Positions 1-64,000 of a stretch of DNA of 64,000 nucleotides are shown piece after piece. Numbering within the stretch: the first letter of the stretch is position 1; each line of letters begins with the position of its first letter. Position numbers and translations under genes: made by a program. This DNA comes from Nereocystis luetkeana (lineage: Eukaryota > Sar > Phaeophyceae > Laminariales > Laminariaceae), in contig JARUPZ010000030.1 of NCBI GenBank assembly GCA_031213475.1, positions 6,255,661-6,319,660 of the forward strand, read 5' to 3'. Under the pieces are notes generated by a model. That model searched no databases. It had not been told where the DNA came from and saw only the letters and a program-made list of their open reading frames with translations.

Positions 1-719
1 CATCCTTTCTATACTCCTATCGTAATCCCTGCACTCTGCTAGCACAGACAGCATCGACCACATCGCCGGTGTCAATGACAGGACTTCGCACCCCCACGAC
101 TATCTCCCGCATGCGCCGACACCTGTATACCGGCATGGGGCCCGTCGCGCTAACCTTTTCCTGACGCGCGTGCCCCGTCGCTATTAATAGTACAGTAGTG
201 CAGGTTCAATAGGTTTGTCTACCAGCTCTTATCGCTGCGTCTCAAGCTCTGCCCAGTGCTCGAGCCCACAGAGAGTAAGTCCACGTTGTGCATTTATGTG
301 GACAGCGGTGTGGGGGCCGCTCGAGATTGCGGTGACGCTCCCCGCCGGGCTGGGTCTATGCCTGCACTCCAAGAAAATAATCCTCGTCAACGGTCAGTCT
401 CCTGGCCTAGCAGGCAACGTATGCGTGTCACGAGCGCTTCGGCAGAGAAGGATGAGGCGAGAATGCTGTCTTTTTTCTAGGGGATAGTTCGCCGCTCCCG
501 CGGGGGGGTGACGCACGAGCTCAAACTTCGGGACTGGCTTGCATCACCGAGCCTCCCCAAAGCCCAGTCCAGTGCGTCACCATATGTACCAGAATGGGCA
601 GCCGACGGGACGGAACCCCCCCCCCCCCCTACCGAACCGTTGTGATTGTGCTTTCAATGATTACGAAAATCTTCAAGTAGGACGGAAAGCAGCAGCAGTG
701 GTTGATCTGTGCTATATCC

Positions 720-1235
720 CGTCTGCGCCGGAGTAGTACATGAGCCGGGGGGGGGGGGGTGTACTCATGTCATGCATGGCCGTAGTCATATGACCATTGA
801 CCCTCTTATCCCTACAATGCCGGGACGCAGCACGTCGGGTTTTCACTGACCAGGCAGGCATTGCTAGCACCAAGCGCGAAGCGCCGTGAGGTGTCCGGCG
901 AGTCGCACGAGCCGAGAGAGAAGGGGGGTCGGGGGGCGTACTCATTATCATACATTGCCGTAGTCGTATGACCATAGACCCTCGCATCCCTACAATGCCG
1001 GGACGGAGCACGTCGGGTTTTCACCGACCAAGCAGGCATTGCTTGCACCAAGCGCGAAGCGCCGCGAGGTGTTGAGCGAGTCGCATGAAGGGTGAGCTGC
1101 TTCCTACTAGGAACCGCCTTTGAGGCGGATTTTGTTGCATATGGATGACAGCGTCAATGAATTGATTTAGTTTCTGGTGTAGCCACTTCCAGAGACAGCA
1201 ATGGCTTTACTATGTAACTGCCTCGTGGGTGCGTT
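720..1235 (-). repeat. Dispersed repeat family, left-edge copy
   Basis: Two tandem sub-units at about 765-905 and 940-1090 share a segment reading, on the minus strand, GGCGCTTCGCGCTTGGTGC, followed by GCATTGTAGGGATG and a CATACGACTACGGC-like run. A flank at about 1105-1230 follows. The same sequence, in the opposite orientation and including the flank, occurs twice in tandem at 62220-63165, and a partial copy lies at about 31330-31440. There is no coding potential and the class is unknown. Confidence 0.75.
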
Positions 1236-3900
1236 GCCGAGAGAGAGGGGGGGGAGGGGGGCGAAGGGCGTGTAGATCTCTCGTGGGGGGGCGTGGGCTC
1301 GTTGTAGCTCGCTCGAGGCTGCAAAAAACATCCCAGTTCCGAATGAAGGTGGATGTGCTTCTGAAGGGGGCAACTAAGGCCGGCGAAATCGTGGGGGGCG
1401 ATAGAACGATACTACTGCTGCGTGCTGTGCCGAGGGAGATGGCATAGGGGAGTTGCACAGTATTTGAGCTATCGTCGTTGCGACCGGCCGCGCGAGAGAC
1501 TCTGCTAGAGGGAGGGAGGAGGGAGAGTCGCCGGTGACTTGTAGAGATGGAGGCATTGACTTGAATGGGGAGTGTGCGGTGAGTGGCCGGAGATATACGA
1601 AGTAGTATATAATGTATATATATAGGGTGGGCGACGCGGACAGTGGGGGGGGAGGGGGGGGGGGGGGGGGCGTAAAGGTGTTCCTATATTTCCTGCGGCG
1701 TTCGCTTAACACAACAACCGACCTACTGTAGTACCAGTAGGTATATATGCCACGGCGGTAGGGCACTGCGGTACTGTTCGGGCCCGAAGTTTTGTGACTG
1801 ACGGAGCTTGTCGGCTGACGACAAAAACAAAACATATTGACAATGTAATATATTCGTAATCCCGTTTTTGTGTTCTGGGGTCCTGCCGACGACGTCCATG
1901 TGGGGCAGACGCCCCGGGCCAGGTGTCTCTCTTGTTTGTGTGGTTGTGGTATGCAATGGACTACTCACGTCGAGGTGGGTCGGTACCTCTGCTCTACACG
2001 GCGCGGAGCGACAGACCTTGGGCGTGACCTTGAAGTTGTGTATGACGAGGCGGTACTATCGAGAGGACGGGGATCTGGTATCCGCATCTAGTTTTACGGT
2101 TATTTTTGTAAACTTGTCCGTCACCTGGTATATGTGCCTTGGTCTGGTCTATCGGGTTTCGCGTTCATCAAGGTTTCTCAAAGTAGCTTCTTCGGGTGAA
2201 AGACGTGAAATATTGTGAGCTCTTGAAATGGAGAGGCATTCTCGGTAATCCCTCTATCGTGACATGAGTCAACCATGCCTCATATGAGTCACCCGTGTAT
2301 CGCACATTGAACGCGCATACCGCGTATACACTACTGCTAGTGCACTTGCGCAATGTGCATGTATGCTAACACGCTGGCACGTACGCAGCACCCGCGTACA
2401 CATGGTGCTGCTGCAAGGGCATTAGGGGAAACTTGAAGACGTACTGTATGTGAAGGGTAGACAATCCCGTCCTTCTGTGCTCTCTTTCTGCTGTCGCGTA
2501 CCTTTATGGACGGCGATTCAAGGGCGATTTAAGTGTTCATATGAACACACAGATGGCCCCTACATTTCCAGACAGAGTGGTATCTGCATAGTTGAAATGT
2601 TTCATGACAGCCTCCTATCTAATAACCTCACTCGTTATGAGATGCATTCTACCGCACGCAGTGTTCTGTACCATATTATGCGTTACTTCGTTTCCTCGTT
2701 GCACGTTTGGAGACTCGCAACTTCGACACACTTTCGGAGTTCCGGGTGTTGCAGTCACCTTTGGCATTAACTGGACCTGCTTGCTACACACGAGTACTGC
2801 AAGTATACCGTTTATACTCGAGACTCAAGACACGATCTTGCCTCACTTCAGTGTCGCAGTATGACGGATAATCACACAAGCCAATACATAGTGCAAGTCC
2901 CCACGTACCATCCTTGTATCATGTCATCACTGCATACAGTTTGGTTCAGCAGTAGCGAAGGGGAATGCACCCTTTTGAGGTATCGTGCCACATAATAACA
3001 GGTCGGGGTCGCATAACTTGCGCAGCATGTGCATGGGTGTCGTAGATGTATGGAAGTAGGTGCAAGTACAGCATGATATGATATGTCGACCCGGCACGAG
3101 CCCAGCTCGTTCCACACGTGCGTACGTAGAAACACCGCGAAAAAAACGGCTGTGCACACTGCTGTTAATGATAATGTTAATGCTGATGAATGGGGATATT
3201 TCGTGTCCGCAGTTTTCGTATCATCTACGCAATGATGCAATAATGGTCAAACTTATGAAAAAGGAGTAATCTGATTGGTCCGGCGATCACGGCTACCGTA
3301 AACAACAACAAGAAAACTGCTTGCACGACAGACTATAATATACTCGTAGATACCTCTGTTGGCTCGCCGCAAAAGAAGATTGAGGTGGGCTATATGCATT
3401 GAGGGGAGTTTTGTTTTTTGTGCGTGTGTTTTTTTGTATATCCGACGTATATACCAGGACAGGTATCAATTTCATGAGCACTCACGCCACGCCCGAGGTC
3501 GTGGGCACGCACACTTTAGCTTGCTTCAGGCCAACATAATACGAAGTACACCCCGTTCATGGCTGTCGAAGGCGGAAAAAACACAAGCAGTACAGCTTAG
3601 AGCATACCACTTTTCCGATAATTTCGAAAGTGGTTGATAAACACCGTGTACGAGACCAAGGCAATATGAAACAACGCTAATAGCCTGAATTGGGTCTGAT
3701 AGCCTGATTAAGGTTGGGGTTAGTCATACACCCATCGTACACCTCTCGTACACAGGGTGTCTTGCCAACAATTTTCTCGAATAAGTGGTACGCTACCCCG
3801 CAAAACAAGTGCGTACTGGAGTATTATTGCACTTTCGCACGAGTTGGCTGTTTATTAGGCCGCGGCCTTCAAGTCTTCTTTTGTTTAAGCGCATTCCAAG

Positions 3901-4024
3901 TCAAACCTCGAGCAAACTGTTTATGGCTGCTGGTTGGGCGAGTGAAGAAATTTCCGCGCCATTCAAACCTCGAGCAAACTGTTTATGGCTGCTGGTTGGG
4001 CGAGTGAAGAAATTTCCGCGCCAT
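3901..4024. repeat. Exact 62-bp tandem duplication
   Basis: Bases 3901-3962 are repeated without change at 3963-4024. Identity of the two copies suggests a recent duplication, or a local assembly duplication. It lies in intergenic DNA. Confidence 0.9.
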
Positions 4025-5463
4025 CATTTTCGTGAAACAAACCATCTATATATGTAACATATATTATATAACATGCCACAACGTTATATACAACTTGGTT
4101 AACGTAACCATATATATATGTCGCGGTAGGGGGTACCAAGTACTGCTGTATAGGGTACTGTATCAAGTACAAATTAACCTTTGTAGTGCTTCAGAAGGAA
4201 TGAATATTACTGTGATACGTGTATTTGACGACAACTATAGGCGACTACAGCGTAGGCCACTTACTGGGCTGGGGGTGATGAACCTGGTGCCCGAGCGACA
4301 ACATCCCCGCCACAGCATGCGTCAACAGGTCAATGGCCAATACGTCGAAGTCGACAAGTCAATGGGCAACCCGGGAGAAGGACGACGACATTGCATAGAC
4401 GAGTGTCGAGTGTGTGACCGATGAAAGCAGCCCACGCTACAATTACAGGCAGGGTTGCATTGCATTTGGATACGTTTTTCTACGGCAAGCAAGCGTGGCA
4501 CGCAGACGTATTAATACACCGTGTAAATACAATGCCTGGTACTATTTGTGTCGAACGATTTTTCTGTTGTTGGCACACTGGTTCTTGCTTCCTCTTCCCC
4601 CGTGTGGATGTCGCCCTGCCCCGCGTTCACCCAATCATCAATCCAGGTAATCAACTCTTAATTCAATACCGTCGTTAATATGGCAGAGCGCACAATATGC
4701 ATTGAAATTGTGCTTCTTCCCTTACACCCGCACATAGACATCCCTGTAATATGTAACACGGCGACCCTAGGAGTAGCTGTTGAACAGTTTGGTGAAGACA
4801 ACAGGCGCTGGACGACTACACACGGAATATAGCCTTAAGGCCCGGCGCTGACAATAGAACGGGCGCGCTCACCATCGGAATGCTTTTGAGCTCTGCTTCC
4901 GTCTTCATGCACATCGCCGTCGCATCATTACACACTCGAACGTCAACGGCCGCAGTCGCAAAATGTGCGTGTTCTTCATTTGTTCTTCATTTTCGAATCG
5001 CGTAACGAGGGTTCTGACCAGGCCAGGTGAAAAAGCGTCGCTCAAAATTTCACTAAAGCTCGTGTTTTGCTGCACAACATGAAGGTCGCATCGATAATGC
5101 ATTCCAGACAACCTGCAAATCAACAGTAAAACATACCAGTAACAAAACAAAAACACACCCCACAGGAACGTTACTCTGTACACTCTTCGCAGCAAAAGAT
5201 AGCAGCAATGCCCTCCCAAGAGGCCTGCCCTCGCCCCGCGGTCACTCGTCCCAGAATGACGCATGCTTAAGAAACTATGATCATGGTGTTCGCGCATTGG
5301 CTCGTTTCCCTATTTTTTCCCCCGTGGTGACAAAACAGGCCACGACAAAAGAAAGAAAACGATCCGATGGAACAGTGTTTTCTGCATCAGTAAATACTCC
5401 ACCCCGACGAGCGAACAAACTTGATTCACGAGTAGTCAGCAGCATAAACAGTAGTAGCTTCCA

Positions 5464-8078
5464 TCAAAGAGAGCCCTCTACAAAATCTTCGTCAGAGAAC
5501 AGCCCTGCCAGCGACTCCTTAACTACGACCGCCGTTCCCCCTTCTGCAGGGACGTCAGTACCCGCGAACAGGCTCCCTAGCGGAGACATCGGCACGCCAC
5601 CCGCCGCCTTCAATTTTTTCCCAGGACTGCTAAAACCGGTATCCTGAACATGACTATCAACAGCCCCCTTCCTCTTACCCCCCCTCGTTACCGTCACTGT
5701 CGCTGTCGTCCACGCGTTTGCTTGCGCGGTGCCAGCTACAACCGCACCATCCGCTTGCATCTCAGCTCCAGAAGCTGGTGGCGTTAAGCCCACCTGATCA
5801 TCGCCCGCAGAACACTCTCCCCGTTCGGTTAAACGGGCTGGCGATGCGCCTGAATCGGGGGGTATTTTTTCGCTGGCGACATCGCTGTTCGTGGACCCCC
5901 CACCGGCATCGAGCATCGTCTCAGTGCCATCAGTGCCATCAGCTTGCTTCGCATCTGACGCCGCCTCCGCATCCGCCACTGATAGTGGGGTCCCCCCCGC
6001 GGCCCCACCATCCCTGCCATCGAGGGCCAACGAGGGCGGTGACCCATCCGCGGAAAATAGGGAGTCTCTGGCCTCAGCTTCTTCCATAGTTTCGCCTGCT
6101 GGCTCCGTGGGCTCCAGCAAGGTATCGACCACCCGGTTGGCACTTTCTCCACTCTGCTGGACAGCTTCCCTTTCCGCGGCGGAGTCCACATCAGCAGAGG
6201 TGGGCGCAGCAGCGGCGGAGGAAGAAGGGGTTATGATGGGGTCCGAAGTCGCTTTCTTCACCACCTTTTCCTCTTCTTGCATCTCAGCAAGGGCGGCTTC
6301 GTCGTCCTCGAAATCGTCACCCCCCACCCAACCGGTCTCCTCATCCATCATGTCCATCTGTGGGTCATCGTCGTTTTCGTCGTGGGCGCCTACTTCCACC
6401 GTTGCTGCCGCTGTCACAGCCGCCGCCGCGGCCGCGGCCGCCGCCGCCTCTTCCTTCTTCAAGCGTAGCCTCTCCATCGCTCGTCGGCGGTTAACCTCCA
6501 TGCGCTCCCGCACATCCTCCGAAACCACACCGACACCGCCGCCGCCACCACCACCACCACCACCACCATCACCACCACCAGAAGAAGCACCCCCGGTTGT
6601 CTGGCCCTCTCCTCCACCTCCCTCGCCCCCTTCGGCCCCTTCGGCCCGCGAAGCCGGAGGAGCGCGCTCCTCGTCGACGTCCATGTAGCGGCTTTTCGCC
6701 AGCTCCTCTTTCTCACGCTTTTCGGCGGCAGCGGCCTCCTTGGCGGCTGCTTTAGCGGCGTCCTTAGCGTGGGCGTCGTCGACCGCAGAGGAGCCGTACT
6801 TCGCCTCGATCACGCGGTCCCTCTCGGTGTTGCGGAGGTCGAGCATGAGGTCGCGAGTCCGTTCTCTGCCGCCCAGCTTTTCTGTGCGGCTGGCGAGGTC
6901 CTCGAAAGCGACGCCAGGGTAGAGCTGGTAGCCCCACTCCTTGTAGGCCACCATCAGACCTCGCAGGAACTCCGCCTGTTGGAGGTTTAGGTCGAAAGTG
7001 CCGTGTCGTGAGCAATGAGTGGGTGAACGCCCATCTCGTGTTATTGTTGACACGTTTCAAAACTTGAGAGGAGTAGAACATTAGTGACGAATACCGGCTA
7101 CAGCATCGGCCACACGGTAGCAACTCTGCGTTGCTGAGCTACGTTTGAGGGATAAGGGGTGGTACATTGAGTTGCCGAACTGCACTGCAGGGAGTTGTGA
7201 TGCTGGCGTACTGGTGCTCGCTCATACTATACCTGGTATTGCAGTAAACAGACGGATGATAAGACCACTCTCTTGTTTTTCGTCGCCTACCATTTACAGT
7301 ACCAGGTACCTGATACGTACTATGGCTCAGAAACACAACAGAGATACAACAGGCTCCGAGCTTCTCACAACACGATAATCTTGATAGCTCGATGTTTATT
7401 AATAGCAGTACTCCTTAAACCAGGTGCCCCAGGGTATGCGATATCATATACCTGGTACCAGATACCAGGTACCTGCCTGGTACAGTAGACAGCTGGCCAC
7501 CAAGTACATGCTGAATGGTTAGATATCATACGCCGGCGGTTAGAATACACCCACCAGTAGGAATAGCACCCAGGTACCTCTTGTGAGTGATAAGAACGCG
7601 AGACAAGCAGAGGTTGAGGTATGAATGTGCTACGTGTGGTGCGACCAAGGTAAACGTGTTGCAAACTACAGCAGTCAGTATCTCTCTCTGCTCTTCCGTC
7701 TCCTGGCTCCTTGCTCCTCGTCTTCTTTTTTCCAGCGCCGACGAAGCATGTGATGGTTGGCTTGATCAACGCGTTTGGTTGGGAAATTTGAATTTTGCCC
7801 ACCTCTCGTCCCTTCCCCTTGTACTTGCACTTTTCGGGAAATCGTTCGTAGATCTGGAGCAAGCCTTTCTCTTTGACCAAATCATTCTCCGAGAAAGCGG
7901 GCCTTCTCGTAGACGTGGCCTTCTTGGTCGTCTCCTCTGGAGCGACCTGTTGCGCTGCCGTGTCTGCTGTTTCGTTGCCGGCAGGCTTGGGATCATTGCG
8001 GTCATTGTCGCTATCCTCATCGTTTTCGTCTGCCGCACCGATAGGTCGAGGCCGACGCTCACCCTCTGATTCTGACAT
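5464..8078 (-). CDS. TIPIN: TIPIN/Swi3/Csm3-type replication fork protection protein
   Basis: Two exons: 8078-7803 (92 codons) and 6975-5464 (503 codons plus stop), joined in phase 0 by a GT-AG intron of 827 bp; about 595 residues. The Swi3/TIPIN domain straddles the junction. Residues 59-92 carry RPAFSENDLVKEKGL and KYKGKGRE, and the next exon continues AEFLRGLMVAYKEWGYQLYP and FEDLASRTEKLGGRERT to about residue 154. In known family members this domain binds Timeless/Tof1 and stabilises stalled replication forks in the nucleus. The rest is low-complexity: Ala/Glu runs, a long Gly run (about 6537-6580), an Ala run (about 6420-6450), an acidic DDDPQMDMMDEE segment, and a tail ending SDEDFVEGSL. 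It is much longer than animal TIPIN (about 300 residues). The frame stays open upstream to a Met at 8201, so the start is uncertain. I am fairly sure of the family from the domain pattern alone. Confidence 0.85.
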
Positions 8079-8369
8079 CACAACTTCGCGACTTACAGTT
8101 CCCTTCTCTCGCAGTAGGAGCACGCCGGTTCGTGCCCGCTTTGGTCTACCGTGCTCGGTTGATGATGAGAGACCTCTCACGGGACCGTGTAGCGTACACA
8201 AAATTCAAAAAATTATATCAATAGAACGCTTCCCAGGATGTTGAAACCCCTCAGCGTTGTGCGAACCACGAACCACAACACCACCAGCACTCCGCTGGGC
8301 GTATATATAAACCCCTCCAGGTTGGGACCGGCGCACCAGCGGTGGATCGGTGGCACTCACGTATCAAGC
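8079..8369. promoter_or_regulatory. Head-to-head promoter interval between TIPIN and NUP35
   Basis: About 290 bp separates the TIPIN start (8078, minus) from the proposed nucleoporin start (8370, plus). A TATA-box-like TATATATAA lies at 8302-8310, 60 to 68 bp upstream of the plus-strand ATG, with GC-richer sequence around it. The spacing fits a core promoter for the plus gene. Sharing of the interval by TIPIN is inferred from geometry only. Confidence 0.5.
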
Positions 8370-11300
8370 ATGTTTGAAAACTCGAGCGTTTTATCCGGGT
8401 AAGCTCTTCGGGTGTGTTTTTTGCGTGGTGCTGGTGCGTATCGGTTGATGAGTCTTCGCAGTGATTGTGTTATGTCTGTCCCGTCCGTGGCAACCGCGAT
8501 GCTGCCCACAGCAGCGTTGAACTGTAAAAGTGGCCGTTGTCAAAGCTAAGCTATCTACTCACACCGTTACCCCGTGCATCCCGGCGTGGGAAGCTCTCCG
8601 TGTATCGTTTGTAGGCTATTATTCGACCTTCTGACTGACCACTCCTAACCCCACTCGTACACCGCAGCACAAGCCGTACTCCCCGTTTGGCTGTTGACTT
8701 TTTTGTTTTGTACCTCGTAGTGTACAGAAAATTATCTCCAGCGAGTACCGGTACTGGTGAGGGTACAAGTTACAAGGTACCTGGTATTGACAGATTAGAT
8801 TATTACAGATCGTAGCAACATGTTGTTTGTACTGCTGTAGTTCTTAGGTACACGTAGTCTATCAATTGGTATAGTACCAGACTTTCCCGAGCCTGTTTTC
8901 AACTGACAGCGGTGTGCTACTTGATAGCCGCATGGGTTCACAAGGAGCTCGTGTACTCGCAGAACCACATGACTCGCTCGGTGTACGAGTATCGATTTTG
9001 TTGATAGTCCGCGTCCGAGTACGTAAGTAATCAAAAGGGTTCGCATGGAGCTCGCGCAGATGTTCCCGCGCTAGATGTGCCCGCACAGAAGCTACTATTG
9101 TACTGCTGTAGGAGAGTCTAGCACAACGACCCCACGGCATGCCTCTGGTTAGGATTAGGGTAGATTTCCGGGTCTGGGTGGTGGCCGTCGTTAGCCGAGG
9201 CCGAGAGCATTATCACTGTATTGAAATAAGTCTCTCACAGCAGTCTCGTGACAAAACCCTATTATACCTCATTGCAGCGTCATCATTTTATTCGGACACT
9301 TGTCAGGAATTTCGCCTCCGCTGGCAGACCTGCCGCGGCCGGTTCATGTGGTGTCATGCTCGTATTTGACCGAACGACATGAGCCACGAGACGTAAGACT
9401 TACTTGACTGTAGTACTCATGAGGCACACCACGCCGGGTAACATATAACGCAAACGTCAGGGCACACCACGCCGGGTAACATATAACGCAAACGTCAGGC
9501 ATTCCCAAACTGTTGTGCTTCGTTGGCTGGCGTTTGGCCGTGCGTGCGCAGGGGCGGAGATGCGGTCTACGGTTCCCAAGAGGGCTACCAGGGGTACCAA
9601 TCGCGCGGCCGAGGTAGAGGTAAGTCCTTCCCAGCTTTCGTGGTGCATCCGTAAAGGCTTGAACTCGTGAAAAGCTTGACAGGCTTGATTTCGCGCGTGA
9701 CATGGATCGTTGTTACCAGTGTGCGACACGCCGTCCTGAATGTGCGGGTAGGAACAAACACCTATTGATGGTGTTAATACTCGTACGAGCTTGTACTTGT
9801 GGTACGGTATGATCACGCATTTGCACCGGACAGGCGTGAGACAGCAGTGCTTGGGTGGCGCCCACACAACACAGCGTTCTGCACTTGTTCGTACTCGAGC
9901 TCGTACGGCAGTGTTGTTTTTATCATGACCTGTCTGAGAGCAAAACACATGTATATACCCGGTGGCGTACAACACGCTATTATGAGAGAACACACACACC
10001 CTCGCTACTACTGTAGGAGATGCTGTTAACAATGGGGAGAGTGAAAAGAATACCGAGAGTTGCGTCTATGAGAAGATTTCGACGAGACCTTCCAAAGTCA
10101 CCCTTGTTATAGACAGAATCGGCTGAAAAAATCAGCCCGGGGGGTGTGTTATCTTACCACCCGTGTGATACCTGTACCAGGTACCACGAAAAAGTGACTG
10201 ACCCACCTCACTTCAGTGCGACACGCGGTTGCAAGGTACTGTAGAATAGGCGAATAGGTCCCCTCTCTCCCTTGGCTTACCCCGTGGGCACATACATGCG
10301 TCAGGTTTTTGTCTCGAACTCCCAAGGCTCATCGGGTCCGTCCTGCTTACTCCCGCTACATACATACTCCCACTCGCTTTTTACGTCTTCGTCGGAGGCA
10401 GCGTTCCGAGCTCCGGTGGTGCGCGACGTGCACAAATGAATAACGGCCTATAGTAAATGCAAGGCCCGTAAATAAGTGTATGGTGTCTAATAATAGTAAG
10501 GATTGGCAAAAAAAGAAAGAAAACGCATGATTTATGATTTGGTCGACATTTTTCCCGAAACTACCTGGTATTTAATATGGTAGTTTTTTCGCTGGATTTT
10601 TTCCGCGCATCTTCCGTACAGGTCGGCCAAGGGTTGGGGTCAGGATTAGGTTCAGGGTTAGCGTTGAGTTTTATGGCGTTTTATCCAAAAGACTCCTCAT
10701 AATACTGGAACCATACGCCGTTCACACGATTTTTTCGCTTTTTCCATATACCAGGTATGTTTCTCTAGATGCCTTGCATAGCCGGCTCACAACAGCAGTG
10801 GAGTCAAACTTGGAAATACTGAGAATCAGCCCCATAACCAAACATGTTCAGACATTACCTGGCTATTTACCTCTGTCACTGTTACTAGACCAAGGGAACG
10901 GTCCGCCATCTACAACTACTGTATCTTGACTTAAATGCTGCCGTAAAAACAAGCAGCTAATTGACGCCTCGCCCCTCCCCCTCTCCTCGCGAACAATAAG
11001 CTCGACACGAAGCCCAAGAGGAGCGATACGTGGAGGGCGACTTATTCGGGAGCTCCAAGGTGAAGTCACCACCGATCGCATGCGTGCGCGTTTGTGTGTA
11101 CCGCATGACACATCACACGGCCCCTCTCACCCTCACTCGTGGCAGGGTATGACATTCGAAGCGGGACGTCCAATGTGCGTACCATGTATCTAGGCGTGTT
11201 GGCACGATACTTTGCGCCTTTGCCGCTGCATCAGCCTCACTTAGCCTTGGTCGGTCTCTTCTGGCATGCTTGCCGAAAGGTTTCCAATAGACAAAGTGGC

Positions 11301-14300
11301 GTTCACCGTCCATTCGGAGCTCTTCGTCCAAACGCAACGCACAGAATGGACAAATCGCAAGCATCAGGCTTTCAGAGGGAGTGTTTCATACCTGGTACCT
11401 CAGACAGATCATCAACCGATCATACAGGTAATCTACAGATCATTTTACTTGATGATCTAGACATTTCTACTCTATCTTCCTGATCTGTATGGTATATTGG
11501 AGCTCACGTTGGCGGGTGGGAGCCGTCTAATCTGCATGATCTAGGACAAGTTTCCTTAGTTAGATCTGTAGTATACATACAGATCCTGCACACCATCTCA
11601 GAACGGTAGGTTAGGATCTACTGTAGATTATCTAGATGAGTTGTCTGATCTATCTGATATATCTGATATGTCCGACGTGTGGAGTGTACAGCGGGGCACC
11701 GTATACTCTGGATGTACCCAAGTACCCGGGTATCTACCCGAGTAGGACCAATGTAACCAGGTTTGGTACCCGGGTACCCCAGAGTGTGTACCGGACTGTT
11801 ACACACCCGGGTATGACCCAATATAACCGGGTATCTATTTGGGTATGACCAACATAACCGGGTTTGGTACCAGGGTTCCCCAGAGTATATACCGTACTGT
11901 TTAGCAGGGTATATACTCTGAGTATACCCGGGTATCTACCGGGGTATGACCAACATAACCAGTTTTGGTACCCGTGTATCTCAGAGCATACCAATGTGGC
12001 CGATAATATAATATACGATTCATAATAACCCCGTATTCCAAACGGGTACTATATTCATGGCCAAGAGTGTGGTATCGTACGAAACGCACCCTTGCCAGCT
12101 TCCATCCACCCTTCAGATTAATCAGACGTACGACAGATAATCTACTGGTAGATCATGATCTAGATATTTGAGGACAGATGGTTATCTGATCTGTATGATC
12201 TAGCTCATGTAGCCGGGATGGAAGCCATGTAATCTGCATGATCCCGCACACGTCTCCTGGGTTGGATATGTACTATCACAGATCCCGCTCAGCGTTCGCA
12301 CTCTGTTGGCAGTCGGCAGGTGAGGATCTAGATGATCTGCAGTAGATAGATCAGATAGATCATCGTCTGTCCGAGGTGTACAATATGTTATTTCCACCTG
12401 CGCCGTGCTTAACCCCGCCCTTCGCACTCATAGCGCTGGCTGACACGATGCGCCAACATAACAATGTGCGTTTTTCTGTTCACTCTCTTCCACCTCCCCT
12501 CGCTCGGGACCCGCTTTGTCTTCGATTTTGATAACAGCGCGCCAGCTTCCGTTCGTCGGACCCTCCTCCCGGACAGCCTTCCCGCCCTGCCTACTTCGAG
12601 GGCTCCGGCTTCAACGCGTTCCGCAACGGGGGCGCCGGGGGGGGGCAACCCCAGGCTCCCGCGGCGCAAGCGTCGCCCTTTGCGCGCGGACCGACACATC
12701 CGAACGGTTTCATGATGCCGCCGGCGACATGGGGCGCGATGGGCGGGGGGGCGAGCGCCGGCCCCGGGAGGGGATACGGGCAAGCGAGCGCTGTTGGTGT
12801 CGGCGTCGGGGGCGTTAGGGGTGCTGGCTTGGAAGGCGGCGACACGGGGGGCTATGGCGGCGAGGTGGCCCTTGTGCCCGTTGATTCGAACGGATCTAGC
12901 CGTCTGATGGGAGACGACGACGACGATGACATGCCGACTCGGTCTTTGGCGGACAGCCATGACGTGCGCGATGATATGATGGGTGCGGGAGGGTTGAGGC
13001 AGAGGCGTGGTGGGGGACATGGGAGGGTTGCGGGCGCCGTGAACGCTTTGCCCGATGAGCAGAGGGCGACCTGGGTTGTGGTGTGGGGTGTGCCGGCCGG
13101 AAAGTCGGACGACGTTTTGACCTCCTTCTTGCAGTTTGGACACATCGAGGAGCAGAGAGGCGCGCCTGACAGCAACTGGCTCTACTTTAAGTGAGTGAAG
13201 TACGGCAGCAGGTGCTGTACGATGTACCAATCTGGCCGGAAATATAAGGATCGTTTGTGCGTTAATATGAAAACAGTGCGGTCCTTCTATTTACGCCCAG
13301 AGTGATAAATAGATAACTTCGTGCGAGTCAGGTACGAAGAGTTGCATTGGCTGCAGTTTGTGTTGGCGCGCCAATGCTCGAAAGGAAGTATACACCCGGT
13401 CTGATATACTACCCGGTAGGTGGTTTCGCGTCCGTAATTTTGTCCTATACAGGAAATGGGTGCGGGTGGGTGTGGATCTAATGGCTTGGCGTACCCCCGC
13501 TGAGACTGTTTGTGTTTCTTTGAAAAAGCGTGGGTTCATTGGGAGTTTTTTTCCACATAATTTTGGTGTTCTATCAGGTTTTCGCCAGCCTTGGAGTGGC
13601 GGGCAGCAGCGAGTATGATTGATGCCTTGACAGCACCTCGGCGAGGCACTGATAGCATACGGCGGGAAAACGTGCACGCACATATGAAGTATATATTTAT
13701 ATATGCTAGGGGGTTTTTCTCCACCAATCGCTTTCCTTGCTCTACCTGTCGCCTTCCTTTCTGTACAAAACAGTCTACCTACGACCGGGGTCACGTTGCG
13801 CACGCGGGGCAGGGTGCGCCCTCTTGCGCCGCATGAATTCTCCGCTGGCGTATCAAAACATCATCATGTCATCATCACAATTCATTTGGGTTGCGGTGTT
13901 TCGGTTGTCGATGGCTGGCTCTACAGCTTGAAATCACCCGTCGCCTGACGTACTGGTCTATCCATGTCATACCATTATCATACACATTATATGATACTCT
14001 AGTCTGGCGGGTTCCTGGGCGGTGCAAGTACTGCCGCTGTATTCAGTATCGATGGTGTAAACGCCCAACCCCCTCTCCTTCCCCTGGTTTGCTTGGCTCG
14101 AATGGTGGGTTCGGTTTTCTTTGCGGTAAGGTACGCGACAAGACTGCAGGCAGAGAAGGCGCTCGCTGCTGGACACGGCTCGCGCTTGACGGAGACGGTC
14201 ATGCTCGGCGTACAGAGGGTCAACGAGGACGAGGTACGTTATTGCTAATTCAGTATGCACTACAGTACTGGTATGTACTACAGTATGCACTACAGTATTG

Positions 14301-17300
14301 CTCTACTGCTGTATAACTACTGAATGCACTATTTTCCTGGTATATATGTATATATATATATATACAGTATGGTACCAGAAACATTGATCCGCTCTTTGCG
14401 TTGGTTGAAATGCTCAGTACTACACGCAGGCCTGTTGGGAGTTCTTAAGTCAACGGACCCCTTGCAATACTCGACCGAGCGCAGGGAGGCTGAGTGCTGC
14501 TACGTACGTACTTGGGCCTGGTCAAGGCTTAATTAACCCTTTTAGAACTCCAGTCCCGTTTTGGGGACAAACCACTCAAATTCCAAGTAATTTGTCCCCA
14601 ATTGTCCCCAAAACGATACTGCAGTGCTAAAATGGTTAACCCATTGATAGGTGCCAACAGGTGCCACCCTCGTTTTAGGGTACAAAGTGCTTGAGTTCCG
14701 TTGCAGCAGTAGAGGTGTTGAGGGCTCTGCTCCTCTTGCGGGTGGGCTTATGTAATAAGCAGAACCCAATATCGTGTGTACACGTAGGGAATATATAGTG
14801 TTTTTGGGCCCATCGTGGATTCTGATTACTACGTATGCCCGCCCGGTGGTAGGGTATGCATGGTGTGCGACGCTCGTGTGGCCTGGCAGACATTTCGCGA
14901 TGTATGTTGTCTGAAAAAAACCCGAGAAAAACAGGAGACCCGCAAGCGTGGTCCCGAGGTGGTCCCGAGGTATGATACTCATAGTTGAGTGTGGCCCTCG
15001 GTGGTCGGAAGACTCAGGAAGAACCCCGGAAGCTAAGTTGATAAGTAGATTACCCTGATGGTTAGCTTGTCTGCGCCGCGCGCCCGAATTTTGTGCTTGG
15101 TTTCCCTGTGCCTGGCCGGATGACATCGACCGATACATAAATGCTCTCGCGAAATGATGGATCCTCGCTGGCACAGGTATGGCAAGCTTTGAGAGAGGGC
15201 CGCATCCCGCCGCTTGGTGCCGGGCAGCCCGTGCTTGGGAGAGAAGCGGTTAGGGGGGCTGCGGGAAGAGGTCGAAGTTCCAATGCCCCACGCTCTGGCG
15301 GGTGAGTCTAGAGTACGCCGAACGTCGGACGGGTTAGGGTTAGGATTGCAATTAGGAAGTGCACTTGAGGGTTGCAATTAGGGGTGGAACAGCTTATTGG
15401 CTTATTCCTGCCGTACTACGGTAAGGGTTGCAATTAGGGGTTGCACTTTTGCGCCCAAACATTTTGTCTCGGACGGAGGTCCTTAAAGGAGGAGCTATAT
15501 ACGCTGCTCTGCTAATATTTGACGTTTTCTGTATTTGTATTTGGTAGCACTTAGGACATGCATACCTGGTATCATACGCATGTATGGTACGTAGGTGGGC
15601 CTCTGTGTGGGTTGCGATCGTTTTTGTCTCACGCAACTATTCACAATTCATTGGATTGCACTACTGCTGCGTATTTCGTTTGCTAGCACACAGCATTATC
15701 GTGACTCTGCTTCAGCTGCTACTGCCGATGTGTATCCCTTCACGTTAAACCGTTTTTTCTGCCCGTCGGCATCCAGCACAAACAGCGTCCGTGGCGATTC
15801 TTCAATCCTGTTATTAATAATAGAGAGATACAAGATCTGTGGTCGCAGAGCTACGCCATAGAGATGCTACATTGTTATGCAGTGAGCAGAGTAGACAATG
15901 CAATACCATGTCATCGTACTGGATACGACAGGCACGACATACACGTTATAGCATGCATTAAAAGAGAGAAGAAATCGAGAGGAACAAAAATAGCAAATCG
16001 AAACAAAACAAAGAGCTGTCGTGCCCCCCCCGCAGGAGATGTGGCCGACAATACGTAATAAGCACAATAAACAACAAAGTAAGACTCAGAACGAAAGGAT
16101 AAAAACGGGCAAACCAAAGCACCACAAGCTAGAATGTAGCGTCCCTCTTTCGCAAAATGAAGTACTTAGTTGAAACCCCCCCATTTTTATTCCGCTGCCA
16201 GGTATGCATACCAGGCATGCATACAGATACCAGGTATTTTTTCACCTATAGTTGGTACACGTATACCTGGTACGTATACAATCTTAACCTGAACATTCGT
16301 GCCGGAAGGTCAAACTGAAAAACGCCATATACCACACGCATATTTGTACTGACTGTTTTGCTCTGACCACAAAGTGAGCCTTTCGAACGAAGACTGTATT
16401 TTTCGCGGAAATATGTTCGTTGGTTGGTATGTATGTCTTGGTAGATGTTGTCAGCGTCCACCTACAGTGCTACGACGATGCCACGTGGCTTGCCCCTAAC
16501 CAGGCACTTTTCTGTTGAAGCCTGTCTCCTGTTAGGAATAGCACCACGTACCAGGTATGCACTTGGAAGTATGTACTCAGAAAGGTCACGCTCAGTTGTC
16601 ATGCTCAGCGGACAGTATTTTTGTCACGGTGTCGGTGCCCTATCTCCGTAACCGTTGACGGAATGGTGCCGTTTCGAAGAACTTGCCGCCTCTCTGTCGC
16701 CACCCGCCGCCGAAACGCGTGCTCCCCCCGCCATCGTATCATGGTCATACCTTCTGTTCGATCCCCATCCTTTTTCTTGCCATAGTCATACCTTTTTTTT
16801 TTTCGCCAAAAATGTAGATGTCAGCAGATTACATTTTTTTTCTCTAATTCAGTCTTTCTACGGATCAGTAAAACTGCAGTAAGGCTTAAGCCGTTTAGGC
16901 CTGAAGGACCGCACTGCCCTTGTGGCGGACAAAACCCTTGGAATTAGAGTCAGATTTAGTACAGCAGGTTTATGTACACTGCAGTATTAAAAGGTTCACT
17001 AATTCATCAGCAGTTTAGGCCTGTGATAGACGGCAGTCAGACTTGATATATTAGTAATAGTGTAAGGTCAGTGTGGGAATGTGGTCCTAACGCGTAACTG
17101 GCGACGCCTTAAACTGCCGCCTCGTGACCTGTTTCCCCCTTTTTCCAGTAGAAGACGTTTTGTTCGCCTTTTTTTGTTACCTTAAGACCCTTTTTTTTCG
17201 CTCTTGTCGCAGATTTGATCTTAGACCTCTTTCGTTCCCCTCTTTTAGCTGAAACCTTTGTATTCGACCCATAGTCTCTGTACACCGATTTGTTTCTCCC

Positions 17301-18126
17301 GTCACCTATCTGAATCTGCTTTCTCGCCAACTCACCACGCCTGGTACCGCTCATTATTTTGAAAAATAAACAAAAAAAAACAGTACGTGTATGTTTTGTT
17401 TTTTTTATCTCGGGAAGCGCGATCGAGAGCGTGAGTCACGAGCAAAAATCGATGATAATCGACCAGCGGTGGAATTGCTGAGTGCACCCTATCTATGCTG
17501 CACGATATTGAGCCCCTTACCCCGTTTGGCATAAACCCCACCGCGTATGGCGGCCAAAGCAATGGTTGGTGAATTTGCTGCTTGTTATCAGCCGTCTGCG
17601 GGGAGCGTGAGCGAGCGCCCAGCGGTACGGGTAGTGCCATGTTTTGCACCCGCGCCGTACGACTCCTTTCAACCATTCCAACTAGGACACCAACGATTGT
17701 ATCACCCCCCAATCACGCGGTGGCCATCGCTGCCGTCGTCATATTTTATCGTCAATTTTCCTCTCTATAGTTCCAAAGGGTTTATTGAAGAGGATCAAGG
17801 CATTACTGGTCGGGGGGGGAGGAGGGCAGACACCCGTGACCACGGCTTGTCCAGAAAGCTGGAGGGTAAAGGCGATGGTTAAAAATATATACCTGGTAGA
17901 TATTAATAAAATAGGCCCTTTGGATTGCCTCTTATCCTCATCTTGATTTTTTTGTTCGCCCCTTTTATCCCTTATGGTATATTTTGTGCCCTTTTTTGTC
18001 GCGCGCTCGATGAGCAGCGGACCGCCGCAGGTGGATGACGAGGACCTTCTCGACGCCCCTCCTCAGAGACCGCGAGGGGATAGAGGCGTGTGTGGCAAGG
18101 TCATGGGGTTCTTCGGCTTCTACTGA
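8370..18126 (+). CDS. NUP35: Nup35/Nup53-type nucleoporin
   Basis: Proposed exons: 8370-8398, 12546-13190, 14131-14233, 15177-15301 and 18018-18126; all phases agree and give about 336 residues, close to the usual length (human about 326). Exon 2 has a Gly/Pro/Phe-rich N-terminal region (FEGSGFNAF, NGFMMPPATWG) and an acidic patch, then begins the Nup35-type RRM with TWVVVWGVPAGKSDDVL and DSNWLYFK. Exon 3 completes it with YATRLQAEKALAAG and TVMLGVQRVNEDE. The last exon ends CGKVMGFFGFY, matching the C-terminal amphipathic membrane-binding helix of the family. The product is expected in the inner ring of the nuclear pore, binding Nup93/Nup155-class partners and the pore membrane. Exons 2, 3 and 5 are firm. 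Exon 4 rests on good splice sites and phase. Exon 1 (MFENSSVLS) rests on its donor, phase and TATA box; an alternative acceptor at 12537 is possible. The coding end runs into a minisatellite. Confidence 0.83.
9423..9498. repeat. 38-bp exact tandem duplication
   Basis: The sequence at 9423-9460 is repeated at 9461-9498. It lies inside the first intron proposed for the nucleoporin gene. Confidence 0.85.
11385..11690. mobile_element. MITE of the GGACAGATC family, copy a
   Basis: About 300 bp, starting near CAGACAGATCATC and ending near GATATGTCCGACGTGTG, so the ends are inverted repeats of the form CACACCTnGGACAGAT. Internal landmarks (GATGATCTAGA, GGCGGGTGGGAGCCGT, AATCTGCATGATCTAG) recur in copies at about 12120-12385, 25955-26425 and 58560-58838. 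There is no coding capacity. The left end carries an extra CCTGG-TA word at 11391-11397. Confidence 0.7.
11691..12005. repeat. Degenerate tandem block rich in GGGTATC/GGTACCC
   Basis: About three imperfect units of roughly 105 bp, each containing a CCCGGGTATCTAC-like core, TATGACCAACATAACC and GGTTTGGTACC. Many sub-segments are palindromic. It lies between two copies of the GGACAGATC MITE. Confidence 0.65.
12120..12390. mobile_element. MITE of the GGACAGATC family, copy b
   Basis: Same internal landmarks as copy a (GATCTAGATATTTGAGG, GTAGCCGGGATGGAAGCC, AATCTGCATGATC), ending ATCGTCTGTCCGAGGTGTAC. The left end is less clear. It lies just upstream of NUP35 exon 2. Confidence 0.65.
14537..14635. 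mobile_element. piggyBac-like MITE with TTAA target duplication
   Basis: A 99-bp near-palindrome beginning CCCTTTTAGAACTCCAGTC and ending GCAGTGCTAAAATGG, flanked by TTAA at 14533-14536 and 14636-14639. TTAA duplications and CCC termini are the hallmarks of piggyBac-class elements. A related copy lies at 40599-40688 and a degenerate one near 22795-22905. It is in NUP35 intron 3. Confidence 0.75.
15302..18017 (+). other. NUP35 intron 4
   Basis: A 2.7 kb intron with no recognisable gene. It contains fragments of the second tRNA-derived SINE family (17395-17520 and 17800-17890), poly-T and poly-A rich stretches, and TA-flanked short words. A lysine-rich minus-strand frame at 17109-17354 is not supported by any motif. 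Confidence 0.6.
17395..17890 (+). mobile_element. SINE family B, broken copy
   Basis: Bases about 17412-17512 (GGGAAGCGCGATCGAGAGCG and following) match the body of the SINE at 43288-43658. Bases about 17800-17886 (CCACGGCTTGTCCAGAAAG) match its 3' part. The intervening 280 bp does not match. There is no tRNA-like head here. Confidence 0.6.
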
Positions 18127-19030
18127 TTGGCCAGGGTGCAGACTGGAGCATTTTGATTGGCTTGCGTCGGGGTGGCTGCTACAGTACGGCTCCTTCGGAT
18201 AGGGCAGGGGGCAGACAGGGATATGTTGATTGCTTTGCGTTAGAGTGGTTGGGGCCACTACTATTTGTTCAAGGTTCTTAAAGAAGCAGTCTGATTGGCT
18301 GATTGGCCTGCGTCTCGGTGATTGCTACGGGTTTTACTGATCGGTCAGGGTTCAGGCAGAAGCATGATTGGCTTGCGTCAGGGTGTTCGCTAAGGCTCCT
18401 ACTCATAGGCCAAGGCGCAGGCAGTCAAGATTTTTTTGGCTTGCATCGGGGTGATTGCGACGACTTCTACTGATATGCAGGACAAGCTTCGGGCAGTTGC
18501 AGTATGATTGGCTTGCGTCGGAGTGGTTGGTGCGATTTCTGCTGATAGACCAAGGTTCGGGCAGTTGCAGCATGATTGGCTCGCCTGGGGGCGATTGCTA
18601 CGACTTCTACTGATACATTGGACAGGGTTCAGGCAGTTGCAAGTATGATTGGCTTGCGTAGGGGTGGTTCGCTACGGCTTCTACTGATAGGTCAGGAGTC
18701 AGGCAATACTATTGGCTTGCGTCGGGGTGGCTGCTACGGCTTCTTCTGATGGGCCAAGGTGCAGGCACTTGCGGCATGATTGGCTCGACTCGGGGTGATT
18801 GCTGCGACTTCTACTGAGATATAGGCCAAGGTTCAGGCAGTTACTGTATGATTGGCTTGCGTTGGGGTTGTTTGCTACGGCTGCTACTGATTGGCCAGGG
18901 TTGTAACAGTATGATTGGCTGGCCTCGGGGTGATTGCTATGACGTGTACTACTGCTATATAGGCCAAGGTTCAGGCAAAAACAGTATGATTGGCTTGCGT
19001 CGGGGGGGTTGCTACGGCGCATCGGGCTTG
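18103..19030. repeat. Minisatellite of about 70-75 bp units overlapping the NUP35 stop codon
   Basis: About a dozen degenerate units, each with GATTGGCTTGCGTCGGGGTG, then TTGCTACGGCTTCTACTGAT, then GGCCAAGGTTCAGGCAG. The first match lies inside the final exon: the codons for Gly-Phe-Tyr-stop and the next bases (CGGCTTCTACTGATTGGCCA) belong to the repeat unit. The array therefore forms the start of the 3' untranslated region. Units differ by point changes and small indels, so the array is not recent. Confidence 0.85.
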
Positions 19031-22000
19031 TGGAGAGGCCGATGCGGTTAAGGGGGATCGAACGACATGTATGTGTAGTCGGTGGAAAACGGGAGAGGGT
19101 AAAAGGTGACGCGTCTCCTTATCGCGGGGATGCAAAAAGGTGGCAACATTGATTTTGCTACGTGGGACGCACGGTTTGTACTTTATGGCCGATGATATTA
19201 CAAGGTGATACCTCATTTTTGTTCGCCGGAGCCTCCTCTTTGGTGCTTCAGGCATGCATGGGTGCAATATCACTTGTTTGCCAGCGATGTCTCCGTGCAT
19301 GTGCTTTACGGAATTGCCTTGTGAGAGTTTTTATTGCGCGGCGATTTTGCAAAATGCGTGTCGCTCAGAGCAAAACAGGACGTCGCTTGCTCTTGTACTA
19401 GGCTATTATAATGGGTCACGCTGGGGCGAGTATCGTTTGGACAAGCAGTGACAATACTATGCAACACTGGGGAAGAGCTTTGCTAATGCCATTCAATGGC
19501 ACTGCACCACAGTTATACTAGTACGTACATTTTGCAAAGACAAAAATGAAGCACATACAAAATGAGGATGTTAATTTTTAATTTGTGGCGGCAAGTTTTC
19601 GAACAAGCTCGACGGGACAAGCACGTGCGCACCGTTCAGCGCCCCCACCCTTTACGCCCAAGACCTTTTTCTTTGTGGAACGTGATAACTACAAGTACGC
19701 ATGCGGTTCGTGCAAGGTATCGTCTCTGGAAGATTATTAAGGGAGATGATATCTGAAAACCTGAGTATTACTACTGGTACTGATCTATTAAAAGTCGCCG
19801 GCACGATTCGACGAGTCCTTTCTTTAGCCCGGATGGTCACGTCAACGATTGACCTTCCCAGGTCGGTGGTTCTGTAATACTATTGTAAGTAGGATGATAT
19901 TGCCTTTGATGACCCCTCTATATTCTTTTTACTGTGAAGGCAAACCGTGACATGATGCTCTATCGTTTGGCCTCTGGTGCCTTTGACTATCACTGATGGC
20001 AAACTGTGACGTGGCGCATAAGGCCGCCCTCCCCGCGCCGCAATAGCGCCGCAGCAGTACACTATAGTATTGTATTAGACTTCGTAGTGTTACTCGTACA
20101 ACGACAAAACTTCTCAGCGAGCGGCGAGTCTGTCTCAAGTTAACTATAAGGTACAGATCTCACAGTAGTAGTCGTTGTCGTTCAACGCTATCCTACCATT
20201 TCCGTACCCAATGCACAACGGAACAAGACAAAGGCAAGTTTTCCTTCCTCGGTATTGCCCGTTTGGTACAACGCCTGAAAGCGATTGGTGCGCACAACAA
20301 GGGAGCGGGGAAAAATCAACTCGCACCCTAAAATATTGTTGTTATAATAGAATGACTCCAAAATTGGACATGCACCTTTTTTTCCGAAGCAAGGGGTCTC
20401 CACGATAGTTTTATGTTGTCAAGACAGAAGAGGCATCCCGTCGCAAAACACTAAACACAAGAGCACGCGTGACAGAGCCACTCGCACCCCGGAAACCCCT
20501 CTAAGCAGACAACATGCTATTACTACAGTAGAACTATAGGGTGAACATACGTAACAGCAAACCACTGGCTTTTGGCCAACAGGAAGGGCGCGCAAAAATC
20601 AGTAGAGGGCAGACCGACAGACGTTCGAAAATACCACTCCCGTTGAGATGAACGCTTCAAGCCAGACGACATGCTACCTCTACGATACAGTATATGCGTC
20701 GATCCAGGCGATGTGCTGTTGCTGCTACTACTGTAGGGTATATACGTGAATGGACAGGCTAGTGACGTAGTCACTACGTAGTGATCTGTGAAATGCGGTA
20801 CAGGAGACAGACGCCAAACGCGACTGGACGAAATAAAACACAAAACACACAAGAAAAGAAGAAGAAAAAAATACGGAGAAACATCCCACCACCACCAATC
20901 AAAACGATACTACAGCAGTATATATGACAACAAAACACGTGGTCAAAAAGCTTCCCTGCAAAGAAGTGACCGCATCTCTGCTCTGTCCTGAAAGCGGCCT
21001 CTACATCATGATGCGTTTTCGGCCAATCAGAAGCTTCGTTTAGAAAAAAATGACCAACAGGGAACACCCTTCTCAACACCAGGAACCAATCATAGGAAGA
21101 GGCGAGACTGGCAAGCACAAGACTCAGTCCCTGATTGCGAGTCGCACATTGCCTCTCCAACCCCCCCACCCCCCCACCCACCCACCCACCCCACGCTCAG
21201 CCCGAGGCAACGGCTACAACCCTCGCCCTGATCCTGCTTCAGCACCTTCAAGGCGAAACTGAAGCTCCCACTTGCCGTTAAATTCAAGAGGCAAAAACCA
21301 CACCCGCCGGTTCACCATCAAGCTCCTTGCGTGTATCGTACGAGCGCACGCCAAGTGCTGACTGTCACGCTGAGCATCCGGATTGTACGAATCACGACGA
21401 ACCAACATCAAATCAAAACTTCACAGCGCACATCGATCGACCCTTGATGGCTAGAAACCTTTCCGAGTGAGCAACGCTACAGCAGTCCTTGGGCGTTGCC
21501 AAGCGCGGCTGGAGTAGGCGCAAACACTCCACAGACTCACCGGTCGGTCACTCGTGAGGAATACTATCAATAGGTACTAACTACGTGCCTACGATCAAAT
21601 CACTAGGCTGGGAGGAACACGTACAGCGACGACGACTGCTAAAGTTCGGAACCCTCACAACGCACCTCGATCCACCTTTATGAGTCGATCTTTCTCACGA
21701 GACCGACGGTACAGTACTCATACGTTGCCAAGCGGGGATAGAGGGCGCAAACCATCTAATCCGCACACGAGAGGTCGATCACTAACAATAGCCACTACTA
21801 GTCGATCACTACTAATTATCACTCGTTCCATCACCAATAAGAATAACGATGGACAATGCTTAGGAGGAAGGCGTGGAGAGCGCGGCAGCCCTAGACACGG
21901 CCCTCTCCCTGTCCTTGTCAGAATTTTTGTGCGCGTCATGCGTGGTGGGCTTCTTGAAGTTCCTCATGTCGAGTTGGCTGGCGGGGGCGGGGGGGGGCGG

Positions 22001-23036
22001 TAAAAAATGAATATCGATCAGAGCTCGTATCAACCAGTGCGGTCTAAAAACACGGTGTGACAAGCGGAACATATACACACCAGCAAAATATGTAAACACT
22101 TTTCCATGGATGACATCAGTTTGACCGATGCGAAGGCTAAGGCATCGAGAAGAGGCGCAATCGGCGCGAGGCCGTCTATGAGTACAAGCACGCGGCAGGG
22201 CGTGTTGTTTCATGCTGTGTCGTATTGTGTGGTGTTGTTGTTTGGTGTCTCGGGAAGTAGAGCGGCTTGATCGTATCAACAGACCCAGCATGCGCTATCA
22301 CTACACGAGCACCAACAGCAACACCAGCACAGCACGGACGCCAGCACAAAGTGAAGACATATCAACGAACAAAAACACTAAAAGCTAGACGGAAGGAAGG
22401 AAAGTCAGGGAAGGAAGGAAGGAAGGAAGGAAGGAAGGAAGAAAGGAAGGAAGGAAGGAAGGAAGGAAGGAAGGAAGGAAGGAAGGAAGGAAGGAAGGAA
22501 GGAAGGAAGGAAGGAAGGAAGGAAGGAAGGAAGAAAAGACGGAAGCACCATTCCCCGCTGTGTTCGGTAGGACACGCGGCATGCCGGAGGGCCCTCCTAC
22601 CTACTACGCCTGCCTTGCCCTGCCCTCTCTCTCCGGGCGACAGCAGTGTATATATACCCCGCCCCACCAAAATAGTACATAGCAGTTAGCTGTCGCTAGG
22701 GATTCGAGCAGCGCAGGATATTGGCGCCAATTTGTGTGCGTTGGTGGGTGGTGGAGGGTACATTACTGTTTGCCACGGTGGTGTCCTCCCTTTCAACTAT
22801 TTTAGTACTGTTAGTACTGCAGTCCCGTTTAGGGGATAAACCACTTGGAATTGGAGTGGTTTGTCCCCAAAAAGAGACAGCAGTTTGCCCTGAAAGGGTC
22901 AAGAAGCAAGTATTTGTTTTTGGTCGAGAACCCCTTCATTATCACAACTACTGTACTGTAGTTTCAAAATATGTCTTCGGTATTATCAAATCGGGTCCAT
23001 ACTAGGGACCCGCTTCGTCCCTGTTTTGATGCTCCG
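19031..23036. other. Intergenic region between convergent NUP35 and UXS
   Basis: No recognisable gene. The stretch includes a C-rich CCCACCC run near 21160-21190, a long GGAA microsatellite at 22388-22535, and a degenerate TTAA-type MITE near 22795-22905. The last few hundred bases may hold the UXS 3' untranslated region. Confidence 0.6.
22388..22535. repeat. (GGAA)n microsatellite
   Basis: About 140 bp of near-perfect GGAA tetramer, with one GAAA interruption near 22440. Apparent open frames through it in several phases are a by-product of the repeat. Confidence 0.95.
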
Positions 23037-26000
23037 TCAATAAGAAATAGAATTCTTTGTGCTCATCACACCATCACACCTGAAATACTCAATGGTTTTC
23101 TTGAGGCCCTCTTCCAGCGCAACCGCCGGCTGCCAACCGAGCGCCTCCTTGGCGAAGGAAATGTCGGGCCTGCGCTGCTTAGGGTCGTCCTGAGATCGCC
23201 ATCATCGTCATCGTCATCAGCAACATCATCAAGGCCAAGGAAAAAAGAGGAAACACAACCGGGTCGTCCAAAGATCAGCATCATCGTCATCAGCAACATC
23301 ATCATGGGGAAAAAAAAAAAAAGAACGAGACGGAGCGAAACAAAGCAGCTGTCGCACTGACCACTACACGTCCTCTGTTGCGAATTATCTACGACTAGAT
23401 GACGCTAGTACGGGGGTCCATAGTAAATAGGACCAACTATATAGAGTAAAAATAGCGATTTATATAGGTTTTTGTGTGTACCGTAGGTCCTATTGAATAT
23501 ATCCCCCCGTAATAGTCGACGACTACATGTGCTCTCTCGTGGAATATCCACATGGTAAAAGTATTGTTTTTGTTTTCAGTATATGCCCCCCACCAAGAAT
23601 GACCTACAGTATTGCGACACCATTCTAGGCAGCCTTGAGTACAGGCTATTCAGGATTCCGTGTACCGCTTGTCGGTGAGCACCATCTCTTAAGTCCGAAC
23701 TTCTTAGCGTCGCCCAAAATCTTACGTAGCCTGATGTTCTTGTTCGGCTCTTTTATGTTCGTGGGCCCACACTGTGATCACGAGAGAAAAACAAAAACTG
23801 TAGAACGCACACCAAACGACACGTGCAGGCCTGGTGGGCGAGGGAAGTCATGTAGGCGCCGTATTGGCACAACTGCAGAGGCAGGGAAGGAAAACACAGG
23901 AGGTACGTAGATGGGATATTTGCTTCAGAGCTCGATACAGCGGTTGCCTTGCCGGGCAGCGGCAGTTGTTCGCTTTAATGACGCCAACCCATCCGACGCC
24001 TCTTGTGAAGCATAACAAAAAGACGCCTGCCGCCACTTCCTTTCGTTTTTTATCGCCAAGGTGTTGCCCTTACACCACAACACTGGCCCCTTGCTCAACG
24101 CAAATCAGGGCAGCGTAAATCAGACCGGGGGCTCATAGCAGCTTCACCCCCCCGTCTCGGTCCGCTGTGACCTGCTCCGCGCCATGGTTGTTTATAGCGT
24201 GAAAGGGTCAACGAATTTTTTGATAACAGCGGCTATGGGGTGCATATCTCTTTGAAGTATCCACTAAATGTATCCCGACATCCCACCGATCGCCACAAAC
24301 GCCTAACCAGGTTTTACATAAAACCGTTGAACACGAGCAACCGAAAAAAAGCCGGCACCTGCGGAAGCGGCTTGTAGATGATCCTGCTCGAGGAATTGGT
24401 GAGTCTGATCGTCATCTCCGCCAGCTCCTTGATCGTGAACTCGGTCGGGTTCCCAATATTCATCGGCCCGATCTGCACAGGTAATACCCAGCAACATCAT
24501 GCCATCACAGCGGCGGCGGGGGTGGGGAAAGAGGATTACCAACTGGGTCCATGAGCATCATATCGTTCCGCTGTTCAAAATCTCGTGGCCGTGTCTTACG
24601 TGCCATTCTCCGGCTGAAAAAATGAAAAACAGCAGGGATCTTAACCGATCATGACCCGCCCGACCCGTGGGTCGGTTTAGGAAGTTTTTGAAATTTTACG
24701 GGTCGGGTCGGGTCGGGTCAGGGGGGCTTTTTTAACTCTCAACGGTTGGGTCGGGTCACCCTTACCCGAACCGACCCGACCGACCTGACCCACGAGGTGT
24801 TACCCGACCCGTGAAGAGCCCGAAAAATACGTCTGAGGCGAGGCTTCGAAGCCGGCCTTTCCGCACCTCCCTTGGCTGTGGCCGATACAGTACGCCTCAT
24901 TACTCCAGAAATCCTGAATATGGGTGAGAGCCTCAAATTCATTTGTGAGGCACTCAGACTCATGTGTACGGTACTCAAACTCATCCGTGAAGCAGGGTAC
25001 TATACGTCCTTGACTAAATTAAGCGTTAAAAGGAAGGCTTCCCGTGTTCAGTGTACCCGGTAACAGTCGACGCAGAAAGTACGAACCCTTAATTTCGTTC
25101 GTTCGCAAGTGCTGATGCTGCGTACTTGTACAGCTGTGGTGGCGACCGTGTCTATTTATAGTACGGCGACATCGTTTCTGCGCACCAGGCGCATCTTCCT
25201 TGCTGTGAAAGTGCTCGCCTCGTGATCACTCTATCCGGGTGTGCTCAGCACCATCGTCTGGTTGCATGAAGCACAGGAGTGACAGCTGAGCCCCCACAAC
25301 ATTCTGAATAGGTCATGTCAAAAGACGTGGAAGGTTGAGGATTTCCACGGCAGAGTGGTCACGCACACAGCAAGATCTAACCAACCCAGCCGAGACACTT
25401 TGTGTGCGAGTAGACAGATGCAAGACGGACAGACGATCCCCCTCATTAGCCGTACTTTCTATATGCGCCACCGCACGTTCAGTTCGTTGTATCATACTCC
25501 GTGAAAGCCCCACATTATTGAGGGGTTACACTTCTCACCCCGCTGACCTCACCTCGCCCTCGTTGTTCATGAGCCTGACCAGGCCCTCGATGAGATCGTC
25601 GACAAAGCAGAACGAGCGGGTCTGGCCACCGTCCCCGTAGATAGTGATGTCCTCTCCGCTCAAGGCCTGCATGATGAAGTTGCTCACCACGCGACCGTCT
25701 GCAACGCACGGAGGAGGAGGTAGCAACAACATCAGTCCCACTCCCGTCCATCAGCTCACAGAAACATCATACCTAGTACCTGGTATCATAGAACATGACA
25801 TGCTCTGCTGCGCCAAGTCCTACTATTGTAGCAGCGACAACTGATGTATACTTGCTTTCCCATGTGGAACATAGTCAAATACTGCGGAGAAGGGTGACCA
25901 TACGTGCTGCATTGAGACTATTAATCAACATCAGTATCAGAAAAATAGATGATACCTTGGACAGATCATCTACAGAGAGTTCATGATCTACAGTAGACCT

Positions 26001-29000
26001 TGGAGGGCAGATTGATTTGTATGATCTGTATGATCTAGCTCGCGTTGCCGGGTGGGAGCCGTATGATGTGCATCATCTAGCACGTGTTCCATGGGTTGGA
26101 TCTGTACTGCACAGATGCTGCACAACGTCTCGCAACGACAGCTCAGGTTCTAGATGATCTATTACAGGGGACGATATTAAATAGGACCTACGGTAAATAA
26201 TATATTTCGCTGTTTTTCAAACAATAGTTGGTCCTATTTACTATGGCCCCCCGTAATAGATGATGTACCTGTAGATGATGTATCTGTAGATGCTGTACCT
26301 GTAGATGATGTATCTGTACATGATGTATCTGTATATGACCTACCTGTAGATGATCTACCTGTAGATGATGTATATGATGTATCTGTAAATGATATGTCTC
26401 ATCTGTGCGAGGTGTGAAACATTTTGCGAGCCTTAGATAGACTACAGAGAAACTCCGCTCGTACCGTATGGGTGCATCCCGGGCCCGAAGGTGTTGAATA
26501 TCCGAGCAACGCGTACGGCGATGTTGTGCTGACGGTGGAAGTCGAAAAACAGAGTCTCCGCCACCCGCTTTCCCTCGTCGTAGCAAGCTCGGACCCCTGT
26601 TGCACCACAACGGACGATTCACAGGACACCAGGATTATTTTGAGGGACCATATTAAATAGGACCAACGGTACAAGCAAAAACCTGTAATATTCGCTATTT
26701 TTGCTAACAATATTTGGTACTATTTACTCTGCTCTCTCGCAATAGTACTTCCTGTCACTATATGAATATTATAGGACGCCTGCAGTATATATATACGTAT
26801 ATACCAGGTATGTATATTTTTTCCGTTCAACTTATTATCTTGGTCATTTCTCCTCCTCCCTAGTCGTAAGTCAGGCCCGGGGTCAGAGAGCAGGCTGTTA
26901 TACCCTCTCCCCTCTCCAGTGGTACGTCTCTCTCTCGCTCTTTTTATCGCGAGAGAAGACTCCAGCCCTTCCTTTCCTTTCCTCTTCGACTCGCATCAAA
27001 TCGAACTGCGCCTACCCGCTCTACGCGCTCTCATCATTCGCCTCGTCACCACCATCGGAGGAGCTCCGGAGGCGCTCTCAGCAGTTGATGCTATCAATAC
27101 ACTGCCCAGGTCGATTCAAAGGACGCCAATTTTAGCATTTTCATTTTGTCACATCACAATATTAATGGGAAGAAACAGGAATGCTCGCTCGGGCTGGACA
27201 TATTATACTCAGAAAGAGTTTTGTACAACAACTCGAGCAAAAGAGTAAGACGGCTACCGGATGCATTTGGCGCGAATGCCGTAAACATCGCTAAGGGGAC
27301 CATAGTAAATAGGACCAAATATTGTTCGTAAAAATGTTTAAATATATAGGTTTTTGCGCATACCATAGGTCTATTAAGAATGGTCCCCCGTAATATTATG
27401 ATGTGACTTCGGCGCCGGTATAAACACGAGTGCTCCGTAATATTAACAATGGTAATCACACTATTGCTGCAACTTCTAGTACCACGTAGGCATGGTTAAC
27501 CGTATGTGTTTCACCAACAGACGCCGATCCGCACGAACAAAAGTTTGACTAAACTCTCGCCAATCTTGAAAAGACTTCCTGCCAATGGCAATGGCAATGG
27601 CAAATGCTCGACCAGTGCTTGTCGTTGCTGTAGTTGTTATTGTTGTTGTTGTTGTTGTTGTTGTTGAGTTGTTATGGTTGTTGTTGATGATGTTGTTGTT
27701 GTCGTTAGTGTCGTTGTCGCTTTTGCTGCTTTTGCCGTCAGTAATCATTGCAGAAAATCTAGCAGCCAAGGACTCGATCAACGTTCCACATATAGCAGCA
27801 GGAAACGCAGTGAGTACAATGAAAAACGAAACACATATAATACTGGTAACACATAACAATGCATCTGCAGACTCGGGCGAAAGTATAGCAGAGACCACCA
27901 AGGGCAAGGGTGACCCTTTTACTACTGCTATTATGACGTTGGAACATACTAATTAGGTCCAAATATGCTTACCCTAAACACTGGAATATCTAGTTTTTTT
28001 TGTCAATGATGGGTCCTGAGTACTTTGGTGTCCCCTAATATAACAATACAAAGTACAAGGTTCCCCTCCGGGAAGTGCCTAGGGGAGTGGCGCAAGAGCG
28101 AACTAATGCTCGTATGAAATACCTGCACATCTGTTTAGAACTATTAATGACAGCATCCACTCATCAAGTGAAGAACACACACACAATTTTTCGAGGACAG
28201 ACTACATATACTGCAGTTAGTGGAAATAATGTGAGATCCTAATCATTTACTACTACGTACATACTTCGAAGTACAATAATATAAAAGAGGGTATACCGGG
28301 AGAGTGGATATTGGTCCTATACAGATGACCCGCGGCGATCAATTCGTTGCTTGCGGCGTAAAGGTAATTACAAAAAGTTGCGTGAGGTCGAGGTTGCGTT
28401 ATATTACTTTGTGACCGGCTGAGCAAAATCCAGCATATACAAAATACATTCCCTACGTGAAAAAATATGTTTCTTGGCGCTCTGGGTAAAAAAAAAACTT
28501 CACAGACAGACACAGAGTAGAAGATGCTCGAGAATAGTTCGTAGTCCGAGTACTGAGTATTTTATCACTGGCGGCCAAGATAAGTATGATGATAATATAT
28601 AGTGAGTACTGAGAAGGCCCAACTACTGAGAGTATACTGAGAGTATGAGCAATACCGAGCTGTTATGAGGCTTAGATTGGGAAGGCGATTGGTTAACCTT
28701 TTACCTTTAGCCCAACGGACTATTAATAAGACCAATCACATATGGCGACGACGGCAGAATATTGATGGGTCGTTCATCGTGAGTTCGAATCTCACGTCCA
28801 CCATGAAATAGCTTTATAAAGAAAAGTGAACTTCGTCATGTCAAGAATCTGAAAAATGCTTCTGGATCCCCAGGAATTGGAACCGCGTGTGGTGGCGCGT
28901 CGACCCGTAAAATCCGGTCCGTTCCAGGGGGGGAGAGTGTTATCAGGCTTAGATTGGGGGTAGGCGATTGGTTATCCTTTCACCTTTCGCCCAACGGACT

Positions 29001-32000
29001 AAGACCTTCACAGAACCCCGAGAGCACAGTCAGGCAAATATGTACCCGCAGTATTGAAACACGAAATACTTGGAGTACAGAAAATATAAAATATCCCAAG
29101 TACCGAACCTCGAATCGAATCCCGAATTAGTGCGAGCCCGAAAGTATCCGCAGAGTAGTGTCCTCAGTAAAGTAGTAGGAGCACAGAACCTCGAAATACT
29201 ACGGCGAGTACTCGCAGTACCTATCGGCTGCTGCTGCTGCAGTGAATTCCCAAAATACTGCGAGTGCACGAAGTAGTACCTACAGTATTTTGTCGAACAT
29301 ACTTTTATTTCGTCCCGAGCATTGGGAGCAACTTTTCATAACTAAACTGTGAAGGGCTGCGGTATGAACGCACGCCAAGCGTATGCGCGCCCAAACTCCG
29401 TGGCCTTGCGTGAAAACACACAACTTGCAGGCTAAGTGTATCATACGCGTTAATAGCAGGTTAGAAAAACAAGGTGGATGTGGACAGCGGGTTTTAGGTA
29501 CAGTAGATGCTTTTCAGGGGGAAGTGGTTGTTTTTCTGATGGATGAGATGGAAGGATGTTGGTTGCGGTAGTCTTCATGTGCGTCAAATCGGTTGATCTG
29601 TCGTATGATACTGCCGCGCTCTTGCCCTGCAGATTTTTTCACTTTCTGTTCCTTAGTCTATTTAGAACAACAAACACCAATACATAGTGTCGGATGGCAA
29701 GCATAATACTCGTATTAATAGTGTACTGACTGGTTTGGTGGAAATTTGAAGAACAAAAAAAAGAGCAAGGATCGTCCGAGTCGAACCTCGGTACAGCAGT
29801 AACGAAAAAAATATCAGTATCAAGCGCAGTTTGTCATCGATCATACGCTACATACAGCAGTACTCAAAATACTGACGCGTTGCGTTTTTTACGCAATCTA
29901 GAGCACATCGCAGGATCTCTTAGTAGCTTGCACAGGTATAACTGCATGAGTCAGTATGTGCAGCAGTGCTCAAATGCCATTTGATATGATACGACAGCAT
30001 AAGATACGCGTACTGCAACAAAGGAACGTGTACTGGTGCCCTTTTAGCTGTCTCTATTAATAGGATCCGTCAGCAGTGCAGGGCATAGGGCACACAGCAG
30101 TCCGTAACTTGGAGTATTTTTGTACGAATGCTGCTGTACGCGATGCTTGTACGAACGATTTGCTGCGATCCGGGGATGATCGGTACGGAGTAAAAAATGA
30201 CGGCCACACACTGCATGCAGCAGGTACGTGCATACTATAGGCCAATATGCCGAAGACAACAACAACAAACACCACTGCCGTAGTACTGAGAGTACAGCGC
30301 GGATCTGCCACATGTGCATAGTACGCCACCTGCTGCTGCTGTTGGCGCACTGTGTCGAGCACAGCTGGAGCAGTGACCGTGTTGGATCACACACAGCAAC
30401 ACGTAGAATAGGCAGCAGGGAGAGAGGTGATCATGATAAAGGTATCTACGTCAGCCTGGGTCTGAAAAATTCTGGTACCTGGTAATTTTTAAAAGCAGAC
30501 GGTGAAATCCGGACGGCAGGCTCCGATAAACTCAACCCGCCACAGCACTATACCACAGCAATACTGCGCAAATGGGTGGGTCGCCCACACACGGCGTGTG
30601 GGCGGCAGCGTTGGAACGATGGGACCTGTGCATGTTGTCTGTTGTGTACCTGGTATATGTCTGAGCTGTGTGCCCACAGCTCATGAGAGCCTACTGATGT
30701 AGGGGGAAAAACAGGCCACATTTACCGATACGTACGTACAAAATAACGCCTCTCGTGCTGAAACCAGGGATATCGTCTACGTAATCCACTCCCGCCGGGA
30801 AAAAAAAAAATTGAGCGCCTGCCACGCGCTCCAGAGTGTACGGATCGCGCCGAGACCTCGACCGATGTGTCCGGCCGGGCTTCATGTGTCCGAGTACTTG
30901 GTGTTTTGCCGAAACGTGCTCGTGCGAAGAGAAAAGTTGGCAAAAATACGAAAAATTGACAAACATACGTATACATGTATTATTTATGTATGCATCAATA
31001 ATATACTGCAAAATATATTATTTATGTATGCATCAATATTATACTGCAAACACTGTCCCACACTTGTATATCCACGCTTTCCCCCCCCCCCAGAAACAGG
31101 AGAGCGGCGTAAATTCGGCAACCTTAACCCCTTCAGGAGTGCACACGCGGTTCTTGAGGAAAAAATTCTTGGAATGAGTGTAGGATACTTTCGTGCTCAG
31201 TGTTAAGGTTAGGGTTCAGTGTTACCGTGGCAGTTCACATTCCCCCAGTAAGACTCTGTCTGCGGGCTCTCCTGGGCGTCCCCATACACCTTCAAGCAGA
31301 CAACGTCAAGTGAAAAAGCAAGGTGTGTGCGAGCGTCGAGTGGGCGGGGGGGTGTGCTCGATAGGAGAGATGTACTCGATCTCATGCATGACCGTTGTCG
31401 TATGACCATAGACCCTCGCATCCCTACCATGCCGGGGGGGGGGGGGTACTCATTTGTTGCTTGCCTTAGTCATTTAAATGCATTGACTACGGTCCCCTTT
31501 CGAGAAGGAGCACAGTTCCTACTCCCAATATAGACACACCTCCAATATTTTACATTGAGGCACTGAGGGGGGGTGGGGGGGTGCGTACTCATTTGTTGCA
31601 TGCCTCAGTCACTTTATCATTGACCACGATTCCCTTACGAGACAGGGCACTGGGGGGGGGGGGTAAGCAGCAATGTTCGATGCCGCAGGTAACAAGCAAT
31701 ATCCGCATTTATAAAAACACGTCCGCGTGGTGCCAGCAAAATCTATTGCCACAGCCTTCACCGAGTGCGGCAATCGGTCCAAAGTCGAGTCAATCACACA
31801 ACCCTTTCGGCATCGGCGAGAAGCATCAATCGTCACCGCCCAATCGTTACGGGACAGGCATCCCACATCAGACCCCCGCCCCCCCCCCTCCCTCCGCTCC
31901 CTTAATACTCCTCACCTCGCTCGTCGACGCTTGGAGGATGCGCGCGTTGACCCTTTTGGCAAGGCCGAGCATGTTCATCGCACCAAAGAATGAAACCTGT

Positions 32001-35000
32001 TGCGGTACGAACAAACGCCGCCACAAAACAAAAATACGAGCTGCAATAAATTGAAGAGGTTTGCAAATTCCGCACTACGTTTTGATTTGCGCTTTTAATC
32101 TCGAAAGTACAGGCATAAACCCAATTAAAGAAAATGTGGCTGGTACCTGCTGAACACAAGCCACAATAAACGCATGAAATGTCCCAGGTACAAAGTAGGA
32201 AGAGCACGCGGCACCCGCATATGTTCATTTCTTGCCTGATGGGATGGGGTGTGATGGGATGAGATAGGATAGGATGTTATTCGGATGGGATGGGATGTCA
32301 CGGGATGTCATGTGCCGGGGCGGGGTGACATAGGATGGAACGGCATGGCATGGGACGGAATGTAATGTGGTAGGATAGGAAGGGACGGAATGGCATGGGA
32401 TCGGATAGGATGGAATGGGGAGGGATCGGGTGAGATGGGTTTGTCTGGGGTGATCTGGAATGCGGGGGGGGGGGGGGGGGTCGATCTTATGTGACGTGAT
32501 GGAAGGGGATCGAACGGAAAGGGCTGGGATGAGAAGACATGGGATGGAACGGGATAATATGGAAGAGATTGGACGGTAGATGGGTGGTGTGCACCTGTTG
32601 AGGGACGCAGCCTTCGGCCAATCAATGTGGGCGTTATGTCGGTGCTGTCTACTGTCTACTGCACGCTGTATTCGGCCTTACGACGGCCCGAGGTCCGTAT
32701 GTACGAAGCCAAGGTCGGACAGGCCGGCATATACTATTAATATGAATAGCTCAGGCTGCAGCCACATAATTGGGTTTAGTATTGACTGAAACCGTATCGT
32801 GATCGAGGGCAATGAGTCCGACCTGGTCGATTGACAGCTTCGCTGCTGAGGACAGCTGTTCGTTTTTCTGGCACAAAACATGTATCTGGTACAAAAGACT
32901 CGATCGTCAACAGGAAAGCAACGGTAGCAATCCACTCGCAGGGTCCATCGCGGAGAGGTTTGCGAGGCGGTCTATAGCCTGCAGCAGTCTGTGCATTGCA
33001 AGCCGACTCGAAACGGTACATGCGGTCTTCCAACAAACAAGGTTGAAGACACGTCAAGAGGCTCGAAGCAACAGAGGCCGGAAACATCAAGGGTCTCTTG
33101 AATGGTTGTGCGCTTGGTGATCGGTGACCCAGACGCCTCCAACCTTGTCCAATTATAATTCGCGCGAGATCTTCGTAGGACGCATTGACGGTCTACTACT
33201 GAAGTGTTGATCCGGCAATGACTTCGTTAGGCTCGATACACTCATGCTGGTATTAATAGTGATGATTTTAACAGTGTCATTATCAAAATGAAAAAGGGTG
33301 TGAAAACAATAGGGGGATGCATGGCTTTTGGGGCCGTCATAGGGTCTGATTACTACCAGGTATTTATTACGATGTATTACCTGGTACTATGTATCACTAT
33401 TATTACGTATTACTATGTAGCACTATGATTACTATGTTTTACTACGTATTACTACTTATCACTATGTTTTACTCTGTAACATGCATTACTACGGTATGTC
33501 AGTAGTATGTATTATTAATAGTACCCCCCCCCTCCCGCAATTGCGTGGGGAGATTCGTGACGGCCGTTATAGGGAGAGAGTGCCTGCCGCCGACCCGACA
33601 TATTTGCCTTCTTTCGAGCTGGGCGACGATGCTCCATTCAGGGAACCCACTCCTCCCTCCCTCTCCCAAAACGGGCCGGTGAGGCCTGTCAGAACCTCCG
33701 GTGAGACCCCAAGCCTGTTCCGACTACAAGCGGACGTTCTCCTCGTTTCCTTCCAAGGCAATCATGACAACCCTCCCTTCTTCCACCCCGCTCCCGTTTT
33801 TAACATGACGGTCGAAACCGAATAACCCACTCCTCATTTGGTCTCCCAACGGGCCACCCAGTAAGGTTCTTATTACGGGGGGCCATAGTTAACAGGACCA
33901 AATATTGTTGGGAAAAAAGGTTAAACATATAGGTTTTTATGTGTACCATAGGTTCTGTTAACTATGGTCCCCCGTAATCAACAGAACCTCCAGTAGAAGC
34001 CCAACCCTGCTCCCAATCGCAGAGGAAACTGTCCTCCCTTCCGTCGATGGCTACATCATGAAACGACCCTCTCGCTCCATGCCAATCATTTGACAGAAAC
34101 CACGAACGCCGTTGCCACGGGCGGAAGCGAGGGGAACAATGCCCGCTACTATTGGGAACGGGCTTAGGACTCTACCGGACAAAGTTCTGGCGGACCTTAC
34201 CGGCCCGGCCAGTTGGAAAACCAAATAAGGACTGAGCTCCCTGGTTCATCGCCTAGCTCGGAAGGAGGCCGAGGGAGGTTTGAGGCGCATGGGGGGTTCC
34301 AAAGGAAGCGATGACGGGCATCCACCCTAAATCTCGGCTGGAGTGAGGTGCGGCCTCGGGCACGGAGGATGCCGCCATATAGTTGTGGAGGGCCGAACAG
34401 GCGCGCACGGACGTGTCGTGATTGGTGATTGGGTGATTGGTGATTGGTGACTGACGCCGGGCGTGCCGAAGACACCTTGCTATTTTTTGGAGAGTGGGAG
34501 CTTTCAGCTGAAAGGCGTGACGGCACCTATGCGCATGCATCGGGACATGCAGCCGTGACATTCTCCAACTTGCTTCCCGAAGGGACCATGCGATATGGCC
34601 GAGGCGTTACTAGAATGTTCGATAATAATTAAAAAAAAACGGAGTGGTTGGCGGAGGAGACTCTCGACTACTCCCGACTGTCGGCACATTCAGGAGAAGA
34701 GTGGGGAATCGAAGTCTCCGGCAACAACCCCAAAGACGTTGGTATACGATACGGTACACATATTACAGTACGGTATATACGCATATACATACACGTAGAG
34801 AGACTACTCTCGAGGGCGTTAGCTTGGACTGATAGAACCGCCTGCTTTGAATAGAAGAATGCCTCGCGTCAGTGGCACCCGGGCCGTCGCTGCGACCGGC
34901 ACTCGCTCGTCATCGTCTTACTTCGTGCCACTCTGGACTGCTATGACCAAAATACAACCACCGTTTGGTTAGAAATAGGAAGAACAAACGGTCACCATAT

Positions 35001-38000
35001 TTCCGTCAGAGTAGTACACCATACCAATATCATATACCAGGTATGTATGCATACACATACTTAAAGTTACCCTTTTCCTAAAATCACTTGATCATAATAT
35101 AAGCACCTGCCTCACGCTCAGCGAGTCTCCCACGATTTTTTGTCGTTTCTACGATCTTTGCTTTCTTCGCGTTCTTTGCTTTCTTTGAGTGCTTGCTTCT
35201 CGTGCCACACTTTTTTCCCCGGAACATTAGAAAAAAAATCTCGGAAAAAGAAAAAGTCGATTTTGTTTCTTCATCGGTTTGGGAGGCTCTCTTTCGCTTT
35301 TTTTCCCCGGCTGGTTGAAATTTCTTTTGCACTTTCAGTTATTTTTTCCTTTTTTCTTATTCCGTTTCGGCTGCGAGTGTGTAGTCGAAACACGGCGACG
35401 CTGGCGAGCCCAGCGCCGTCGCGGGTGTCGGCGGATGCTGGCGGGTAGAGGGGGGGTTGCAAGGAGTGCGGTCGCGGTTTTCGTGGCTAGGCGTCGTGTG
35501 TGCCTCGAGACACAAGGGAAGCATGAATGGGCTCTGCCTTGCCATCATCTAAAAAGTACGAGTCCATAAGGGTCGTTCGGGATTGCAAGCTAACATTCAA
35601 GCGGTGCTAATTTTTGCGACCACGCTGAACTCTACCAATAGACGAACACCCGTCTGACCACCGACATCGTCGAGCTGGCAAACGAGCGTCACGGTGAGCA
35701 CCGGGCTTGACGCGGGGCGGGCAACGGGGATCACTGGGACAGAGAGGGAGGAAAGCTTTGCCCGGACCGAATCGGTGGCGAGGTGGCCAAGAGAGGGGTG
35801 GGCGGCGTACGAGGCTGAGCGAGAAGCTCTGCTGTTCATTTTTTTCTTTTTTTTTCTTTTTTGACTGGTGCAAGGTGTACCAGGGGCAGACAATTATTAC
35901 ATGAGAGGGGACGGGGATTTTTTCTCTTTCCGATTTTTTTGGTTCCGTTTTCATTGTTTTTGCGGTGCTGCTGCTGTGCCGTGCTTTCTCGCACGTGCGT
36001 ACATACCAGGTACATATCATACAGCATATCGAAAGAAGAAAATCTGCAGTACCCTACCTGGGGTATGTACGTACGGCATGTGACTCTTGGCATTATCAAG
36101 TCGCCAATTTGCAAATACAACAATCATAAAAAAATATGTTCAATCATCGACCTTCTGTCTGCTTCGCGTAATCCGATGTACTTTTTCTTCCAGAGCGAGC
36201 GTAGCGGGCGGCGTAGGCCGCCCGCGGAGCGAAGCTCCTTGTTTGTACTTACAGTAGTATCAGGCTATTGAGTGATGGGTAGCAAAAGAGAACCTGATAC
36301 CATCGAAAAACGAAACATCATACCAGTCTCTGAATAAAATACCGTTTCGACACCGATACTATTAATAGTACTGCTACTGTTACTAGTACTGACACTATTA
36401 ATATATTAATAGTACTGTCACTAGTAATATTAATAGTATAAACGGGGTTGTTTTCCCGGCCAAAACAGAATATACGTATTCCAGTTAATACATCGATATG
36501 CCAGGAAAAATGTATTTTGTCGATACAGTCCTCTGTGTAATAAATACGCCGGGAAAAATTCATTCAGGATCAGCATGAAAAGTACCAAAATACCTGGTAC
36601 AATAATACAGGGGATGCCAGGGGATGGAGGGCAGAACGCCTTCGATACCATGAAGCGAACGTTTCACGCGTCCGACAGACGGTGATCTACCTATCTACAG
36701 CAGTAGATGATCTAGTTCATCAGCTGCCGTTGTGAGAGGTTAAGCAGGATCTGTGTAGCATAAATTCAACCCAGGCACCTATGTGCCACATCGTGCAGAT
36801 TAGACGGGTCCCACCCAAAACAGCATGAGCTACCAGTATAACCCATACGAGATCGGGACTGAAACATATCGACCATGAACTGTGGGAATAATCCATCTGA
36901 TAGGTCTGGGGTGTGGAATTTTCAGGGTTCACCTCGCTACCATTTTTTTCGGCGGACTCAGACGGTGCGGTATTGCAATACGGCAGTACTTTTTTCGGCG
37001 GTTCCCGGTTTTTCGGTTTCTTGGCGGTACCGACTTTGGCGGTTTCCGGTATATCGAAAATCTGGCGGTACCTTTTTCGGCGGTAATACAACACGGCGGC
37101 GTTTTTTTCGGCTGTTCCCGGTTTTTCGTTTCTTGGCGGTACCGACTTTGGCGGTTCCCGGTAGATCACAAATCTGGCGGTACGTTTTCGGCGGTAATGA
37201 AATACGGAGGTGTTTCTTTCGGCGGTTCTCGATTTTTTTGTTTCTTGGCGGTACCGACTTTGGCGGTTCCCGGTATATCACAAATCTGGCGGGAAATCGC
37301 CAAAATACCGGGACCGTCCCCCAGGGCGGTACTTTTATGACGGGAAAAGTACCGAAGGAAATATTTTAGTTTTCGCCATATCCGAGCTTCAGCTTTTACT
37401 TTTGTAGGATATCAACACTACCCAGCAGTACCAGTAGTCATCGCCTTATCCGAAAAAGTAATAGTTACTGCAAAAGTTACTGCCGCTGGGTATTGACGGT
37501 CCCGCCGCACGCCAATTCAAGTTATTGAGACATTAATAGGCCCTGATGAATGGGCCTGTGTGCAGGAGTGGCCTGCACAAAACTCTGTGCAGCATGCGGG
37601 TCTTATTGGTCACGGCGGGTCTTTCGGCCGCCCGAAGGTTTTTGGGGAAAACGTCAAGAAAACAAGCGGCGCGGCGGAGCCGCGCGACTGCCCTTGCCGC
37701 CCTCGAGACCCTGTAAGGGTTGGGTTTCGGGGTAGGGTGGGGTCTGGGGTCAGGTTGGTCTGGGCCGACGCGCAAGATTGAAATAGACGACACACATCCT
37801 GCACAAAATTTTGAGCAAGCCGCTCCTGCACATAGCGGGAGCCGGTCCTGATCGGTGTTCCAGGATAGGCATTTTGCATTTACGGCCTCAAAACTCAAAA
37901 CCCAACCGCCTGGATTGAAGTGCCGGATGGGAATAAACGAATGAATGAATACGAACGACTTGCGAGTCAGAATTTTCTGTCAAACGTCAAACACCAGGAC

Positions 38001-41000
38001 TGGGCCATGGTCCAGTATGAACCGCCAGCACTGTACCAGGGTACTGGCCAAGGGGACTACCAGTGCTGCCAGTACACTAACGACTTACGTACGTACCCCC
38101 CCCGGCAAAGTAAAGAAAAACACGACAGAAACGCTTCAAAAAGCACGGCGCCGGACGCCGGGTACCGGGAGAGTATACGCAAAGGAGAACAGGGCGAGAG
38201 AGAGGGGGGGAAACCGTGAGCACCATGGACGAAGCTACCCCAGCCACTGATGGCATAGGCTCTGCGGACCCTGACGCCGTTCCTGGAGCCGAGTTCCTGA
38301 CGAAATATGGAACGAGCCCCGCTGCTGCTCCTGTTGCTGGTGTGGAAGCTGTGCCGGCGGCCACTGAAATGATGCATCTTTATCCCAACCTTCATGTTAT
38401 CCATGTTATCTACGAGTATGTTATCCATGGTATCTAGACTGCCTACTGCAGTGCGGAGTATACCGTACACTCCTGCACCACCACGTCACGATATGCTTCA
38501 TCTGTTTTTTTAATCGTTTTTGCCGGGTGAATCGATCAGTCTGCTCATAGTGCCACAATAGAGAAATACCATCCCACCCACCCAAAAATTACATTCGAAA
38601 CACGACGCAAAATAAACGCAATTTGAGCTTTAGTGAAGCCATATCGCGAACCACCCCCCGGCGTTTCCAGGGGGGGGGCTCCGGGCCCCCCCCCGGCGAG
38701 GTCCCCTCGCCAGCCGGGCGGGGCAAGTGGTCGCGGCTTCGCCTAAACAGTACACTGTTCGGACCCAGTATACTGGCAGTTGACGCAGCCAGTATATATA
38801 TATATATATATGTATGTGTATTTATAATATACTGAGTGGGGCTACCAGGGCCCTGCCCTATGAATCTCCGTTCGTTTCTCGCGTTACTCACTGGTTGTTT
38901 GCTGTAAGTAGCCAGTGGTGGCTTGACGGCTGGAGGCAGTTCGACCTTCTAGAAGGTCATTGTGGACTGGAGTTCACATACGTCAGCTGCATTGGTGCAC
39001 AGTAATGAGAGTACAAGGTACCTGTTGTCCTGTTAATAATCGGTAAATAACATTGCAATGCCGGTAGGGTTTAGGGCCGCGCACTCCCAACTGCTGTTAC
39101 ATTTAAGAGCGATAATGCCACAATATTACTAATAATATTACTATTAATAGTACACTTTAGCATGTGTAAAATGCAAGAAATGGTACTTCGACTTGAGTTG
39201 ACGAGACAACAAAGGGTTGAAGTATTCTCGCGAAAATAAAAGGGACGAACCGTAGTGGGTAGGGGGGAGGGGGGGGAAGCTGCTATGTGACCCAATGGTT
39301 GATCTGAGTTGCGACTACCAGGTATTTCATAGGAGGGAGATAAAAAGAAGGGCGATGGCAGAAGAACAAAAACAAAGCAACTCACGTAACTATTCCTGTT
39401 TACTTGTCAAGGCTGTCGTAAGTCACGTCGAAATCAGGGGTGGGATATGCACGTCACATGATACGACCCAACAGCAGCGTTATGATTTGCTGTCGGGCTG
39501 CAGCTACTGCCGTACTGTAGCGCTGCAGCCAGCTGTGCTCGCACCTTTGTAGTTTTGATGGGGTTGTACTGGTAGTGCACGGGGGAGGCTGGGCATGCCA
39601 TGTTGTAGATCTGGTCTACCTCCGCCCGAAAGGGCTCGGTGATGTCATGCCTCACGAACTCGAAGTTTGGCCGTTCAAACAGGTCCTGCTCAAAAGCCAC
39701 ACAAACAACACCAGCGCCACAAGCCCCCAAGCAGTATCACAGCAGTAGTACGAAGCATTAATAGCAGTACAACCAAAAGGTAAGAGCAGAGGCACAAACC
39801 ATACAAACAACAGAAGGTACACAAAAGAGAACAGCACACCCGTAAAAAACAGCGTACGAGGTACAAACAATTCAGAGGGGAACGGGCAAAGGGGTCAACT
39901 CGAAATAAAAATGCAACTACTTCAAGTATGAATATAAATAATACTGGTAGACTGATACTGACTGTAGTGTTTGTCCTAGAGGCAAGCGTGTCTGTGTTCA
40001 ATCTCCAACATGTTCCAATGCGACGTCTACCACAAGCAGTCTACCCCGTCTGCTACAACAGGGCAATTCGTATTGAACGTGGAAGTATGATATTAATATG
40101 AAGAAACACGAGTGCTGGCTCATGCTGGATTCTTACTTGGGAAAGAGCGCATTCTACTATTAATACCACTCATCAGGGCTTTCGAATTCCTTTACTGGTT
40201 TTCTTATTCGACGGTTGGCGGCGACGACTGACCACTGTACAGTTGTACGAATATGAATGTCCTGATTGATCAAGGACGGTCGGCATACCTTGTCCACGAG
40301 TACGTAGAAGAACCGTTGACTGTGACACAAACATACCTGAATGTTAAGCTTCTGGCTCGTGAAGTAATTGTCGAGGCAGATCACCTGAAGATGGTACGGT
40401 GATACAAGACAGGCGGTGAACGGTAAACGGCGAGAGGAGAGGGTTTACCCTACACATACACCTGGTATGCATAATACGTATAATATCACAAACCATGAAC
40501 CGTTTTCGTAACCGCTGTTGAAGTAAGGTGAAGGGACTATAATAATGAATAGGGATCGAAACTGCGGCAGTTATTACAAGTACGGCGGTGTGTCTTAACC
40601 CCTTTAGCACCGCACTCCCATATGTGGGGACAATTCACTCTAATTATAAGTAGTTTGCCCCCAAAACGGGACTGGGGTCCTAAAAGGGTTAAGCGGGCAC
40701 CGCTGTCGCACGCAGCTCGATGAATAGTAATAGTACGATGGTATACTCCGTAACATGCAGAAGTGAGCGAGCATCACACATGTTCACTGCGTTCATTACT
40801 GCTATGTACTGCCGCAACACTGCTGCGCTTTCCTTCTCCTAACACGCGTGTCTCCCTCCATGCGGCACTACAGCACTACAGCAGTATCAGCCGGGCGGAC
40901 CCGGTGGTCTACTGCTGTAGTGGTTAGTTGCCCTCGAATGCTGCTAGCATTGATTTCGTGGGTTCGAATCTCATCGTCGTGATCTTGTGAGTATATTTGC

Positions 41001-44000
41001 CAAAATAAAAAGGACTCAACTGCTGAGAGCGCCGAGTAGCGTGGGTAGGCGCACTTCGACAAATAGACGCGAGTCGACAAAGGAAGACATGGCTCAAGTG
41101 TTCTCGCGATAAAAAGGTCACTGACGGCACGAACCGCAGTGGGGACGGGGGGAGGAGAGGCTGGTACGATGTGACCCCGGATCTGAGTTATGACTAACAC
41201 GGGACACCATAGTAATCAGGTCCAAATGTGCCTGGTAAAAATACTGGAATGTATAGGTTTTTGTGTGCATGATGGGTCCTGATTACTATCAATAGGGAGA
41301 GAAGAAAGAACAGCAACGATGATGAACGGGAAGGAAGAAAAAAAAGGGGCATATATATGTTGCGTTAGGAGCCCACTGCTGCTGTACTACTGGTGTACAT
41401 ACTGCACACTAAAATGCTGCATTTTTTCTTTCTTTTCTCCAGCTCGTTCTTTTTCAAGTGTTGGCCACCTCGCCTGCGGGGGGGGGCACGACAGATTGTT
41501 TCTCTTAGATTTTGCTTTCATTTTTCTTCTTTTTCTCTTTCGATTTGTGTACTTTGTTTTTGTTTTCTCTTTGATTGTTTCTTTTCGTTTCACTATTTCA
41601 TAGATTGCGTATGTCGTGCCTGTCGTATCTAGTATGATGACATGGCTTTGCATTGCCCACTGCAGTGCACACTGCACACGTGGCAACGTAGTATCTCTGT
41701 GGCGTAGCTTTGTGACCACATAACTTGTATCTCTTCTAGGATTGAAGAATCGGCACGGACACTGGTTGTGCTGGATGTCGACGGGTAGAAAGAACGGTTT
41801 AATGTGAAGAACACACACACACACATTCACTTGATAGTGGTTACCGCCTAACTGCGGTATTGCCAAAAGCCAAAAGCCCAATAGGGCGGTCAACCGGACC
41901 ACCCTAACACGAATAAGGCGGTTTTTCGGTAGAGGGCGGTAAAAAATTAACTGGAACTTTACAGGAATTTTCAGTGCACTACACCGCCGTGTTCAGGCCT
42001 CACTACTGACTGCTGTAGTACATCATATTCGTACGATTAATAGGCACCTGGTACGTACCAGGGTAATACCTGGGGCGAAATAACGGCCGACCCCTACACC
42101 GAAACCCCAACCTTCGCCCAAACCCAAAACGGCCCGAAACGGCCCCAAAATGGCGTGCGGACCGCGACGACAGCGAGAAGAAATTGCTCGGAAATTGCCG
42201 TCCGGACATTTTGTTAGCAGTACCCACGCTGTTGCTTCCAATGCTTCACAGATGCTCCCAGTATATTCCGAGGAGACTGCGAGTACGGGAAGTGCCTGAG
42301 GTAGTTTCTCTCGAGTGTGTACGTCACTCCCACGTACTACTGCTGTACTGGGAGCATCTTTGCAATACTTGCCATTTCATTCTCCCAGGCACTGCGAGCA
42401 TCTGCTGTGCAATATATGGCATTTCATGAGTGAACCTCTGCTCGTTCGTACTTCGTACAGGTACTTCCGAATTGGGATGCATATCTTGATGTTGAACTCT
42501 CGACCTACCACTTGTACTACTTCACCACTGCTGATGTCTGGATGTAACGCTCGAAAGGACGGAAGGAGCCTGCCTAATCGTAACTGCTGTTTGTACTGGC
42601 ACACTGGCACCATCGGACGGACAATGGGTACGGTGCGCTGGACACATCGGCGTGCTGGATGCCGTTGGGTACGTAAAAAGAGCGTCAAGACAACGCACGC
42701 GGTAGCTGATGATGTGTACATACAACCAACAAACGAGAAGGAACAACCATGCGACGAACCACAAATCACTATTTATCCTTTATTTATTTTGTGACACCGA
42801 CAGGGACACCGAAACAATCAGAACTTGGGTGTTTTGCTACCGTTAATAACCGTCTATGATACGAGCAGGGGGAGACCCCAGCATTGCGGGTATAATCTAC
42901 TGGTATTAATATTAGTATCAATATGATCATGAATGTTGCGCCCGTGCCTACGACTCCTTCCTTGCAAATCAATTTTGTATCATCCGCCAATCGCGCTGTT
43001 CGTCCTTTTATATCGTCCCGAAAACGAGATTGCAGTCGGTAGACCACGTACACCAATCGGGGTATCATTTTTTTTTTGTTCAGCGCCCCGGAGAGCGAGA
43101 GGAAACCCCTGTCCACATCTATTATTATTATGAGCGGGACGCCGGACTACGTTCGTACCACATGACGAGGTACCTGATACCAGGCAGCAAGGTAACATAT
43201 AACAGGTTAAGAGGGTATTCACAAATACTACGAGTACGCGCACGAGTAATATAATTAGTATTAGAAGGGGATATACAACCCACACGTCCCCGGTGGTTTG
43301 GTAGGTGGTCCGCGTGCCTATCAAGATCAATTTCGTGGGTTCAAGTCTCACGGAGTGCATGCTCGTAGGGATTTCTTCTTGCACAAAAACTTGATCAGCG
43401 GGAAGCGCGAGAGCGTGAGTTATTAATAGCTACATTCGATGAAAGTCGACGAGCAGTGGATAAAAATCGACGAGCAGGGGGAATGCTGAACCCTATGCGC
43501 GACAAAAACTAAAGGCACGTACGAGTACCGCGGGGGAGAAGGGACGACACCTGTAACCACGGCTTGTCCAGAAGATCGCTGAGGGTAAAACCTCCTACCA
43601 GGTACGAGTTGGGCTGGAAAGTAAAAGTGATGATTAAAAAATAAAAATAAAAAACAAACACGGACACCCCGCGTTCGAGGCACTGGTAGCCAGGTAGGTC
43701 CTGTAAGCGGCTTCTGTCGGTGGCAAGTGGCAAGTGGCAACTCACCATCCCTCGAGCATACCTGGTACGGAGTACCTGGTATAGAATACTGGTACTACTG
43801 CTGTACCTGGTAGTCAGTAAGTAGTACCAGTTCTACAACAGCAGCAGCAGATATCACGATTCCAGCGTATCGCGGACATCATCGTGATCTCTGATGGGTA
43901 CTGCTGTAGCGTCACGTGGAAGAGACGCCAAAACAACGGCAAGATGACGCAGAGAGTGTAGGCACTTGGAGACCAACTCTCGTCTATTGTAACTTGTAGT

Positions 44001-44484
44001 CACTTGCCTGGTGGCCTTCGTCCAACAACCGCCGGCAGAGGTGCGACCCAAGGAATCCGGCCCCACCAGTGACTGCCGCAAGCCAAGCGGTCCATTAGGG
44101 AGAGACACAAGATGCGGGAACAAACAAGCAAGAACTGAACGTCATCAGTGCTGGAGCAAGCTGAAGCACCCTGCACTGTGGGCAGCACCGGGGTAAACGT
44201 CTCGTACATACCACCATCCCAGATCGCTATGCTCGTGCTGGGTGTTTGTGGTCGTACAAAAAGCTTTTGTTCCGTTGTATAGATCATACCTGCGATCCTG
44301 TGATACTCTTCGTATCCGATCGTCATATCACTGCTGGTGTAGATAAAGCAATACAGCAGAGCACCGCACTCTGGTCGAGACAGCAACGCATCAGCCACTC
44401 ACCAAGCACTCGGAGAAAAGGCTTTGCCTGGGCCTCGTGGAGCTTTGTTGCGAACTCTTTCTCTTTGCTCGCCATGGCCGCCAT
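23037..44484 (-). CDS. UXS: UDP-glucuronate decarboxylase (UDP-xylose synthase)
   Basis: Ten exons on the minus strand: 44484-44403, 44072-44008, 40384-40337, 39685-39545, 31996-31916, 31289-31226, 26596-26465, 25698-25553, 24472-24359 and 23189-23037. All phases agree and give 341 residues. It is an extended SDR enzyme that converts UDP-glucuronate to UDP-xylose plus CO2 using bound NAD+. Visible: the NAD motif TGGAGFLG (29-36), ribose-binding D54 in [10 protein letters not shown] (137-139), YDEGK with Y166 and K170, RIFNTFGPG, and [12 protein letters not shown]. There is no signal peptide or membrane segment, so it resembles the cytosolic plant UXS forms. An in-frame TGA directly precedes the first ATG. 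Exon 10 may instead splice after EYF at a GTGTGA donor, so the last 14 residues are uncertain. Unusual points: intron 2 is GC-AG, NCHG replaces the common NPIG, and GPGM replaces GPRM. Introns 2, 4 and 6 are 3.6, 7.5 and 4.6 kb and full of repeats. Confidence 0.93.
23411..23509. mobile_element. 99-bp TA-flanked MITE (CGGGGG family)
   Basis: Begins CGGGGGTCCATAGTAAATAG and ends CCCCCCG, with TA on both sides. The inverted ends contain TAGGACC/GGTCCTA. It is the same length as the copies at 33876-33974 and 57587-57685. It lies in UXS intron 9. A Tc1/mariner-type (Stowaway-like) origin is inferred from the TA duplication. Confidence 0.85.
24655..24820. repeat. GGGTC-repeat inverted repeat
   Basis: One arm carries GGGTCGGGTCGGGTCGGGTC-type pentamers (about 24705-24720). 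The other carries the complement, ACCCGACC and similar pentamers (about 24768-24812), separated by a short spacer. The RNA or single strand could form a long GC-rich hairpin. It is in UXS intron 8. Confidence 0.75.
26165..26253. mobile_element. TA-flanked MITE (CGGGGG family), nested
   Basis: An 89-bp copy beginning CAGGGGACGATATTAAATAG and ending GGCCCCCCG, flanked by TA. It is inserted inside the GGACAGATC-family MITE, so it is the younger of the two. Confidence 0.8.
26257..26400. repeat. 15-bp tandem repeat (GATGATGTATCTGTA)
   Basis: About nine imperfect units. The unit matches the internal GATCTACAG-type sequence of the surrounding MITE and probably expanded from it. Confidence 0.8.
26638..26745. 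mobile_element. Degenerate TA-flanked MITE (CGGGGG family)
   Basis: Contains GAGGGACCATATTAAATAGG on the left and a decayed TTGGTACTATTTACTCTGC on the right, matching the family arms with many changes. It lies immediately upstream of UXS exon 7 in the direction of transcription. Confidence 0.6.
26866..27105 (-). mobile_element. SINE family A, partial copy
   Basis: The minus-strand body of the tRNA-derived SINE is present, including CTCGCGATAAAAA-like and CGATGCGAGTCGA-like segments. The tRNA-like head is absent. It is in UXS intron 6. Confidence 0.6.
27294..27390. mobile_element. TA-flanked MITE (CGGGGG family)
   Basis: Begins AGGGGACCATAGTAAATAGG and ends TGGTCCCCCG, flanked by TA (27292-27293 and 27391-27392). 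UXS intron 6. Confidence 0.8.
27630..27670. repeat. (GTT)n microsatellite
   Basis: A run of TTG/GTT units, with further imperfect GTT-rich sequence to about 27720. Confidence 0.9.
27932..28042. mobile_element. Diverged TA-flanked MITE related to the CGGGGG family
   Basis: Arms AATTAGGTCCAAATATGC and ATGGGTCCTGAGTACTTTGG with a TGTCCCC end; closest to the copy at 41197-41292. It directly abuts the start of duplicated block B. Confidence 0.6.
28044..30985 (+). repeat. Duplicated block B, copy 1
   Basis: Starts ACAAGGTTCCCCTCCGGGAA and is collinear with 50090-53980. Landmarks shared in order: GCGTGAGGTCGAGGTTGCG, AGTATTGAAACACGAAATAC, GAACGCACGCCAAGCGTATG, AGCAAGGATCGTCCGAGTCG, GGCGCACTGTGTCGAGCAC and CCGGCCGGGCTT. 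No protein is recognised in it. Copy 1 carries a TRIM insertion (28661-29012) that copy 2 lacks, while copy 2 carries a transposon (51851-53311) that copy 1 lacks. It is in UXS intron 6 and is perhaps a large non-autonomous element of unknown class. Confidence 0.85.
28661..29012 (+). mobile_element. Miniature LTR element (TRIM)
   Basis: Direct repeats of about 75-80 bp at 28661-28740 and 28938-29012 both begin TGTTAT and end CACA, the expected TG...CA form. A purine tract (CAGGGGGGGAGAG) lies directly upstream of the second repeat, as in LTR elements, and TGGCGACGACG just after the first may be the primer site. The interior is about 200 bp and non-coding, with a tRNA T-arm-like segment near 28780. 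Block B copy 2 lacks the element, so it was inserted after the blocks separated or lost from the other copy. The repeats differ modestly, so it is not very recent. Confidence 0.7.
30978..31055. repeat. 38-bp tandem duplication
   Basis: TATTATTTATGTATGCATCA and following bases occur twice in a row, with one or two differences. Confidence 0.75.
31226..31440. repeat. Partial copy of the edge repeat family next to UXS exon 6
   Basis: Around 31330-31440 the sequence ATGACCATAGACCCTCGCAT and flanks match the left-edge repeat. UXS exon 6 (31289-31226) lies right beside it. Confidence 0.6.
32230..32580. repeat. Degenerate (GGGAT)n satellite
   Basis: About 350 bp built from GGGAT, GGGATGGGAT, GGATAGGAT and similar units with a long poly-G at 32464-32480. 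Strand composition is strongly skewed. It is in UXS intron 4, about 230 bp upstream of exon 5 on the transcribed strand. Confidence 0.85.
33876..33974. mobile_element. 99-bp TA-flanked MITE (CGGGGG family)
   Basis: Begins CGGGGGGCCATAGTTAACAG and ends ATGGTCCCCCG, flanked by TA at 33874-33875 and 33975-33976. Arms of about 25 bp pair almost perfectly. Confidence 0.88.
35090..36260 (+). repeat. Duplicated block A, copy 1
   Basis: Collinear with 48960-50080. Shared landmarks: GCGGGTGTCGGCGGATGCTG, GTGCCTCGAGACACAAGGG, AAGGGTCGTTCGGGATTGC, CGGACCGAATCGGTGGCGAG, GAGAGGGGACGGGGATTTTT and a GCGGGCGGCGTAGGCCGCCC palindrome at the end. No protein is recognised; long pyrimidine tracts fill the first 300 bp. 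It is in UXS intron 4. Confidence 0.85.
36960..37325. repeat. 112-bp minisatellite
   Basis: GGCGGTACCGACTTTGGCGG starts at 37023, 37135 and 37247, an exact period of 112 bp, with partial units either side. Open frames run through it on both strands, a usual by-product of GC-rich tandem repeats; 112 is not a multiple of three, so successive units change frame. Confidence 0.9.
37558..37833. mobile_element. Non-autonomous element with 45-bp inverted ends
   Basis: The left end GTGTGCAGGAGTGGCCTGC and the complement of the right end ATGTGCAGGAGCGGCTTGC match over about 45 bp, as do CACAAAACT/CTCAAAATT and the following bases. The interior is about 190 bp and non-coding. No clear target duplication was seen, so the superfamily is unknown. 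It is in UXS intron 4. Confidence 0.75.
39182..39380 (+). mobile_element. SINE family A, partial copy
   Basis: The body segment TATTCTCGCGAAAATAAAAG through TGTGACCCAATGGTTGATCTG matches the fuller SINE at 44905-45249. The tRNA-like head is missing and the copy ends in an A-rich tail. Confidence 0.65.
40599..40688. mobile_element. piggyBac-like MITE with TTAA target duplication
   Basis: A 90-bp near-palindrome beginning CCCCTTTAGCACCGCACTCC and ending GGTCCTAAAAGGG, flanked by TTAA at 40595-40598 and 40689-40692. It is related to the copy at 14537-14635 and lies in UXS intron 2. Confidence 0.78.
40893..41346 (+). mobile_element. tRNA-derived SINE family A, copy with nested MITE
   Basis: The tRNA-like head has a box A (GGTGGTCTA...GTGGTTAG) split by an inserted CTGCTG-TA, and a box B GGTTCGAATCTC near 40962. 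The body matches the SINE at 44905-45249 and ends in an A-rich tail near 41340. A TA-flanked MITE occupies 41197-41292. This copy documents three layers: SINE, then MITE and TA word, in unknown order. Confidence 0.8.
41197..41292. mobile_element. TA-flanked MITE nested in a SINE
   Basis: Arms ACCATAGTAATCAGGTCC and GGGTCCTGATTACTAT form an inverted repeat. TA lies on both sides (41195-41196 and 41293-41294). It is a diverged relative of the CGGGGG family and of the copy at 27932-28042. Confidence 0.7.
43288..43658 (+). mobile_element. tRNA-derived SINE family B
   Basis: The tRNA-like head has CCCCGGTGGTTTGGTAGG and box B GTGGGTTCAAGTCTCAC. The body contains GCGGGAAGCGCGAGAGCG and CCACGGCTTGTCCAGAAG, and the tail is A-rich (AAAAATAAAAATAAAAAA). 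Broken copy at 17395-17890. In UXS intron 2. Confidence 0.7.
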
Positions 44485-45697
44485 CTCTCACAGAGCCCAG
44501 GGCGATTATTTCCGTTGGCGGGAGCAAGTCGCGCACAGACGCAGTAGAGTGCAACAGCGGGACAGAAGCAGAGAAGCAGAGAGCAGATAGAACAAGCTGA
44601 GCTGAGAGTAAGAGGCCCCAACACCCTCCGCCCAATCAAAATGCGTGAAATCCGTGGAGTTCATGTAGACGAAAAGGCGTGGTTAACTTGTTCTAGCCAA
44701 CCCCGAAAGGCAAAATGCCTGAGGGCTTGACGAAGGCAATGCCTGAGGGTTTGGGATTACGATGACATGAGCTGATCTCAGGTACGGGCTGGTCGGAGAA
44801 GATGCATTGGGGCCACTACATTCATTGATGCCGTGGCCAGCTGCAATTGTTTCATTCGTTTGCGTTCAGTTGTCGTGTGCATCCATCTCTGTGCAGTTGC
44901 ACCTGGTCGCCCCGGTGGTTCAAGTGCTTAACCTCGAATTCTACTTGTTTTGAGTCCTGGGTTCGAGCCCCAGGTGGGTCGGACTTTGACTTTATTTGCA
45001 AAAATAAAAAAGGATTCAATTGTTGAGAGCGCCTTGCAGCGTGGGTAGGCACAATTCGATGCGAGTCGACGAGGGAAGAAAAGGCTGAAATCTTCTCGCG
45101 ATAAAAATGAAGGCACGTACCGTAGCGGGAAGGGGGGAGAAGAGCCTGCTATGTGACCCCGGATCTGAGTTACGAGTTGGAAGGAGAGAGAGAAGAAGAT
45201 GTGCGAAGATAATGAATGGGATGAGAAAAAAAAAAAAAAAAAAAAAAAATCTACAGCTGCTGACATGTGTCTTTTCGACGATTGCGGTCGACGGTCTGTG
45301 CGTGAAGGTTGTCTTGCCGCCCCGTCTGATGTTCGCAGCTGCTCTGTGCAGCTGTGCACAAAGTTCAACTCAACACTGCTTGTGTGCTGCTTTCCCTGGG
45401 TTATGTTCTCTGATGCTGTTCAAGACCAAAGTTGTTTTTCCGCCCCGTATCCTGTATGGAGCTGTGCAGCTGTGGACAAAGTTCAACTCGGCACTGCTTG
45501 TTCGGGGTTACGTTATCCATCCCGTCTCCTGCTGTGTGTATGTGCAAACGGCTGCAGTACGTATATGTACCAGGTAGTTATTATAAGTTAATATCAGGTA
45601 CGGCATGGCAGATGCTAGATTGAATCTCTCGCGTTGACGTTGCCCATCTCTGCGTTCCCTCTGACCTACAAAGGTGCCACGCATTGGAGAGGGAGGG
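44485..45697. promoter_or_regulatory. Divergent intergenic interval between UXS and the bZIP-PAS gene
   Basis: About 1.2 kb separates the two start codons, which point away from each other. A SINE (44905-45249) fills the middle. No clear TATA box was found near either start, so promoter positions cannot be given. Confidence 0.45.
44905..45249 (+). mobile_element. tRNA-derived SINE family A, best copy
   Basis: The head GGTCGCCCCGGTGGTTCAAG and box B GGGTTCGAGCCCCAGG form a tRNA-like promoter. The body of about 230 bp ends in a run of more than 20 A. A second near-complete copy lies on the minus strand at 54547-54887, with partial or interrupted copies at 26866, 39182 and 40893. It sits in the promoter interval between UXS and the bZIP-PAS gene. 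Confidence 0.88.
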
Positions 45698-45885
45698 ATG
45701 GCCAAAATCATCGGCTCCGATGGGCCCATCCTTGACAAGCTTGCACGAGATCGTATGATGGACTCGGACTCTGTCTGCTCTATGGACCAAGACCTCGCCA
45801 GCCTCGCCAGGCTGCCTCGGGGAGCCGCAGAAGGGACAGCGTCACAGGCAACCACGAGAGCATCAACGCGATCAACAACGCCATC

Positions 45886-45925
<40 letters not shown>

Positions 45926-46812
45926 ACAGCAAAGAGATGCGCTATCGCTACGTCGTCCAAGCGCGACCCGAACAGCAGCAGCAACAGCAACAGCAGCAGC
46001 AGCAGCAGTATCACCAGGGGTAGCGCGGGCGCTGCAGGAAGACAGCACGGCGTGCAGCAGCATTCGCCGTCGGAGGGTGAGCGTTCAGAGCGCGCCTGCA
46101 CAGGCGAATCTCTGCTCGACGATGGAGATGCTCCGGATGATTTCCTGGAGAAGTTGAGGGACTTGGAATGGGAAGCGGGGGCAGGGGCAGCACTCGATGC
46201 CGCCGAAGGACACGATGGGGATGCGGATGCGGAAGACGAGCCGGGGGGCAGGGGGGGGGGGGGGCAGTTCTGGGGGGGGGGGGATTGAGGCCAGCGGCAT
46301 GAAGAAGCGGAAAAAGGATATCGGGAAAGGCGTGGGGGAGGATGCCTCCGACGCTGACAAGCAGCGGGCCAGGTATGATAGTTTGCGGTGTTTGGTGTCT
46401 ACTATTAATACAACAGTTCAACAGTGTTACTGCGTAAACGGTACCAAGGACGCTGGATTTGCCGCGACTTGTGCCTGTTTCAGCAGTACGAGAGCAAACA
46501 GCAGCAGTACAGGGCAGGAACCTTACTACAGCAGTACAAGGTGTATGGGTATACCAGGTATAGGATAGCGCGCAGAGGGGTTGTTCTGCACGCGGGTCCC
46601 AGTAACACTTTTTCGAGTTTGGTTGACCCAGTCCGCTTCCTGGCGATTCCATCCATGCGAAAGTACACAGAATGAGGCCATCCTTGACTCGCACACGGGC
46701 TTAGTCGGATGGACGGGGCGCGGGTCGGGGCTTGCGCCCCGATTCTCTCCCCGCCGCCCCGCCTTTGAAGTTCGGTGATACGTTCGTACTGCGTCCAATT
46801 CGCAATCAACAA

Positions 46813-46866
<54 letters not shown>

Positions 46867-49800
46867 TGCTGTGTGCAATGCATTAGTTGTGTGCGTCAGT
46901 AGAGTCTGCCCCCTTCATCCTACTTGGTCGTCTCCGTGCGTTTTGTCATCTGCCATCCAATCTGAACTATTAATATTGCTGTAAGCTGTAAATCAGTGAT
47001 GTGGGTTACCGCGGTTGGGATGAATTACTTACGGGTAATTGCCTATTTGGGGCATTTGGAGTTACGTACGGCAGTTACGGCAACACCGGGGGCTCAGAAA
47101 CATCGGCGGGCCCCGTAATGCCAGTATCCTCAAGAAAGCGGCCAGAAAAGCCAAATGAAGCCCAACACAGCCCCCCACACTTCAAAATTGACCGGCGTCT
47201 CGTCGCCTGTGAATGTCACAACCAAGTCGGTGGTGGCGATTGTCGTCCTGTGTCTTGCCCCCCAGCTCGGGTTGGCGCGAACCGCCGCCACAAAGTCCTT
47301 GAAGTAGATGTTGTGGCCGACCCCAGAAGATTGGCCGGTTGCAAAGACAAAGCGGGCATACGCCGCGTCCGTATCGAGCTTGCCTTTGGCGTCGAATATC
47401 CGGCCTATGTCCGCTTGCGTGGCGGCCACCGTGTCGCTGGCGACCTTCTGCCTCTTGTCGTCCTTTCGCGAACTCTGAATCTCCGCAAAAAGTTTTTTGC
47501 CAAGAGCGGCGGACTCGCTACAGGGGTTGGGACAGCGGTCTATACCATGGTTCGCTGCGCCGGCGAAGTGAGCTGCCAGCCGTCCTTTGGTGGGCGTAAA
47601 CTTTTTGCTGCACGCCTTGCATCTGACAGACGTACCCGCCTCGGGTGCGATCGTTGGGAGTGAGCACCTCTACAAACGTCAGCAGACCTGCACGACTCCC
47701 TTTATCCCCCGCTGTCTGAGCCACGAGCGATCCCCAGGAGGAGGAACCGCCTTCCTCCATTTGAGTGAGCTGCTGCCGCTGGGACTGTTGTGTGTGCTGT
47801 GCTGTGTGTGGGTGCTGTACTGTGTGCTGTGACGTGTTATTTGACAGCGGGTTCCCCTAAAGTAGGGGGGGGGTCCATGATTCCGCGGAACCCCCACTGA
47901 ATTACGGCGGGAAAAAAAGTTACGGCCCGATATAGTTACGCGCAATTACGGTGGCGCGGTAACCGACACCACTGCTCTAAATGTCGAGCGGCGTAACTTG
48001 TATCGTTTCGCGTTAATTTAATTTGGGGTTACTCTTCACATCATACTACTGTACGTACATCCGACACAATGACGAACGATTGGCTGACCTCCCGCTGTCC
48101 GGACGATTCTATTGAGCCAAATACTGTAATCCACCGGGGTCTTGAGATACATCCTTCACACGTACACGGGCTGCCAGCTGGGCGTCCCACCGGCTCGTCC
48201 GTGCAGTCCCGAGCGTGTGTCCGGTCGTCCTGAAGAATAAATGGCAAGGTGAACACGGCATAGCAGCAGCGAATACGAGACCTGAGTGTGTGCTCGGCGA
48301 GGTAGACAGCGGCAGGGCAAGGCTGAAGCGCATGGTTTGGTCGGGAGGGGGACCTCGCGTCTCTTGAGCTATTTTTGCTTGCGCACAAGAGAAGAGCTGA
48401 CCCGATCTCGCTGCTGTTACACTGTACTCGTATGTCTTGCCAGTACTGTACTCGTATGTCTTGCCAGTACTGTACTCGTATGTCTTGCCATTAAGTCACG
48501 ACGACCGACCACACCGACCACGCGCTCGGACCTCGTGTCCGCTGCTGCTGTGCAACTCGCTCCCGATTCGGGACACCCGACCACACGCTCGGGCCTCGCA
48601 GCAACTAATTGCTGCTGTGTACCTCGTTCCTTGACGACCGACCACACTCTCGGGCCTCGTAGTCGCGGCTGCTGTGTACCTCGCTCCTTACTCGGGACGA
48701 CCTACTGTAAGTGCCGGTCCCGGCAGGGCTCCGTGGCGCGTGCTCTGGGCCTTCAGTGTCACGAAGTCTGGCAAATAACCACGTAGAGCTGTTCCGACCT
48801 GCTAGAACCAAGCAATTCAATGGAACCCGCCTCAGTTGGATGTTTAAATATTACTTTGCTGCCCACTGCTGCTGTTGAACATTGTCTTTTATCACACTGT
48901 TCCTCAACCTCTCTACTATGTGGCAGCCACGGAACAATGCATAGAACTACATACTTAGATCTAAATCCCTGAGCGTGCTCGGTTGGTACATCCCCGGCCT
49001 CTCAGAGCTCCCACTTCAAAACCGCCTCCTTTTATTACTTGCCGGACCTTTCCAGCAGTTCTTTGTTTTCTCCATTTCTCTTGGCACGTCCTTTTTTCCT
49101 TTTTTCTTCTTTCGTTTCGTGTGCGTGCGTGTACTCCGATTACGGCATCGCGGGAGAGCCCGGCGCCGTCGCGGGTGTCAGCGGATGCTGGCGGGTAGAG
49201 GGGGGATTGCAAGGAGCGCGGTCGCCGCTTTCGTGCCTAGGCGTCGCGTGTGCCTCGAGACACGAGGGATGCATGAACGGGCTTTGTCTGGCCCTCCATT
49301 TATGACTTTTGATAGAGTATGTACGAGTTATAAGGGTCGTTCGGGATCGCAAGAGAATATTCAAGGGGTGCTTACTTTTACGACCATGCTGAAATTGAAA
49401 GAGGGAGCTGTGCACTTTGAACACCAACGTTATCGAGCTGGCGAACGACGGGCACCGGGCTTCACGCGAGGCGGGCGATGGGGCTGATTGTGGCAGAGAG
49501 TGATTAAAGCTTTACCCGGACCGAATCGGTGGCGAGGTGGTCGCGAGAGGGGCGGGCGGCGTACGAGGCTGAGAGAGAAGCTCTTCTGTTCGATTTTTTT
49601 ATTTTCTTCTTTTTGACCGGGTGTAAGGTGTTCCAATCAGGCAGAAAATTATTACACGAGAGGGGACGGGGATGCTTTTTTCTTTCCAAATTTTCGGTTT
49701 CATTTTCGTTGTTTTTGCTGTGCTGTTGTGCCGTGATATGCTTTCGCTTCCTTCGTACCAGGTACATACGAGTACAGACATAGAGCATATCAAAAGAAGA

Positions 49801-52800
49801 AAATAAGTAGTATATACCTGAGGTATGTAGGTACGTACGACATCCGCGACGCGAAGCGTATGTGGCGTCCGAGCTGGCGTCGGAGCTGTTTTTTCCTGAA
49901 GCATGGCGGCGGGACTCTTGGCATTATCAAGTCACCGGTTTGCAATTATGATCATAAAAAAAAACTAAATTCAATCGTGGACCTCTGTTCGCTTCACATA
50001 ATTTGATGCACTTTTTTCCTTCCTGTAGCGGGCGGCGTAGGCCGCCCGCAGGCCGCCCGCGGAGCGAAACGCCTTGTATATACATACAAGGTTCCCCTCC
50101 GGGAAGTGCCTAGGTGAGTGGCGCGAGAGCAAACTAATGCTCGTATGAAATACCTGCACACCTGTTTAGAACTATTAATAACTACATCCACCCATCATGT
50201 GAAGAACACACACATATTTTTGAGGACAGACTACATACTGCTGTTAGTGGAAATAATGTATGTACGAAGTATTAATTTACCGGTAAAGTGGATATTGATC
50301 CTGAACAGATGACTCGCGGCGATCAGTTCGCTGTTTGCGGCGTAAACGTAATTACAAAAAGTTGCGTGAGGTCGAGGTTGCGATATATTACTTTGTAACC
50401 GGCTGAGTAAAATCCAGCGTATATCTGGTACAAAATACATTCCCTGAAAAAATGTTTCTTGGCGCTCTGGGTAAAAAAAAATCTTCACAGACACAGAGTA
50501 GTAGAAGATGCTCGAGAATAATTCGTAGTCCGAGTACCGAGAGTATTGGTCTACTTGCGGCCAATATCTACTAATAGTGAGAACTGAGAAGGCCCAACTA
50601 CTGAGAGTATACTGAGAGGATGATCAGTACGGAACCCCGAGAGCACAGGCTAAAATGTACCCGCAGTATTGAAACACGAAATACTTGGAGTACAGAAAAT
50701 CCGAAGTACAGAACCTCGAATCGAATCCCGAATTGGTGCCAGCCCGAAAGTATCCGCAGAGTAGTAAACTCAGTAAATTAGCAGTACAGAACCTCGAAAT
50801 ACTACTGCGAGTACTCGCAGTATCCATCTGCAGTGAAAACCCAAAATACTGCTAATAAAATAGTGCACGAAGTAGTACCTACAGCATTTTGTCGAACATA
50901 CCTGGTACTTTGATTTAGTCCCAAGTATTGGGAGCAACTCACTAAACTGTGAAAGGTTGAGGTATGAACGCACGCCAAGCGTATGCGCACCCAAACCCCG
51001 TGGCCTTGCGTGAAACACACACAACTTGCAGGCTAAGTGTATCATACGCGTAAATAGCAGGTTAGAAACACAAGGTGGATGTGGACAGCGGTTTTTTGGT
51101 ACAGTAGATGTTTCTCAGGGGGAAGTGGTTGTTTGTTTTTCTGATGGATGAGATGGAGGGATGTAGGCTGTAGTAGTCTTCATGAGCGTCACATCAGTTC
51201 TGATTTGTCGTAGGATACTGCCGCGCTTTTGTTCTGGAAAGTTCTTCACTACTTTCTGTCATGAATAGTCGTTTATTAGAACAACACTACACATTGCCGG
51301 ATGGCAAGCATAATAATAAAAATGTACCAGGTACTACTGTACTCTGCTGTGCTGGTGGAAATGTGAAGAAACAAAAAAAGAGCAAGGATCGTCCGAGTCG
51401 AACCTTGGTACAGCAGTAACGATATATATATATATATATATCAAACGCAGTTTGTCATCTATAATACGCTACATGCAGCAGTACTCACACTGACACGTTG
51501 TGTTTTGACGCAATCTAAAACATATTGATCCCTTAGAGTAGCTTGTACAGGTATAACTGCATGTATGTACAGCAGTACTGCTTTAGAATGCCATTTGATA
51601 TGATACGACAGCATAAGATACGCGTACTGCGACAAAGGAACGTGTACTGGGACCCTTTCAGCTGGCTCTAGGATCGATCAGCAGTGTAGGGCATAGGGCA
51701 CACAGCAGTCCGTAACTTAGAGTATTATTGTACGAATGCTGCTGTACGCGATGCTCGTACGAACGATTTGCTGCGATCCGGGGATGACCGGTACGGGGTA
51801 AAAAATGCCGGTCACACACTGCATGCAGTAGGTACGCGCATAGGCCAATACAGTACAGGACACCAAATAAGAAACAGGATAATAAGAAAGGCAGGCTGAG
51901 ATTTTCCAAAAAACAAGAAAGACGCGTGGCTGGGCCTCCGCCGCAAAATAAGAAAGGGCTATTGCCCCCCTGGGGCGAAGCTCCGATGCCTTCGGGTCAC
52001 CCTGCTGCCTGCCGCTGGTGGTCGAGTAATATTTTTCAGCTTTTCAGGGACAATTCAAATTTCTATTTTAACCCCGTACAGCAGTGTACTCGCATGTGCT
52101 GTACTCGTAGAACATTTTTTTTTATCGCATTTTTGTTTTGCCGTTTCATGTTTCCAAATGTGCCGTTTCATCTTCCCGAGTGACGAGCACGACGAGGAAG
52201 AAACGGAGGGTGCTGACACCGGACGAGTTCGTCGATCGGACGGCTTAGCTATGCTTGACAACGATGATGACCTAGCGCTGGTGGAACAACAATGCCCCTG
52301 GAATGCCCACCGGGTTATGCCCTGTCCCGCTCAGCTCCTCCGGCCCTTGATTCATCAGTCGTGAAGCGGCACATCGTGCGGCGCCGCGGGTTAGGATGGG
52401 TGAAGGGCTCCATCACGCGACGGGCACAGGTCCGGACGCGCCAGAACCACGACTACAGGGTGCTAATCGAGCGAACCTGTGTTACGCTCAGTAAGACGCT
52501 TCCCCTCGGGAAGTACACTGCTGTTGACGAGGCCGCGGCAGAAGGTGCTTGGGTGCTACTGGAGAAGTATAATGCACTTTCAAGAATGCTTCAACGTGAG
52601 CTGTTGGCGGCACCGCAGGGAGCGGGTAGGGGGGACATCGACGGCGACGGTTTCACTGATTGTGGCAAGGAGGACAACGAGGATGGGGAGAATGGCGACA
52701 AGGAGGGAGAAAGGAGAGCGGGGGGGGAGGAGAGGATGGTGACATCGAAGGAAGCGGTTTGGAAGAGGACAGTAGCAGTGGCAGTGACAGTGGGGATTGG

Positions 52801-54029
52801 GAAGGCGCCTACGAAGAGGGGGAGAGGAATGACGACAAGGATGGGAGAAAGGACTCGGGTGGGAGCGGAGTAGATGGTGACAACGATAGTGATCACGGAG
52901 AGGGCAGCTTTTGCGATAGCAGTGCTAGCGAGGTAGAGGGTGAAGGCGGGGAAGAGGTTCCTGACGCCGTTGCCGGGACTCAGCGCTCGCGCAAGGGGAA
53001 AGGGCGTAAGCGGAAACGTTACAGCTCCGTTGGTGAGCACGTTTCCTCGGGGCCAGTGCCCACCAGCAAGAGTACACACGCGGAAGAGCTCGGACGCCGA
53101 ACGTGCGCATGCGTGACCAGTGACGGGCGTACAGTCAATAGCGGCATTAATATGAGTGAACACCTTTTCAAAACCAGAATAAGAAATCCGCACGATTTCT
53201 GTCCGGCGAATATAAGAAACGGGATCAGTGAGAAAAAGGCTTAGAAAAATAAATAAATAGGAAACCCAGGCTGAGCTCAGATCTCTGTTTCTTATTAGGT
53301 GTCCTGTACTGTACCAGGTATGCCAGTATGCCGAAGACAACAACAACAAACACCACTGCTGTAGTACTGAGAGTACAGCGCGGATCTGCCACATGTGCAT
53401 AGTACGCTACCTGCTGCTGCTGTTGGCGCACTGTGTCGAGCACGGCTGGAGCAGTGATAGTGTTGGATCACACACAGCAATTCGTAGAAGAAGCAGCAGG
53501 GAGAGAGGTGATCATAATGATACAGGTATACTATGTCAGCCTGGGTCTAATAGCCTGGGACCTGGTAAAAGCAGACTGTGAAATACGGACGGCAGGCTCC
53601 GATAAACTCTACCAGCCACAGCGAATGGGTGGGTCGCCCACACACAGCGTGTGGGAGGCAGCGTTGTAACGATGGGATTCGTGCATGTTGTCTGTTGTGT
53701 ACCTGGTATATGTCCGGACGGTGCGCTCACAGCTCATCATGAGAGCCTAGGGAAGAAAACAGACAACAATATTATTGCGGTACGTACGTACAAAATAAGG
53801 CCTCTCGTCCTGCAACCAGGGAACTGGTCGTATCCACTCCCGCCGGAAAAATAATTTTGAGCGCCCGCCACGTGCTCCAGAGGGCACGGATCGCGCCCGG
53901 ACCTCGACCGATGTGTCCGGCCGGGCTTACCGTGTCGGCTACTTGGCGTTTTGCTCAAAAGCGCTCGTACGAAGATAGATGTTCAAAAAAGAACGAAAAA
54001 ATCACAATTACAATCATAACTATTAATAT

Positions 54030-54074
<45 letters not shown>

Positions 54075-57000
54075 CTAGCGGTCGCACATCAAGCTCGCCC
54101 TTTCGTGGTGGCTGCGGAGGGTGCATTTGTTGGTTTGCTTTTACGTACCATGATTCCTGTCGACCTATTGGAGGGGGTACGAACGAAACAACATGCCTGG
54201 TACATACACAAGTAGTATCAGGAAAGGCGCAATTTATGGGGGGCAGGACGACGATCCGAAGCGACACTTCCTCGGGATTTCAAAAGGCAACCGCGCAGCC
54301 ACGGTACACACTACTGCTGTACATCATCATCAGCAGCAGAAGCAGCAGCAGCAGTACAACGGCAGTACAACAGCACCAGCGTCTCACACTTCGGGCGTTG
54401 TGACAGCATCGGTGCTTCTTCTGTGTTTGTAGGTGTGTGGAGTGCTCACCGTGAGATACATGCAACTTACTGCTGTGTTCGCATTTCCCGTATAATTTTT
54501 TAATCAAGCACACGTCGTCGAACCTCATCCTGTCACATAGCCGTACTTTTTTTTTTTCTGCTCATCCCATTCTTTATCTTCGCCCATCTTCTTCTCTCTC
54601 TCCTTCCAACTCGTAACTCAGATCGGGGGCCACATAGCAGACTCTTCTCCCCCCTTCCCGCTACGGTACGTGCCTTCATTTTTATCGCGATAAGATTTCA
54701 GCCTTTTCTTCCCTCGTCGACTCGCATCGAATTGTGCCTACCCACGCTGCAAGGCGCTCTCAACAATTGAATCCTTTTGATTTTATTTTTGCAAATAAAG
54801 TCTAAAGTCCGACCCACCTGGGGCTCGAACCCAGGACTCAAACACAAGTAGAATTCGAGGTTAACCACTTGAACCACCGGGGCGACCGGCAACGGTACTC
54901 GGAGTATTTTTTTTGGGGGAACCTGCTGATGATGAGACCCCCCCCTTTTCAACTCGCAACGCCCCGGGATTCAAGTCGACAACATCCCGAAGGGGAACCT
55001 TGCATACATACGCAACACTTGAGTTTGGTGGATCGGAGTTTTATTTTTATCAAGTTCCAGGTATTATGCATATAACCGGGTACTGTTATATGAAAGGCAC
55101 CTTGCATGAACAGATGAACAGTCTGGTGGCATGGTGGCGGCGTGCTGACGTGTTGCTGACGCGGCGAAGTGTGAATGTGTGCCATTGGCAGTCCGCGTGT
55201 TCACACCTTTCCGTACTATCATGTCATGACTATTGGTACCGCCGTCATGACATGATAAGGATACGCACATTATATATTTCGCGTGCGGATGTACTCACAT
55301 ACCAGGTAGACATGTATACCCAATACACACTCAAAAGCGTTTCACGAATCCGCTTGTTGATTGAATTGCGGGCAGTTGACATGTTGACCCCATGCTGCAC
55401 GCACGCACGCAACCCTCAAGAATTTGTAACCTTCTGCTGTACCAACTGCTGCCTGTTTTTATCATTCCCTCTCCCTACCCTTTACAAAGAGAGTACATGA
55501 TATATGAGACAGTTTCCCCCGTCAATGCCATTCGTAATTACAATAGCACAGCAGTAATCTCCGCTACGTATGCACGTATAGCGTCAATGCCGTTCGATTG
55601 TTGAAATTTCAAATCACACGAGACGGAGAGGAAAGGTTCAGCTGCTTGGCCGGACAAATCATATCATGTACCTGGTACGTACTTTCTCGATATATATTAA
55701 TAGCTGTCACACCAACTTATCCCCCACCACTGCTACGCATTCTATGTATACATAGTCTATCACTGGAGTATAGTATACAAAGAAGTTCGTAGACTAATGC
55801 AGTACTATAGATGTGTAAATAAGTACCTGCACCACCCACGTTTTGGGGGCAAGTATTACATACTTACAGAAGAGTATTATACTCGGAATTAGAGAGTGGC
55901 CGATTTAGCACACTAGTACTTTTTACCCTCGTTTTGCGACTTAGCTTGTGCTACGTAGCCACAGGCCGTATCCCCATGTATGTAGAAGGAAACTCTAACT
56001 TGGAGGATTAATGCTATCTGTTTCCTGTGGGTGTACGACGTGCCAGTTTAGTTTAGACTGGTTGGATGGTTGAATGAACGGGTGGTCCCTACTGCAGCAA
56101 GACTGAACAAAAAACGTCCCATCCCTCGGCGTCCACCGTCGTCGTTTACTCCGCCCGCGCTGACGTACGCCTTCCAGCCGGGATAGAAACCGTGAGCATG
56201 CGCGGAACACTCGCATCCGCAAGAAGCAGTACTTGGAGAGCTTGAAGCGGGGGGTCGGAGAAATGTTGCAGGAGAAAGCGAGGGAAGAGAGAGACGCCCG
56301 GCTTGAGGCTTCCAAGCTAGCGGCAGATGTGAGGCTGTGCTCGCCAAGTGCGGAAGAATCGCTTGCATGTTAAGCGATCGAACGAGTAGTGCAGAAGAAG
56401 GGAGGTTGCTCTTCCCGCTAGTGAAGGCGGTGAAGCGTAGCGTAGCATTCAGTGTGCGTCGTTTTGAACAGAGGAACCCAGGACGCGCTCGAACGCGCCA
56501 ACTATAGAGCGAGGTCTCACCCCTGTATCGTTTCCGTGTGGTAAGCTACAACTATGATCAGCAGCAGAAGGTGCCGCAGTGCCTGTATTTCGCTCTTGGA
56601 TGGCACCAACCCCCCCCCCCGCCCCCCCTTCCCACGCACGCGCACTCTGACCCTCCATCGGGACTGCCTTCTTTTGCCTCTCTCCTACCATGCGTCCGTT
56701 GGTTCTACGTCGTTATTTCTGCGGTATTGCGTCCGTATTACCCACTTACGAAACGAACGCCACGCAGAGAGTGGCTCAGCGGCAGATGGTGCTCAACATG
56801 TTCTACCTTAAGGCTGCTGAGGAACTGTCTCCGCACGCGTGGGCGTGCGTTCTTGACGACGACTTTGCTTGCGTCTCGCCCATCACGCCGTTCAGATCCT
56901 TCTTGCCCTCGGAGGTAGGTCCCGCCACACGCAGATAGCAGGTAGCAGATAACCGCTGGGCGTACGTGTCGCGTCGCATGCGGTGTGGTGTGATAGGATG

Positions 57001-60000
57001 TGGCCCCACGGTAGGTATCATAGCGTGCATCGCATCATACTGTGCGGTTCGTGGGTCTGGTACGGCCAGTAAGCGTGTGGTGAGGGCCGGGCAGTTGGGC
57101 AGTGCTTTGCGCCTTGGAAAGCTTGTAAGGGATGGGTTGGGTTTTCTTTCGTCGGAGGCCTTGGTTAGTGCTGCTGTATCGCGTTATACTTGTAGCACCT
57201 ATGTTCGTGCTCTGCTCTTGTTAGTGATCGCTGGTTGCTGCCATTGTTGCACGAGGTGTTGCTGCCTTATTCCTCACACGCTACGCTTACAGCATGTATC
57301 TGATTTCTCTAGAAACTAGCGCCCAATGATAGGCTCTCTGCGGCGGCGACGCATCTCTTCAGCATGGATAGAGCAAGGGCATGCCTCTAGATCTCTCCAC
57401 AGTCTACAGTAGTCTCTACTAATACTCATCTACTACCAGGTATGGACTACTACCGGTCATCAACAGTTTATCAACAGTAGTATCTACTGTACAAGACAGC
57501 ATTTTACCTGGTATACTGTTCACAGTTATTTAGCTCTTGAGTATTTAGCTACTGTGCTCGTGATGACCGAGGCGCTATTTCTATTACGGGGGACCATAGT
57601 TAATAGGACCAAATATTGTTGGGGAAAATGGTTAAATATATAGGTTTTTGTGTATACCACAGGTCCTATTAACTATGGCCCCCCGTAATAGTTCGTAATA
57701 GTGACGCTAGCGTGATGAGTGTATCTTGTCATGCCTATTTTTGAGGAAGGCGGCGGTATTAGAGTGTTCGACAGTCGATAGGCACGCAACAAACGGGGTC
57801 CAACATGTACGGTATATTATGCCGCCCTATGCTCACGTCACGCAGGCACGGGAAGACCACCGACTGATCACGGGCGTCGACGGGATGATTCAGGACACTG
57901 CGTCGTTCGCGGTTTTCATCCAGTCGATCTGCCCACCTAAGCAGAACCCGACAAGGCGGAAGGTAAGCCGAAACCAATCTATCACAACTGCAACCGGCAT
58001 TGTCATCGGTCCCTCCCGCGCGGCTCAAGCCCTGCTCGTACAGAGAGGTTGAGATAGATGTTCGGCCAGGGACCGGGGTTGGATCGATTTTTCCTCCTGA
58101 TCCACTACCGTACCCACGAACCCAGGTACGGTCGCCCCAATCATCAGAGTGGGAGCGTGTAGCTGTACAATAGTACCGCATCACACTAGGGTGATAATTT
58201 ACCATACCCCCTCGGAAGAATGTCCAAGTTACAAATGTTGATCTCCACAACGGAGAGCGTCAAAAACCGCCGAGCTGTGCGTCTGCGGAAAGGTAGGTCT
58301 CGGTTGGGATAGTTCCAGCCCCACTATTTTCGCTGTGTGTGCGCACCCCTTGCCCCCGGAGAAAAACCGTCTAGGAAATGTATCCCAGGGGTATGTTGTC
58401 TTGTCACACGTGTTATTCTGTAAGGTGCCATATTATCGCACGTGCCGGAAATCTCCGTCTTTTGTAGATCGGGTAAAACGTGAATCCCGCACGTCAGCAG
58501 CCCGGATTACGTATTTTGGGTGATGCTGTAACTGCCACTTCGTTTCGACACGTTTGTCCATGTCGGACAGATCATCTACAAATCATCGGCTCCCACGTGA
58601 TGATCTAGATATTTCAAGGCAGAAATATCATATATTCCCCATCTTGCATGATCTAGTTCCATGTGGCCGGGTGGGATCCGTATAACCTACATGATGTACA
58701 GAAGTGCACGCTTCCTGGGTTTGATTTGTACTGTTTACACACACCCTGCACAAATCTCTCATCACGACACGCGAGGAGCTGGATGATCTACCTAGATGAT
58801 AGATAGATCATGATCTATCTGTCCAAGGTGTGCACTTTTGGTCCTTCCAAGTAGTGTGATAGTACCTTAGGAACCTTCAGTTCGCAGAGGAGTGCAATCG
58901 TTTTTCAGGGCTCGATTTTGTCCCGAACGGGAAGGTAGCCAGTACCGAATACCGCATTTTTGGAAACATCGGGTCGAGAGCGTTCCGGAAATAGAATGTT
59001 CGACTTTAGCAGCGTTACTGCTCTTGTCGAGAAAACGACTGCTGAAACATTGTCGCAACCTACCCCGTGCCAACTCGACGCTCTTTAAGTCATGCTAGTA
59101 TAATAATAGTATAATTATATTATTAGTCCGAAATAGGGTCGTTGCTGGAGTTGGTTCTTGTTGGGTGATCATCGCGCACGTTCTGATTCTCGCCTTCACT
59201 CACGCGGTTGCTCGGCATCGTGCAGTTGTCCAGGGCGGGTGTGGGAGGGAAGGGGAGGCTAGAGAGAAATTGACGAAAATGCCTCTTCTTTGTTGGTGAC
59301 GCCCTCGCCGCTCCGTGCTTCTGTGCCCCCTCCCGTCCAGCTGAAGTATCAGTTCTACACGTCGCCGGAAGACACCGTCGTGGGACCAAACGAGGTGATA
59401 ACTAAACGCGGCAGTGGCAGTGGCAGCAGTAGCGGCAGTGGTAGCCGCAACGTTTTTTGTCACTTCGGTGATACGTGCATTGTCGCTTCATGGTCTGTAG
59501 AGGAGGGCCGCCGAGCAGCACCTGAACTCTGACAAACTTGGGCGCTGCTGTGCTGCGTGTTATTCTCCCCCGCGACATCGCCCCGCCGCGCCCTTTTTTT
59601 TGCTATGCCGCATGTGTTTCTCTCCAGTGGCGTTGCCCCGGCTGTTCTTTACCTTGCCTAGGCTCACAAGAGCACCTATCTTAATACTGGTCTTTGCTCC
59701 CAACCACCCTTACGTGCCTATGTCGGTTGTCTGTTGTTTTGAACGATAGCTGATGTGCCAGTGGCTGATGCGAACAGACAACGCTACCGAGTGCGGAGCG
59801 CAGTGCGAGATTTGCAGCCACGGAATGCTGAGGGCAACATTCTCGCCCGACAACCGTATTCACCGCCTCGACCTTATTTTCGACGTGATGGGCTTCATGC
59901 AGCAGCTGCAGCGGGCAACGGGCGGCGGTGTCTTCAGGACTATACCGAACACGGTGCGTTGGAGATACTGCTGTACGTCAGCCTGGCGTATGGAGGGACT

Positions 60001-61827
60001 GATGGGGTCGGTGGCGGGGACGGGAGTACGGGTGGTAGTGGTGGTAGTGGTGGTGGTGGTGGTGGTGGCGTGCCTCTGTCGCGTGAGCTTGTGCCCGCGG
60101 GCCTTCTCCTGGCCAATCAAATTGCGGCACTGACGCCAGCTTTGTACGGTGGCATTTCTTGTTTCGCTTCGGGGCGCCTCATGATTGGTCGGCTGGGAAA
60201 TAGATTGAACCCATGCGATATTTTTCACGGGGTACGTGGGATATTTTGTGGCGGTCAGTAGAGGCATGGGGCGCGCACGCGTCCGTCGAATTGGTGTTAC
60301 TCCTTTGGCAAAGACGCGCACCCTTTTGCCATCGGCTGGGTGCGTTTTGACCGCCGTCTATCTCGATTTTGGCTCATTTGCGTAATTAATGTTGTTCGTT
60401 TCTCGTGTTACTCCAACTGTTAAGACGCTGCGTGTCGCCGCTGATCTTGGTTTGCTCTTAAACACCTCTCTTGTGTTTCTGCCGACGGTTAGAGACGATT
60501 GTCGCTGATCTTGGTATCGGTCTGCTTGCTCTCTTTGTGCCTGTCTGTCGGTCTGTATGTTTCACTCTTCCGCTCTGTGTCCTCACCTCCGTCTCGACCT
60601 CTTGCCTGCTCTCTTTCTCTCCCCTTTTGTCGACTTGTCTGTTGTGTACCCGTTTGGCCGGCGTATCTGCGCGTCTTCGTGAACAGTTAGAGGGTGCGAT
60701 GAAGCCATCTCAACACGCGGGACTTGTGTGCTCGGTGGAGCCGCCTTACAGTATCGCACACGTCAACGCGGCGTGGACGGCTCTCATGGGACACTCGCTC
60801 GAGGATGTCAAGTTCTTTCCCTCCTCCCTGATGAACGTAAGTGCGACGCCTCTTGAATGCTGTTGTAATCGTGTGATCGTTGCCTCAAGCGTAATCTTGG
60901 AAATTCTACTCTGCTCGTGTTACTGTCATCGGTTGCCGTTGCGTTTGCTGCTTTGTGTAGTCGGTGCTCCATGAAAAGTTGGGTGCTAAACAGCACTGCG
61001 ACTAGTCGATTAACGTTGCTCCATTAATGTAGCTGCTGCTCTGCCTGTGCTGTAGTCGGTGCCTTGCGAGAAATTAAACCCTAAAGGACAGCACTGCCGT
61101 TTTGAGGGCAATTACTTGAAGTATGACTCAGATATACCTATCGTATCTGTACTGTGCATCACTAAAAGGGTTGAGCGCTTGTCGGCTTGCTGCTGGTACC
61201 GATTCTTGTTGGCAGAGCGGGGCGATCGCGGCACGGTATGCTTACCACCCTGTTGCTTGGTCGCTCGAGCTCTGTTGATACCACTGCTGCGATTGATCGC
61301 AGTATTTCAGCCTTTGTATCACCGGCCACGAAAGCAAAATAAGACGTGAGAGGGTTCACAGAAAGACGGCTCCGTTAAGCTTTACCTTTGTTTCGCGGAT
61401 GCCTGTACGCATCTTCCTGTTATTTAGGGAAGAACATTTATGCTGCTGCTTCTGCTGTCAATCCATCGAGCCGAAGCCTCTGTATCACCTGTTTCTCTTC
61501 CGGGCGGAAAATCCGTTCGAGGATATATTCTAACGAATATCTTCCAATCGCACCTGTGAGCAGGGGCCACCTGAGGCAAACAACGGCGGCGAGCTAGACG
61601 CCTTACTGCACGCGTGTTTAGGCTCCAGCCCGAAGAAAGCAGGAATGGGAGACGTGCGCGTCATCACGAGAGATATGCGCCACCTTACGGTGTTCATACA
61701 GGCCTACCCGTTGGGGACGCCGGAGGACGGCATGACGCACATGGTGCTCATCATGGAAGAGGTGCCCGTTTGCGCGCCCCTGCCTCTGCCTCAGACAGGT
61801 CGGTCCTCGTGGCTTGCTGGCGTGTAA
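45698..61827 (+). CDS. bZIP-PAS transcription factor (stramenopile type)
   Basis: Eight exons: 45698-46372, 56178-56328, 56768-56914, 57846-57962, 59341-59394, 59750-59953, 60687-60836 and 61561-61827; downstream phases all agree. Exon 1 codes an acidic, Ser/Ala/Gln-rich N-terminus (DDGDAPDDFLEKLRDLEW). The DNA-binding basic region is formed across the first junction: DADKQRAS + RDRNREHARNTRIRKKQYL, then a leucine-zipper-like helix. A conserved central region follows (AEELSPHAWACVLDDDF, ITGVDGMIQDTASFAVF, SGMLRATFSPDNR-like, LIFDVMGFMQQLQ). The PAS domain follows (GLVCSVEPPYSIAHVNAAWT, GHSLEDVK, HLTVFIQAYPLG). The LOV photosensor motif NCRFLQ is absent, so it is not an aureochrome. It presumably regulates transcription in the nucleus; ligand and targets are unknown. 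In exon 1 the upstream and downstream frames disagree across poly-G tracts at 46251-46264 and 46272-46283. The acceptor at 61561 could be three bases later. Intron 1 is 9.8 kb. Confidence 0.85.
46816..46872. repeat. (CTG)n microsatellite
   Basis: About 16 near-perfect CTG units in the transcribed strand of the bZIP-PAS gene, just after the first exon. Confidence 0.95.
46994..47974 (-). mobile_element. hAT-superfamily DNA transposon, short form
   Basis: The ends CAGTGATGTGGGTTACCGCG and, on the other strand, CAGTGGTGTCGGTTACCGCG are inverted repeats of hAT type. The 8-bp flanks CTGTAAAT (46986-46993) and CTCTAAAT (47975-47982) are a target duplication with one difference. At 981 bp it is far too short for a full transposase and carries only an N-terminal coding part. 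Confidence 0.88.
47130..47669 (-). pseudogene. Truncated hAT transposase: BED finger and start of the core
   Basis: One open frame of about 180 codons on the minus strand. It has a BED-type zinc finger (VRCKACSKKFTPTKGRLAAHF ... DRCPNPC). A segment typical of hAT N-terminal regions follows (LDTDAAYARFVFATGQSSG, NIYFKDFVAAVRANPSW). The catalytic RNase-H-like core and C-terminal dimerisation region are absent. An upstream frame on the same strand (MEEGGSSSWGSLVAQTAG, from 47760) may be the former N-terminus separated by a frame change or intron. It could bind DNA but could not transpose by itself. Confidence 0.8.
48425..48492. repeat. 24-bp tandem repeat, three copies
   Basis: TACTGTACTCGTATGTCTTG recurs three times at a 24-bp spacing, followed by CCA. 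Each unit contains TACTGTA. Confidence 0.9.
48495..48700. repeat. Degenerate tandem repeat with GACCGACCACAC core
   Basis: About three imperfect units of 65-75 bp, each with CGACCACAC, CTCGGGCCTCG, GCTGCTGTGTACCTCG and TCGCTCC-like parts. Confidence 0.75.
48960..50080 (+). repeat. Duplicated block A, copy 2
   Basis: Collinear with 35090-36260 and in the same orientation. Here block A is followed immediately by block B, which is not the case at the other locus. Homology is clearest from about 49150 on. Confidence 0.85.
51851..53311. mobile_element. TA-flanked inverted-repeat DNA transposon with cargo coding region
   Basis: 1,461 bp. The left end CAGTACAGGACACC-A-AATAAG and the complement of the right end CAGTACAGGACACC-T-AATAAG match at 26 of 27 positions. 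TA lies on both sides (51849-51850 and 53312-53313). Block B copy 1 at about 30240-30255 shows the empty site (GGCCAATATGCCG) with a single TA. TA duplication with CAG/CTG termini fits a Tc1/mariner-like element. AATAAGAAA-type words recur near both ends. No DDE/DDD transposase is recognisable, so it is probably non-autonomous. Confidence 0.87.
52158..53244 (+). CDS. Unidentified coding-like cargo inside the TA transposon
   Basis: Three overlapping plus-strand frames look partly protein-like. 52158-52364 has PSDEHDEEETEGADTGRVRR. 52292-52873 has GLGWVKGSITRRAQVRTRQ and CVTLSKTLPLGKYTAVDEA. 52660-53244 is Gly/Glu/Asp/Ser-rich and ends RKGKGRKRKRYSS then an NIRNGISEKKA tail. The middle frame looks most like folded protein. 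Whether they are exons of one gene or decayed remains is unclear. I do not recognise a family; no catalytic motif of a transposase is visible. Confidence 0.35.
54018..54073. repeat. (TA)n run followed by poly-T
   Basis: TATATA runs of more than 40 bp interrupted once, then a run of T. They lie directly beyond the right edge of duplicated block B. Confidence 0.9.
54547..54887 (-). mobile_element. tRNA-derived SINE family A, minus-strand copy
   Basis: Reading the minus strand: head GGTCGCCCCGGTGGTTCAAG with an intact GTGGTTAACC, box B GGGTTCGAGCCCCAGG, body, then an A-rich tail (poly-T at 54547-54557). It is close to the copy at 44905-45249 over its whole length. Confidence 0.87.
57587..57685. 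mobile_element. 99-bp TA-flanked MITE (CGGGGG family)
   Basis: Begins CGGGGGACCATAGTTAATAG and ends ATGGCCCCCCG, flanked by TA at 57585-57586 and 57686-57687. The inner part TTAAATATATAGGTTTTTGTG is shared with the copy at 33876. In bZIP-PAS intron 3. Confidence 0.9.
58560..58838. mobile_element. GGACAGATC-family MITE, copy d (most intact)
   Basis: Begins TCGGACAGATCATCTACA and ends ATCATGATCTATCTGTCCAA, so the termini are inverted repeats. About 275 bp, in bZIP-PAS intron 4. Internal landmarks match the copies at 11385, 12120 and 25955. Confidence 0.78.
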
Positions 61828-64000
61828 CTGCTTCACGTTTGTTGGGAATGGGGATTCGCGGTCGATGGAATGGGACCGGGAGGCGTGTCGCTCCGTCTGT
61901 GTTGTCTCTAGGGGTTCTGTGGCGCCCCGTTCCGGATGGCTTCTTGAAACAAAATGGACAACTCAGATTGTGTGCTTTTACGAGATGAACTGTGAGTCGT
62001 TTTCTTGGAGCGCGTGAATCGTTTTGGTTTAGTTGTTTTGGGAACGATCCGTTTGTTCGCTGGCCTCTGATTTCCGCTCCTCTGCCGATCCGGCGTCGCA
62101 GGCTAATATACTGTAATTATGCGGCATCGTTCCTCTCCCGGGGCCTTTACCCCAATGTTTGTGCTACCCCCCCCCTGTACATTATGTATGGGTTGGGTTG
62201 ACATCGGTTGACTACGACACTGTAAAACATGCCGCTCACTACGTGAGCTAGACAACCAGGGTACCTTCTTTTTTCGTTTTTTGGCGGTCGGTCGCAGCTG
62301 GCGATCGAGTTAGATCTTTTGCGCGGGGTGGAGAACCTTTACTCCGCACAAGGGGAATGATCGTATCACGCACTGGTAGTGTTTATGGTAGGACACCCAC
62401 GAGCAGTCACATACAACAGCCCCATTCCGGTCTTTCCAAGTGGCCGCACTAAAAAAGTTAATGAACTAATGGAAGTTGCCATCCATATGCAAGTCCGCCT
62501 CACAAGCGCTTCTTCGTAGGATGCAACTGACCCTTCATGCGGCTCGTCGACAACCTCACGGCGCTTCGCGCTTGGTGCAAGCAATGTCTGTCTGATGGGT
62601 GAAACTCCGACGTGCTCCGTTCCGGTATTGTAGGGATGCGACGGTCTATGGTCACACGACTACGGCCATGACTGATATCGAATACCCCCCCCACTACGTG
62701 AGCTAGACAGCCAGGGTACCGCTTCTTCTTTTTTTTTTTGGCGATCGCCCACAGCTGGTTGTCGAATTAGATCATTTGTGCGAGGTAAAGAACCTTTACT
62801 CCGCTCAAGGGAATTGATCGTATCACGTAGTGTTCAAGGTAAGGCACCCAAGAGGCAGTTACATAGTACTCCCATTGCTGTCTCTGGAAGTGCCTACACC
62901 GGAAATCAAATTAACTTATTGAAGCTGTCATCCATATGCAAGTCCGCCTCACAAGCGGTTCTTAGTAGGATGCAGCTCGCCCGTCATGCGACTCTCCGGA
63001 CACCTCACGGCGCTTCGCGCTTGGTGCAAGCAAGCAATGTCTGCCTGGTCGGTGAAAACCCGACATGCTCCGTCCCGGCATTGTAGGGATGGCGAGGGTC
63101 TATGACCATACGACTACGGCCATGCATGAGATCGAGTACATCTCTCCTACCGAGTACCCCCCCCCCCCCCCCCCCCCCAACCCCTTTCCCTCACCAGCCC
63201 TTTTTGCCCTTTCAATGTCTCGCCCGCCATGATACCTACGATGTGATACAGCATCGGGGATGGCAGGCTTGGAATTGTTTCCGTTTGTCTAAACAGGGAG
63301 ATAAAGAGGAGGTTACAAGCTGGTCCATCGAGGAGAGCTTGGAATGGACAGGGCGTCTTTTCCCCAGCTATACACAGTCGTTGTTGCTGCTGCAGCAAGT
63401 ACTTTGTACCTGGTATATCATTTCGAAGAGTTTGCCGACGGCCATCTTTGGTATTTTTTCTGCTTCGCGTGAGGAAAAAATATATAAATATATTCAATCA
63501 CGCGCACCTTGTCCCCTACATTCGGTCGATTGCTCTGTCGATTTTTCGTGAAGTGTTCCGTGGCTCCGCGCGGTATTTTTGTATTGAGTGTACCGATATG
63601 TCAGGCAACGTTCGCCGGTGTTGCTGCTGCAGTCGTGTGTGGGTGACAACAAGGCGTTTTACCGCTTGGTGGTGGTGTGGTTGTTGTTTGGTGCTGTTGT
63701 TTGGGGTTGCCAGGGGTGCACGGAAAGAAGAGAGAACGATGTCACACTCACGACGATGTCGGAGTTGAGAGTGAAACAGCGGGTTGAGATTTTTGCCAGA
63801 AGTTGAAAGCCACATATTTTTTAGTCTTTGTTTTACCTGATTTAAGTATAACCCCCTTGTATAAAACTAAAAAGAGCTAAAAAAGTGGGACGCCATTTTT
63901 TTTTTCGTGTTCCTTGGTGTTGTTTGTTTCGAGAGGGACGCCTAGTTTTTGGGCAGGGGGCGTATGCCTGGGAAGCCGAAGGGCTCAAGAAAATATATTT
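61828..64000. other. Downstream intergenic region, no gene recognised
   Basis: After the bZIP-PAS stop codon there is about 400 bp of unremarkable sequence that may include its 3' untranslated region, then the tandem repeat pair at 62220-63165, a C18-type run near 63158-63178, and about 800 bp in which I see no conserved coding or RNA signal. Confidence 0.55.
62220..63165 (+). repeat. Tandem pair of the edge repeat family (about 470 bp each)
   Basis: Two units start at CACTACGTGAGCTAGACA (about 62236 and 62691) and share GAACCTTTACTCCGC, ATGCAAGTCCGCCTCACAAG, CTCACGGCGCTTCGCGCTTG and GCATTGTAGGGATG in order. They are inverted relative to the copy at 720-1235. No coding capacity. Confidence 0.82.

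Follow-up and report, generated by a model that had tools for sequence, protein, structure and literature searches.

Background

Transposon excision scars are usually examined in assays, one locus at a time, and CWG is a known scar word of mariner/Tc1 elements. The internal eliminated sequences of ciliates are bounded by TA and are cut out precisely by transposase-derived machinery, with one TA left behind. In its passages on Tc1/mariner elements PMC7913693 gives footprints of 2-4 bp, and it describes a palindromic AT target preference for ZB, Sleeping Beauty (SB) and Bari. According to excerpts of PMC7827188, the nicks of SB and mariner lie three bases inside, and SB scars are identical to the 3' overhangs; an excerpt of PMC2874221 writes the SB scar as TAG(T/A)CTA, i.e. 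GWC. According to PMC7351741, piggyBac has TTAA as its target, and its excision can be footprint-free. Here we describe short TA-bounded words in one window, the whole 64-kb stretch of DNA that was analysed. In three classes, CCWGG, TTAA and CWG, the word sits between duplicated TAs and has a corresponding empty allele with a single TA.

Excess of TA-bounded words

The window contains 40 occurrences of TACCWGGTA, against 0.66 expected under an order-3 Markov model; dinucleotide shuffles of the window contained a mean of 0.44 and a maximum of 2, none of the 100 attaining 40. Under the same model TATTAATA is found 25 times (2.1 expected), TACTGCTGTA/TACAGCAGTA 18 times (0.6 expected) and TACWGTA 43 times (16.4 expected). 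A comparison sample of 20 other loci of 10 kb each from the same genome gave 76 TACCWGGTA (1.9 expected), 45 TATTAATA (4.9), 12 TACTGCTGTA/TACAGCAGTA (1.0) and 73 TACWGTA (28). TACCWGGTA is present in all 20 of these loci at 3.8 per 10 kb, or about one per 2.6 kb, which extrapolates to ~177,000 occurrences in 465 Mb provided that the sample is representative.

Words were ranked by z in a pooled set of 264 kb, which also served for the empty-allele test below. TACCAGGTA ranks first among 512 TA-N5-TA words and TACAGTA first among 32 TA-N3-TA words; TATTAATA is second of 136 TA-N4-TA words, behind TATATATA, and TACAGCAGTA third of 2080 TA-N6-TA words. One-substitution neighbours of CWG showed no excess. 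Within the sample the contexts of the words are mostly unrelated, 112 of 116 being singletons for CCWGG and 110 of 116 for CWG. The Markov counts, in the window and at the 20 loci, and the shuffles uphold the earlier note's claim that TA-flanked words recur above expectation: the excess is real and reaches beyond the window. There are also near variants whose ends are joined, trimmed or extended (CCCTGCCTGG, CCTGCCTGG, CCAGGG). Positions in the window are collected in Table 1.

Table 1. TA-bounded words and a TA-flanked element in the window. CCWGG rows are occurrences of TACCWGGTA counted in the window, those with no remark coming from this word count only; "scar" is a putative reading throughout.
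Feature	Position	Remark
CCWGG putative scar TACCTGGTA	7230..7238	
CCWGG putative scar	7300..7308	shares TA with TACAGTA at 7295
CCWGG putative scar	7449..7457	opens nested run TA-CCTGG-TA-CCAGA-TA-CCAGG-TA-CCTGCCTGG-TA-CAG-TA
CCWGG putative scar	7463..7471	in nested run begun at 7449
CCWGG putative scar	8778..8786	
CCWGG putative scar	10175..10183	
CCWGG putative scar	10562..10570	
CCWGG putative scar	10749..10757	
CCWGG putative scar	11389..11397	earlier note's candidate MITE example; sequence checked
CCWGG putative scar	15563..15571	
CCWGG putative scar	16228..16236	
CCWGG putative scar	16264..16272	
CCWGG putative scar	16549..16557	
CCWGG putative scar	17890..17898	
CCWGG putative scar	25777..25785	
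CCWGG putative scar	26802..26810	
CCWGG putative scar, Block B	30476..30484	1 homologue intact
CCWGG putative scar common to Block B copies (inherited)	30647..30655	4 homologues intact, 1 with one substitution, no empty seen
CCWGG putative scar	33354..33362	
CCWGG putative scar	33378..33386	
CCWGG putative scar	35035..35043	
CCWGG putative scar	36004..36012	
CCWGG putative scar	36591..36599	
CCWGG putative scar	39316..39324	
CCWGG putative scar	43596..43604	1 homologue empty (single TA), 1 with two substitutions
CCWGG putative scar, clustered	43759..43767	
CCWGG putative scar, clustered	43773..43781	
CCWGG putative scar, clustered	43804..43812	shares TA with TACTGCTGTA at 43796
CCWGG putative scar	45568..45576	
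CCWGG putative scar	46552..46560	
CCWGG putative scar	49756..49764	
CCWGG putative scar	50899..50907	5 homologues empty (single TA), 0 intact
CCWGG putative scar	51325..51333	
CCWGG putative scar	53312..53320	adjoins right TSD of 1.46-kb element; not in empty site
CCWGG putative scar common to Block B copies	53700..53708	3 homologues intact, 1 with one substitution, no empty seen
CCWGG putative scar	55300..55308	
CCWGG putative scar	55669..55677	
CCWGG putative scar	57434..57442	
CCWGG putative scar	57505..57513	
CCWGG putative scar	63407..63415	
TATCTGGTA, taken as CCWGG scar with one substitution	50422..50430	4 homologues empty
TTAA putative scar	30055..30062	homologues: 20 empty, 2 with word and one substitution, 2 other
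TTAA putative scar	43421..43428	2 homologues empty
TTAA putative scar	50173..50180	homologues: 1 empty, 1 intact, 1 with substitution
CWG putative scar	18180..18186	homologues: 1 empty, 1 other
CWG putative scar	29499..29505	homologues: 2 empty, 1 intact
CWG putative scar, Block B second copy	51100..51106	corresponds to 29499..29505
TACTCGTA (CTCG word)	29707..29714	4 homologues intact, 1 empty; word is majority state, polarity ambiguous
TA-CTCG/CGAG-TA word	43520..43527	1 homologue empty
TACTGATGTA, one-off 6-nt word	30692..30701	1 homologue empty
TACTATA	30233..30239	8 homologues intact, 4 empty; word is majority state, polarity ambiguous
1,461-bp TA-TSD element, CAG ends, TIR CAGTACAGGACACCWAATAAGAAACAG, Block B copy 2	51851..53311	empty site in copy 1 and other copies

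Empty alleles and polarity

Deduplicated positions with a homologous copy were searched for empty alleles, that is, the exact allele with one TA. Such alleles were found at 7 of 16 positions for CCWGG, versus 5 of 171 for other TA-words of equal length (one-sided Fisher p=5e-6), at 6 of 15 for TTAA versus 8 of 187 (p=1e-4) and at 9 of 23 for CWG versus 7 of 166 (p=8e-6). CTCG is weak (2 of 7). In the same test gaps bounded by AT, CA, TG, GT or AC had a rate of 1.5-5%.

Gaps between repeat pairs, taken without polarity, are TA-bounded in 10 of 33 cases at length 5 and in 21 of 56 at length 6 (next dinucleotide 5 in each), and in 16 of 27 at length 7 (next dinucleotide 9). At length 8, corresponding to 6-nt words, TA bounds 3 of 14 gaps and stands below CC and GG (4 each). 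There is accordingly a TA preference for 3-, 4- and 5-nt words and none for 6-nt words, so that the earlier claim that indels favour TA-bounded words holds for the shorter classes only. The 6-nt CTGCTG scar class that had also been suggested is not supported: CTGCTG/CAGCAG had an empty single-TA allele at none of 15 deduplicated positions (34 sites).

At sites with an empty homologue, the empties exceed the intact copies in 7 of 7 cases for CCWGG, in 11 of 11 for CWG and in 4 of 6 for TTAA (the other two being ties), which indicates that at most such sites the word was gained. Among polarised insertions of 5-7 nt, 13 of 34 are TA-bounded. TA also bounds 15 of the 21 four-base deletions in a Block B alignment (CATA units), so tandem slippage at TA happens too. 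All five Block B indel pairs of the earlier note were found in the sequence exactly as previously described, as were the word at 40910, in a putative SINE box, and that at 11389, in a putative MITE end.

Target-site fingerprints

Fingerprints were read outward from the word. CCWGG is flanked by Y at +1 (82%) and W at +7 (81%), with p values down to 7e-17 when half-sites are treated as independent, and a second TA lies at +6/+7 in 66 of 232 half-sites versus 7.9%. In other TA-N5-TA words a TA follows 7 bp further on in 15%, so part of the 7-bp signal is not specific to CCWGG. TTAA has a TA at +2 in 34% versus 9.8%, and CWG has G at +1 in 43%. The preference around the target TA is palindromic, each class has its own fingerprint, and the CCWGG flanks are symmetric, without orientation specificity.

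The empty alleles, the mostly insertional polarity and the fingerprints speak for an enzyme that targets TA as having inserted the words of 3, 4 and 5 nt; to this extent the original proposal of scars or micro-insertions at TA stands, CTGCTG excepted. The words are probably footprints (excision scars) left by TA-inserting cut-and-paste DNA transposons from several families, although this further step is one we infer, the search having yielded no parent for the classes of 4 and 5 nt. Transposon insertion would duplicate the target TA. On excision the transposase would cut into each end of the element, k bases deep on one strand, and each flank would then retain a 3' overhang of k bases, the same as those with which the element starts. 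These overhangs would be nearly self-complementary (CWG and CCWGG with one central W:W mismatch, TTAA with none); they would anneal and be joined by the host, leaving TA-(k bases)-TA. A longer element would once have lain between the TAs, with overhang lengths of 4 and 5 for the longer classes and repair by end-joining. A point against reading the words as scars is that they would outnumber their parents by a very large factor.

Search for parent elements

The 1,461-bp element in Table 1 is a candidate source of the 3-nt scars. The genome has 28 DDE_1 matches. One, at locus L051, is a pogo-type element with TA on both sides and a TIR matching at 24 of 24 positions that begins with CAG (CAGTGGGGGGCCC...); its family has 23 exact ends genome-wide, the reversed control giving 0. 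TA-flanked, CAG-ended elements in this genome thus fit the 3-nt CWG class. The L051 family itself does not fit as the CWG source in its fingerprint, with G at +1 in 3 of 23 and Y in 17 of 23, versus 43% G for CWG scars.

No CCWGG-ended pogo/Tigger copy was present at the 8 of 28 DDE_1 loci examined, and no CCWGG- or TTAA-ended element was found in the DNA examined. With both strands counted, TA comes next after 262 of 378 TACCWGG occurrences; 135 one-sided TACCWGG ends yielded just three near-identical continuation pairs, at least two of them within longer repeats. DDE_3 had no match in the genome; nor had Transposase_1, for which the control gave no signal either. The DDE_1 matches showed no link to a scar class. 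The CCWGG and TTAA parents would be very rare or lost, their scars persisting. More tentatively, the CCWGG words could be the work of an undescribed TA-targeting transposon group, with 5-nt staggered cuts and a preference for a TA flanked on both sides by further TAs at a distance of 7 bp, that left ~177,000 scars and is itself all but gone, known from scars alone. Since a TA-N5-TA scar recreates the preferred 7-bp spacing, scars of such a group would attract further insertions into nested arrays.

Alternative explanations

A TA-targeting enzyme might instead insert the 5-7 bp pieces directly, for example as short transposon ends set free in abortive transposition, the site never having held a full element. 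The lack of CCWGG or TTAA parents and the very high scar number speak for this, and neither the polarity nor the fingerprint needs a full element. We nevertheless consider it unlikely: we know of no enzyme that inserts such pieces directly, and a literature search gave none; CAG-ended TA-TSD elements, which would be expected to leave 3-nt scars, exist here; and the near variants resemble end-joining products. That the words are old, and that TA-word-TA collapses to TA through slippage or microhomology-mediated deletion between the TAs, is very improbable. Unpolarised pairs such as those in the earlier note are compatible with collapse, as are CTCG at 29707 and CTATA at 30233, where the word is the majority state, and CATA units in Block B were lost in this way. 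Collapse should, however, ignore word identity, whereas empties are ~9 to 15 times rarer among length-matched words of other sequence; it does not account for empties being more numerous than intact copies at almost every CCWGG, TTAA and CWG site with an empty homologue, and it leaves a 45-fold over-representation unexplained.

Selection on TACCWGGTA as a functional motif (a protein-binding, methylation or splice-type site) might be suggested by its symmetric CWG/CCWGG site and AG-GT core, but a motif gained through precise 7-bp insertion at TA, sharing its TA frame with several different words, nested with others in clusters and lacking orientation-specific flanks hardly fits such a role, to which we give little credence. 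Copying within dispersed repeats (MITEs, Block B, satellites) appears to explain TAGGACCTA and TAGTTAATA, and CWGCWG sits inside many Block B copies; for CCWGG and CWG the singleton contexts within the sample make it a most improbable source.

Significance and comparison with known systems

Past transposition seems to be densely recorded in this genome, with about one CCWGG scar per 2.6 kb in the sampled loci. If the words are scars, transposition events could be counted, and dated through scar decay; the target choice of lost enzymes could be read, and host repair of transposon breaks tested over evolutionary time. Short TA-bounded indels may contribute notably to indel variation, and element copy counts can miss most past DNA-transposon activity.

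Among the nearest known systems are Tc1/mariner elements (Sleeping Beauty, mariner, ZB), in which the TA is also duplicated around a short word, there the 3' overhang at the element end; the palindromic target preference around TA and the 3-nt class are further likenesses. CWG (3 nt) and TTAA (4 nt) lie within the 2-4 range given in the passages of PMC7913693; CCWGG, at 5 nt, acts like a Tc1/mariner scar, yet its length, beyond that stated range, keeps it from being classed as one. The target fingerprints differ from ATATATAT, none of the classes having it, and, unlike Tc1/mariner, CCWGG and TTAA have no parent found here and scars apparently far outnumber elements. The pogo/Tigger group of Tc1/mariner (DDE_1) is represented in the genome and has TA-CWG-TA as its expected scar, whereas the insertion flanks of the L051 family do not match the CWG fingerprint. 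PiggyBac, with its domesticated forms, shares the word TTAA with the 4-nt class; the class does not match piggyBac in its target and excision, TTAA being gained here as a 6-bp insertion between two TAs and not by footprint-free TTAA targeting. Like the internal eliminated sequences of ciliates, which are excised by transposase-derived machinery, the words are TA-bounded; unlike them, they remain as heritable scars, some common to repeat copies.

Abundance of the TA-bounded words

A dense system of TA-bounded micro-insertions is real, in the window as in 20 of 20 sampled loci, and is best interpreted as scars from the excision of several families of TA-target transposons, including one unknown family. 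The earlier note had seen short words between two TAs recur beyond expectation and had illustrated their origin with five indel pairs between copies of a repeat, Block B. All five pairs lie in the sequence where it placed them, and the excess over a Markov background is confirmed for the window. Under an order-3 model TACCWGGTA occurs 40 times against 0.66 expected (100 dinucleotide shuffles of the 64 kb gave a mean of 0.44 and a maximum of 2), TATTAATA 25 times against 2.1, TACTGCTGTA/TACAGCAGTA 18 times against 0.6 and TACWGTA 43 times against 16.4. Outside the window, 20 loci of 10 kb were sampled at round coordinates on 17 contigs of the 465-Mb assembly, judged eukaryotic by its size and genes. 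Every one contains TACCWGGTA (76 against 1.9 expected; mean density 3.80 per 10 kb, standard error 0.50), which puts the genome-wide number at ~177,000, provided that the 20-locus sample is representative. Of the 512 TA-N5-TA words it is the top-ranking one in the pooled 264 kb (116 against 2.5). The 2-nt word TA-CA-TA is counted 278 times against 128, a figure confounded by tandem CATA repeats.

CCWGG scars lie close together too often (12 of 95 spacings are <60 bp, against 2.5 expected), and adjoining words have a TA in common in 18 cases, where 10 are expected. For CCWGG the excess of one-substitution neighbours is 0.56 of that of the intact word, or ~4% change per site; the same measure gives 7% for TTAA, and the one-substitution neighbours of CWG show no excess.

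Empty alleles and polarity

Every word with a homologous copy in the DNA sampled was examined for an empty allele, i.e. a homologous copy with a single TA that lacks exactly the word and one TA; positions with similar flanks were merged. Exact empty alleles were found at 7 of 16 CCWGG positions as against 5 of 171 for other TA-N5-TA words (in the unmerged count, one of five such sites among the other words is TCTGG, likely a decayed scar), at 6 of 15 TTAA positions as against 8 of 187 for other words, and at 9 of 23 CWG positions as against 7 of 166. The result for CTCG is weak (2 of 7, p=0.044). Control gaps bounded by AT, CA, TG, GT or AC had exact empties at 1.5-5% of positions. Because the empties of CCWGG, TTAA and CWG far exceed those of other words, the event is tied to the identity of the word between the TAs. 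The idea of TA-bounded scars or micro-insertions put forward in the earlier note is supported for these words but not for its CTGCTG class: none of the 15 CWGCWG positions with a homologue has an empty allele. Despite its high count (TACAGCAGTA 30 times against 1.6, in unrelated contexts, in the window and loci L009-L028 pooled), we reject CTGCTG as an insertion class on the data so far.

Polarity was counted at sites with an empty homologue, excluding the site's own copy and setting aside the 'other' state; sites with one empty homologue only say little. Empty copies are more numerous than intact ones at all 7 CCWGG sites, all 11 CWG sites and 4 of 6 TTAA sites, the other two being ties (see Table for examples). 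Among insertions of length 5-7 polarised by at least 4:1 copies, 13 of 34 are TA-bounded, with one TTGA event counted twice among the 34 because L002 and L030 (other loci of this genome, as are all L numbers) are copies of the same sequence. In a 22-copy alignment of Block B, read against the majority allele, 5 of 15 insertions of 5-7 bases are TA-bounded, as is 1 of 6 deletions of that size. Counter-evidence to insertion polarity comes from the CTCG and CTATA words listed in the Table, and from the two CCWGG words there that Block B copies have in common.

Flanking sequence and alternative readings

Flanks were read outward from the scar against a background of all TAs, half-sites being taken as independent. 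Beside CCWGG, Y stands at +1 in 82% of half-sites (background 61%), T at +3 in 43% and at +6 in 46%, and A or T at +7 in 81%, with p values of 4e-6 to 7e-17 if the half-sites are indeed independent; from +9 to +18 no position differs at p<0.05. Most of the +6/+7 signal comes from a second TA placed exactly 7 bp away from the target TA, which 66 of 232 half-sites have (all TAs, 7.9%); the bases between, five in number, are of 55 kinds. Part of this signal is general, since other TA-N5-TA words have a TA at that spot in 15%; in the CCWGG half-sites that remain after removal of those with the second TA, Y at +1 (85%) and A/T at +7 (75%) are still seen. Next to TTAA, TA occurs at +2 in 34% (background 9.8%), and next to CWG the +1 base is G in 43% and C in 26%. 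CCWGG words without TAs, the control, are richer in G+C and depart from the all-TA background at many positions, but show no W at +7. A symmetric preference of this kind, differing by class, would be expected from an integrating dimer. A palindromic AT target preference is described for ZB, SB and Bari in passages of PMC7913693.

Are there other ways to account for the words? Plain TA-TA slippage does happen, 15 of 21 four-base deletions in the Block B alignment being TA-bounded CATA units; as the source of the empties, it does not predict their dependence on the word. Nor are repeats the carriers of the words, since flank contexts (20+20 bases) are nearly all singletons: 112 of 116 for TACCAGGTA, 110 of 116 for CWG and 28 of 30 for CAGCAG. 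A reading as splice sites or binding motifs is disfavoured because the flanks are symmetric.

Search for possible parent elements

Parents of CCWGG were sought through shared continuations of TACCWGG, TA-flanked inverted repeats in the sampled DNA, similarity among one-sided ends, a collinear-alignment scan for long TA-TSD inserts, and the ends of 8 of the 28 DDE_1 loci. From all these searches of sampled DNA and DDE_1 loci no CCWGG- or TTAA-ended element was accepted, and no long parent with such ends was seen. The alignment scan gave 86 candidate events, many of them from nested repeats in L014. TA-flanked inverted-repeat candidates (179) are not clearly commoner than AT-flanked ones (160) and are rarer than CG-flanked ones (281). 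The full fill-in product CCWGG-CCWGG occurs 0 times for all four combinations, and an excess is seen for a few forms with trimmed or extended ends (CCWGG+G, 10 against 1.1; CC+GG, 15 against 3.2). Because control ends also gave enriched words (GGWCC, 18 against 0.8, TAGGACCTA, taken as repeat-derived; CGWCG combinations, 20 against 1.1 and 67 against 20.6, which include TACGTACGTA and the CTCG word), this end-joining matrix was not used as evidence.

The genome has 28 matches to Pfam DDE_1 (pogo type), none to DDE_3, and none to Transposase_1 in a search without positive control. Eight DDE_1 loci were checked for TA-flanked inverted repeats. L051 holds a complete pair (Table), L049 has the same left end and L078 a related one, CAG-CAGTGGGGGG after TA; the other five have no accepted terminal repeat, with weak 13-15/24 matches only. 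The exact 28-base L051 end is present 23 times in the genome, its reversed control not at all. The flanks of these ends, of which two are identical, show Y at +1 in 17 cases, G there in 3 and A/T at +7 in 18; in this small sample they resemble the CCWGG fingerprint more closely than that of CWG. The DDE_1 gene of L050 is perhaps intron-bearing and domesticated. Four CCWGG scars lie in L050, one of them within the third DDE_1 frame, two between frames and one outside.

Table. Words, elements and other features by position
Location	Feature	Observation
Window 30055	TTAA	20 empty, 2 with one substitution
Window 50899	CCTGG	5 empty
L045	CWG	11 empty, 12 other
L014 2417	CWG	6 empty, 5 not classifiable
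Window 29707	CTCG	Majority state
Window 30233	CTATA	Majority state
Window 30647 and 53700	CCWGG	Common to Block B copies, no empty copy seen
Window 51851-53311	1,461-bp TA-TSD element in Block B copy 2	Inverted ends CAGTACAGGACACCWAATAAG (also written CAGTACAGGACACCWAATAAGAAACAG), with extra mirrored CAG-TA outside CAGGACACC core; its TA empty in Block B copy 1 and other copies; CCAGG and TGCCAG words adjoin its right TA, both missing at empty site
Window 52292-52873	Frame of that element	No match in Pfam scan
L051 1952-4564	Pogo-type DDE_1 transposon	24/24 terminal repeat CAGTGGGGGGCCCTATATAGTGCA, TA both sides
L051 683-1915	Repeat adjoining that transposon	89% identical to window 35032-36257
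L050 221-4162 (G000:C35:5110120-5114061)	DDE_1 gene	Broken up into several open reading frames; cysteine-rich N terminus; no accepted TIRs within ~1.5 kb on either side
L078 176-188	Pogo-like left end TA-CAG-CAGTGGGGGG	CAGCAG-ended element may exist; 6.4 kb searched for a right end without success
L002 3800-4474	Rejected CCWGG element	CCTGG both ends, inner matches AT-rich; taken as two scars
L014 5948-8766	Rejected CCWGG element	CCTGG both ends, inner matches AT-rich; taken as two scars
Window 33871-33978, 57582-57689 and others	~105-bp palindromic repeat TTACGGGGGACCATAGTTAATAGGACC	TA-flanked; many loci, densely nested in L014
Window 26242-26406	15-bp tandem repeat	TAGATGATGTACCTG
Window 5464-7053 (-)	Open reading frame	Matches Swi3/TIPIN-type protein; no CCWGG scar inside
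Window 12712-13194 (+)	Open reading frame	Matches Nup35-type RRM; no CCWGG scar inside

Proposed excision and comparison with known transposons

CWG is a known scar word. Both CWG and CCWGG are self-complementary apart from their middle base; their occurrence in an A as well as a T form follows simply from the two strands of DNA being read and adds nothing to the evidence. Since elements with the right ends were seen for the 3-nt class only, we infer an excision origin of the CCWGG and TTAA words by analogy with that class. Passages of PMC7827188 place the first nick of SB and mariner three bases inside the element and equate SB scars with the 3' overhang; by this logic CCWGG would be a 5-base overhang and TTAA a 4-base one. 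Among the literature matches listed there is no report of such scars, nor of the TACCWGGTA 9-mer in this sense. The SB scar is printed as TAG(T/A)CTA in a passage of PMC2874221. For Tc1/mariner elements, footprints of 2-4 bp are given in passages of PMC7913693, a range that the 5-nt CCWGG would extend.
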